From contig MPNW01000142.1 of the NCBI GenBank assembly GCA_011800805.1, positions 87,981-151,980 of the forward strand: a DNA stretch of 64,000 bases, given 5' to 3'. Position 1 is the first letter of the stretch. Each line of letters opens with the position of its first letter. The stretch is from Hirudo medicinalis (Eukaryota; Annelida; Clitellata; Hirudinida; Hirudinidae). The notes under the pieces are model-generated. The model did not search any database and had not been told where the DNA came from. It was given only the letters and a program-made list of their open reading frames with translations. The position numbers and the translations under genes are program-made. Of this stretch, positions 1 through 64,000 are shown in pieces.

Positions 1-500
1 GACGTAGCTTCTTAAATAGCCAGTCAGGACAAAGGAGGATGTCCACAAACAAAGGATGCGCGCCTGGTAAGTCATCGCTGATAGGGCTAGGATCAGCTCG
101 TGATTATGATGGATGTGCGATCCTACACATCCTCATCTAATTTATTCCATAAAGAAACCACCCTCGTGTTGAAGTAATTATATATTGTTTAAGTTTCCCT
201 AAGTCTTCTTATATAGCTTACAGTCGTGCCTTCTATATAGAGCTAATTAAAAGGTTCTCGATTGAATGCTATATTATATTTTTAGAATGTGTATTTTATC
301 ATTGGAGTAAGCCATAATATTTAAAGATATTAAAATTAACAAAATCTCTGGCGCTATATTTCTATTTATGTACATTGACTACTTGAAGTTTATTTAGACT
401 TGATTTTTTTCTTGATCCTAGTAACCGAGAAAGTACTGTGTTCGTGCGACTAGTTAAACTGTAGGTGGACTAATACTTCTAAATTGTTTAGGTTTTGGGA
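1..500. other. AT-rich intergenic / upstream region
   Basis: No convincing coding exon, RNA gene or recognisable repeat was found here. It is AT-rich and lies directly upstream of the nicotinamidase-like gene, so it should hold that gene's 5' UTR and promoter, but no specific element stands out. Confidence 0.5.
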
Positions 501-1641
501 ATGATTTATTTTAAGGCGGTAATAATCTCTACATTGCTACTTCTTGAATGTGAATGTAGCGTGGGAAGGCCGGCTTTACTAGTCATCGATGTCCAAAAAT
601 GTTTTATAAAGGGGGGGAGTCTAGCAGTACCCTATGCAGAAGATTTAATACCAATAATAAATGACATAATAAGTTCTTATAGGCAACACTTTGCTTCCAT
701 CTATTTCTCCCTGGATTCCCATCCAGCCAACCATGTTTCATTTGTCAGTCAACACAATGGAATGAGTCTTTTTGACGTCGTCGAGTTGAGGTACAACAGC
801 GAAGGTGAGAATGATAGATATATAATTGATTGACATCTTAACGTCACATTCATGTTATAATATTGATAGCATCCATTGGTTTCATTTCAGCTGAATTGTG
901 CAGGCCAACTACACTAAAACATGAGGAGAATAGATCAATCAAATGTGGAAGGGATGTAAGGACTGTCCGGCAAGTACTGTGGCCCGATCATTGTGTTGTC
1001 AACACTGAGGAAATGAATTTGGCTCCGGACCTGGCATTCAATTCATCAAGAGATAAACTCATATATAAGGGCCTGAATCCAGTGGTAAAAGAGGATCATT
1101 AGTACCTTTTTCAAAGTGGAATTAAGAGTTAAACCTTTATTACCCAGATTGATTCATATTCCGCTTTTTCTGACAATGGAAATTTGAGTCAAACCATCCT
1201 CCACAAAACTTTGCAAGATGAGAGCATAAATGTTCTGTTCATAGCTGGCATAGCCACTGATTATTGTGTTAAATATTCAGCTTTAGATGCCATTACACTT
1301 GGTAATATTACAAGATACAAAGTTAAGCTTCATCAAGTCCTTTATCCCTAATAAAAAGTTAAATTTTGAAGGTTATGAGACTTACGTCATAGCCGATGCC
1401 ACTATGGGAATTGGAGAAACCTCGTATGCCGAGGCTTTGAGGCACTTACAAGAGAAAGGTAATTGAAGAAGTCCAGGGACCATTCATGCACAAACTTTTC
1501 AATAGGTTTTGTTCTCAATTTGTGTGTATAATTTTCCCAGGCATTCATGTAATAACTTTATCTCAACTGGGATACAAGCTAAGAAAATATCAAACAGACG
1601 AGTCTTCTAGGCAAATGGCAGTTACAAGTGGCATACCTTGA
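501..1641 (+). CDS. Nicotinamidase-like isochorismatase-family hydrolase with signal peptide, 5 exons
   Basis: Predicted exons 501-804, 891-1084, 1148-1301, 1372-1458 and 1541-1641 join in frame into 840 nt (279 residues plus stop), all with GT-AG borders. The family deamidates nicotinamide to nicotinate in NAD salvage. The product carries the N-terminal strand LVIDVQKCF with the catalytic Asp, the metal-site segment DSHPANHVSF, WPDHCV, the NPVIDSYSAF loop formed across the exon 2/3 junction, and GIATDYCVKY with the nucleophilic Cys. Residues 1-22 start with a basic residue followed by a hydrophobic stretch (VIISTLLLL), which looks like a signal peptide, so the enzyme may be secreted; that is an inference, since many relatives are cytosolic. 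Start chosen: the ATG at 501, directly ahead of the hydrophobic stretch. The gene converges on the Tudor gene. Substrate is not proven, because other isochorismatase-fold amidases share the motifs. Confidence 0.88.
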
Positions 1642-2320
1642 GGTAATGTTCTTGGGCCTTTATTGCTTATGATATATGTACCAATGATATTTATGAAGTG
1701 TTTAGCCTATGCTTTTTGCTGATAATTGTACATGTCTTTGATATCCAGCATTTGTGGGAAACACTCGAAAAGACAGCTTTTATAAAGGAGGTCGATTACA
1801 TTTCTGCGAGCTTAATGGAGACTGTTTGAATAGCATGATTTTTCCAGATGTTTTCTGTTATCAATGAGCTTTACATGGCAAGGTGAATACCTTAATACGA
1901 ATAGCTAGTTGACTTTGATACCTCAAATTACTTTGTATTTTATAAATGATGTAAAATATTTAGTATTGTAAACTATTAGCTGTGGTTGTGTCAAGGCCAT
2001 GGCCTACCGCTGTTTGCAATCTGCAGCTTATTCAAAAGCAAAACATCTATTTGATGAACCCACGTGATTTTATTAATGTTCGGATGAAAATAATAAATTT
2101 CAAAACAATTTTGAATTTAAGTTTTGGAGCTAAGTAAATTCAATGATCATTAGATTTGGAATGCAGGGATATTTTGAAAATAAAAATAGCATTGATTCAA
2201 GCACACTTTTTGACAGCAGAGTGGACAGCATAACCTCGTTGGACCATGATCTTGCTTATATTCTTTTCTTTTCTTTCATCAGTGCAATACAAATCCAACA
2301 AAAGAGTCCCACATGGTAAT
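1642..2320. other. Intergenic spacer between convergent genes
   Basis: This 0.68 kb stretch separates the stop codons of the + strand nicotinamidase-like gene and the - strand Tudor gene and must hold both 3' UTRs. No coding exon or repeat was recognised. Confidence 0.55.
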
Positions 2321-5300
2321 CTAAAACAGACACAAATTTTCAAATTGAAGTCCTTGTGGAAGTTTTGCAAACACATACCCTTGCAGGACTTTGGCTAACA
2401 ACACTTTACCTTCAACCAATGACTTGAAGAATTCACTGACAATAATTGAGATTTTTCAACTTATTACAAAAGATGACCCTCAAGACAAGAAACAGTTTTT
2501 ATAGAAATATGTTGATATGTCTTACAGAGCATCCTGGGTCCAATTATGATGGGAAGGTGATATAGGTGAGGAGGACTTTGAAGCCTGATGTGGGAGGTGC
2601 ATAAAACGAGGCTGCATACTTCTGATTCTGCAAGGAGGCAGAGTTTCTGTGTTCCCATAGTCAACAAGATAAACCTGCATCCAAAATAATTTTATGAGAA
2701 CTTGCAAACAAACATTTTAAGAAATGCAGACCTTATAATGGTCGACATCATTGTAATCAACTATGAGTGCCCTATGCCACAGCTCGAATTCAATTGAGCG
2801 GGCCACTACCATCTCTCCTCTGCTGAAGAATGTTAAATCATGATCTGGAAGAGCTATCAAATTGAAGTGTTCGCTGCAAAAATTGTCTTGTAGAAGTTAA
2901 AGATTGATGGTCCGAACAACAAAGAAGCAACTAACTCACTTTAATGCCATCATGAGTTCATCAAGGGGAGAGCTCAATGAATTAGTAGAGGTGGTTTGCT
3001 CAACTGCAAGCATTTTTATGGTCCATGTAATATATCTCTTGATTCAGAAACAAACATTTTCACACCTCCAAATGGAAAGATAACAAAGCAGTTTTGTGGG
3101 TCCACAAAGGCAGAAATTTGAACAAAGACCCAACTTCCTTCACCAGGGAGGTCCAGTTCTGACTCTGTTGAGGGTAAACTGTATACAAGAACGTTTTCTT
3201 TTGATAGGACTTCATCGGATTCTGGAACAATAACTCATTTTTCAACTGTTAAAACTCCATTGGAGCATTAATGGCATTTTTAAAACTTGGAATATACAGA
3301 AACACATTTGATTTTCTGAAGTTGCTCAAATAAGCAGATATTACACACTGTTTTCATAGTTTAACAAAATGATTCCCAACCCCTGACGTGTGCAAAGCGA
3401 CAGCTTTCTTTGTACCAACAACCTTTTTTCCTATTGAAAAATTTGCATGGCTCCTTTTCATATTTTTTGGTCTCTTCAAGTAAAAGAAATAAATCACTTC
3501 CAACAATCGGCATAACAATCTTCAAAACATACTAGAGTTGGCAGCTGTGACACCAGGAGCTTCCGTGGCCACCACATAACTATTACGTACTGACAAGAAC
3601 TCGTCGTCCACTTCGTCTTTCAAAAAATTCTCTAGAACATCTACAAATATTTTTTTATTACAAATATTAAATTAATGGTTGAGATCATGGTTATAGTACA
3701 ACCCATCACCTTCTTTGTCATCATTAACAGAAGGTGTGCCACTTTTCCTGACCTCTTCAAAGCTTTCATCCTTGTTAATGACTTTCACCGAAAGCCTGGC
3801 ATAATCCATGCTTGACAAAAGCGTGATGAAAGACTCTTCGGTATCATCACTTCTTGCTATTCGCAGATCAATTTCTAATGGTTTGTTGACATGACAACTG
3901 CAAAATTAATTTAATGCAGGCTTATATTTTAGCCTTAGGAAAAAAAAACAAAAGGATACCAGATCACTTCGCCAAGTGAATATTGGAGTCCAAAATAAGC
4001 AAGTAATTTTGCATCTCTAACTTCATCTTTAAAATATTCTACTGCTTCCCGAGACCACAGACAATCTTTTGGCTCAATTCCCTCTAATTTGCAAACCATA
4101 GACATCACAGGATATGATTTTATGAAATATTCAGGCAGTTGAAATATGTCATCATTTGAGTCCAGCATTTTTGTTCTCCCATAGTCAACCAGCAGTACTT
4201 CAACTTCACAATTTCCTTCACTTTCAAAAACATTTGTAACCTGCAAAAAATTCGTTTTTTTTTTAGAAAATTTGAATAATTATACATCCTTCTAAAGCCT
4301 TAATTGATCCAATATAGTAACTTTTACCAAGGCACGGAATAACCATCCTAACTAAGCCAAAAGCAATACTACTTCAGTGCTTACATTCAAATTGGCTACT
4401 GAAAATATATTTAACAAAAATTACCAGTGAGCGATATTTCAGCTGATCACCAAATATGCTCTCTTTCAAAATGACCAGACAGACAGTACCAATTCCAATC
4501 TTCCCCGGCTGCAACTTTTCAATACCTTCGAAACATTTTGAGTGGTCATTCATATCCTGGTTCAATTTGGTCAACCTAGCCTGCCCATCCTCCCCACAAA
4601 GCACCCAAAACTGAGATGGTGAGTCAACGTGAGAAATATGAACTTCAAATTCATTATCAGTAACAGAAATAGTTTTGTACTTGAAGTGCATGTTCTCTTC
4701 TGTTTTGCTTTGATTTTCAACACAATTGCATTCAGCATCTTGAAATGGTAGCATTACCAACTCTTTCAAGGATTGAGATGCACAAACATCTACTTGATTA
4801 GGCATTTGCTCTTCATGGCAAGGTCCACAATTGTTGGTAGAATAGGACAGATGTGATTCCATAAGACTAACTGTTTCAGAGAAAATTATGAGATCCTTGG
4901 AATCAATGTTTTCATTTTCAACTTTACACAAATCACTTTCTTCACATTCATTAGCAGCAAACGTTGTAGTATCATTTACAATTGGTTTGGAGTTGTTTCT
5001 GTTACCACAAGTAGGTTTGTCACAATTTGCTGGTGATTCTGATGACTGATCAGATTTGTAATCTTGCTGGTTCTTCGGTTTTTCTTTCTCAGAGTTTAAT
5101 GGAGACTCAACAGATTTAATGAGAACAACTTCTGGATATGAATAATCATTCTTTCCCTTCAAGTTTTCAATCAAATTTTTGTCATTTTGCTTTTTCAAAA
5201 TTTCTGGACTATTAAAGATCTCGATCTTTTTAATAAACATTTCACCTCTAAATTTCCTTTTCTCGTCTTCAGAAAAGCACAAGTACTTGAAGGAATTAAC

Positions 5301-7753
5301 AGCATTTCTGTTGGAATGGACAACTTTCACAGACTCCAATCTTTTCAGCTCTTGAGTAATATCAAGATTGCCTTCATGATTCTGTTTTATTTTGCTGCTC
5401 TTCTTGTACAGGTTCACAAATATCAACGCATCAACAGCTGAGAGAGGTCTAATTGTTACCGTTTCATAAAATCGGAGCCGAGAAATCAAGCTGTTGAAAT
5501 CTCTTACAGACTTGGATGACCAAACACACGAATCACCAGAGGGAGGAGAGACCTGCAAACAAATACTTCAGCTAAAGCCATTTACCCCTGTTGGCAAAGG
5601 TTGACATAAACATTAGTAAAACCAACATTATCAATGGAACAGCAAATAGCCAGGCCAGGAAGTTCTGTAAATTCAATTGGCAGATCGTGCAAAAGAGCAG
5701 AGGGAAGAATTTCAGAATTTCCATAATCCAAGAAGAAAACTTCATACTCTGCACCACCATCTAAATGGATAACATCGAGTAATCAACTAGCAAAAGTAGC
5801 AGATGTAATGATTTAAATGCAACAAATGGCAAAAACACAAAACATTAATTCAAAAACCTCTTTTAGCAATGGAAACAATTTTTGCTCTGTACCACATTTG
5901 GTCTGCATGAAATTGTGCAGCAACGAGAGATGAGAGACGATAATCAGTTTTAGCATTCCCGACATTCATCTTTTTCATGTAGGCACTAAAAGAGGTTACT
6001 TGTTTCAGACAACCACCATCTAATAATTCAACATTTCAACAAACTTAAGACCATCCTGAATTGATTCCAGCTGGGGAATTAGAGCAAGAGGCTGGAAATA
6101 GAACATCCATGGAGACACAGCAAGTGGAATGATCCCATCAATAAAGCCTGAAGAGAATGGCTGTTCTGAGAAAGTAGATGAGTCTTGAATCAATTTCTTC
6201 TTCAATGAATGTAGCTGTAAATTAAATATGTTTTGAAGATAAATTGCTTAAATGTAATTTAAAAGCCCAACAGCTCAAAGTTAATATATTAAAATTCAGT
6301 AACCTGCACATCATTGCCTTCACATCCGACTAACACATTTTGCTTGACTTCTATTTCTGTTTCCAAAATAAAACAAATTATACTAACCACAACAAAGACA
6401 TTCAAAATATGAATTATTTCAACAAATAGGAAACATGCCCGTTGAATATGCTGTTCTCAACAATGCTGCAGGAACTTCCCCATTTTTGGGGTTCAAATCT
6501 ATAATAATAGTAATAATAATTATAATAACAAACCATTAAAAATTAAATTCGAATATTGAATAAATATATTGAATTTTGTCTGCATCCCTCTTATCTTCCA
6601 ATGTGCCAACCATCTTATCAGCCCTGTTGATAGCCTTAAAAGGACTTATTGACTTGCAGGTCGGCCAAACAGGTTGGGCGATGCCAAGTCGCAGTCGTGT
6701 TCAAAACCCAGCCCGCACTGCTACAAGACCCTCGGGTAGGGGCACTATATAAATGGCTAACAAGAAGCACCTCTGATGCTATGCCTGCATAAACGAAGTA
6801 CATTTATTCAAGCTTTTCTTTGAAGCATGAAGTTCTCGATGCAATACCTTAAATTGCAAGCATACAAAGTATGTCCAAAATTAAAAACATAACATATTTC
6901 TGAAAATATGAAAATCAATCTCCAAATGTATCGATAAGCAGAACAAATATTTCTTCGCTAATATTGAACCATTCGATGTCGTTGAATTTTGTGAAGAGAA
7001 TATAAAATAATAAAACATTCACAAACTATCACATAAAATATTTTTTATGAAGTCATCTTCTATCATGTCTTTGAAGACTGACAAACAATCCTGCAAGGTG
7101 GTAGTCATAGTTCTTGATTTGGCAAATTCCTTATTAAATTCCTCAGGGATGTTCAATTGAAGAAGTCCTCTCAAGTAATCGCTTGACTGATCAAGTAGAA
7201 GTATGCAAAAATGTTTGTCACAATAAAAAAAAACTCAAAAACATCAAAAAGAAAAGTATCTTATCTTGTGTAACTAACCTATATCTTCAATCACATACCA
7301 AACATATTAATGTGAATACTTAGTTAAATATTGTCATTCTAGTCAGCATAATTTGTATATAAGGATTTTTTATCTTGTCCTTTTTATAGGTCAGATTACC
7401 TCAAAAGTACATATAAAAATTTACCATATTCTTCAAGCTATACAGACTAGAACAGAGATATGCAAAATCATGTTCAAATAATTGTATTTGTTCAGTCAGC
7501 AATTGTTTCTTTTTATCCATCATCTCTTGCCTTGCTTTCCAAACTACTGAAATCCAAACATTGCATGACCATGAAATATTAGAAAATAAAAATTAATCCA
7601 TAGTACATTTTAGGCAAAATATCCATCAAATTGCTTAATTATAGTCTACGAAAATATTGAGACAATTACGCAATGGCATTCTTGCCATACACAGCAATTA
7701 GCAATGATTTAAGAACAATTAAACTTACATGCTTTGGCAGAAGATTGACTCAT
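2321..7753 (-). CDS. Multi-Tudor-domain protein (TDRD/RNF17-like), multi-exon
   Basis: Exons on the minus strand run from 7753 (MSQSSAKA, exon 7729-7753) through 7425-7546 (charged coiled-coil helix, EQIQLFEHDFAYLCSSLYSL) to a stop at 2321-2323 (ending ENLCLF). At least three extended Tudor modules are visible. The first (about 6360-5572) has WYRAKI and VFFLDYGNSEILP. The second (about 4680-3960) has FEVHISHVDSPSQFWVL and VLLVDYGRTKML. The third (about 3190-2540) has ISAFVDPQNCFVIFPFG and VYLVDYGNTETLPP. A long, poorly conserved acidic/Ser-rich stretch lies in the 1.2 kb exon 5558-4374. Tudor proteins of this class bind symmetrically dimethylated arginine on Piwi proteins and organise germ granules for piRNA silencing. 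The N-terminal coiled coil recalls RNF17, but no RING was found. Exon borders between 7200 and 6500 and between 3950 and 2900 are approximate. Which TDRD orthologue it is remains open. Confidence 0.8.
6655..6790 (+). repeat. tRNA-derived SINE, copy A (in Tudor-gene intron)
   Basis: Contains a pol III B-box-like GTGTTCAAAACCC and a conserved tail CTCGGGTAGGGGCACTATAT followed by AAATGG. Two other copies in this window (37820-37955 and, inverted, 56345-56505) share the tail. The head is more diverged than in the other copies. It lies in an intron, antisense to the Tudor gene. Confidence 0.7.
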
Positions 7754-8464
7754 TGTATATGTATCAAAACAAAAATCCAATGCGATTTAAACAGCAGCAA
7801 CCCCAGCGCAATATAACTGGTGCAGCTCGGCCCTTAAAAACTTGGAGCCCGCCATAAAAGTTGTCTTTGGAAAATTTCATCCTATTATTTAATCAAAAAT
7901 GTCTTAAATATATTATTGACAAAAGCATTTATTTAAAATATTAAAGTTAAATGTTACATTTAAAGTCTAAATTGTTAACGCATTACTCTAATATTAATTA
8001 TCATTTTAAATATGACCAAATTAGAATAAAATTTGTTCTATTTTCATGTAATTTGTTTCACGATTTTCAGTTCGCACGATTACCAATGCTACGCCACAGT
8101 GTAAAAAAATGGAGACTAATCAAATTTTTGAGAGTGCAGTGAGTTTAAAGCCAACACAACTCCATTTAACAGGCTCAATTGGCCAGCTTAGTAAATGCGG
8201 ACTCATTTTACTCACCTGCGCGTGTCCAGTCCTAGAGAAAATCATCAATGGAGGAAATATGGCATGTCTAACTAGACATAATTTCATCACAAGCTAATTA
8301 GCACTGATTCTTGTCGCCTCGATCGACTTGCAATGTTGTCTGTTGTGCATTGATTATTTTGAATTCCGGAAAGCCTCGATTCTGTCTCCCATGTCAAGCT
8401 ATTTGACAAATTAAAATCCTAAAATTATTTCCGGAAATTTGCTAGACTGGATAGCTATAGGGAT
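7754..8464. other. Intergenic region upstream of the Tudor gene
   Basis: AT-rich and without a supported exon. Two short overlapping open frames near 7951-8297 have no recognisable motif, and I treat them as chance. The first few hundred bases should hold the promoter of the minus-strand Tudor gene. Confidence 0.45.
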
Positions 8465-8530
8465 TTATTTATTTTTATTTATTTACCCCTCTGGAAAAGC
8501 AGAAAGGGGTCATCTGCAACGTTGCAGATG
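8465..8530 (-). repeat. LINE-like 3' tail with hairpin and 20-bp perfect palindrome
   Basis: On the minus strand this reads as a palindrome, then a hairpin (arms ACCCCT and AGGGGT), then a run of AAAT/AAATA units. That order is typical of the 3' end of a CR1/L2/Jockey-like retroposon. The 20-bp sequence at 8511-8530 (CATCTGCAACGTTGCAGATG) equals its own reverse complement. A similar hairpin-plus-TAAATAA arrangement follows the LINE fragment at 13700-14350. Confidence 0.5.
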
Positions 8531-8639
8531 GTACCATTGCAACCAACTCTGCTCAATTTTATATAAAATCTTGAGCGTTTTTTCAGTAAATATGTCACAC
8601 AACGGCATATTTGCATAAAAATATTTTTATTTGAAAATA

Positions 8640-9135
8640 ACCCTTAGCATGAGAAATTAAAAAAGAACTACCGAACGAGGTTTGGTAAGCATTAATGTTA
8701 GAAGCAGCAACATGAGTTATTGATGATAGATCTAGTTTGAGACAGATTGCAAAACATTACGAGATTCACTATTCAACATTATGCCGATATATTTAGAAGG
8801 TTAAAGGCCCGTGAAGTTAATGCAGTGATGCCAACTTCTGGCTGCAAATCAAATCGAAAACTTTTTCTGATGAACAAGAAAAATTGATTTACAAATATTT
8901 AATAACTGCTGGTGATATGAACTATGGAGTGTCGCCTAAAGATGCACGAGTTCTCGCCTACCAGTGTGCTGCTGGATTTAATGTCAAATTTCTTCATCAA
9001 TGGTCCGCTAACTCTATTGCTGGTGAAGATTGGCTTTCTGGTTTTATTTTGCGAAATCCAATACTCTCTTTGCGAATGCTAGATGTATTCGATCCCGGCC
9101 GGGGTTGGTGGCAAAACTTGGAAGACTCCATTTGA
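8640..9135 (+). mobile_element. Degenerate pogo/Tigger-like DNA transposon fragment
   Basis: The frame reads TTERGLVS, then a helix-turn-helix SLRQIAKHYEIHYSTLCRYI, then after frame breaks KDARVLAYQCAA and GEDWLSGFILRNPILSLR. This matches the N-terminal DNA-binding region (psq plus CENP-B-type HTH) of pogo/Jerky transposases, where a W-x-x-x-F near a basic-Asn-Pro segment is characteristic. It holds in-frame stops and no DDE catalytic domain, so it is dead. Confidence 0.65.
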
Positions 9136-9199
9136 ACAAGCTACTGTTGATATATTTTTTTAGATAAAGAATTTTAGTAAAATTACTCTGATGGAATTC

Positions 9200-9965
9200 C
9201 ACTCTGCAAATGATCCAACGACTTATAAGAAGTAAAGCAGCAGTTTTTGATAATCCCCATCATAAACATAATCCGTTTCTCCTAAATGAATCAGAGTGGG
9301 AAAACATAGAATCATGGAAACTCTTTTGGAGCCTTGCCATTATGCAACAGAACTATTGGGTGGAGAAAGGTACACATTTCTTGTTCAGTTGTGCTACCAA
9401 CGATGTGCCATCTATTCCGTGCATGACTGCCTGGGGATGATCCTGCTTATGTGGATCAGTTCAAGAAGGCTTTTACTGAGGATTTTAAACAACATCAGAA
9501 AAAATGGTAATTTATCGTGGTTAAGTATTGCCACAGACAGCACTGGATTCAACATTTAATTGTGTTGGATAAAAAAATTTGTTTCATTTATCAGATATTG
9601 TTACTGAACCCATGGCAAAGAAACGGAGGATTTTCTATGAATATTCCACTGATTCTGAGGAACCACTGGTGCCATGAGGACGATCAGTATCATCCACTGC
9701 AGCGAAGGCTTTAGCTCATTATAGAGCTGAACCAGAGATCGACAAAGCTGGATGTACATTGGAATGGTGGCGGAAGTGTGCACCATTACATGGCCTTGTT
9801 GCTAAGCTAGCATTCAAATACATAGTTTCTCCAGCAACCACAGTGCCGCGTGAAAGGTTATTTTCCATAACTGGACATGTTGTGAACAGCAAACATGCCT
9901 CCATGTCTCCAGACAACATAAACAGGCTCGTTTGCCTCAGCAACTGGCTGAATATGGACTAACTG
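9200..9965 (+). mobile_element. Degenerate hAT-family transposase remnant
   Basis: Broken frames carry hAT hallmarks. IQRLIRSKAAVF and NESEWENIESWK start the fragment. SDIVTEPMAKKRR follows in the spacer between the RNase H-like and dimerisation regions. The C-terminal hAT dimerisation domain is at 9759-9962, with SPATTVPRERLFSITGHVV and MSPDNINRLVCLSNWL. Several frameshifts and stops separate these parts. It lies just downstream of the pogo-like fragment, and the two may be nested or merely adjacent. Confidence 0.78.
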
Positions 9966-11048
9966 CCACAAAGGACTTTACACTTGAATTAAAAATAACT
10001 GATTTTGATATAAAAATGACCTATATTGGGAAATTGATTGAAAAATAAGATGGTGCGATAAAAAATGCGTTAACTGCGATTAAAAATATTAAAAAATTTA
10101 ATTGATCTGCAGCCCTAAATTTTACTAAAGCTTAATTTGGTGCCATGATACAAAAGTATGTAAAGATTAAATATGGGCTACAATAATTTTGATTTAATCC
10201 ATAAATAAAAAAATGCGGCAACAAAATATGAAACCAACCACGGTCTCCCTTATTCTCAATTTATGGAAAGTTGGGTAGCTTGATGTCACTGCTACAAATG
10301 GGCATTACTCATGTGCAGGAGTGGATGAAGGAGATAAAAATCCTAACTTTGTTTGTGAACTTTGTATGGACTGAGACATTTTTTTTAGCAATTTTATTTA
10401 TTAACCAAACACAAGAGTAAACCAACAGAAAAAATCAAATAAAATAACTCAAGGGTCAGCCTTAAGGAAACGTACGCTTGCGCTATCAGACCCTCACTAA
10501 CATGTTACAAGTAGGCATGTGTACAAAAGTAAACAAAATGGAAAATAAAAAACTACTCAAAGAAAACCGCGCAATATGTACAACTTATAAACCTTTTCAA
10601 ATAACAAATAAAGAATATTGAAAGGACAGGATAGAGATTGATCTTTTATTGATAATGGAATTGTAGAATATAATATTGAACCATAGCATTGAATGGAAAA
10701 GAGTTTAGCAAGAAGACTTAGCAAATGAGGGACTATATTCATGTGTAGTACGAAGGAAGTGGGTAGGGTTATTGTAACTAATACTATCTGAAAAAAACCT
10801 GTAAATATCTTAGGAAGGGCATTGTAATCATAACAAAACATAAAAAGTGCGATTTGTAAACAGTGGATTTGATAAATGCTTAGTAGATTATTATTTACAA
10901 ACGTTGACTTAGTTGAAGATAAAAATGGTAATAAGAAAACAATCCGAATAATACGTTTTTGTAAAACATTAACCTATCTAAATGAGAATGGTTAAGTGGA
11001 AGCCCATACAATGTTACAATAAGTTAGATAATTAATAATAGATTTAAT
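9966..11048. other. Intergenic region between transposon remnants
   Basis: AT-rich. The only structure noticed is a LINE-like 3' tail at about 10385-10515. The other open frames here show no motif and are probably chance. Confidence 0.45.
10385..10515 (-). repeat. Probable LINE 3' tail (reverse orientation)
   Basis: Read on the minus strand it gives TGAGGGTCTGATAGCGCAAG, a block ending in GACCCT, and then an A/T-rich tail with AATAAATAAAA. The AGGGTC/GACCCT pair can form a stem. The layout matches the 3' ends of the other non-LTR fragments nearby. No coding portion is attached. Confidence 0.4.
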
Positions 11049-11930
11049 TTGTTGCATTTTGGTTTAATTTTTGGTGGTCTTTACGACTTAAAAACATTTG
11101 CATTAAGACTTATCCCATTAAAGAATAAAAACCTGGAAGGAATCAACGGGGATGACCAAAACAGCCTATTCCCAGATCTCCTCATAATTATTAAGCCAGC
11201 TCAAGCAATGATCAACCGGTCTCATAATGGTAACCCTGACCTAATCGGTGATATGATCAACCACGTAGGCATGATTGTGCTCGAATGTATGAAGGAAGCA
11301 GGTATCCCTGAGACAGTCAGGGCTACCACCGAAGCTGGAGCCGACAAAGCTAATCAACATGAATAATGTCATAAACACTATTCAATGGAATTGTCAGTGC
11401 ATTAGCAACAAAATAGGTGAGTTTGTTTCATTTCTGAGATCCTTAAAAATTCTACCGGATATTATCTTGCTCCAAGAAACCTTTCTTAAAAGCGGGAAAT
11501 CCTTCAAATTACAAGGGTATCGAGTGGAGCGACTAGATCGGACTGATGACAGACATGGTGGAGGGATCATGACTTGTATCAGAGAAGGCCTAGCTTATAG
11601 CAGTTCTGTCATATCTGAGGACCCGGAATGTTTGATAACTTCTATCATTACAGGTTCCGCGACGATGAAGATTGTCAACTTTTGTGTTCCCCCTAGGCAA
11701 AGTCTATTCCAACGACCAATTGGAATTGATCTTGAACCATTCTTCTGAGTGCTTCGTCTGTGGAGACCTGAATGCTCGCTCCCAAATGTTCGTGTTGAAA
11801 TGGGAACTCCTAGCTGACCAACTTGATCCATCTTCGACTTCTTCCTGTTTCCCAATATAACGTAGTTTCTGCTTTCCGGGATTAAACTGCCAGTCTTGAT
11901 CAGATCCTCCAAACTAATGTTTGCAAGCAT
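11049..11930 (+). mobile_element. 5' fragment of a non-LTR retrotransposon (ORF1 end and ORF2 endonuclease)
   Basis: Frame 11049-11366 looks like the end of an ORF1 and overlaps by 8 nt the ATG of ORF2 at 11359. ORF2 starts with NTIQWNCQCISNKIGEF and continues with PDIILLQETFLK, the start of an AP-like endonuclease (EEP fold: N near the start, then the QET glutamate). HGGGIMTC follows. A frameshift near 11690 moves to the frame with ECFVCGDLNARSQ, the GDLNAR catalytic motif. Sequence after about 11860 does not continue into reverse transcriptase, so the element is 3'-truncated or rearranged. Confidence 0.8.
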
Positions 11931-12100
11931 CTTTCACCTTACCCATCACAACAGTAATCTCAAAACAGGTCTTCTGCTTGAATAAACTTCTCGTTGGTAG
12001 TACGGGGCTCAACCGCAAAGTGGGAACTCCTAGCTGTCCAAATTGATCCATCGTGGGCTTCCTTCTAATTCCCCAAATAATGTGACTTCTGCTTTTTGTT
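11799..12100 (+). repeat. Diverged direct duplication of about 80 bp within LINE debris
   Basis: The block at 11799-11880 and that at about 12018-12100 both read TGGGAACTCCTAGCTG, then an AATTGATCCATC-like block, then CCCAATA and TTTCTGCTTT-like blocks, with scattered substitutions. The first copy lies in the endonuclease frame of the LINE fragment, so the second is a rearranged piece of the same element. Confidence 0.65.
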
Positions 12101-13534
12101 TGATATGTGTTCGATCATTGCCTATATGAATTCGATATCAAAATGCTTTGCACTGGAAAGAAACAACCTTTGGTAATTTACCGTCTACTTATTTAGTAAA
12201 AGTAAGTCGACAACTAGGTTGAAATTTCTCAATTAGACAACAAATCTTTCAAGTTACATTTAATGTCTTTCGACACTCTTCTGAGGTTGAAGATTGTGAA
12301 AAATGAAACTATCAAAAAATCTACTTGTCAATCTTAAAGCTATATAAGTCTAAAATTCGTCTCATCATTTCATTAGTCTAGAGCGCATTAAAAGCGACAT
12401 TAACTTTCAGTCGCTCTATTACTGAATTTTCTCAACTTGAAATGTGTGAACGCTTGAAATTAATTTTAAATCATATTCAGTATTCAGTATTCACTATTCA
12501 AATATTCAGATGCATAAAAATTAAAATGAGAAGCCGACGTAATCGCTACCTGACTAACGAAATAAGGTGAAAAATCATCACCAGAAAGGACCACCTACTC
12601 AGAAGACAGGCTGACATTTGAATTGGCGTCCCATGTTTGTTTGTTTGTTTGTTTTATTAAAGTCCCTTGCATATTGGCGTCCCAAATAACGTTTATTAAC
12701 GTCCGTTGCATAGCTATATATAAGCACCGATTCAGAGCACACTTTCCAAGACGGAGTCTGGATATCAGGGTCTCCTTCTTCCAATCCTAGCTTACGAAAT
12801 CATTACGCGGAAAACGCATCTGAAAATCTGAACTCTTTTGTGCTAGAACAATCTATTTCGTAAAGTACGAAGATAATGATGGTCTTAATAAATTATTTTA
12901 TGTGCACATTATTTTGTTGCATTTTCACCAATCTAATGGCATTTTGGACATGTTATAACATGGAACTATTTTTCATCGAATCATGATCATAGCTATGATG
13001 GCGTCATTTGGCCGTAAGTAGTTCCAAACGTGAATTGCAGGTTTAAATTTATAACAATCACGAATCAGTCTTGTTGTTATTAAAGTTATTAAAAAAATTT
13101 ACAGATTCTGCGAATGTTTAATCGATAAATCTTCGGCAAATTGAATTTGATAATTTACAACACCAAATATAGTCATCTTCATTGATTTGCTCTCTTAAAT
13201 GGATTCACTTGGAGCTTCGATATAATCTTCCTTTGGAATAATTATTTGAAATAATACTAGATAATAATTACTAAAATACTAAATTCTAATTTCAATTTTC
13301 AAGAACGAATTTCACTTTATTATACTAAATTTAAACCAACGGTCTGTCACTAACTCAAACAAATATTTTATGAAAACACTTCCAAATTAATTGCAAGAAT
13401 TTTTTTAATATTCATTGAGAACTTGCAAGTTCCTCAAGATCTTATGCTATAATTTGTAGTTGTGTAGTTCCTTTCTTTTCGACGCTCGGCTAATTTAATA
13501 AACTTAACAACAAAGTTATAATTTTAGTGATGTA
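12101..13534. other. Intergenic AT-rich region, contains a small tandem duplication
   Basis: No exon or RNA gene was recognised. A short imperfect direct repeat lies at 12623-12712 (separate entry). Otherwise the region is AT-rich, with no open frame that shows a known motif. Confidence 0.45.
12623..12712. repeat. Imperfect tandem duplication with (TTTG)n expansion
   Basis: Two adjacent units start TTGGCGTCCCA and end GTCCCTTGCATA or GTCCGTTGCATA. The first carries a TTTG microsatellite expansion in its middle and the second does not. Confidence 0.6.
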
Positions 13535-13699
13535 ATGACTATTGTAAGAACTAAGGAAAGGTTCGGTTCGGCCATTGCCATAACATGCCGGGACAGGCAA
13601 CCGAGCTGCGAGCCTGCTGGACAACAAGAAAAAAGAGAGGGAGCTATTCAAATTCGAATCGTTTATGTAGAGGCCTTACGCGATAGTAGGAATATGCTG

Positions 13700-14350
13700 T
13701 CACCACACATTCAATGATAACTCAAAATGAAAACTGACAAACTTTTGTTTGAGACCAGCGCAAGTTTCGGGTAAGTTTTGGAGTAGTAGGGGGACCTCAT
13801 AGAAACATGCAAAATAATCACTGGCAAAGTAGATATGGATCCAGGAAAGTTCTTTGAAGCAGCTGGAGATGCAAGAACAAGGGGACATCAATACAATCTG
13901 TTTAAGAGACCAGCAGGGAGCGCTAGATTCTTTAGTACTAGGATTGTTGACAGCTGGAACAAACTTAGGACCCAAAAATTGGAAGCCAGAACGGTGGAAG
14001 AATTTAAGATTGCCTTAGAGTCTGAAGACTATTAAACAAGAAGTTAAGGAGAAGTGATTCCTACAAACAGGAGATAATCCTTAAAGATCACTATAATCTG
14101 TTAAGTTAAGTTACGTAGTCAAACACATCATTAATCTGGATATTCAATTATTATAACCTTTTAATTTGCGAACCAGGATTTGTAATTGTAACAGTAATTG
14201 TAAAGTATTATTTCTGGGAAGAGGCTCGACGAGGTCATTGGTGTTATCGATCGCCAACCCCCCTAAATTTTAAGTCCCCTACCCCCAATGTCAAGGGGTC
14301 TGGATGAAACACTGGTTAGGAGGATTCGACTCACCGCTCGTTCAACAAAT
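13700..14350 (+). mobile_element. 3' end of a LINE (reverse transcriptase C-terminal tail and 3' UTR)
   Basis: The frame at 13835-14035 reads MDPGKFFE, TRGHQYNLFKRPAGSARFF, STRIVDSWNKLR and TVEEFKIALES. This is the conserved C-terminal tail after the reverse transcriptase domain of CR1/L2/Jockey-like elements. Just upstream, in another frame, is a short extension (GDLIETCKIITGK-like), so one frameshift is present. After the stop come a C-rich hairpin stretch near 14260-14300 and a TTAATAAATAAGTAAA tail. The element is 5'-truncated, as LINE copies usually are. Confidence 0.8.
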
Positions 14351-14570
14351 TAATAAATAAGTAAATTAAAATTGTATATCGAGAGTAGTTGATTCGATGA
14401 TGAAATTGCCATTCCAACAATTTATTGAGTAACTACCGAAAGCAAGGTTAATACAAAATATTCGTAATCTATTAATGATATTGCAAGCAATCTTAATTCA
14501 AGTAAGTAAATGGATCAAAAAAGTCCCTTTTTCACGTCGACAATCCATTAACACATTTAGATACTCTATC

Positions 14571-14600
14571 ACGCACACGCACGCACACGCACGCACACTT
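14571..14600. repeat. CACGCA microsatellite
   Basis: A short run of alternating CACGCA and CGCACA units. It lies just beyond the 3' end of the obscurin-like gene. Confidence 0.8.
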
Positions 14601-14649
14601 AAAACTTTATATGCGACATGAAGCTAGCCCAATAAAGGTAGTTTTAAAA

Positions 14650-17600
14650 TTATTTAAGTCTTTGTGACATTGCACGGTTTGCAAAATATTCATCCTCGTC
14701 TTCTGCAAGGTCCAGAGGATCTTGAGAGACCGAGTGAGGCAATCCGAGTTTTTCCAGCAAAATGTTAGGTTGAGTTATGTTCTTTGTTTTCCTTTCTACA
14801 ATAATAAAACGTAAAAAAAACTTATTTCGGAATAAAATTTAACTTTAAACAATTTCTGAAATTTACCCATGTATTCTTCAAGGAAATACTTGAGTTTGTC
14901 TGTTGTAAAAGAGGCAGCTTTTCGTGCCTTTATCATAGATTGGTGGAGCATGAACCACTTGTGCTCCAAACATTCTTCAATTGTCAGCCTACTCCTGTTG
15001 AAGACAATTTTCATTAAAAATGTTTTTAATAATTTGCTTTAAAACCATGCAAGATTAAAAGTTAGTGTTTTATTTTCATAAGTGGTATTCTTAAAAGTCG
15101 TCATTCGAACTATTTCCAACAGAGTCTAGTCCTGAACTATTTGTAATCACGGCTGCCGATAGAAATTTCGGGCCCCTAAAGCATGTTGATATGGTAATGA
15201 AAAAGCAATAAAAGGTCATGATTGTATAATTTTATTATTCTAAAACCCTGGCAGGCCCCAAAATTGCAAGGCCCCTGGGCACTTGACCCCTCTGTCCCTC
15301 CATCTCGGCAGCACTAGTTGTAATTATTCACATGATTTAATCAATTGTTTGAATCATACATTTCTATTCAAGAGATCAATTTTTTTTGTAAAATAAAATT
15401 AAAACGTTTCAAACTTTGGATTCTTTCTCAGAGTTTGATAGATAAACTTCAGAGAGTATTTCGTAGCACTTTGATGCAGAGCATGGACATCATATTTCAC
15501 GTATTTAATGTTCAGGTAGGTTTCATCTTCGCAGAAGGAATAGAAAGGAGACACTCCACTCATCCTGAAGAAACATTTTGGTCAAAATATTCACACTATA
15601 AAATCATCAGCTCACATGTAATAAGAAACCTACAAAATGAATGAAAGAACTCCAACTTTCCAGACATCAGCAGCAGTCCCAACTTTGTCATTTAAGACAT
15701 TTTCTGGAGCTAAACAAGACTCATTCTAAGTTATGAATTTACAACAATTTGGCAAAATAAAGTACTTCACCTACCCATAAACTCAGGGAGACCTCTCCTT
15801 AGAATTTGATCACCTGCAGGACTGGTTATTTTATGAGCGAGAGCAAAATCAATGAGTTTGATGTCGTAACGCCTTCTGCTTTGCATGACTACATTTTCTG
15901 GTTGGAGGTTCAGATAAACTATGCCTTTGTGGTGCAGATATTGCAAAGCATCCAGCACCTTTCGGTATCATTAGTAATTAATTAATTAATGAGTTGATCG
16001 AGCAATTACTAACTGATCTGCTAGATAATTTTCATGATTTATTTTACCTCATTCATACTTTTATAGCAATTTATTATCAATTGAACTGATAACCATAAGC
16101 ATATTTGCTGATAATTACCTGCTTGATGATGGAAGTAACTGTGTACTCATCGTAGCGATTCTTGAATGACAGGGAACGAACAACATTCTCACCAAAGAGT
16201 TTCTCAAAAGTGAGAACAATGCATCCTCCCCAAACGTATCCATCCAACATCTTAATGATGTGACCCTGCTTTATGCTCTTCAGCATGTCAAACTCTCTCA
16301 GACTCTCTCCTGGATTCTTGGAATCATATTCGGTTACCTTGCCGACTAAGGAACCACATTCTGCAGGCTGCTTTCTCTTAACGTCAAATATCACTGAGAA
16401 GCGACCACTGAAATTATTGTTATTATTTACATTGTGTTATTGTTATTTGGGATGCCAAGTACTTTATGACAATTTATGAGATTTGACGATCATTTTAAAA
16501 GTGTTGAAAACATTCAAAGAATTAGCCAATGTCGACAAATTGACAGTAAAGATAATAAGGCAATAAATAATCTATAAAAAAAAAAGAATTGATCAACGAC
16601 TTACTGCCAAATCTTTGAAAGAAATTCCAAGTCGTCGCATGGATTCTTATTTTCATAGAGAGGAGCCTCAGTTTCCTCTAATGCATCAGAAACCTCTTCA
16701 GTACTTTGGTCCACAGTTGGTGTCTTTGAATGCCTTGGTTCAGGGGAGGTTGATCTACTGCTCACTGGACTGTGCTCAGGGGAGGGTCTTGTGGCAGCTT
16801 GTCTTGATCTTAAAAGAATTTTTCTTGTTTCTTCGTCGATGTTCAGACTTCCTGTTCCTGATTTAAAATTAAATTATTTTCCATGATTTTTGAGAATTTA
16901 TGAAATGGATGATCAATTTGTGGTTCCGAAACATGTTCACCGCTAAATCAGACTTATCGAGTTATGCATCAAATGAGAGTAGCATCGTGCCCTTTGTGAT
17001 TGGTACAAGTTCATGTGTTATGAATGAATTCGCAAAGCAAGAATATTTTAGCCGACATATTACCTTTTTTCTTTGTCCGAATCTCAACTGAAGCCCAACT
17101 GTAGGGGCTCTGTCCAAATTTGTTGATGGCACTGATTCTGAATCTATAGGAAGTTTCTGGCTTGAGTCCTTTAATTATGACACATTCATCAATGCAGTAA
17201 GTTGCAGTGGTCCATCTCTCATCACCTGGGAGTAAGTAATTATTTTATTTTTAAATTATACAAAGATATTGATAGAATCTGACTCCATTTGTGGAACGAT
17301 ATCAAATTACGTTTGAATTCTTACAAAGATAAAAAAAAAGTTATACCAGGTTTAATGTGGTCCACTTTGTATGCCAATATGTAACTATTGCCATCTGATT
17401 CAGGAGATTCCCAAATCATGAAAACCTCTTTCTCAGAAATTTGAGTCACATGTGGGCGACCAGGTCTGCTAGGTTGACCTACAAATTATCAACGCATAAT
17501 TGCTCAAAATAAGGTTGCTTAATATAATTTCAAAGCTAAGATCAGGATTGTGATATATTGATATATTATTGTATGCAATTCATTTTCGTGAATCCAAAAT

Positions 17601-18815
17601 AATGTCTTACTTCCACAAAGCATTCTAGCTCGGCAAGTAACGCTTCCATATTTGTTTCGAGCCACACATTTGTAAACTCCAAAATCATTTGGTTTTGTCT
17701 GAAGAATGGTCAGCGAATATTTGCCATTATCATTTTTAGAAATCTTTACTCTTCCACCTTCATTCAAAATTTCGTCATTTCTAAACCAAGTTATGAGAGG
17801 CAGTGGATTTGCAATGACAACTGCTTTCAGTGTACAACTGTCACCCACATTATAAGCTTTATCATGAATTTTTTCCTTGAAGATTGGAGGGTATCCTGTT
17901 ATTCAAATTAGGAAGGGCGTTAATATAATATCTATTTACAGCATTACTTAAATAATAACCATCTTTAGAAAACATCATTCGACGCTTGTATCTCTTCTCA
18001 TGAACATCAACATCCCAGAAGTCTTCAATATCCATCTGCTCTTTTTCTAAATCCCTGACATTTCTCCTCTCCTTCATAAGGCCTTTCAAACTGGAACGTC
18101 TGGATGGATGGCCATGTGGAACATAGGAACTGCTGCTTGCCCTTCTGTACCTGGCCATTCTCAGAGAAAGAGCAATATCTTGAGAGGGGAAGAGCCTCGT
18201 ATCTGGTCCTGTTTGGTACTCAGAAGGATACTCGTACCACACATCTTCATCTTCATAATCACGTCCCCATTCAGAAGATGCTTCAGAAACATCGAACAGT
18301 GATGGTGTAGCAGACAAAAGACTACCTTGGCCTAGTTCCTATAGAAAATTACATTAAATTTTATGTTTTAAAATTCTAAATCATATTTAATTACTCATTT
18401 ATATAAAATACTAAATCTAATACAAATCTAAATACTAAAATCTAAAACTTGAAACTTATTTTTGTAAATAGCAAAAATTAATTATTGCTTCCATACACAT
18501 GCATTAACAATTAGAAAATGTTGTATTATGCTAATAAGATAGCTAATAAGTTAAAGATAGTGGATTACTTTCAGCAAAAGCTTGGGTCCGAATTCTGAAG
18601 TTTTCGATCCAATGCTGCTGGCAGCGTCACTGACATCATCTGCAAATGGTTCCGATACACCTGACTCCATTATTACAGGAACATCTTCGAGGTAAGAAGA
18701 AATTGTGCGAGAGTTGACCAGAGTTGTGACTTTTCTTGTACCCCTCTTAAAAAAAAACCCAAAAACAATTCAAATGAAAATTCAGAAAATAAATTTATTG
18801 TAGAAGAAAATGCTA

Positions 18816-18847
<32 letters not shown>

Positions 18848-21800
18848 ACTACTGAAAATATCACAACCTCAAATCTTGATCTCATGAGGTAGCTTTTATG
18901 CCTATCAATAGGTATCCTGTTACCAAGTCCCCTATGATTTGAGAACTCTATGAACGGATGAGACAGAGCTTCCTTGGCTGTCATTCGCTTCCTTAATTAA
19001 TTTATCATTGTCAAAATAAGCCACTAAAATAACATTAATATAATATTTTATTTCTTAATTTTGATTTTACTTTGAATCCACTTGAAGCAGTCTTCTAATG
19101 AAGTCCTTAGCTTCTGTTGATATATCAACAAAAGCTTCTCCATCAAATTCCCATTTGCCAGCTTTTATGGAAAGTAAAGTATCCTTGTAAGTTTCCTTGT
19201 GAAATGGTGATATGCCACTCAATCTGAATGTAAAGTAAGGAAGGATTTAAGCAAAATATAACAAATTATTATAAAATGTGAATTTAATAGTTAACATACA
19301 AATATCTGTATGTGGAGTATAAAAAATGTATGATTCACTTCACAGAATCATCATTATTATTAATAGCAGACATTTGAAAGTGAAAGTTGTGCATATTTAT
19401 GTTCAAATTAATAAAATATTGACATGAACTCTGAAGGGACTAACAAAATATAAGTGACAATCCCTATATTCCACATATCTGAGGCAAAGGTGACATCGTC
19501 TCCATTTACAATTTCGGGTGAACAGAATTCAGGTGTTACGTAGCTGACTTGAATCTTTTTGTAAGGTTTATAAACTTTGGCAAATCCAAAGTCTATGATT
19601 TTTATCTCATCAGTGGACGGATTCGACAAGTAAATATTTTCGGGCTGTAAAATGAACACTTAATGTCAAGAATCACTTGCAAATGCCTCATCAGTAACAC
19701 TGGCATACTTTGAGGTCCAAATGAAGAACATTCTTGGAATGCAAATATTTGACTGCAAGAAGCAGCTGATTTACAAAATATGCAATTTCACTTTCTGTTA
19801 GGCTGTCCTCATTTACCAATCTTTGTAAAAGTTCTCCACCTGTGACACTAATGATGGAGGGTAGTAAGTTTCAAATTAATAGAAAAAAATCCAAAAAAAG
19901 AAAACTTAAAGTCCGTCACCATTTCTATTTTATTAAAATTTATAAAAGGTAAAAATTGGAAAAACAACAGATCTGATATTTAACACAACTTACATCTCCA
20001 TAATAATTGCAAGTCTTTTCTTGCTTTCATATCCATCGATAACTGGTATGATATTTGGATGGTCCAAAGTTGCTAATATTTCAAGCTCTTGTGCCAACTC
20101 GTCTCTTCTTGCTAAGTTTTCATATTGCATGAATTTGCAGGCATACTGACTACCAGAATTCTTGTCAATCACTCTTTTCACAATACCATAGGATCCTCTG
20201 CATAAGACATCCATGATAAGTAAACCGAAATAATAAATTAATAAATTTTTTGACATATAATCACCTTCCAATTTCATCAATGATGTGGAAAAAGTCTTCC
20301 ACAGTTGCTGTGTTAAATTTGACATCCCTCCAAATTCCCGATTTTGCTGCACAAATTTAAATAAAATGAAAAGTATTCTAAATGGTCAGGTAAATACATA
20401 AAATCCATTTTTAAATGGAATTAATATACAACAACCAACCTGTGACTTTGACATTTGCAGTACAATAAACCCTTCCTGCAACATTTTCTGCTACACACTC
20501 ATAGACACCTTCATCAGCATGAATGGCATTCTTAATGTTAAGAGTCCAATGGTCAAATTCCTCTCTGAGGGCAGTAACCCTATGGGAATTGGCTACGGTC
20601 CTCCAGTCCTTTTTGAATTGTATGACTGGATATGGAATGCCATGCACTCTGCACTCCAGTTTTCCATTAGAATGCAGATGGAAGATTTGATCTTTCAACG
20701 GTTCCAGGAAAGTTGGAGGATCTGATAATTTCATTAAAACATGTCAAAATGGATAATAATTAATAATTTCCTCGAAGACATAAATGATTAATCAACTATA
20801 TTTACTAAAAATTAACAATCGACAATATTAACAATAAACCGTATTAATTACAACATTAATTAACAATTAACCATATTGTTATAACCCTAGCAACAGGGAT
20901 TACATAAGCGTGGTATTTACTGGTAATACCACCCATTTGTTAACTGAATATTTACTAAATGAATCAAACAATAAATTCGGCATAAATTAATCCCCATCGT
21001 TTATAACAATATTAATTAACAACATTAATTAACAATTAACCATGTTAATTAACATTAAATAAGGTCAATCAACATCCAAACATTTTGGATGAATGTCAGA
21101 TATATTTGGATATATTTGCTCCCAAACGAAGGATAATAAGAAGCTTCGCTTGCAGCTTCACCCACCTGACATCTCCATGCGAACGGCTCTGCTGCAAATT
21201 CCATGTTCATTCTGAACTTCTGCTTTGTAGTCACCAACATCAGAGAACGAGAAGTCAAGAACAGTCAATTTTAGTTCTCCATCCTTTGACAAGGTAGTTG
21301 TGAACTTGTTTCCCAATTCAATTCTACAAAATTATGCATGTGAAAATTAAGAAACTAACAATAATAGTTTAGTAATTAGTTAATTTCCAATAAGAATGAA
21401 TAGAAAAACGTGCAACTTGAAATCAACTTATTGATTAGATAATTATTAGAAGCATTATTAGAAATATAAATAAATGCGCATTTAAATGCACGAATCAAAC
21501 TTGAAAATACAAAATCTAAAATAAAGGATCGAATTAAACTAAAAAGTAACCTCTGATTGTGGAAGTACCAGGTGATTGTGGGTTCAGGATGAGCTCTTAT
21601 CTTGAATGAAATATGTGCTGGCCTGCCTTCGATGCCATACAAAAGTTCATCTTCTGGGCCCACAAACTCCGGTATGATTCCTTAATGCACGGAACAAACA
21701 TAAACGTAATCAATGTGCGGGCTTCTCGACAATGCGAACAATCGAAATTAACGAACAAAGACACAGACTTTCGGTATTTGTAAATAATTCTATTACTATT

Positions 21801-24800
21801 ATTTTAGACGAACGGTCGGCATAATATTTGTAATGCTGTAAAACATTTACATGTGAAACGTTGCTTTATATTTATAACATATTATAATTACTAAACCAAA
21901 AACAGTAAGGTGAGGCCAACTTACTCAAATAATCATATGCTTTTCTTTGAGGACCAATTGATTCACTTCTCTCTCTTTCAATGATCTTCATGTCTTCAAT
22001 GGGCTCCTGAATTTCTGCATTATTTAATTTTGTAACTCTAAATTACTACGTATTCAAATCAGCATTCTGTCTTGCTTTAGCCGTGTTCATGTTTAATAAA
22101 AAATTTACCTCATGTTTTCTGTGAAAAAGCGTTCATAAATAAAAAAAGTCATTAATAAAACCCAGTTCACCTTTTTTAGTATATTTCACAGGCATCGACG
22201 GCTCAGCAATTCCAAATTCGTTGGCTGCTCTGATTCGGAAATAATAATCTTTGTGGCCACTAAACTTTGTAACTTTGAACTCTGGTTCTTTGAGATCTGT
22301 TGCCAGCTATAAAAATTTAAATGGCAAAGTTATAATTAGAATCATCATCATCATAATCTACGTCATAAACTTAAAACTTGCTTTTGTCCATTCCATAGAA
22401 GGAGGAACTCTCTGTTCGGCAATATACCAAATGTCCGTTTGAGCGGCATATTGTGGTACGGAACTGGGTTTCCATTTCAAGAGGAAGGAGTCGGGGCGAA
22501 CTTGTGATATTTCCGGTCTGTCCCAAATTGTGCGCGGTTTCACTTTTGATTTGATTTCTGTCGCGTCTGGGATTGAAGGCTTCCTCAAAGAACTGAGATC
22601 TGAATAAAATAAAAAAGAATTTTAAATTAAAGAAAAATAAAAACTTTGTAAGCAAAATTAGTTTCAAACCAATTCTGGCAAAAATGGTGGAAGTAAGAGA
22701 GGGGTCACTAATTCCATATTCATTGCCAGCCCTGACTCTGAACATGTAATCCTTTTCAGATTTATATTCCTTCATGCTGAAAACTGGTTCTTTCAAATCC
22801 GAGGCAATTTCCAACCAATTTTTACTTGGAGGGCACCTCCTCTCAAGGATGTAAAATACATCAGTTTTCAAAACGTTTTCAGCAAATTCTGCTGGATGCC
22901 AACTTATTCTAAAAACATAAAATGAATCGCACAATGTTATTGGAGATTAAACTGATATGATATCGTGTTTTAATGAAAAGTCAAATATTTTTATAAATAT
23001 TTTATGCTTATGTTCTAAAATCATTGTATTGCAGCAAAATATATTAACAACGAAAATATAATCTACGTACTCCAGAGAATCAGGAAGTTCTTTAATATTT
23101 GGTTTTTCTCTGGGTGTCTTTGGTGGGAGCTTTTCCTTTCTTGACACTTTTTGCGATTTTGTGGAATCATCTTTACTCTCTGCTTAAATAAAAATTACCC
23201 TTAGCAAATGTGATAAAGAAGCCCTAAAATTAGGACTGACAAACAGAACTTATCGTTTCAAGTAAAAATGTTTCCATTAAGCACGATTCAATAGCAAATA
23301 CTTATCCGGCTTTATCGGATTGTTAGATTTGTTTTTGCAATTCTTCGCAAAAAAAAACTTAAAAAACTTTTTGTTTACCTATTCTGCCATAATAGGTTGC
23401 GCACATTGAGGGGTCTGAAACTCCAAATTCATTTTCAGCTCGCACTCTGTAGAGGCAATCCTTTTCCACATCAAAATCTTTGAGAGTGAATGAAGTTTCA
23501 ATAATTCCTCTGTAAACATCGGTCCAGTCGGAAAAGGTACCCATTCTATCCAGATGTTTTCTTTCGACTATGTATCTACAGTAAAATTAATTCATTAAAT
23601 TGATCAAATTTATCCTTAAAACTTATATTAAATCATACATGGATGCTTGTAAAACAAAAGGTACTAACGATGTTGGGGTTATCTTGGCATGAGGTGGGAT
23701 TACTGAAGAGTGCCATGTGATTGTGATGGTTGTGGAATCTGTGATGATGACATCAGGCTTTATTGAGGACATGGATGGAATGATGTTTTGGTTCAAGAAT
23801 TCAACTTTGCGTGCAAGGGGACTTGTTTCTTTTTCTTTAAGAGGAACTATAGTAGCAATTAATGATAGGTAATGAAACAATTTAGGCAGAAAAGTTTTCA
23901 ATTAACTTTGAATTTGAATTCATTCATGCAAATTTTAAAGCATCAGACAAATAAATGTTATTATGAAGATCACTTAACTGTTACTAATTAATAAATTACA
24001 AGAATAATGTCATGAAGTTAAAAATGTTACTTTGAGGAATTAATGCAGCCAGGCTCGAAGACTGTCCACCGCTATTGGTGAGAGTGCATTGGTAACAACC
24101 GGAATCTTCTTCTGCTACGTTCGTTATTTTGAGCTCGTGAATGGAGTCTGTGTCGGTAAACTCAACTCGTCCACTAGCACGAAGTGGTAGTTTGTCTTTG
24201 AACCTTTAATTGATATTTCGGATATTTTATTTAAACCACCCATTTTCACTTTGAAACTTTGTAAAGTTCTATCGTTAATTTTCTCTTAAAAATTGTTCGT
24301 CAAGTGTTGAGCTCATACCATTGTACTTTAGGAACTGGTTTTCCTACAGCAGTGCAATAAAATCTGGCTGTTGATCCAATGGGAACAACAAGGTTTTGAA
24401 GTCGCCTAGTGAAACTTGGTGCCAAATTATTTTCATGTCGCTCATGTTCTCTGCAATTATCATTAAGAAATACTTAAATTGATACATCGCATGTATTATC
24501 ATTAATTATCAAACACTGACATTATAGGCTTATTAACATATAGTTTGGCCATGCACAACGTTTCACCAGCCTGATTTTTCAAAACACATGTATAGAGTCC
24601 TGCATCGGAATATCTAACAGAATCTATTGTCAAGTATGCTTTGAAGTTGTTTTGAGATGTTTTGATCCTTGTACCACTCTATGAGTAAATCAGAATGTAT
24701 GTATACTCTGCATAAAATAGAAATCATATGATGAAAATGTTAACTAACCACCACTATGTACTTATTGTGATACCACGTTGCAAGCGGTTCTGGATAACCT

Positions 24801-27800
24801 TGGTAGTGGCAGATGAACTTAACTGTTTCTCCAAATGTAACTTCTGCATCAACGAGTTTCTCGCAAACTGCAGGTCTACTTGCTACCACAACATTGGACG
24901 ATACGCTCCTTTTGCCGAGCTCGTTTTCCAACTGGCAAGTATATCTACCTGAGTGTTTTGCACTTACAGCTGGGATGCAGAGCGAAGTGATTTTGCCATC
25001 ATAGCTGAAAGCTGTACTTCCATCGTCAACAATCTCCTTGTCGTCGTGGTACCATCTTATTTGTGGCGTTGGATAACCTGATGTCCTCAAAGACCATTTC
25101 AAGTCGAATCCTTCAGGTATGACAAAGTCTTGGAAGTCAGTCAAAAATTCCGGTTTTGACTCCATTTTTCTTCCTTCTGAATCTTTGAATAAAACTTTGA
25201 ATGCAATATTATCATGATTTGAAATTCATGTGCCATATTATTTACCTTTAATTAGAAGACAAGCTTTAGAATACAGAGATCCAGCTTTATTTGAAGCTCT
25301 GCATTCATAAACTCCTTCGTCTTCTTCATTGACATCTCGAATGACTAGCACAATTGTGTAAGGGTCCGACCATACAAATTTGCGCCTTTCTGAAATCTCT
25401 AGCACATTTCCATCCTTAAACCTGGCAATTTGAATTGATTTATTTAATTATTACTGTGTGCACACCTTGTTGAAAGGTGTAAATTTACCATTTCAGAGAG
25501 GGTATTGGTTTTCCGGTAATGCGACACGTAAACATGGCTTCTTTTCCAAGTTCGACAATGCAGTTTTCTAATTCGTCAGTGAAACTAGGAGACATTACTT
25601 CCTCTACAATTAAAAAAGAGGTTCAAATGCGAGTATTCAGGAATAATAAATTAACAATAGGATACTGCAATGCTCATAAAAACATGACATACCTTCTACA
25701 TTTAAGAATGTGGAACATTGATCTTCACCATATTTGTTCTTTGCTTTGACTGTCACTTTGCCTGACATGTTGGGAGTGGTCCATGGAATTGACAAGTAGT
25801 ATTCCTCCAAGTCAGAATAAAAGAAATAGTTTCCATCATTAATGATGTCCTTATCATTCAGGCACCATGTGACCTCAGGCAAAGGTTGACTTTCAATTTT
25901 GCAGCGAAACTTCACTGGCATGCCCTCCACACAATCAATCTTCTCAAGCCTGGAGGTGATGTAAGGTTTTGATCCCCATAACGACGTTCTCTTTTTGAGG
26001 GCATCACACCAAGCATCTTTGATCAATGGTGATCTAGCTTGTATATAAATGGGTCTATCTCTCTCCTTAGTGAAATACAAACCAAATTCTTTGTCATCAT
26101 CCAAATCCGTTCTCAAAGAAAAATCTTTAAGCTAAAAAAATTTAAAAAACATTTTTGAGAACTAATTTAACAATAGAATTGCATGACTAAAGTAAATTAC
26201 TTACCAAGTAATGTCTTCTAAATTCATAAGTAGGCAGCTCTCCCAAATAATCTGGTCTTTTCTTCTTTGTAAAGATTAAGTTATCTCTGAATAGGAACAC
26301 ATGCCTGTCTTTGGGAAGCTCATCAGCATCTCTAATAACCAGGTCATCCTAAAAAAATCAAACATCAGCTTAACAAACTCTTTGCCAAAGAAATAGATTG
26401 GCTATCAGGATGAGCCTACATGTCTTTGGATAGGTCCCAAGGTTGTTAAGTCAAGTGGAGAGGAAATGATGTGATTGAGGGATGTTTGGTCATCCACGTG
26501 CTTCATGAGATCCATCAGCATCTTGAGAGATTGTTCAAGCCTTGATGAATCTTGAGAGGCCCTCGTTGTATATCTAATGATATCTTTGAGGAGCAAAATG
26601 TATTCATTGAGGCGCTGGGCTGGTCTTTTCAAACATTTACTCAAACAAGATGGTGATTCACAGACATTTCTCAAGGAATATTCATAATCCTTAAAGTAAG
26701 AAACCAATTGATTGATTTAATTTGAAATTAAATACGTGATAAAATAATGCCACCTCTAAATAACGTTTTACTTCTTCGTCTTCAAGCAACGGTTTCATTG
26801 GATGCTGGTTCTTGAGATATGAAACGTAATGCTGAAAGTGCTCCCTCTGTCATAGAAATATTTCATAAATAATATTTCATTTTTAATAACAATATAACAT
26901 GAATTCTACATTTCTCAGGAAAACATTGGCAAGTTCATCATAATCATCTTCAATGTTATTCAATTCCCTTTCAAAGACCCTGCAATTCAAATCACGTGTA
27001 TTAAGAACTAAAACTGATATAGTTTAATTTGTATAGCGCCATATGCATAGCCTAAAACGCAGATTTATAATCTTCTACATAATGCGCACAGCACCCAATG
27101 GCACTCCTGGTGACACAATACGAAAATTCCTGTAACGCAAGCAAAGCCGAGTTAATTTGTGCTTGCAGTCAGAGTATTTAACGAACGAAAATGTCAGAAG
27201 ATAAGGAAAAACACTAAATTTTAAATTACGAAAAACGTAAAATATGCAATCTCGTACTCCTTGTGGAAGTTATATATCTCAGGAATGGTTGAAAAAATAA
27301 GGTTTCTTTTGTCAGTTAATGTGCTCGGCAATTGACGGTCAAATAATTTGAAGTAATATTTCATCATGAAATCCAGGTCCTTGATATAATCTGGTTCTGA
27401 GTCTTGAAGATTTCTAATGGCAAACCTGTCAGGTTATAATAATTACTCTTTAAGCTCATTTAATACTTATGTATCGATATGCAAACATACACACACACAT
27501 ATATATATATATAATATCAATATAATTGTATATGTAGATAAAAAATATATATACATTAAATTTTATATATACATTAAAAGTCTGTGATGGTGTGTTCAAA
27601 GCATTTTGATTGGATAACAGATGGAGTGTCAGGCATTTTGATTGGATAAAAAGATATCTATATATATATATATATAGATATATAAAATTAAAAGTCTGTT
27701 GTATTTTCATAAATATCCTGATGATAGCCTTAAAGGCCGAAACTGATCAGTCGGTCAACAAAAACTACAAATATAAATTTAGTATAAATTTAGACAACGT

Positions 27801-30800
27801 TTCTATGTACTTAAAACAGTGCAAGTGGATAGTTGAAAAAGCAATCTCTTCTAAACGGCAAGCTTATTTTAGCAAAATATGTTTAAGTGAAAATATTGAG
27901 CCGTTTTATTGTAAATAAATAAATTTATATATATCCCCGTTCACCTTCGTTTCTGAATGGTATTGTGGCTAACGTCAGGCATATCTCTGGAATATGGTTC
28001 TAACGATGACTTTGGACTCAAGATATTGGATGGCACCCATCCTTCCTTGTGAGGACTTCTTAGCAATTTACACAACCACCTGTCTGAACTCTTTTTGTCT
28101 AGGACTTCTAAGAGATCATTGTCATTCAAAAATAAATCGTCAGGATGCGATGGCACGTAGCTGGTGTTGGCTACATAACATGGATATATCTAAAAAAATA
28201 TAGTAATTTTAAGTTATCAGTTCAAAATAATAACAAATTATGCAAGCATTCAAACCGTTTCGTTGTGTTTATAAGGTTTAAAATCATCATCTGAGGAGTA
28301 GTACAAGACTTCACGATCTTCATCAAATCCCAGCAAATATTTGTTTGGTAGGTAGAAGACCTAACACAAAACGATAATATATTATTTACATAATGTTGCT
28401 GATATAAAATATATCTTGTAGTTTAAATTCAGAAATTTCATTTGTAATAATATTAATATAATGATAATGATGATGATGATGATGATGACGATCATAATAA
28501 TAATAACAACAACAACAACAACAATAATAATAATAATATATAGTAATATAATAAAATAATACAAATAATTTTTAATGGGGTTCACAGGAGTTTCACATAT
28601 TTAATAATGTGTAATTTGACTACTCATACCAATTGTTTATCATTTTCTGGCCTTACAAGCCAATAATCATCTCTATCAGCCTCCAGAACTTGAATCACAT
28701 CTCCTTTTCTCAGCCTCGTGTTTCTGTCTTTGAAATCATAGTCATGAAGGAGGGGGTAATTACTCAAAGGAGTGATCTTGGACATTGCTTGAGGCATTGA
28801 ATAAGCATGGTCTGGAAATTAAATTTTTTTTAATATTGACAAACTGGGGTATTCAACACAATAAAATTTCAAGTTTTCGATGCAATAAAATTTAGATATA
28901 CCTAGCACAACAACTTTGTTTGAGCGATGGGAGCTTCCATATGGATTGCTAATAACGCAGGTATATTCTCCTGACAATGCAGGTACTGATTTATCCACTG
29001 ATATATAACACTTATCATGGGAGATGCCACATTCAATTGCATCTGTTCTCTGAATGGGAAGTCCATCCTTAAACCATGATGCATTCACATCAGAACCTAT
29101 AAATGTTTGGTTGAATTTTTAAACGACGGAGTTAATTTATTTAATAAGCTCTTACAGTAGAAAAAAATAAATAAAGAAAAATTCTTATAAAATATCGAAA
29201 GCTAAATTGGTGAAATGAGATTTTTAAATGAAAAGATTAAGGATTAAGGTTGTTAAACAAATAATGATTCTTTACCTCTAAAGACTGCTGATAGCGTAAA
29301 AGGACTTCCTGTCTGTACAAGCAGGGGCTCAAATATTGATGTGAATTCTGGAGCCACAACCTTTTTGACTTTCGGCATCCGATCATCCCGAATCAAAACA
29401 TTGATTTTGACAACCTGAAGAGCTTTACCTCTGTCGTTTGATGCAACAAATTGATAGATTCCAGCATCTCCAGGTTTTATCTTGCAGATGCGCAGTTTAT
29501 ACAAATCTTTGGATCTGATCAAACAAACATGATCATCGTACTTATCAATTGGTATATTGTCATGCATGACTGTAACATCTGGAAAAGGTTCTCCTGGAAT
29601 ATCCCAAAATTGAAAATAAAAACCCAATAAAGGCATCCTTTCAAAACAAATTTACCTGAGATTTTGCAAGTCAGCTGTATATTTTGACCCTCCTTAACAT
29701 CATATGAGGCAAAACATTGCCTAATATCATAAATGTCACTAATTTTCCTGGGCAGAACCTCAACATTTGCCGTATGTGAAGTTGTCCCTGTTTCTGTTTT
29801 TACGTCAACTGTGTAATATCCTAATAAAAAATGAATATTAAAGGTATTTTATTTGCCCTTCCTTAAGAATGCAACAAGCTGAATTAATAACCTGAGTCGG
29901 ATGGCTTTGATTTATTAATTTCTAAAATACTATATCCAGTGTCTTTGTGGAAGTTCAGTTTAACACTACCACATGGTGACAATTCCTCATCATTCTTTCG
30001 CCAAATGGGGATGGAGTTTTCGGGAATATCATTAGATACTTTGCAGACAAGTTTAACCTAAGAAATTCGAGTCATAAAATTTAAATGGGCCAAACTGCTA
30101 CAACGTTTGTAGATTATGTTTAAATAAATTTTTAAAAAGCATAAATATCTTGAACCTGTTCCAGCACAATTGGGAACAAAGTAAAAATTCGGCATCTGTA
30201 ACCAAGTGGTTAAGGCTTTCCCTTTGGTGCGGCTCCGCTAGGAGTTCAAATCTTAAATGCTCGCAAGAGTTTCTATAACTAGTACATTTTACAGGATTTT
30301 CTTCAAATATTAGCATTACAAATATTGCATATTAGGCTTTATTATTTAAACTTAATAAAACAAATAATTTAATAACATTAATAATATTAGTAAGCATATT
30401 TATATAGCACCAGCATCATGATCACTTAGATAAATGATTTTTAAGAGTTAAGTGTGTTTTTTTACAAGGACTAACTTAAAATTATTAACGCATTTAATAA
30501 CCGACTCATATTGCCAGAGAAATAAGTGAATCTTTACCGTTTGTCCTTCTGTAACTGAAATGTCACATGGTTTAACTTCGACCAAAGGTAGATTTACAAG
30601 AGAGTCTTCTGGCTTCATATCAACTTTGATCTTGGCAACTGCGCTGCCATCCTAAAAGCGAACATTTACGTAACAGCTGGATTGTGTTAAAATATGAAAC
30701 CAGTTACCTTATTCACAACTTTCAGAGCATAGTTTCCAATGTCATCAGGCTGGAATTCTTTAATCTCCAGTATGCATAGGTTCAATGCTTCATCTACCTG

Positions 30801-33800
30801 GGTGATTATTCGTGCATTTCCTTCAGGCTTGACCGACTTCTTGTTTTTGTACCATTTTACTTTTATGGGTGGTTTGCCTTAAAATAACGTTTCAAGATAG
30901 AGTAAATTTCAAACATCAAATTTTAGATCAGCAAATGTTTATACCTTCAACAACACAACCAAGATACATAGAATCCCCTTCTTGGTACATCACTTTGTCA
31001 GGATAAGCTAGAATTTTTGGTTCTTGTTTCTTTTCAAGTGAATCTTGGTTGTCGTCTAAATGATCAAAAGTCGCAGTATCTTCAAATGGTGTTGAATCAG
31101 CCATCAAAGAATGAGCCTGTAGAGTTGGTGCAGCTAAGCCATCATATGGCTCTGCAGATGAGCTAATGCTATGTGGTAAAATGACTGCTAATTCAATTGC
31201 CTGAATATTTGGAGTATCAATGGCCTTTAATATTTTTTTATCAACAGGTTTTAGAGTCTGTTCTTCCACTATAGCAGCTTGAGTTGCAGTCTGTATTTTT
31301 GGCTTGAATATTGTTTTAATTCCTAATGGCTGCATATCAACTTCGTCTGCCCCCGAAAAAACAGATTTTCTTTCTTGGCTCACCTCATCAAGGTTGGTAT
31401 CTAGAACAGTTAAAGTAGCGCTAGAAGTTATCTTTTCTACATCATTTTCGATTTTGCATGTGTAAACTCCAGCATCATTGGGTGAGCATGGATGTATAGT
31501 TAATGTAAAACCATTTTCAAGTTGTGATATTTTCAGATGATTTCCAGGCTCGAGCAATTGACCATCCTTAAGCCAACAGACATTCTTCATATCACCAATA
31601 CCTTATAATATAATAATTAATATATTCCATGCAATTTCAAAAAACATTTTCAATTTTAAACTACCTTCAACAACAGCAGATATCTCGGCGGTTTTACCCT
31701 CAGGAACTTCAACTGAAGAAGGCTTCTTGATGAATTTTAAAGGAGCTGTGCTTGACTTTTCGTCTCTAATTATATAACAGGTAAAATAATAACATTATCA
31801 TCAGGTTAAAAAAATTGAATCCAGTCAAATAGTAATAAGTAAATATTTATTATTTGAAATAAATGGACAATAAACTTACACGACATTGATGACTAGTGCA
31901 TCCTCAACGGCATTTTTATCATTTTGAGCAATAACTTTATAATTACCAGAATCTTCGGGAGTGACGTTTTTAATAACCAAATTAAAATTATGGCCATCAA
32001 AAAATATCTTGGTTCTAGAATCAGCATTTAATGGAATACCATCTTTTAAAACATTGACAGTGTCAGGACACCCTAAAAGTAAACAATGTGTGAATATAAG
32101 AAAATTTACAAAAAATAATTGTTACAACCAAATGTACCTTGAACATTACAGGCTATTTCTAAATCATGACCAAGTGCCACAGAGGAGCAATATGACAAAT
32201 TATTAATCTTCAAATTTGAATTAGGAAGAACAACAATTGGAATAGAACACTCAATATTACCATTGCCACCTTCAATGACCATCACTAAATCACCCGAATC
32301 TTTCAGAGACAAGCAATCAAAAGAAACTTGATGATGTCCATTGGCACTTCGAATAATATGAGCATTTCCACCATCAACTTCATCCAAATTTTTACCATCT
32401 TTGAAATAAGTAACATTTGGGAGATACCCATCAACAAATTTACAATCAATGACCATCCTTTCTCCTTCAAAAACAGGATTCACAGTAGGAGACAATTCAA
32501 ATAACTTCGAAAGATCCAAGGAAGGTAAATCAAGTAGGGTAAGCTAGAATATACAATAAAAAGATCAAAAAAGATAAACAGAAAATTTGAATAATAATCC
32601 AATAATTTTAAGTGAATTGTTCATTGAAGAATAACATCTTTACATAAATTTAACAATAAAACCAATTTCATAAAGAAATCATTAGCCACCCAGTCACCTC
32701 GTCTGGCTTTGGAGCGTCTTTTTTCTGTACTGGCTTCTTTTTCTTCTTCTTTGTAGTGACCTCCTCCGATCCCACGTCGTCTTCGGGCAGTTCAAGAGGT
32801 TTCTCTTCGACAACTCCTTCCTCTTTGGCCANNNNNNNNNNNNNNNNNNNNNNNNNNNNNNNNNNNNNNNNNNNNNNNNNNNNNNNNNNNNNNNNNNNNN
32901 NNNNNNNNNNNNNNNNNNNNNNNNNNNNNNNNNNNNNNNNNNNNNNNNNNNNNNNNNNNNNNNNNNNNNNNNNNNNNNNNNNNNNNNNNNNNNNNNNNNN
33001 NNNNNNNNNNNNNNNNNNNNNNNNNNNNNNNNNNNNNNNNNNNNNNNNNNNNNNNNNNNNNNNNNNNNNNNNNNNNNNNNNNNNNNNNNNNNNNNNNNNN
33101 NNNNNNNNNNNNNNNNNNNNNNNNNNNNNNNNNNNNNNNNNNNNNNNNNNNNNNNNNNNNNNNNNNNNNNNNNNNNNNNNNNNNNNNNNNNNNNNNNNNN
33201 NNNNNNNNNNNNNNNNNNNNNNNNNNNNNNNNNNNNNNNNNNNNNNNNNNNNNNNNNNNNNNNNNNNNNNNNNNNNNNNNNNNNNNNNNNNNNNNNNNNN
33301 NNNNNNNNNNNNNNNNNNNNNNNNNNNNNNNNNNNNNNNNNNNNNNNNNNNNNNNNNNNNNNNNNNNNNNNNNNNNNNNNNNNNNNNNNNNNNNNNNNNN
33401 NNNNNNNNNNNNNNNNNNNNNNNNNNNNNNNNNNNNNNNNNNNNNNNNNNNNNNNNNNNNNNNNNNNNNNNNNNNNNNNNNNNNNNNNNNNNNNNNNNNN
33501 NNNNNNNNNNNNNNNNNNNNNNNNNNNNNNNNNNNNNNNNNNNNNNNNNNNNNNNNNNNNNNNNNNNNNNNNNNNNNNNNNNNNNNNNNNNNNNNNNNNN
33601 NNNNNNNNNNNNNNNNNNNNNNNNNNNNNNNNNNNNNNNNNNNNNNNNNNNNNNNNNNNNNNNNNNNNNNNNNNNNNNNNNNNNNNNNNNNNNNNNNNNN
33701 NNNNNNNNNNNNNNNNNNNNNNNNNNNNNNNNNNNNNNNNNNNNNNNNNNNNNNNNNNNNNNNNNNNNNNNNNNNNNNNNNNNNNNNNNNNNNNNNNNNN

Positions 33801-36800
33801 NNNNNNNNNNNNGGCTTTTCCTGATGCAATTTTATTAATTTTAAGGGAGTCGCTCATGGCAGAATTATGCAAATCTTTACGTAAATTTAACAACAAAATC
33901 CAATTTGTCACGAAATCATTAGCCACCCAGTCACCTCGTTTGGCTTTGGAGTATCTCTTTTCTGGTCTGATATATTCACTCCTTCCTGAAATTGCAATTG
34001 CTATTTTAAACGTTTTTATTTTTGTATTTTCTTTGTTAAGATGAGGGTTTGCTGCTGTATTATTGTGCTTGCTGCATTATTTATGGTTTATTTCACTAGA
34101 TATTGTTTGATGTTTTCTTTTCTTACTGCATTCTGGTCTTGAGATATGGCCCTTGTAATTGGAATTGTTATTTCGTCAGTTGTTGAATATTCTTTACTAA
34201 CTCCTACTTCATTTTCAGCATATATGCGGAATGAGTAAGAATGTCCTGGCTTTACTTTAGTAACCTGTTTTGGTACGAGTTTGTCTCAGATAATTCAAAT
34301 ATCAATCTATTATTTGCTGTAATAATTTGTTCCTACTTTGTAACTTAATGATTTGCCATCTACTTTTCCAATTTTCTTGAATTTTTCTCTTTCATTTTCT
34401 CTCATGACAATTATGTAGGATTGCATTGGGCAATTACCTGTATTTTCAGGTGGTAACCATCCTAATGTTGCATGAGTAGGTTCATTTTCTTCAATAGTTA
34501 TTTTTGAAAATTTAGTTGGCAGACTCTTTTTTAGAATAAGCTGTTAACAGAAAATTTATTAATAATCAAACATCTGTACTTACTTAATAATTGTAATAAA
34601 TTAAAGTTAATGTTTATTAATTATGCATATATTCATTTATTTGTTTAGTTGACTACTATTTTTTAAATATACATCAACATATACTAAATTAATGTAAATA
34701 AGCTAATGAAGTTACTTACCTCAGCTTCTTTTATTTCAGAGTCAAGTCGTTTCTTCATATCTTCATTACCTAAGTTACAATAAAATTTAGTTGTTTCAGT
34801 TTAACAGCATCTCAGAATGTTATAAAAGGGTCAAATCAAATGAACTCAGTTAACCCTTCCCACAAAAGTATCTAAAAAAAAAATTATTTTTGACACCATG
34901 GACTGGACTATGTAATGAGGATATACAAAATATTGGTTAGATAAGATTATTATTTTAGAAGACATTGTCATTTTTACATGGGCACCCACCTTTAAAATTT
35001 TGATTTTTCTGCAAATCAGCCACACATAATGTTTCATAACAATTGTTGCAAATAAGACAGCAATAATTTCTAGGAGGTTTCCTTGTCTAGTTTTAACTTA
35101 TTAAATAATCTAAAAATGAATATTTTGTGATTCATGGTTTTAAGAATGATGCTCAGAAAATGTGACATTTTTGTAAAAATTCAATTTTTTTGATTAATAT
35201 TTTGAAAACAAAATTTATTTAAACAATAATATTTTGTCTTTTTGTTTTTATAAGCTTTAAAATTCAACAAAAATCCAAAATGTCATAATCTTTACTGCCA
35301 TTTATCTCAAAATGATGGTCAAAATATTTTGTAATTTTAATTTTTAGTCATGGTTCTAAAATTTATTTACAAAATATCAAAAATTGGGAACAGTGTTCTG
35401 AACCTTAATGAAATAAATTCATTTAGAAAAACGTTGATTTTTCTGAAAATCAGCCACACATAATGTATCATAACTATTATTGTAAATAAGACTAAGCAAT
35501 AATATTTTTTTAATAAAGTTTGTCTAGTTATAACTTTTTAAATAATCTAGAAATTAATATTTTATGATTCATGGTTTTTGAGGAATGTTGCTCAGAAAAT
35601 GTGAGGTATTTGAAAATTATCAAAATTTAAATGATTTTTTGCATGTCCTTTTGGTGCATTAGTGTCAAAAAATAAAAGAATTTTGAAATACTTTTGTGGA
35701 AAAATTTTTCCAAATTGATTGAGTTCATTTAATCTGAGCCAGAAGCAGAATGTTACTTACTTGGGATATCTTTATATGGCTTGTATTGAAGGGTCTCATT
35801 TTCCTTTATATCGGCGATGGAGTAGATAACGGTCTCATCGAGTTCTATTCCCTTGGAACTCAGACCTTGCTACAGAGGTTATGAATGTTTTGTAGTACAT
35901 ATTTTAAGTCCAATAATGATGTTTAAAGCCTTTAAAACACACCTTATGAGTTTGTCACAGGTATGTGTTAAAATTTAATAAAATTAATTTTAATGAATAG
36001 TTTAAATTAATTCTACCTCATTTTCGGCATAAATTCTTATGGCATATTCTTTTCCATCCTCAAGTCCTGACTGAATTGAACATGACAAAACATTCCCAGG
36101 AACCTTACATATTTTTTTGAATTTAGGTTTTCCAACTTCCTTTGCTGCTATAACATATTGCTTTACAGGACTCTCTAAATCATACATTGGAGGTTCCCAT
36201 TTAATAGCTAAGCCAGCACTGTCTCTGCCAAACAACTGTATAGATGAGGGGGCATCTGGAACTGAAACAAGTAAAACTAATTACATTCAGATTTATATTG
36301 ACAATTCTATTTCATACCAGTTGTGATCTCAGAAGTTTTCATAACTTCGCTTTCAGTTAAAGAGTCGAAGCCTTCAGCATCTCTAGTCCTTACTCTAAAT
36401 TGATACTGCTTATCTGGCTTGAGATCATTGATATCAAAATGCTGAACTCCATTATCAACTTTTCCAGCATAAAAATAGTCAGAGTTTCCCTCCTTCATTT
36501 CTACAATGTAATTCTTGATGTCAGGTATCCCTATGTCATCCCACATAATACGGATTGTATTTCTGTTTATGTTCTTCAACTTTAAATGTCTTAGTGGTTC
36601 GTATAGCCCTAAAAACATTTTGAATGTTGTAAATAAATCTTCACAAATGAACATACATGCAGGAAAAAAGTAAATAAATTGTTAAAGCAAAATTCATTTG
36701 GACTTACTTGGGATCTCTTTAATTCTAATTGGTTCAGAAAGCTCAAAAGGTCTCATCCTATCATCTGAATAATGCTTAGAAATCAGCCTCAAGAGATAAT

Positions 36801-39800
36801 CATCTCCTGAAGCAAGGTTTGTCAAGTCAAATGATCTTGGTGATTTCCAGACAACCCTTTCAGCTTTTATCCATTCTAAGTCTGTGTTCCTCTTCATTTC
36901 GATGGTGTAGTCAAGAGAAAAGTCAACAGGAGTGATGTGTGAAGTTGGAAGATTGACATGGACGACTCCATTCCCAGGATAAGTAATACTTGGTCTTTCA
37001 CATAAATTAAGGCCTGAATTGACACAAATACATCATAAGTTAGGAAATATGTCAAACATAAACCATAAGACTATTCATTACCTTTTGTAGGTTCCAATGC
37101 AACAGGATTTTTAAGTTCGATGTAATCCAAACTAGTTCCTGCTTGGTTTCTCGATCGCACCCTAAATTTATAAGGCACACCCTGCTCTAATGAATCGCAA
37201 ATAAAAGTATTTTGATTTCCTGTTACTCTTCCTAAAGGTTGGTAATCTATATCTCCTTCCTTCTTAATATCCACTAGGTAATGATCTATATCGAATTGTT
37301 TCGATAGGTCCCAGGCCAAAACAACAGCATCTCTATTCACTTCGCACACATGAAGATTTTTTGGAGCAACAGGGACAACTATAAATGAAAAACGTTATTT
37401 TTTGTTATTTTCATGTAGAAAGGAACAGAAATTACAGAGAACAGCAGACCTAATGGTTTTTTGGCACAAACAGATTCTATGTTATCAGTAGGCTTAGGAC
37501 TCATGCCTTGCTCATTCTGAGCAAAAACCCTAACATCATAATAGTTTCCTGGTTTGAGACCATAAATATCAACTAGATATGTGTCTCCATCAACCTTCGC
37601 CATCTCTTTCCATAACTTTCCACCACTCTGTTTGGTCTCAACAACATATGAAGAAATTGGTGTTTTTCCAGTATGGGATGGAGCAGTCCAAGAGGCACTT
37701 ATTGCCCCATCTCCAATTGGAAAAACTTTAACATCTTGAGGTACAGATGGAAAATCTGCAAAAGACTCGTTTAGTTTATTTAGTGAATTTGTAAATAAGG
37801 TAAATATGTAATCAGTATTGGCTTGCAGATTAGCTCAGAGGGATTGCTGTCCTGCATGCAACGCAACCTGCACCGCCAGGGAATGTCCTTGGGAAGGGGC
37901 ATTACATAAATGGTAATTACCGTGACTACACATCTGAATCAGATATGTAAAGCACTCAAAGATCAGCTAAATGGAAGGTATTTACCAAGTTCTTTGTTGA
38001 TGAAGATCTGGCCTGGAAGAGTAAGTGGTTCGCTCAATCCCAGAGGGTTTTTGGCCCTGATGCGAACATCGTAGTATTTCCCAGGCCTAAGATTGTTCAA
38101 TTCATAAGTTGTGAATAGATTTCCCAGTTCAACTAATGTACTATATTCCTTTTCATGTTTCTCTTTGACCTCAATGTGATAGCTCAAAATGTCTGAAATG
38201 GTATCTTCTCTAGCTGGGTTCCATGAAATGATGGGATAATAGTCAGCAGATATCAACTTTACTTCAGATGGTTTATGTGGAGGTCCTAAGATTTGATATG
38301 AGAAACAGAATGTATTGATTTAAAAATAATTACAGCAAGTGGAAGAGAACATAATGTTACAATATAATAATGAATAAATATCCTTTCAATGATTCACTAA
38401 TTATATTATTAAGCTTATGTTCAGACTTCTTTGGTTTTCTTAAGCAGTTTGCTTTGTTTTGTTTATATTGGCTGGATTATTTACTATCAGATGCAAAGGC
38501 TGCCCATTTAGCAAAAAATATGCCTTCAGCCTTCAGATCTCAAAAGTAAACTTTAAGTTCTCTTCATGGCTATGAAATTCAATGCTGATTTGTACTCAGA
38601 AATAAATAAATCTAATATAATACTTCAATGGGATGTTCCAGATTAATGTAATCATTATAAATATTTTAATGTTTGTGCTATGTATATGCTTAATGTGCTT
38701 CAAATTAATGTTATTGTTACAATTCAATAATTCACACTATTCAACTCCAAATTTACTTGTTGGTTTCTTGCAACAAATTGGCTGGATAAAGTCACAAGCT
38801 TTATGGCTAATTCCCTGATCGTTGATCGAATGTACATGGAGGAAATAATATTCCCCTGGAGTAAGATTTGTGATCAGTGCTTCCAAAGTTTTGGAATCAG
38901 TTTTGACTGACTTTCTTCTTTCAGGCTGGTTTTCATGGCAAGCCTCAACGAGGTAACCAGTAATTGGAGAACCACCATCGTAGAGTGGAGGCAACCATGA
39001 TACCTTAATGCATCCATCATCTACATCCAGAATTTGAAGATTCAATGGAGATGATGGTACATCTAAATTAGAAATTAATTGAAAATTTAATAAAAATAGT
39101 TCATATTGTCTTTGAAATACAAATTGCAGTTACAAAATTATATATGTCTCATGTAATTGTACAATAACAACCCAATATGTTATTATTATTAATCTTATTA
39201 CTTATGCAATTATTTATTTAAAAATAATTTTTTATGTATATTTCTGAGCAAGCAGGTAAAAACGCATGATGCATTCAGAACAAAATGTTGCTCTCGTGAC
39301 AAAAACAAAAATATTTTCATTCACTAGAAAAACACTGTCTGTTTATCAAAAATGCATTCAAACAAAATGTAAAAGAGGCATGTAAGATACAACTTCAGTC
39401 ATGACTTTCATAAATAAACTGTATTTAAAAAAAATAAAATGTATTTTATAATTTCATTTTATTTTTTGTATTTGTGAATATGAATTTAAATTCAAAATCT
39501 GTGTACCTTTGCCCTCTAAGAGTTGTATAGGTCGATCTAATGTAGCAGCATCTTTGCTAAATCCAGCAACATTTTTTCCTCTTACTCTGAAGGTATAAGA
39601 TTTTCCTTTCTGCAGGAAATCACAACTGAAGCAACTAACTCTTCCATCCACTCTGCCAGCAGGAAGATACTCAAAATCTTTATCTTCCTTGAAGTCAATG
39701 AAAAATTGGGCAACATCTCCACCATCTGTAGCTATGTCCCATTCTAAAGTTACTTCGTCCTCAGTCAGATTTCTGACTCGTAAATTTTTTGGACTTTTAG

Positions 39801-42800
39801 GAAAAGCTGCAAATGCAAATATTAAAGATACTAACGACGAAAGACTAATTTTTTAAAGAAATAATTTTTCTGCAAAAATTTTTTGCAAAATTTCTAACAT
39901 TTGACTAAAATTGGTTCAAAAAATTCAGCCGATCTTTTGCTTGGACCAAACTTGTTAGCAGCAAAAACACGAACAAAGTAGGAAGCGCCGGGCTTCAGTG
40001 GCTTCAAACAAGAAAAGTTGCACTTTCCGTCAACAACACTTGATTTGGTCCAAGTATCGCCTGCCACCAAACATGTTTCAATGGTGTAATGGGATATTGG
40101 AGATTTCCCTTGGTTCCTTGGTTCATCCCATGACATAGTGATGGAGTCATCTGTTGACTCAATGTGTCTGAGATTCAATGGTTCACTGGGAATGTCTAAA
40201 TGTTTTTAGAGAATAATTATAAAATTACAAATGTTTATGTTACAATATTTTGATTAGTATCTTTCAAACAAATATTTAAAAACTACCATCACTAGTGCCT
40301 AGTTGGATTGGTCTGAACAACTCGGCAGGGTGCCTTGACTTTCCAGCCTTGTTAACTGAGTATACTCTTGCAAAATAGTTTGTTCCAGGTGCCAGGTCAT
40401 TCAATTTGATCGAATTTTGTTTTCCATCTACCTCAGCAATGTTCTTCCAGCCATCAAAACCATTTAGTGAGAGTTCGATTATGTAAGAAGCAATGTTTTG
40501 CTTGTCAGGAGCCTCCCAAAAAAGTAAAACTGTTGACTTGTCAAGTGGTTTTGTTTGAAGGTTAGAAGGAGCCCTAGGTACATCTAATTTAAAATGAAAT
40601 CAATTTACCACTATTTAAGCAGTTTGCAATAGTAGCTGATATATTAGGTACTTAATATTGCTATCATTTCAATTTTAATGTAATCTAAATTTCGGTCTAT
40701 TGACTTCCCGTTAAATTAAGACTCATTAAAACTAAAGAAACTCAGAGAACAAAATTATTTAAAAAATCATTGTTTTAGATGGTGCCTTATAGGGCGTTTT
40801 TAAGATGAACGTTCAAAAATTTTATGAAAACAATTACTAATCAAGCAGCTTGAAGCATAATTTTATGCAAAAATATATTAACTTATTTAAAAGTATTATT
40901 TAATTTATCAACGAAATTTATTTCGCATTACCACTTACCGGGTCCCTCAAAAAGAGAAACATAGTCTGTAAGTTGTGCTGGTATTGGACTTGTCCCTGCA
41001 GAATTTTTTCCCCTCACACGGAATTGATACTTCCTTCCTTTCTTTAAAAAATCACATGTGTAGGTGCATGTGCCAATAACTTTTCCAATCAATGCAAAAT
41101 CTGAGTCTTCTATAGATTTCATCTCAATCAGATACTGCAGCACATTGTCAGTACCATCAGAAGGACTTGCTTCCCAAGCTAAGGTTATGCTGTCACTAGA
41201 AATATCAGATACGTGGAAGTTTCTTGGAGTTCCTGGACATTCTACAACAGATGGATCCAATGTTCTCAGTCTTTTACTATTAATTATCTTATTTAATATT
41301 AACATTTATTTTATTTGGATAAATAAGAACTCATGTAGATGCGTACTTGTTGGCAATTTGGCACAGGTAGATTCCTGTAACTCAGTAGGTCTGTTGCTTA
41401 CTCCAATTTCATTTTCAGAAAATATTCTTGAGAAGTAATGTTTTCCAATTTCAAGGTCAGTTATTCTGACTGTATGTTGCAATCCAGAAACTTTATATGG
41501 ATTCCAATTGCCAGAACCATTGAGGCTCAATTCGATAATGTATGCCAAAATTGGCAACCCACCATCAAACCTCGGTTTGTCCCATGCAAAAGATAAAGTA
41601 CCATCACTTATATCAATGACTCTAAAGTTGACAGGGGGCATTGGAAATACTGAAATTATGTTGTATTTGCATATATATATATATATAATAACAATTAATG
41701 AAGAATATAAATTATTAAAATATTCTGGAAATAATTGTTTTATATAATTACTTTGTATAATATTTATCTCTACAAAATCCCAACCTCCAGAATCTTTTAG
41801 CTTCACAAATGTCTCAAGTTCAGTTGCTTCTGTGCTAAAACCACTTTGATTCCTAGCTCTAACACGGAACTTGTAAGAGGTTCCCTTATCGAGGTAATCA
41901 CAAAAAAACGAATTTTGCTTTCCATCAACTCTTCCAAATGGCCTGAAGTCCACATCTCCTTCATTTTTTATGTCAATAAAATATTGTTCTGCGTTAATTG
42001 ATGGTTGCCAGTTAAGTACCAAAGAAGAAGTGGTAATGTTTGAAGCTCTCAGGTTCGCTGGTGTTCCTGGAAGTTCTGTGAAATACAAATTATTATCGTT
42101 TTAAACATTAACAAGAATGTCTTTCAAATAGATGGAGAAAAAGAGTGAGGAAAAATTCACAATATAAAAAAAGACGAAATATTCCAAAAAGGTGGAATTG
42201 TGAATTGTACATTGCGAATGTATGTAGTGCATATAAACAAATGTAGTGCAAACATCTTCGGCTTCTTTCATTATTTGAAATAACATATTTTATGGTGCTA
42301 GAATGTAAAATATACCTAATGGTTTTCTGGCACATACAGCATCATAAAAATCGGCAGGTCTCTTGCAGAAGCCAACTGCATTCTCCGAAAAAACACGAAT
42401 ATAGTAATAGCTGCCTGGTCGCAGATCATATATCTCAGTCGAATTACATTTTGAGTCCACTTTCTTTACTTTGGTCCATAAATTACTTCCACTTGGACAA
42501 ATCTCAATAGCATAACCTGTTATCGGACTACCCCCATCATACTTTGGAGGGCTCCAAGACAGTGAAATTATTCCATCACTGATAGGCTTTACAGCCAAGT
42601 TTTGTGGTGAAGATGGAAATTCTGTTAAATTCCAAGTCATTAATAGATGCACTAATAATTTTTTTTAAATATTGAAGCACAAATTTACAAACCCTTAGAT
42701 GATTTAATTTGAATTGAGGATGGCAATTCAATAGGTTCGCTGAACCCAACAGAATTTCTAGCCCTAACTCTTGCTTTGTAGAATCTACCAGGTTTGAGAT

Positions 42801-45800
42801 ACTCAAAAGCAAAACTGGTGCTTCTTCCATCCACCCTTCCAACAGGCAAATAATCAGCATCCTTGTCTTCTTTCATGTCAATAAAGTATTGAGTGATGCT
42901 TTCTCCCTCTTCTCCTTCAGCACTTGGATGATCCCAAACTAGAGTGGCAGAGTTTTCCGTGATGTCCATCACTCTCAAGTCTTTTGGCCTTCTGGGAAGC
43001 TCTGCAAACATTAACAGTCAATAATGAGTACAAATGTGCATAAAAGTAAAACACCTAAAATATGCTTAAAACTTCAACTGACGAGCTGATTTCTTGCAAC
43101 AGATTGGTTCATAAAATTCGGCTGCTTTTCGACTGGTGCCTATTTCATTTCTTGCAAATACTCGTACAAAATAATAGCCACCAGATAATAGGTTCTTTAG
43201 GATGGCACCAGTAGCACCTGAATCCAAACTGCAAGCAGGCATCCAATTCTTGCTACCACCTTTGCATATCTCAACATCGTATCCAGCCAGAGGACATCCA
43301 CCAGTTTGTTTTGGTGGGATCCATGAAATCGTCATTGTGCCATCATCCACGTGATTTAATTTTAAGTTCAGTGGAGCAGAAGGAACATCTGCACAATAAA
43401 TGAAATAAATATATTTACTCCAACATTTCATGTCTTAATTTTTATCCAAACCTCTCATGCTTTCAAGAATCACAGGATGAGTCAAAATTGCAGCATCTTT
43501 GCTAAATCCTGCAGCATTTTTCCCTCTTACTCTGAAAGAATAATGTTTTCCTTTCTGCAGAAAATCACAAGTGAAACAATTCACTCTTCCATCGACTCTG
43601 CCAGCTGGAATAAACTCAAAATCTTTATCTTCCTTGAAGTCAATGAAAAATTGGGCAACGTCACCGCCTTCTTGTAGTAAGTCCCACTCTAAGGTTACTT
43701 CTGATGTCGTTATTCTTTTGATTCTCAGATTTGATGGAGATTTTGGTATTTCTACAATAAAAAAGTGTCAAATATAAAATACCTAGCTGCTTTTCTATTT
43801 ATCATAAGTAGATTAACAGTATCATTTATGAATTAAATTTGAGAACATTATATATTATAAATGAAATAAACATGTAAACTTAAATAATAAATAGAAATAG
43901 TAAATAGCCTATGGATAGAATAATGGAAAGTAGCGACAACTTACCAACAGGTTTTTTTGGACAAATTGGTTCAAGCATTTCAGCAGGGATTTTATTGCTT
44001 CCAACTTTATTACATGCTGATACTCGCACAAAATAAAGGGAATCATTTTCTAATTGATTTATACAAGCCATGCATATACCACTTCCATAAGTTCCCTTTT
44101 GATCCCAAAAGTCATCATCAATTTTTCTCGTTTCAATAATATATTTGAGGATCTCTGTTCCGCCATCACTATATGGTGGTTCCCATGATATTGTGACAGT
44201 CCTATCACCCACATCTACTTGCCTCAAGTTCAATGGCATGGTTGGAACATCTAAAATTTAAATTTAGTATTGTTGTCTTGCCAATCTTTACTGATGAATA
44301 AATTCGCATACAATTTCTATGCACTAGAATCTTACCAATGGCTTTGCTGAGTTCAACAAGTTGTTTTAACCTTGCTGGTTCACCATAGCCAGCAGAATTC
44401 TTTCCCCTGACCTGGAAATCATACTTTTTGTTTCTTTGCATGAATTCACAGGTATATTTTGTTAGCTTTCCATCTACACGAGCAATAGGAGTAAAATCAG
44501 GCTGTCTTTCTTCTTTCATCTCTATGTAGTAAAGCGTTGCTTCGTTGTTATCGTCACACTCTGGTTGATCCCAGGCAAGCTCTAAATATGCAGGTGTCGC
44601 GGTAGAAACTCTCAAGTTCGAAGGACGAAGAGGGACGCCTAGCGCATAATATGAGTCAATATCAAATGGTTCTCCATGATTTCAAATTTTAAAATAATAA
44701 AAACTCCTACTGAGTGGTGTTTTGCATAGAACAGCTTTTCCAAGTTCCAGAGGCTTTTTTGACCATCCGGCTTCATTGATGGCAAAAATCCGAAAGAAAT
44801 AATACTCAGCAGGCACCAAACCAGTGATTTCAAAATCATTTCGGCTACTGTCAACCTGGCAAGAAGTGGACCAAATGTGGCTCTCACTGCGGCACGATTC
44901 GATGACATAAAATAGGATTGGTGAGCCTCCATCATAAAGAGGCGACCTCCATCCAAGTTTCACTGCTCCATCAGAGATGTTCAGCACAAATAAACTTGAT
45001 GGAGCCAGAGGTGGTTCTGCATTGAAAATTAGATGTTTCAAATTCTTTTAATGAATTTAATTAACTAATGGTGTGTAGTAGAATGCGGATGAAGACATGA
45101 TTGACTTAATCAAAACCAGAAGCTATTATTATAATTCAATATTAATATTATATTTCAAGAACTGCAAAACTGATGATGCATAACATAAGACAAATACCTA
45201 CCAAATGGAAGGCATGCTTTAACTGGAGGCCTTATTTCTGCACATTTTTCACTGAGTCCAGCTTCGTTCTCAGCAAATACTCTAATGTAGTACTCATGGG
45301 CATCCAACAAATTTGTTATCTAAAGCGTCAAAATTGTATCTAAATTATCAAAATATTTCAAAATATCAAATACAATTAATTCAAACAATAATAAATTATA
45401 AACTTGTTATATTCGGTATTTTATATGGCAAATTGGTGATACAATATTCAAACCCATACTTGATAAGTAAATTGTTGAGTCCCAACGAATGCAACAAACT
45501 TATATCCTATTTCAAATGCATCTCTGATTTCAATCAAATATCTTGTGATGGCACTACCACCATCAGAAGCAGGTTTCGTCCATTTGATTTTAATGTAATC
45601 TTTCCAAACATCAACCACACTTAATTCTTGAGGTGCAGAAGGCTTTTCTGTCAGTAGGATAGGTAATTAAATGAATAGTGCATTCGGGTAATAACAATTT
45701 ATGTAATCTAATAATAAGAAGTTTCAAATAAACCTGCTCAGCAATAAAATAGGCTCATAAAAGAGATGACTTACCAAATGGCAGCTTGGCAGTTACAGAC

Positions 45801-48800
45801 TCAGGCGTTTCAACGTGAGGTCCTCTTCCACTAAGATTCTCAGCATAAACTCGAAAAAAATATGTCTGACCTTCGAAAACATTTGTGATTTTTGTGGAAA
45901 GTTCTTCAGGACCTGAATAATTAAGAAGCTCATAATTTTAAGTTAAATCGTAGGTTATTTATATATCCTAGTATTTGCATATAATCTTGAATTTACAAAA
46001 GCCTGATATTGTTAAGATATTTATTCCATTTCCATATCCACACTGTTCTAGTTCAATTACTGAACCTGTTTTGGCCACATTTGTCCACAAATTAAGATGT
46101 ATGTCCCTCTTCTCAACGTTGTAGCAGATTATTGGTGATCCTCCATCGAATTCAGGTTTGGACCAAGACAAACAAACATAATCAGAGTTGAAATCAGTAA
46201 CATTTAAGTTTCTAGGTGCGAAAGGAGGATCTGAAATTGTTCACATTGTCCTTAATAATTTACGAAATGATTTAACTGATTAGCTGTATAATGAACCAAA
46301 AAATAAATCAATATTTTCTCTCAGTTTCAAAGAGTTAAATAGTAGTACCAAATGGCATTTTGGCTTTGCATGGCATTTCAAGGATAGCTGCTTCTTTGCT
46401 AAATCCAACAGAGTTCACAGCATAAATTCTGAAGTAGTAATCAGCTCCTTCAAAAAGTCCCTCCGCTTTGAAAGATTTCACATCGGCAGGTACCCTTCCG
46501 GCTCTGACCCATACAGGCCGATCAGATTCCCTCTTATCGATAACATATTCAGTTATAGGTTTGCCTCCATCTGAGGTTGGGCTATCCCAAGTAAAGCTGA
46601 CAAAATCAGTCCAGTATTCAATGATTCTAAGGTTTCTTGGTGCTTTTGGTTCATCTACAGATGTTAAGATATAGATCTTGTTATCAGATAATCAAGAAAA
46701 TGAAACATTCTTATAAAAAAATTAAAAAGTTATAAAGTATCTTTAAAAATGTTAAACAAAAACTAATATTGTATCAATAGCATAGATTTCAAAAATTTAT
46801 TGAGATGTTATTTTTCAAAATATTACTGGCTAATATATTCCACGAGTACCGACCATAAGGTTGCTTAGCTTTAATGGCTTTAAGAGTCTCGCACGGCAAA
46901 CTGACTCCGACTTGATTCTCTGCATAAACTCTGAACTGGTACTCGATGCCCTCAAACAGGCGAATGACTTTGTATTGGCGAACAGAAGGTCCAACACTAG
47001 CAACGTAAATAAAGTCTTCCCTGGTGATATCCTTCTTCTCTAGATTGTAACCAAGGATTGGAGTTCCGCCATCTGATGCCGACTCTTCCCACTGAAGGAC
47101 GGCATAACTTGCATCAACCTCGATGACTTGGAGATTTCTTGGTGGTGAAGGAAGATCTGTAATTTGTAACGCTCAGTAGAAATAGTTTTAGCAGCACTTT
47201 CATACAGATTGATGATTAATTTCGTTAATTTATTTAACATATTATTGATTATTATTGATATTGGTTATTGATTGATTATTATTGATATTATAAGATATCT
47301 GCTAAAATAGTAATAGACATAATTTCATTCCAAAATTTAAACACATTGTTACAAAATTTGAAAAAATCACGTTATACAAATGGACAAACCATATGGCAAT
47401 TTGGATATGACTGGATGGTTCAATTCAAGGCTCGGTCCCACACCAATCTGATTTTCAGCCGAAACTTTGAATAAGTAAGCATTTCCTTGAGTGAGATTGG
47501 AAGCCTTGTATTCTGTTTCCGTAGTTCTGACCTTTGAAACAAGACCCCAGGTGCTCCCCAATTTCGAAATATCTTTCTTTTCCAGGACGTAGTAAAGGAC
47601 TCGCGCCCCACCATCTGTCTGCGGTGGCAACCAAGCAATTGTTATAAAGTCTTTCCCAGTTTCTTTCACATGCAATTTGCGAGGACAAGATGGATGACCT
47701 GACAATAAATTCAGTTCCATTTCATACAACTAGACAAATGGAAGAATTGTTCAAATATATATTAACATAGAAATATATTTCTATAGACAAATAACTCTAA
47801 AAACCTTTTGCTATAAATTTGACCTTATTGAATTTAATATTTTATTAAAAACTAAATGCAGTTAAAAAATGTAGTTCAAAGTTAAATGTAGGTTATTATA
47901 TTTTTTGCAAAAGTTATATTTCCATTTTGACGAACATATGAATGGACAATAAATCTAAAAATCTAAAAATAACATTAGCCACTTTAACAACCATAAAAAA
48001 AAATGACTTACTAAGTGTGGACTTTGGAGTTAAAGAAACAGTGTAGGCAAATGGTCCGGTACCAATAGCATTGCAGGCTGCCACTCTGAACTTGTATGCA
48101 TATCCTTCATGAAGTCTTGTTGCTCTAAAATTCATCTGCAATGGATCCAAATAAGCGATATTAGCGAAGAGGCCTCCGTTCACACTCTTCTCCACTTGAT
48201 AGCCAGTTATTCTTTCTTGACCATCATATTCCGGAATATTCCAGCTGAGCACAGCAAAGTCTTTGCCCATTTCTGTTACCGTCAGATCCGAGGGCTCGGA
48301 CGGCGGAGCTACAAGTAAAATGCGAATGTTATAATCATCAATAATTATTAAGTTAAATAGTTATTTAATTAGTTAAATAGTTACTCTGATTCAAGATTTT
48401 AAACTAACTTTTTATGTGAACCTCAAATTCAACCATGTCTTGTCCGACAGAATTCTCAGCCTTAACTTTGTATGAACCACCGTCTTCTTTGTCCAAGCTC
48501 CAAACTTTTAGGTAGTACCAACTTCCTGCATTCTCCATGATGACCTTAGAACTCTTGAAGAGCTTATTGTTACCATGGTACCATGACACATTTGGCGTTG
48601 GACATCCGCTGACATTGACTTCTAAACAAAGAGTTCCTCCCATGCAAAAATAGAGTGGCTTGTTAATCCCAGTTTCACTGGTTATCTTTGGAGCTAGAGA
48701 AGAGTTTATTTATTTTAGTGACATCCTATTTGCAAATAAGTTCTAGGTCAGAAAATATTAAATAACAATATCAATTATCAATTTACAGTTATTAGGCTAT

Positions 48801-49665
48801 GTGTGTCCAACCATCCCAAATAAAAATATAATTACACCCAATCCAAAACCAAAAATAGCTATGAAGTACCCATTTTTTTATGATATCTCATACATTTAAT
48901 AACAATAACATGCGACTATAAAAGCAACACCCGCTTTTTGTAGTGTTCGCATCCTAGCCTGACAGGGAGGAGGCGGTTGTAGTAACTTCATATCTGATAC
49001 AGATACACAAGGCTCTCAAAACGTCGGCTAAATACAAATAAATACAAACAAGTAAAGAACCCTTACCAACTAGCTTCTCTTCAATTATTTCTCTTTCATT
49101 TTCTTCAATCCTTGTAATAATTTCTTCTATAATTGTTTGCCTTCCATACTTTTGCATTTCCACCTGAGAATGTTCGGACTCAGAAATTCTCTCAACAGTA
49201 AGAGAGGAGAAATCTGCTTCTTTGTCTGATAGTTTATCCACTGGAAATAAAATAATCGAATAATACATGATCTATACGACATTGATAAAAATAACAATGA
49301 TTTTTATAAATTAAGTTGAAAATAATCTGCTTACTTTTGATAGCCAAATAAGTCATTGTTGAAGCCAGGCCTTCGCTGTTCTCCGCTCGACACTGGTACA
49401 AACCCTCGTCTGCGAGGGTTAAATTTTTTATCGCCAACGTGACGACGCCGCGGTTGGGGTCGAAGTCTACGTCGTATCTCGAGTCGCCGGAGATTTCAAG
49501 GTCATCTTTATACCATTTGATCTTTGGGATTGGATAGCCAATAACTTTGCACTCGAATTTTTGTGTCTCACCCAGCGACGCTCCCACGCGATCCATCGTT
49601 CGCTTGTCTTTTGCGTTACCTTTGAGTAAAACGTTGTATTCATCATCAAACTTTCTCTTCCCCAT
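14650..49665 (-). CDS. Giant obscurin/UNC-89-class muscle protein: Ig, FN3, SH3, RhoGEF and two kinase domains
   Basis: Exons on the minus strand run almost without interruption from an ATG at 49665 (MGKRKFDDEYNVLLKG) to a stop at 14650-14652 (ending RAMSQRLK). Domain order: Ig-Ig, about 27 FN3, Lys/Glu-rich repeat with assembly gap, about 7 Ig, 2 SH3-like, DH-PH, 5 Ig, 3 FN3, 2 Ig, kinase 1, linker, Ig-FN3, Ser-rich linker, kinase 2. SH3-DH-PH plus the Ig-Ig-kinase...Ig-FN3-kinase tail is the signature of obscurin/UNC-89, which links myosin M-lines to sarcoplasmic reticulum and signals through Rho and kinase activity. Roughly 6,500 residues are visible outside the gap. Most modules are single exons, with phase-1 borders where checked. 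Oddities: a very long FN3 array, two SH3-like domains, a degenerate second kinase, and RhoGEF placed mid-protein rather than N-terminal as in nematode UNC-89. It could be two genes or use internal promoters (for instance before SH3), though no break in frame was found outside the gap. Confidence 0.88.
14868..16408 (-). other. Kinase 2 of obscurin-like protein, predicted pseudokinase
   Basis: Exons carry the N-lobe (about 16408-16100, SGRFSVIFDV with Lys in LVGKVTEYD), the catalytic loop exon (about 15960-15775) and the C-lobe (SGVSPFYSF near 15560, KNP-K-SRLTIEECLEHKW joined across 15435/15000). The loop that is normally HRDLKPEN reads YLNLQPEN, so the catalytic Asp is Asn and the Lys is Gln. 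The DFG motif reads DFALAH. The ATP-binding Lys appears kept. The domain is therefore predicted to be catalytically dead or very weak and to act as a scaffold. It is followed by a short acidic tail with DLAEDEDEYF before the stop. Confidence 0.82.
15140..15324. mobile_element. Small hAT-like MITE (about 169 bp) inside kinase 2 intron
   Basis: Element 15148-15316 starts CACGGCTGCCGATAG and ends in CTCGGCAGCACTA, giving imperfect terminal inverted repeats around GCTGCCGA. It is flanked by TTTGTAAT and GTTGTAAT, a near-perfect 8-bp target duplication as made by hAT transposases. The interior is GGGCCCC-rich at both ends and has no coding capacity. Confidence 0.6.
16600..16866 (-). other. Ser/Pro/Thr-rich linker exon between FN3 and kinase 2
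   Basis: The exon encodes a low-complexity segment with RPSPEHSPVSSRSTSPEPR and acidic residues, leading into FLSKIWQ before kinase 2. The SP/TP sites suggest proline-directed phosphorylation. This is a flexible interkinase linker by position and composition. Confidence 0.65.
17065..17898 (-). other. Ig-FN3 pair preceding kinase 2
   Basis: The Ig domain (about 17898-17610) has CTLKAVV, ITWFRNDE and DFGVYKCVARNKYG, i.e. the two Cys, the Trp and the D-x-G-x-Y-x-C signature. The FN3 domain, split over two exons (about 17480-17345 and 17235-17065), has GQPSRPGRP, MIWESPESDG and YRFRINAINKFGQSPYS. An Ig-FN3 unit just before the second kinase is conserved in obscurin and UNC-89. Confidence 0.85.
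17898..18745 (-). other. Interkinase acidic/Arg-rich linker
   Basis: Exons at about 18745-18570 and 18340-17940 encode no recognised fold. The first is Ser/Asp-rich. The second carries an acidic aromatic patch (WGRDYEDEDVWYEYPSEY) followed by a basic Arg/Ser patch (RYRRASSSSYVPHGHPSRRS) that offers basophilic kinase sites. In this position obscurin-class proteins have long disordered regions that bind LIM and other partners; which partners apply here is unknown. Confidence 0.65.
18818..18846. repeat. (TTA)n microsatellite
   Basis: About ten TTA/ATT units in the intron that follows the kinase 1 C-lobe exons. Confidence 0.85.
18880..20345 (-). other. Kinase 1 of obscurin-like protein, catalytic residues intact
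   Basis: Five or more exons encode a complete MLCK/titin-type kinase. The glycine loop is GRGSYGIVKRV, the ATP Lys is in YACKFM, the alpha-C Glu is in ELAQELEIL, the hinge follows LAIIMEM, and the catalytic loop is LHLDLKPEN (HLD replacing HRD, as usual in this class), with the Asp and Lys kept. Metal binding is DFGFAK, the activation loop ends VTPEFCSPEI, then SDMWNIGIVTYILL, SGISPFHKETY and the C-lobe RRLLQVDSKKRMTAKEALSH. It is predicted active, unlike kinase 2. Confidence 0.88.
20440..21678 (-). other. Two Ig domains preceding kinase 1
   Basis: The first Ig is split over exons about 21678-21550 (IPEFVGPEDELLYGIEGRP, ITWYFHNQR) and 21325-21165 (LKLTVLDFSFSDVGDYKAEV). It lacks the usual second Cys. 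The second Ig (about 20725-20440) has GKLECRVHGIPYP, a Phe in place of the core Trp (IQFKKDW), and DEGVYECVAENVAGR. The intervening intron holds AT-rich direct repeats (AACAATATTA with TTAATTAACAATTAACCAT, near 20820-20880 and 21003-21058). Confidence 0.83.
22170..23850 (-). other. Three FN3 domains between the Ig run and kinase 1
   Basis: FN3 units are split over several exons. The first (about 23760-23390) has TITITWHSSV and YRVRAENEFGVSDPSM. The second (about 22915-22670) has ISWHPAEFAENV and FRVRAGNEYGISDPSL. The third (about 22590-22180) has LLKWKPSSVPQYAAQTD and YFRIRAANEFGIAEPS. A Lys/Pro-rich linker (EKLPPKTPREKPN) sits between units one and two. The three share the unusual NE(F/Y)G(I/V)(S/A)(D/E)PS ending, so they probably arose by local duplication. 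Confidence 0.8.
24030..26050 (-). other. Five Ig domains following the PH domain
   Basis: Ig units are at about 26010-25700 (VKFRCKIESQPLPEVTWC), 25605-25245 (AMFTCRITGKPIPSLKW, DEGVYECRASNKAG), 25165-24880 (IRWYHDDKEI, HSGRYTCQLENELGK), 24880-24530 (VKFICHYQGYPEPLATWYH, DAGLYTCVLKNQAGE) and 24460-24030 (ARFYCTAVGKPVPKVQWY, DSGCYQCTLTNSGG). Most are split by one intron inside the domain. They are typical I-set modules of muscle giant proteins. Confidence 0.85.
26050..27430 (-). other. RhoGEF (DH-PH) cassette
   Basis: DH helices span exons near 27430-27245 (DPEYIKDL-like start, IPEIYNFHKEF), 26985-26910 (FERELNNIEDDYDELANVF), 26845-26755 (HFQHYVSYLKNQ) and 26700-26415 (CLKRPAQRLNEYILLLKDI, the conserved K-R-P-x-Q-R-x-x-x-Y-x-L-L-L-K helix). 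PH follows over 26350-26210 (RHVFLFRDNLIFTKKK) and 26133-26050 (PIYIQARSPLIKDAWCDAL, with the C-terminal helix Trp). The key DH residues are kept, so exchange activity on a Rho-family GTPase is expected; the substrate cannot be read from sequence. Confidence 0.85.
27480..27690. repeat. (TA)n/(CA)n low-complexity intron sequence
   Basis: Runs of ACACACACAC, TATATATA and GATATATA-type units occupy the intron between the second SH3-like exon and the first DH exon. A repeated phrase (CATTTTGATTGGATAA) occurs twice, at about 27603-27618 and 27635-27650. Confidence 0.8.
27945..28811 (-). other. Tandem SH3-like domains
   Basis: The first unit, over exons 28811-28630 and about 28360-28260, has LLHDYDFKDRNTRLRKGDVI, YWLVRPE and YLPNKYL, matching the SH3 ALYDY, GD-x-I, W and P-x-x-Y positions. 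The second unit (about 28190-27945) has LFLNDNDLLEVLDKKSSDRW and EGWVPSNIL, again SH3-like, but without a clear ALYDY motif. Obscurin/UNC-89 proteins normally carry one SH3 before DH-PH, so two is unusual. A charged stretch (FDEDREVLYYSSDDDF) separates them. Confidence 0.72.
28450..28545. repeat. Compound trinucleotide microsatellite (GAT/AAC/AAT)n
   Basis: A run of GAT units, then AAC units, then AAT units lies in the intron that interrupts the first SH3-like domain. Confidence 0.9.
28900..32530 (-). other. About seven Ig-like domains and an insert before SH3
   Basis: Modules are recognised at about 32500-32240, 32215-31880 (split), 31766-31400 (split; VCWLKDG, DAGVYTCKIENDVE), 31030-30708 (IKVKWYKNK, DDIGNYALKVV), 30653-29760 (split in three), 29730-29400 (IQLTCKISGEPFPDV, DAGIYQFVASNDRG) and 29370-28900 (NASWFKDG, SGEYTCVISNPYG). 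Several lack the core Trp or a Cys, so they are divergent I-set folds. A non-Ig insert of about 110 residues, rich in Ala/Ile/Pro (near 31390-31040), lies after the third. These exons link the FN3 array and the SH3-RhoGEF section in one frame. Confidence 0.75.
30185..30262 (+). repeat. tRNA-like sequence (pseudogene or SINE head) in intron
   Basis: It contains an A-box-like AACCAAGTGGTTAAGGC and, about 30 bases on, a B-box-like GGAGTTCAAATCTT, with a C/G stem between. The acceptor ends do not pair clearly, so a functional tRNA is unlikely. It resembles Leu/Ser-type tRNA heads that seed SINEs and differs from the SINE family described elsewhere in the window. Confidence 0.45.
32698..33985 (-). 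other. Lys/Glu/Pro-rich repeat exons around an assembly gap
   Basis: Exon 33935-33985 ends QKRDTPKPNE and is followed by a GTGACTGG donor. Exon 32698-32831, cut by the gap on its 5' side, ends KKKKKKPVQKKDAPKPDE with the same donor. The introns after both exons are also similar. The unit looks like a charged PEVK-like spring or linker repeat, and more copies probably lie in the gap. Confidence 0.75.
32832..33812. other. Assembly gap (981 N)
   Basis: All bases are N. The flanks are near-identical copies of one exon-intron unit, so the assembler probably failed on a tandem repeat. The N length need not equal the true gap size. Confidence 0.99.
34150..36262 (-). other. Last two FN3 domains of the long array, split by a large intron
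   Basis: FN3-26 (about 36262-36018) has IKWEPPMYDLESPV and YAIRIYAENE and continues with exon 35872-35765. A short charged exon (about 34768-34722, EDMKKRLDSEIKEAE) follows. FN3-27 (about 34544-34325 and 34270-34150) has TLGWLPPENTGNCP and YSFRIYAENEVGVS. The large intron between 35765 and 34768 contains a transposable element. Confidence 0.78.
34813..35755. mobile_element. Non-autonomous DNA transposon with TIRs and 10-bp target duplication
   Basis: The element 34823-35745 begins TAAAAGGGTCAAATCAAATG and its reversed end begins CTTCTGGCTCAGATTAAATG; both continue AACTCA. After diverged stretches both inner arms read CACAAAAGTAT. CAGAATGTTA flanks both sides, at 34813-34822 and 35746-35755, as a perfect target duplication. 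The interior has no coding potential but holds a direct repeat of about 190 bp offset by 434 bp (35001-35180 and 35435-35625, both containing TTTTTCTG-AAATCAGCCACACATAATG-type sequence). A 9-10 bp duplication suggests a Mutator-like transposase, though the family is not certain. Confidence 0.78.
36320..48308 (-). other. Array of about 25 FN3 domains, mostly one domain per exon
   Basis: Each exon of about 300 nt encodes one FN3 domain, with a P-x-x-P-x-x-L start, a core W and an RV-x-x-x-N-x-x-G end. Starts are near 48308, 47698, 47157, 46656, 46232 (split), 45649 (split), 45016, 44637, 44250, 43753, 43389, 43002, 42623, 42077, 41651, 41250, 40585, 40197, 39808, 39062, 38286, 37757, 37380, 37012 (divergent) and 36610. 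From domain 7 two types alternate. Type A has DGG-SPI and ends like EPICCKKP. Type B has FIDFKEDKD, GRVDG and FRVRGKN-AG. Borders are phase 1 at both ends where checked, so modules can be added or skipped without a frameshift. In titin such arrays bind the myosin filament, and a thick-filament role is inferred. Confidence 0.85.
37820..37955 (+). repeat. tRNA-derived SINE, copy B (in FN3-array intron)
   Basis: The tRNA-like head has an A-box GATTAGCTCAGAGGG; the tail is CTTGGGAAGGGGCATTACAT followed by AAATGG, matching the other two copies. It is inserted antisense in the intron between FN3-21 and FN3-22. Confidence 0.72.
48409..49665 (-). other. N-terminal Ig domains and helical linker of the obscurin-like protein
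   Basis: Exon 49335-49665 holds the putative start and the first Ig (QKFECKVIGYPIPKIKWY, DEGLYQCRAENSEG). Exon 49067-49240 is a highly charged helical linker (IIEEIITRIEENEREIIEEK). Exon 48409-48693 holds the second Ig (LEVNVSGCPTPNVSWYHG, DGGSYKVKAENSVG), which lacks the second Cys. An additional upstream coding exon cannot be excluded, because the ATG is preceded only by T/A-rich sequence. Confidence 0.75.
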
Positions 49666-52600
49666 AAGATAAACTTTTTTTTTCTCAACACGTTATCTAG
49701 TTATTACATCCTATTTTGTTTATAATATTAACCTCGGGTATAGCTAATGTGATGCGAATTGTATTAAATAATTACTTTATATTACTGCGAATGTTTCACG
49801 TCTCGTAAAATTAAGCGAGCTTGCTTCAATCTAAAGCGAAATTAAAGAGCTAGTTGAGACCAAGTTTCAATATATTCAATATGCAATAGTGCAGAAGTAT
49901 GTCTGATCCATCATCAGACATGGAGCAGACGCGGTTCTGGAATTGCGTATGTTTCCACTTAATCCGCCTACGGTAAATACTGCAGACCACAACAGCGAGG
50001 AGGTAAATACTTTTCCATCAATGCAGCTTTCAGGAATAGCTTTGATGGGTTGGAGCACATGTATCTCAGTCGCAATTTTTAAACTTGCGGACGGTTATTT
50101 ACTGATTTCGGTATAGATCTTGTTTATATACCAAAGTTGGTAACCATGGAGATACTGCTCCGTTGAAACGTATTCTTTTAAACGTTCATATCGGACGTTT
50201 GAAGCACGCATGGCGTCAAAATATTATTTAAAAACTTATGATTTCCTCTCATGGGAATCTCAATGGCGCTTTCGGACAAATCCAAAATTAAAATATTTAT
50301 TTTAATTGTATTACTATTTTCATATTAAATTAAATTTATGAACATTAATTTCTTAATTAATTCCAATTCAACACAAATTTATTCTAGCAAAAATATATTC
50401 GTAATAAATTTAAATTATTATAAAAAAAAAGTATACTAAATTTTATAACAATTGCTTAATGTTTAGAATTTAATATTTTAAATTAAATTAATATTTTAAA
50501 TTAAATAACTTTTAGTAGGCAACCGTAATTGGGCAAGTATAATTCATATTTAATGTAGCATGTGAAGGTCATGAGATTGGTTCAAATGTCAAACTTGTAA
50601 AAGTTGCTCAAACCTTTACCCACGTTCTGCTTTACGAATTTGCAGCAATTGTAGTCGGGAAGCTCGAGTTCGTATATGTACTGTTTATTGCAAACGAGAT
50701 CTCCAGTCATGGAATTTGTTTCGCACATGATATTAATAATGTCGACTACTACGGCGATGATCGAAACACAACAATAAAGTATTTTAAAATAAATAAAGTT
50801 TACATAATTGCGTGAACCTAGTTAAAATGGCATTCTTCGAAATCAACAATGAGTATCGAGGTATCGATATTTCTCGATATTTGCCGGTGATAACAGACGT
50901 AGCATCCTGTCAATCAAGTGAACGCATCGCTCGTATTCTGCGGTATTTGCATCTCGTGCAGCTTAACTGATAACTTGGAATTTTCATGAAAGCATTCAAC
51001 TTTTATTTGGGTCACTTTGTTCACAATCTTATTACTTCGACAATTTCACGAATAAACCATTTTTATAAATTGTGATAGATTTAATTAGTAAATTGGTTAC
51101 GTGTTTGTGCTGGATTAAACCGTAAATAAATTCATTTGCATACTTCAAGTACATCTAACGTGAATTGATGCATTACTAGATCACTATGTTAATTAAATTA
51201 CTAAATATTATAAGCATTGCTTGTCATTAAAACATTCTATCAAGGTTTTAAGAAGTCCTAGATCCAAGATTTTTTTTTTAGAGAGAGATGCAGGTACTGT
51301 CAGAAATTAACTCTGCGTTTCTTGGTCGGTTGCACATTTCATTCGTAAGCAAAACGTCTGTGGATTTACTGTTTCCACGCTCATCTAACAAATTTTTGTT
51401 ATGCTTCTTCTCATCTCCTTTCAGCAGCTCCTAGACTTAATTTATATTTTTACAAGCTAATTGGATTGCATTACAAAAAAGGAATCTATAATATTCGAGA
51501 ATGGTGATATTGGTAAGTTTTAGTAGTAATAAACTAGCTGCAATAAAACTAGTTTTTTTTATAAAGGAAGCCAGGTGTGTTTCAGGTAAATATGAACTAA
51601 AATATTTTGAGAAAAATTTAATGTCCTGAAAAATTTCAAAACAATATCTAACTTCTAATGCTGATTTAAATGGTAAATGGGAAAATAAATGATATTAACT
51701 AGTCACTGCTTACTAATTTAGAATGACGCGTCAATTTAATTCTGTACCCGAACATCAATTATCTAAGCAGCCACCCTTTAGAGTTATCCAACTCCAGGAT
51801 ATTTGTGGTTATTATCGGGGAGGAGACGTCAAGGTATTGTTAAGATGTTTATTAGCATTAATTGAATCGATAAAACAGCGATTAAATGTCGTATTGTTAA
51901 ATTGTTGATCTGATAAAGTTGTCGCCTACCTGCTACTAACAGAAGTTCCAAGTCTGGGCAACGTCAGCTGTCATGTAAAAAAAAAACGAAAGGCCGCGAA
52001 AACTGAGGACTGCCTAACTCGTGCTGGGAAAGAAAGTCTTAATTTCTCTTAAATACGTTTCCAGTAAACATCGGAGTTATGTGCTGCTCAAACAACTGGC
52101 ATTTCTGCAGCAGCTTTGCAAGTTTTAGCCGTGAATCACGAAAATATACCAAATACAGTAAAAGCCGCTAAATTTGGACAAATTTTAGACCTTATTTTAA
52201 CCATTCAGCTCTATTTGTCGTGAATTAAATTAGATGAAGGAACACAAATGTCATCGGTGGATTTAAAATTCTTCCATAATGTTCGTTTCTTCACGACCTA
52301 CGCCGACATGCCTTTATTCTTATTTTGCTGAATGAACAGCAAATGTGTCGTTTATTAAATTTTTCGCTTCATTCGTCCTCAATTTTTGTGTGTGTGAATA
52401 ACATCAAAGTTTATTGAAAATTAATCCACCTGTTTCAAGTATAAAAGGTATTATTCATTAACGTGAAATCATAAAAGTCTTTCTTTGAGTTAAGGGCCTT
52501 TACAAAAAAAAAACACAACTATTTCCAGGTTTTATTTGCAGCTGCTACCCAAGTGATGTTAGTGACTAAAGATGTCCGCAATATAATATTTTCAGGTCTA

Positions 52601-54567
52601 CAATAAGTTCAACGGTTTTCATGATTAAAAAGAGCGGAGAAAAAACATTTTTCATTTGAAATGTTTATGGAAGGTTCACTTATGAATGCTAATGACAGCA
52701 TATTATATATTCTGTAAAATTATGTTGTCACTGTTACATTTCTTTCCAAATACAATCTTTAGACATTAACTTAACTTAAACGTTGTGTTAATCGAAATAA
52801 TTCATAGTATTGCTTCATATGTCACGGGTTCCCAGTCAAGAGAAGGATTAATTGTAGTAAGTCAGAGCGGCTGAATCACTTCACCTAGGCTAATTCCTCA
52901 TTTATCACTTAACCATCTAATAGTGTTGACATAGTTTTGATTATTAGATTTAGAATGTAAATAACTACAACAAAGAAAAAGTAAAAATCAGTTACATTAT
53001 TTAATTTTGCAAATAATGGAAAACAAATGATACATTTTTAGCGAACGAAATGTGTAAATGCTTGTGATCCTTACATCAAATCGAGGCCTTTTTTATTTCG
53101 ACGTTTTATCAATCAAGACTCAAGAACCATAAATTTGGCTTGGAGCTAAGTTTATAAATTATTCTTTACTGTCTTAAAAGTTGCAAAATAAAGTATTAGA
53201 CATTATAAAGCAATTTAGTAAATGTCGACATAAAACCAAGCACAACCGTTGAAAGTTCAAGTGCCAGAGTCTAAAGTGCAAGTACACTGCAAGTTCAGTA
53301 GGCAACAATTAATGCTAATAAATCGTGTAATAAATTTTTAATTTTATTGATGTTACATCAAATCTTTGAAGATTCGAGTAGAGTACCTTAAATCAGAAAA
53401 TTAATAACTTAACTGGGTTCTTATACTAGCATTTTATGCAAAAGTAACGCAAGTAGTACAAGAACGAGTACAAGAAAATGTGTAATAGAGGAGCTATGTC
53501 TTAATAAGTGGCTCATCAATATCAAGTGCAGATAATATATCTACTAGATACACTGATTTGTATTTTATTCATAAATCCCTCATATCTTGAATTTTTAAAT
53601 ATCGAAATTTATATCCAACATAACTTTATTCTTAAAATTATTAAAACAAATAAATCAAGACATATAGGTTTAATTGGAGTATTCTGATCATAGTCTTTTT
53701 AATATTCCACTCTTTTCAAAATTTAATGATCAATGTAAACAAATACTTATATGTGTCGCGTTTGTTTGTTTTCATGGTGAAGTTAAATTTTGTCATTGAT
53801 GGCGCAAAGTAATAGTGAGTATGAAACAACATTAGGAGAGCAAAAAGCTTCGGGTCTATTTAATGCTGCAAACCTCATTTATTATGAGTTTCAACTAGAA
53901 CATATAATCTAGGGACTGCTTAGCTTGCTTTGATTTAAAATCATCAACTTTAAACCAACGTAACGATCATCACAATCGTTCTCTTTAAAATAGAATATCA
54001 TATCAGTTTTCATAATAATGTTGAAAATAGTGCTTGTGCCTGAGAGCATAAAGCTAGCAATGGCTAGCCAGGATTTTAAAATTGGTCGAGGTGGGGGGGG
54101 GGCAAATTTTTTTTATGTATACATAAATATTACAACAGTAAAGTGAGTGCTAAGTGGCAAACAATTAATTTCACATTAAAGACAAAGCAAGGACTTTAAG
54201 TAATTTAGTTAATGAAACTTATAATATGTAATAAATATTGATGTCAGAAGCTTTCCTAATCTTACTGAAGCTGCCTTATGATCACTATATTATTTAAGAA
54301 TTACTATTATTTATGAATTGTGTGGATTTAGAAAAATATCAAGGGGTAAAGGGACATTCTCGCAGATTGAGAATTATTGCCACAGCTTGTACATAATTGT
54401 GTTGGATAAGAGCTTGTGGATATATTACAGGGGGTTGTTATCTTTAGAATACCAATGTGATTTGTCACTATTTTTATCTGGGATTTCTAACGATAAATAA
54501 GCTTTATTACATAATATATCTAATTTAAAAACTTTTATTATTAGTTGTTGCAGGCAACCAATGCCAG
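49666..54567. other. Long intergenic region between divergent genes
   Basis: Nothing coding is supported in these 4.9 kb. A short open frame at 51723-51908 has no recognisable motif. A G-run (about 54091-54101) next to a T-run resembles the debris seen in decayed repeats. The region should hold the promoter and any upstream non-coding exons of the obscurin-like gene (minus) and of the coiled-coil gene (plus). Confidence 0.45.
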
Positions 54568-57500
54568 ATGTTACTCTTGGTCACTGAAGGAAACCAATCA
54601 GCTGATCAGATGAATAGTGAGGGCCATACTAAATTGATGAATGTAGAAAGTCCAATTCATTCCAGGAGTAAGGAAACCAGTGGAAATGCAATTAGTTTTT
54701 ACAATGGAAAAGGAGAAGTAGAGAATGGTGTTCTGTTGTCAGACTATCATTTCTTTGTTAATGAAAACAACGAGGTGAGAAGCTCACTTGAGTCAAATAA
54801 TATTAACAATATTTTGTATTAGTATGTGTTGTATAAGCCATACATTTCAAGTCATGAAATTGAGTTATAGATTTGTAGCAATTTACAAATTATTTAAAAC
54901 TTTTTGCAGGTGTTTACTGTGCCTCCTGGTGCGATTGTTCAAGGTAGGTTTAAGGTCAGTCATAATTACCACAAAAAGTCTGAAGCAATATTGGAGGTCA
55001 GTTTGTTGAGTTTGCAAGGGTAATTGATGTAAGGATTAAGGAAATAAAGAATTGGATGGCAATGCCTGTTATAATTTCATGTTGAAGGATGCAAATCCAT
55101 CAAGGAATCAAGATCCTTGTAGTTTCTTCAATATATTTTTTGTGTTCATTATTTTTAATCAAGTTGTAACCTTCTCAAAGTTAATGTTTTGGAAAGCCAT
55201 CTTGTTTTTTATTAAATTCGTTTTTAATTTTTTTTTTGCAAATGCCCATTTCAACAATACAATTTGTTGTAAACATTTCAATAGCATAATTTGTTGCAAA
55301 CTTGAATGAATTATTGAATTATGTTAATTTAAATGGCAATCCTTAATGGGTCAAATGAGATATTGTTATAAATATTGAGATATTGTCAATAAGGGTTATT
55401 AACAGTCTTGTTTTCAGGAATCCACCGTCGAAACACCGCAAGAGAATGCCGAAGTGCCGACCACATCAGGTATTTGCGGCCAGCCAATAGTTGACATTCT
55501 GTAATTAACTCCTGCTTAAATAATATTTGCATTAGGTTGTATTGATAAGTAGCTAACAACCAGAGATATGATGTGGGAAATGACAAATGTTCTCCTGATT
55601 TTTTATCCTAAATCATGAGACCTCAACTTCTTTAACTTTGAGATTACAAGCCAAAACAAGATCATCAACTGGTTTTTAGAAAAACTTTGAGAAATGCTTT
55701 GTCCCCATCCTAATTGATGTCCTTGCTTATAATGCATGCTGAGAAGTAATAAATTTAATACTTTATATTAACATTCCATTCTGTTTTGAACATTATTAAT
55801 TTTCAATCTGAAACATTGGTTATTATAATCAATTAATTGTATATTAATTCAAGATGCCTCAGGCTTCCCTAGTAGTACCAATGATTCCAATGAAATGGAA
55901 TTCACTCCAATGGAGGACATTGAGTTGGAGGAAGAGGTTGTCAGTAATTCAGAACTCAGAGATTTGAAGCCCACTCCTTCCAAAACATGGGAACAAAGGC
56001 AAACAGTACTCAAAGGTTCAAGCACTGGAGACAATAAACATGCCAGTCAGTCTGGTAGGATCAGAAGAAAGAAGAGATCTCTTCCTGGGCAACTCGCAGG
56101 TACATTTATTTGTAAAAATTGCTTTAAACATGCTTTCATTAGTGTACTCCATTTAAACTTCATAGCATTCTAAAACGACAAAATTAAAACAACTAAAATA
56201 TATTTTTGTCAACTCCTAGGGATGAGTGAAAAGAATGGAAGTGAGTCGACAGACATCCAAGGTAGCATAGTTAATAGCAACCAGGTATATTGGTCTGAAT
56301 TTGTACTTGGCTTTATTTTTTGTGCTTTAAATATCACAATAAAATATGAAGAAGCTACAATCACCCGACCATTTATATTGCACCCCTACCCGAGAGCATT
56401 CCTCGTCGAGCAGGCCATGTTGCAAACATCACAAACGACGACCTTTGCTATAATTGCCGCAAGCAGCGATAGGACCCATTGAGCTAACCTGCAACGACAA
56501 CCGAGAATTTAATTTTTCAATCTTTTACAGATTTATAAACTCATAGAAATAGCAGAGGTTGAGTTATTTGCTGATCACCCGCAGAGTAGTTCGAAAGAGT
56601 TTCCTTGTCAGAAAGAAATAACTGCAGACCTTTCACCTCAAATGAGGGACTGTCTTGAAAATAATGAAGTCACATCTTGCTCTGTGGAGGAGGAAATCAC
56701 AATTGATTTGAATAGTGGGTTGATTATATTATATATTATCATCATTTTTTTATATTGTATTATTTGTAGAATCCTTGAATGACCAAAGAATGCCATCACC
56801 TTTAGCTAGCTCTAGTTCATCTAATGAACACTTTATAAAATGCTTTTTGATGGAAATTATTGATCACGTGGCCGAGAGTTTGCCTAAATGTCCCACCACT
56901 CCTTCAAGCAACGAGGCCATCAGTTCATCCCAGCCATTTATTACGTCCAGCCTTATTAATGATTCTCCAAAGACTGCCTTGGAAGATGCTCCATCAAGTG
57001 AGGCTTCTATCGAAACAAGCGAGCCAAGTTGTCAACAATGTGAAGGAACTGGTCCTGTTAAGTCCTCTTTCAAAGTTCATGATCATCATGACAAAGGTCA
57101 GACTGATTCACTTTTGTCTGACATGCAGAGAGAAAGCTCACCATCTTCATCTAGTGATGTCAGTCCAAATAATGTTTCCATCCAAGCACCACACTCTAGC
57201 ATGCTCCCTCAAGACAAGAGTTATGAGAACGACCCATGTGAAGTCAACACTGCTAAAGACTCTTGTGACTTTAAAGATGGTCTCGAAGCAGGGATGACTC
57301 AAGACTCGGTTTCATTTGTGGCAGAAGTTGCTGATGCAAAACTAAATGACATTCAAGTCAGCAAGCGAGAAATGGTCGATAAAAGTGTTCAAGTGCTGCT
57401 TTCCAACTTCAAGGTCATTAGAGTCACTCATGACTGGCAAATGTCTAATAACAATGGAAAAAATGAGATGCTTATGACCAGAGACATTACAAGGCAGAGG

Positions 57501-57860
57501 AGAGAATTGGACGAATTTTCAGCCAAACTTAAATCTATGGAAAGAGAAATGGAAATAAGAGCATCAAATCTTAAGAGAGAGAAAAGTTTGTTTGAAATGA
57601 AGAAAAGATCGTTTGAAATTGAGATGGCCAAAGAGAAGCAGATGTTAGCCAAAGCAAAATCAGAAATTGAAGTAGCCAAGAAATTGACCTTTCAGAAGCA
57701 AGCTGGTGGCGATAAGAAAAATGAAATATTTGTTCAAAGTACGTATGTGGGGAGACAAAGGAAGCGAAAATCTGAAGCTTCACTGACGGGTGGCCCTGCA
57801 ATTAAAACTCCCAGGCACTCATCTACTGGGCGAGGATCAAAAGCCTCCAAACGTAATTAA
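54568..57860 (+). CDS. Unrecognised Ser/Glu-rich protein with C-terminal coiled coil and basic tail
   Basis: Exons 54568-54774, 55418-55469, 55854-56099, 56220-56284, 56531-56714 and 56770-57860 join in frame (614 residues if the ATG at 54568 is the start; an upstream exon is possible because an acceptor precedes it at 54554). The family was not recognised. Most of the chain is disordered and rich in Ser, Glu and Pro. A basic cluster SGRIRRKKRSLPG lies near residue 170. The last exon ends in a long heptad-rich helix (ELDEFSAKLKSMEREMEIRA onward, about 57500-57700) and then a basic tail with RQRKRKSE and RGSKASKRN. Basic clusters and coiled coil suggest a nuclear or chromatin-associated oligomer, which is inference only. 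A SINE sits in the intron at 56345-56505. Confidence 0.65.
56345..56505 (-). repeat. tRNA-derived SINE, copy C (inverted)
   Basis: Read on the minus strand it gives TTGCAGGTTAGCTCAATGGG (A-box), a diverged body, then CTCGGGTAGGGGTGCAATAT and AAATGG. The tail matches copies A and B almost base for base. It is inserted in an intron of the coiled-coil gene. Confidence 0.75.
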
Positions 57861-59908
57861 TGAACTGATATTGTGATGTTTTTATAGGATCCCTGAATAT
57901 TAAATCTCTTCAATTGTTGGTGGATAGCTTTATTGAAACTGAATTTTATTGCAAAGTATAACAGTTGCAAGGATGTTATCCCTTAGATGTTTATGGTTAC
58001 ATAATTTGTTTCATGCTGAGGAAATTTACCCCTCAAGTGGGATATTGATGAATTTACTCACTGATAATTGTTAAAATTACTTTGTTTTATTTTGTTTCTT
58101 ACATAGAAGAAATTTCTTAATTTTTTGGCTATATTAAGGACTAACCTTAAGGTTAAGGTAAAACTCCTTCCCAAGAAGTGAAGTGCAAAATAACACTGTT
58201 AGAGACAAACACATTTTGTTCGAGTAAATTTCAGTTTCGTAGTGAACTGGGATTTGGGGAAAAGGTCGTTGGTAGCACTGAGATAGATATTGGTATGCTA
58301 CAATTTTGTTGCTCGACTGACCGCATGAGATAGTCGTTGAAGTATCGGCACTGCGGCAGTGATGTGGTTGGACTGGGGTCGTCAAACCTCACGAACACCC
58401 TTTTACTGTGCTTACAAAACGCTTAGCGTTCACGAATTGATAACTCCCAAGTTCCAAACTCTTGGGATTTTCGGAGCGTATTAACTTGAATAAACCAATT
58501 TGTCGGTTATATTTGGAATATAATATAAAAATATATACGATACTATGCATTACAAATTATGATATGTGATTATTATATTTACAACATAATTTATAAAATT
58601 GTGCAATTTTAATTGTGTTTATTGTTTAATTTAGCCGACTGTAATTTCAAACATATAATTTACAAAACTATTTTTATGATCTCAATAAAAATGAAATGGC
58701 TTGTTAAAAGACTTGAAGTAAAAAAAAATGCTACAATAATTTGAATCCGTAAGCTAAACCTTTCTTCCTGAAATCAAAATGTTTATTTGGAAAGGTATCG
58801 ATTTTTTTGTTTGGGTCCTTGGTTTGGTTGACTTTGATGGTATTTCTTTCGTTTAATTCTGGATTTAAATTTAAATAGTAGGTAACTTCTACTTTATTGG
58901 AAATGCTGAATTTTTACGCCCTGACTTAATGTTGATTTTATATAACCAGGAAAGCTAAAGTCTGAGAACATTTTGATTGTTATGTAGATTGGAATGCATA
59001 TTTGGGAAAGGCAGTCATTGACGTAGCTAATAGGCTATATCAAATGAAATGTTAAATCTTAGAAACGTATTGACGTTTGCTGTAAATTATCAACTACCTT
59101 TTATTTCTGCTGATACTATATCCGTTGTTTATAAATAATTGCTAAAGTTGTCCGATGTAGCAGCTAATATAGCCTGATGTTTCAGCTCTAGCTGTCATTA
59201 GAAATTTAAATAAATTAATAGGATTTCTTTGGGAACATATTTATTATTTGATAATCACCTCCATTCTTTGATTACATGCAATGAATAGAAAGTGCCAGCT
59301 TGCTCAGTATCGCAGGCTCTTTTTGAATCCATTCAAAATCAGTGAGGTGTATCATTTTACCTACATGGTCTTGATCTTCTTTGTCATGTTTACTTCGAAG
59401 ATTTTGTTTATAATATTGATTAGTTGTTTTTTAAATGATTGGACTTTATTGAAGTTGTTGCTTTCGAAAAGTTATTGGCTGTCCTTTAGTATTGCTGACA
59501 ACACTAATATTCTGCAATGTAATTAATTAACTGAAAACCTTTATGTGAGTTTTCACTTTTATTTGAGAGAAATTGCACTAATTGTACTTTCATTTGCAGA
59601 AATCTGACAAGGTTTATATTTGAGATGATATTTAACATTTCTTCAACATGATAAAGCTTTTGTTGATCTATCTTTTTATCTGGGGCAGATTATTTAGTTT
59701 GTATTCTTGTATCAGAGATAATACCTGTAATTGTTTTTAGCTTATAAGAGTTGGTGTCCATTGTGAAGGGTTATACACATTTTTCAGCAAACTCTGAACA
59801 ACATCAATATTTTAGATCGATAACTTCTTATATGCACATTGAAAATTCTTAAATAGTTATTTTCTTAACATCAACAACCTTAATCAACTCAATTGCTTAT
59901 TTTCAGAC
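57861..59908. other. Intergenic region / 5' region of neurabin gene
   Basis: No exon or RNA gene is supported. Small features are the palindromic phrase ACCTTAAGGT near 58144 and a CCCAAG/CTTGGG hairpin near 58447. A splice acceptor TTTTCAG just before 59909 suggests that a 5' non-coding exon of the downstream gene lies further upstream. Confidence 0.45.
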
Positions 59909-59997
59909 TAAATGTTCATAAAGTCTGCTTATTTTTTGGATAAACTCTTCTAAACTGAAGACTTGGTGTCCTGAATCTGTTACATCAAACAATTCCA

Positions 59998-62900
59998 ATG
60001 CACAACTCTCGAATTTCTTCAAGAACACCAACAGCATCCGAGTTTGTAGATCACAGGAGAAGCAGGCAGTCAAGAAGTAGCGCTGTTCGAACATCGGTAA
60101 TTGAAGATCAGATTCCTATGCCCAATATAAATGCTTTGAAAAGTGTGTTCCAACCAGATGGTGATGAAATGCATAGCAATGGCTCTCAAAGTCACAAATT
60201 CAAAACAAGCTCTAGAATTCATCGAATTGACACAGCAGAAAAACTTCAGGAAGATGTCAAGAAGGGAAAGCAAACAGCTGTTGAGCGCATAAATGACAAA
60301 TCGAGAAAATGTGACGAACTGGATTTAGATAACATTAACCATACTCAGAGATTCCATGTGACAAGAGCCTTATTTGCCAAGATGGAGGAACAAAGCAAAA
60401 GAGACAAACTCATGGCAGAGACCAAACACATTCACAGGTCTAAGTCTCCAACCAGGTATCCTGGCACCCACACTCGTCTCACTCTGTCACCAATGAATTC
60501 CAACAATCTTGACACAAAGGCCAAAAACAACCCACCAAAAAGCTTGCAGTTGGATAGATTGAATGAAAATTGCAAACAGAATGAGAAATTTGGCATACAG
60601 CTGAAGAGCCATGTCTCAACTTCCAGTAAGTTGAAAGATTCTAGGACAACGGCCAGACTTCATCCTCCGGAAAGCACTCGAGAAAATGTTTTAGAAAATG
60701 TGCCTTCCCCAAAATGGCTGATGCAACATTACGAAGAAGTTGCCAAAGGAATGTCTTCTAACTCGGATATGAAAAAGAATTTAGAGATAGATAAGCAGTC
60801 ATTCCATTTCAATCAAAACATTGTTGATAAATCAAAGGAAAACTATGCACAATCAAAGACCATGATCATCTCAAAACGAGAAGCAATTTCTCCCTCCTCA
60901 TCCGAGCTACCGCCCTTTGTCAACAATTTGGACATCGATAATTCTTCCAGGGATGATCATTGTTCCAATGAGTTCCATAAAAGCCCAGCTTCCTCACAAC
61001 CGTTCACAAGAAGCTCAGCTGAACCCCCCAAGGAATCAAGGATATACATTACCACAGCCTCGAGAGTGATCGGCATGCATTCACCGCTTACCGAAACTCC
61101 AGAAGTGTCTGCAAATCCGTCTCCATCCGATGCATTTCCTACGGTCGGCCGCTTCTCCTCTTCGGCCGCCGACAAGCTGCCGTCCCTGTACAGAGATGAA
61201 GACATAAAAGAAAAACTGGAAGCCTGGAAAAGCAAGAGAAGAGGGGCGAGCGAATCATCCGATCATGTGGATGATCACAAGCTGCCTGCCTATCATGATC
61301 AGGAATTCTCTGCCGAAAATGAGGACGGCGAATTGGAATTCCCTTCGATTCCGCAAGATGGAAGCAACGTCGGAAACCGAGCGGAGGAGGCCACGATCAA
61401 ACATAGGGAACAATTGGATGACATCGAGTTGGAGATCAACAAAAAGTAAGTGCATCTTGTCCATCTTGAAGCCAGCTGATGAATCTTTATCATGAATTTA
61501 ACTTTTCTCAAAAGCTTCAAGGATCAAGAGGAACGACCGACAAGTTCCCTCTCGTCGGACGACGAGACGGTAGAAACCACGGAGTTTAACATCAACGGTG
61601 AATTCATTGAATTCTTCTGACTAATAATTAAATTCAGCTGATGCAAAGTTCAAATAATAACAGGAAGTACCTATCACCTTCTTGAAAATGGTGACTTTTA
61701 TTATGAGATTGATGGACTGCCTGAGGTTGATGATGATGATGATGAAGAAGATGACATTGTCTTCCAAAATGCTAAAAAGCCTAGCAAAGTTAAGTTTTCA
61801 ACTCAAAAAATCAAGGTATGAAGTTTTAATTTTGACGGCTAAAAATTGTTTTAACGCGATTATTGATTTATTAATCATGATTAATCTCTGAAAGTAGACC
61901 TATGTAAAAGCTTAGGGTTTAGTTCTTTCGGTACGCATCCCTTGGATACCGATTAGGACCAGTTGCCGTTTGAGGCTTTATTGCCGCATTTATAAATTTG
62001 TGGCGTCGACTAACGAATGCCGATCAGATTCTTAAGGATGTTTTTATCATTGAAGATTTTTTTAAAGTATCACATAAATTGGATTGAAGTTATGCTGGGG
62101 TTTTGTAGATTATAACTCTTCGTGATTCAGTTTGGTTGTGAATGAACGCACATTACTAGACAATGTAGGATGGAGATTGTGTCAATAATTTGCCTATGTA
62201 TAATATTGAGTGCAATTACAAGACTTTATAATTTATAAGATGTAATATCTTGTCACTTTTAGGTGTTTGAATTAAATCACCAGGTTAAACTTATTATAAC
62301 CGGGTCATACCTTGTTATTCATCTTGTTTATATGCCAGACTTTGATGTGAGAGGTTGTATTCAAACCTCCAGAAGAATCAACTCACTGATTTATGATTTG
62401 ATAATCTCTTTACATTTTGTGTTGCACCTAGCTACAATGTTTTGGTTACACAGTATTAAGTTTCTCTCATTCAGTTTAGCTTGTAAAATTGTGATTCTCA
62501 TGTGGCTCCAACCTAATTGTAGTTGCCACATTTTCAGGAACCTGTACTTCCTGTTTGCTGTAATTTGAGACAGTAATTATGAAAATGTTTTTTTCAGGTG
62601 TTCTCAACTTACTCTGTAGAAGATTACGATCGCAAGAATGAAGATGTAGATCCCATGGCAGCGTCTGCAGAGTACGAGCTGGAAAAGCGGGTGGAAAAGA
62701 TGTCCTTGTTTAATGTGGAATTCTACAAAGGTATTTGCAATTCAGTGTTCAAAATTATCTTTTATCACTTGAAGAGAGAATATAAATTGTACAAAGATAT
62801 AAAGGAAACTTGTCATGAATTATTAGTTTAATGCAAATTTGTTCTTAGGAAAGAAAAACTAAATAAACTTGCTTTTAAAGGTGATGATGGACTTGGTCTG

Positions 62901-63952
62901 AGCATAATAGGGATGGGAGTAGGTGCTGATTCTGGCCTGGAGAAACTGGGCATTTTTATCAAAACTCTGACGCCGGGCGGAGCGGCAGAGAGGGACGGAA
63001 GGTGGTTAATTCGATTAATTGACGTCGCATCGTCTATTCGTTTAATCTAATAATTAAACAATTCATTTAATTCACCAACACCAGAATCCAGGTCAACGAC
63101 CAGATAATTGAGGTGGACGGAAATAGCCTGGTGGGGGTCACGCAGTCCTACGCTGCCACGGTTCTTAGGAATACGTCGGGTCTTGTCAGGTCTGAGTTTT
63201 TTGTCTCTAATGTGTCATGCAGAGCATGATCATCTTTGCTTCATCTTTGTAAATTTGTATAACATTGAAACTTTTATTTAATCTGAAATGAAATCAAACC
63301 ACTTTAGTATTAATAATTTTCAACAGCTTAGGGTTTAATTGTTTGATGTTCAATTTATTTCAGCATTTATTTCAGCACTAATTTCTCGTTGACAAATAAT
63401 AAGCCAATCATATTTATATTTGTAGTGATGGCCTCTTGCGAGGCCAAATTGTTCATAAGTTTGTCTATGAAATTACTTTAAACATTCAGTGAGTAGATAT
63501 TCTCTTTATGCATGTTTAAAATCTAGAGAAACACTTTGTAAGATGAATATGTCTTTTGACAGAATAGTATAATCATTTATATTTTAACATATCTGAATAT
63601 TGCATGGCACAAAACAAACTGACCTGAGGTTGTCAATGAAGTGAATTTATTTTCTTATTTTTATCAAATTAGAGTGATCTCAGAATAATCTTGTTATAAC
63701 TTAGCAAAATTATGCATCTCATTCAGATTCACAATGGGAAGAGAAAAGGATCCTGCAAACAGTGAAGTAGCAAGACTGATTCAGCAGGCCATTGAGCAGG
63801 ACAAGAGAAGGCTCGAGATGCAGAAGCAGGAGTCTTTGCTTCGGCAACAAATGATGGCTCAGGGAGGAGGTTCACATTCGGAGGATCAAAGGTTTGATGA
63901 CACAGAATCAGAAAGCGAACCTGCCTACCCTTACCCTTCCGATGGAAGCTAT
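59998..63952 (+). CDS. Neurabin/spinophilin (PPP1R9-type) actin-binding PP1 scaffold, 5' part, partial
   Basis: Exons 59998-about 61446, about 61516-61600, about 61663-61815, 62599-62731, 62881-63001, 63085-63189 and 63727-63952 join in frame and run off the window. An in-frame TGA lies upstream of the ATG at 59998. The long first exon is basic and Ser-rich, with [19 protein letters not shown], like the F-actin-binding N-terminus of the family. After an acidic stretch comes KVKF (61786-61797), the RVxF-type docking site for protein phosphatase 1. Next is the near-invariant [20 protein letters not shown] and [13 protein letters not shown] domain has [34 protein letters not shown] and [20 protein letters not shown]. 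Then [20 protein letters not shown] opens the coiled coil, whose remainder is missing. The protein targets PP1 to actin-rich sites such as synapses and junctions. Confidence 0.92.
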
Positions 63953-64000
63953 GTAAGCGCATCTCTTTCCAGCCAACTAAAGTGTTTCATTTAATAGATC

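Follow-up and report, generated by a model that had tools for sequence, protein, structure and literature searches.

A probable obscurin/UNC-89 gene of the leech Hirudo medicinalis with a long FN3 array ahead of its RhoGEF and tandem kinases

The window, a stretch of 64,000 nucleotides of Hirudo medicinalis DNA (contig MPNW01000142.1, positions 87,981 to 151,980), contains on its minus strand an obscurin-type giant gene of 92 exons, predicted to code for 6564 aa (49665-14650). This gene is probably the obscurin/UNC-89 of an annelid, in which an array of about 27 FN3 domains is joined to a tail made of SH3-DH-PH, Ig domains and tandem kinases. The obscurin call was made chiefly because of the domain order, and the trees point in that direction without proving it. 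The layout differs from both described obscurin layouts, that of nematodes and insects and that of vertebrates. What is new here is the FN3 content of the array, a RhoGEF behind a long array being already known from chordates.

Gene model and domain layout

The gene model was obtained with a simple splice-aware gene finder, whose codon use was trained on the clear exons of the same locus. A first run gave 191 exons and was set aside as over-split, and the first two exons of the model (50728-50614 and 50039-49981) were removed as unsupported. The reading frames of the model are open; the gene starts at an ATG at 49665 and its stop codon ends at 14650, bearing out the limits proposed in an earlier note on this DNA (the first-pass annotation). 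An FN3 is listed as two fragments because the model is incomplete at 45647-45202, and other exon edges are approximate. Domains were assigned with HMMs built from the gene's own domains and by a Pfam scan of the protein in five pieces covering 3885 of the 6564 aa, kinase 1 (PK1) being scanned separately. The own-domain scan gave totals of 31 FN3 and 17 Ig for the whole protein.

From the N-terminus, and all on the minus strand, two Ig and a charged linker (48301-49605; Pfam and own HMMs) precede the array of 27 FN3 (34154-48306; own HMMs, and Pfam for part of the array). Seven Ig follow (28804-32501; Pfam and own HMMs), the first of them weak (14 bits), and then an SH3 (28010-28189; PF07653 37.8 bits, PF00018 36.6 bits), the RhoGEF or DH domain (26471-27946; Pfam, PDB sequence search and tree), a PH of the SOS1/NGEF type (25985-26348; Pfam) and five further Ig (23839-25969; Pfam and own HMMs). 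Three divergent FN3 (22172-23760; 11-22 bits) and two Ig (20339-21672), all found by the own HMMs, separate these from kinase 1 (18937-20293; Pfam, tree and PDB sequence search), which is followed by an interkinase linker of 206 aa (17961-18930; own HMMs), one Ig and one FN3 (17065-17890; Pfam and own HMMs) and kinase 2 (PK2; 14940-16636). The HMMER/Pfam domain search that the first-pass annotation had proposed placed FN3, SH3, RhoGEF, PH and both kinases above cut-off. SH3, RhoGEF and SOS1_NGEF_PH all exceeded their Pfam cut-offs in the spliced piece, RhoGEF (PF00621) with 92.3 bits there and with matches at 26492-26659 and 27257-27418 on genomic DNA, and the kinases scored 224 bits (PK1) and 102 bits (PK2). 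Directly before the clear SH3 lies a weak second SH3-like stretch (28764-28319, minus strand), possibly an extra degenerate SH3, which at 23.2 bits for SH3_9 is below the Pfam cut-off of 30.

Around the gene, the window carries an isochorismatase domain (492-830, plus strand), a Tudor-domain gene (4377-5782, minus strand), a piece of a hAT transposase (9678-9959, plus strand) and an endonuclease/exonuclease domain that is LINE-like in look (11293-11745, plus strand). In a plus-strand gene at 55-64 kb, exon 62832-63047 resembles by eye the PDZ of neurabin/spinophilin; neither this exon nor 59959-61446 had a Pfam match. Erythrocruorin linkers are an annelid feature, and their C-terminal domain (PF16915) had six matches in the genome, five of them on this contig outside the window (~27.6-37.3 kb) and one on contig C550, which point to an annelid. 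Searches for nematode SL1, nematode cuticle collagen and arthropod RR cuticle, run without a positive control, had 0 matches. Elsewhere in the assembly, a mitochondrial-type COX1 fragment with a stretch repeated around one N lies inside a 112-kb contig (C456:12.2-13.1 kb), and another COX1, which the standard code reads without a stop, lies on a 56-kb, possibly bacterial contig (C459:20.8-22.2 kb); the COX1 fragments read ATA as Met and AAA as Lys.

The FN3 array and its junction with the tail

An HMM made from the gene's own FN3 exons counted 27 consecutive FN3 before the Ig/SH3 part, in agreement with the about 27 FN3 that the first-pass annotation had put ahead of an SH3-RhoGEF-Ig-kinase-Ig-FN3-kinase tail. 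All 24 above-cut-off matches of PF00041 on this contig fall in 36014-48300 (24 of the 150 scored genome-wide, out of 309 candidates). The array has mostly one domain per exon and introns mostly in phase 1, and 30 of the 33 exons of its region begin in phase 1, as in domain-per-exon arrays. Its period is two domains (score of 128 at lag 2 and 87 at lag 1), whereas four molluscan proteins, with all the FN3 of each protein scored, have a three-domain period (236-266 at lag 3, 168-187 at lags 1 and 2); the pure FN3 run of the Bulinus protein P0125 gave 243 at lag 3 versus 168 and 173. Domain-by-domain orthology with the molluscan FN3 runs is not supported, given this difference of periods (2 versus 3) and a mean best-match identity of 33-36% per set tried. 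Among the matches listed (the best 120 of 611), the best database match of the array was to Batillaria (3225 bits), and its top matches were FN3-run titins from molluscs and their relatives.

Within the array, FN3 10 (43749-43453) and FN3 19 (39804-39508) are 73% identical, and at the nine-domain offset the pairs 11-20, 13-22 and 14-23 reach 45-47% identity, with pair 12-21 (28%) not outstanding; this offset points to block duplication or gene conversion. For FN3 1-6, scores against the FN3 of a titin-like locus of the same genome exceed those against the rest of the array. Scores within the array are the higher ones for FN3 7-23 and 25-27 (just slightly so for 21 and 25-27) and not for FN3 24. 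With FN3 1-6 titin-like, most others array-like and the nine-domain offset, the array probably began as a titin-like set of domains and grew at its present site.

Several ways of explaining the array without such a gene were weighed. The first-pass annotation had seen in it a feature of titin and twitchin, and runs of this style do exist: pure runs of 14-49 FN3 occur in the 'titin' of molluscs, annelids and ambulacrarians, with 49 in a row in Batillaria (P0121), 45 in Elysia marginata (P0122) and 14 in Owenia (P0126). That the array is itself a displaced part of titin or twitchin is scarcely credible, in spite of the titin-like affinity of FN3 1-6, since both genes have loci of their own, which already goes far to refute the idea, and the within-array scores of FN3 7-23 exceed those with either locus. 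The twitchin-like gene (C139:145-185 kb) ends in IIF-kinase-II and was split in two by the gene finder. The titin-like gene (C1023:4-44 kb) has IIFFF repeats and a terminal FN3 run, like the protein of Owenia, and large N gaps; no kinase was found downstream of it up to 57 kb of the 105-kb contig. A scaffolding error that brought together an array and an obscurin tail of separate origin across a run of N is also very improbable. The window's sole gap, of 981 N (32832-33812), which the first-pass annotation does not mention, does lie exactly at the join, between the FN3 array and the Ig/SH3/DH part, but a DNA search of the 133-Mb assembly with the gap flank (243 bp) gave two matches: the flank, and on the far side of the gap a second copy in the same orientation, 82% identical over 125 bp, the pattern expected of a tandem duplication in place. 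Very common words are ignored in this search, which could strictly miss a high-copy repeat at the flank. A peptide search with the flank exon had the tail-side copy as its one match. What was duplicated here is apparently a lysine-rich exon (33985-33935 and 32820-32698) together with its intron, copied in tandem, so that both edges of the gap would belong together, and the length of 981 N seems to be an estimate rather than a default.

The region of the junction (32698-34127) thus runs from the donor after the last FN3 exon (34127) through two copies of the lysine-rich exon with the gap between them. No acceptor in the whole model is stronger than that of the array-side copy, and the last FN3 exon and both lysine-rich copies have ordinary donors, on splice scores that were trained on this same gene. 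Three exons near the end of the FN3 series (34, 36 and 37) have weak acceptors (5th-12th percentile), and the worst acceptor of the model is that of the tail-side copy, whose true start is probably hidden in the gap, which would account for the poor score. The first tail-side Ig exon begins at an acceptor and has no ATG ahead of its Ig. If the donor after 34127 is skipped, the frame ends at an in-frame TAA (34090-34088) that overlaps an AATAAA, and the gene finder closes a gene at 34088 when starts are free. These observations, the hiding of the join by the gap and the FN3-only or nearly FN3-only proteins annotated elsewhere (31 FN3 in Saccoglossus, 40 in Bulinus, and 40 plus one Ig in Patiria) would suit two adjacent genes on the same strand, an Ig2-FN3x27 muscle protein ending at ~34.09 kb and an obscurin of chordate order starting in or near the gap. 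We regard such a pair as unlikely, because the last FN3 exon has an ordinary donor, the next exon carries the best acceptor of the model and duplicates a tail-side exon, and an AATAAA is a weak sign in an AT-rich stretch (27% GC). The gene finder also gave a single gene at its default settings, and it kept array and RhoGEF together in one gene at start penalties of -10 and -6. A start penalty of -3 or an intron penalty of -12 split the gene at 22.3 kb, inside the tail and not at the gap, and shed the same two upstream exons that had been removed as unsupported; start penalties of 0 and +3 broke it everywhere, the gap region included, and an intron penalty of -7 extended it past the stop to 13818. 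We infer that array and RhoGEF tail are on one transcript.

Family assignment, SH3-DH-PH module and tandem kinases

SH3-DH-PH is present, and so are tandem C-terminal kinases separated by a linker, an Ig and an FN3, as in human obscurin; in this the assignment of the first-pass annotation to the obscurin class was sound, and its impression of a giant of an unrecognised type gives way to a known family with an unusual array. An Ig-dominated array with few FN3, which is descriptive of known obscurins and not required, is absent (17 Ig, 31 FN3). Ahead of the DH there are 0-2 FN3 in human obscurin and in the nine other obscurin/UNC-89 proteins examined, so the array is as unusual for an obscurin as had been claimed. 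Vertebrate obscurin (OBSCN; human P0277) has the same succession of long array, Ig, SH3-DH-PH, Ig, kinase, linker, Ig-FN3 and kinase, the human SH3 lying outside our scan. With the same HMMs, however, the human protein has 2 FN3 and 52 Ig before the DH and the leech gene 27 FN3 and 9 Ig. The RhoGEF placement is therefore not novel in the sense first proposed: chordate-type obscurins also carry it behind a long array, as described in sections of a review (PMC12812942), and what differs is the part between PH and kinase 1, which consists of three Ig in human and of Ig5-FN3x3-Ig2 in the leech gene.

Nematode and insect UNC-89 share SH3-DH-PH, Ig and, according to those sections of the fly and C. 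elegans literature consulted here, tandem kinases. In Trichuris suis UNC-89 (P0001), by contrast, DH-PH lies near the N-terminus with 49 Ig and no FN3, and no kinase was found in the 5447-aa record. The FN3-run titins of molluscs, annelids and ambulacrarians resemble the leech gene in their pure FN3 runs, but a DH is absent from all 120 FN3-rich proteins listed, and P0121, P0122 and P0131 have one kinase each against two in the leech gene. Titin has no DH and a single titin-type kinase, whereas the leech gene has a DH and two kinases. Twitchin/projectin shares FN3, Ig and one kinase of the same broad class, and differs in its FN3-FN3-Ig super-repeats, the lack of a DH and, in the leech, its separate locus. 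Trio/Kalirin has two DH-PH modules (both Trio proteins examined carry two) and one kinase, as opposed to one DH-PH and two kinases here. The protein searches retrieved relatives sharing 5-residue words, with lengths of ~2685-8545 aa, and listed 279 proteins (120 of 217, 120 of 611, and 44, five of them seen before), which is no census. A DH combined with at least 10 FN3 occurred in none of these 279 (157 have a DH and 120 have at least 10 FN3), and no DH protein among them had more than 3 FN3. No spiralian obscurin was among the 44 proteins found by this 5-residue-word search at these lengths, which is weak evidence, and no FN3-rich obscurin in print was found in the open-licence literature.

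The phylogenetic check proposed in the first-pass annotation went partly in favour of obscurin. In a 19-row tree, DH-PH was grouped with 12 vertebrate obscurins at 89/83 (88/80 without a long Argopecten row); four Trio DH-PH stood apart, and the Argopecten protein and Trichuris UNC-89 lay outside on long branches. Grouping this DH-PH instead with Trio (p 0.181) or Trichuris (p 0.24) was not rejected by an AU test, and the sequence was flagged for its long branch and its odd composition; without both long rows, a value of 100/98 concerns the Trio split only and says nothing on this DH-PH. Identity to all tree members is 22-26%. A PDB sequence search gave Trio and DBS as the closest DH chains and a weak match to the UNC-89 PH chain 1fho (E 4e-5). 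Aligned to PDB chains, the DH has retained, in its first conserved region, the Glu with a catalytic role, as well as a QRLxxYxLLLKD segment. All nine BLAST matches (E 0.001) of an SH3-DH-PH query against the assembly were at this locus, which gives no sign of a second obscurin DH. For the DH-PH, an obscurin origin is favoured and not proven.

As for the kinases, PK1 keeps HLDLKPEN and DFG. PK2 reads YLNLQPEN, with YLN in place of HRD (15922-15893), and DFA in place of DFG (15856-15833), so that the catalytic Asp is changed to Asn and DFG is altered; a doubtful modelled exon (15297-15247) was left out of the PK2 query. In a 28-row tree PK1 fell outside the titin/twitchin clade at 98/99 and was otherwise unplaced, while PK2 joined vertebrate obscurin kinase 2 at only 66/85, a grouping flagged as long branches meeting. 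In the PDB sequence search the closest kinase chains were of DAPK, with twitchin, titin and the obscurin chain 8ak2 lower. Kinase 1 is accordingly predicted from its motifs to be catalytic, and kinase 2 to be a pseudokinase serving as scaffold. Vertebrate obscurin kinase 2 keeps HLD in all six rows, whereas the leech PK2 has lost it. In fly and nematode obscurins, passages of PMC10129394 describe PK1 as a pseudokinase and PK2 as probably active. If the assembly is right, and it is a single one, the polarity of the two kinases is reversed in the leech gene; this was an unexpected extra to the claims of the first-pass annotation.

Proposed role and implications

In titin and twitchin, the FN3 arrays extend along the thick filaments and their FN3 domains are held to bind them; one FN3 is ~4 nm long. 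By analogy, the FN3 array of the leech protein would be a spacer and likely a thick-filament-binding rod, whose ~27 FN3, about 100 nm, may anchor the signalling part of the protein along these filaments in worm muscle; myosin binding, location and catalytic activity are all deductions from the domains present. A two-domain unit would have been duplicated within the gene to lengthen the array, with a block duplication offset by nine domains adding to it. Obscurins are described, in parts of PMC12812942 and PMC10129394, as M-line proteins whose DH-PH activates Rho and whose kinases form a kinase-linker-kinase unit. The C-terminal part of the leech protein would be a conserved signalling scaffold of this kind, with Rho activation by DH-PH and a kinase 1-linker-kinase 2 unit in which kinase 1 may act as the catalytic partner and kinase 2 as the scaffold.

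We tentatively propose, as a possibility with the odds rather against it, that annelids have a third bilaterian class of obscurin, with the array before the RhoGEF as in chordates, this array being an expanding FN3 rod that binds the thick filament directly, and with a catalytic kinase that precedes the pseudokinase. If this is true, the order shared by an annelid and chordates would imply that the older bilaterian layout had the array before the RhoGEF, and that the N-terminal position of the RhoGEF in ecdysozoans is derived. An annelid obscurin adds a lineage that is unnamed in sections of the 2026 review text (PMC12812942), and the ancestral order becomes testable. The FN3 array is a candidate thick-filament-binding segment, and the reversed pair of pseudokinase and kinase would provide a natural test of the idea, put forward in passages of PMC10129394, that PK1 regulates PK2.
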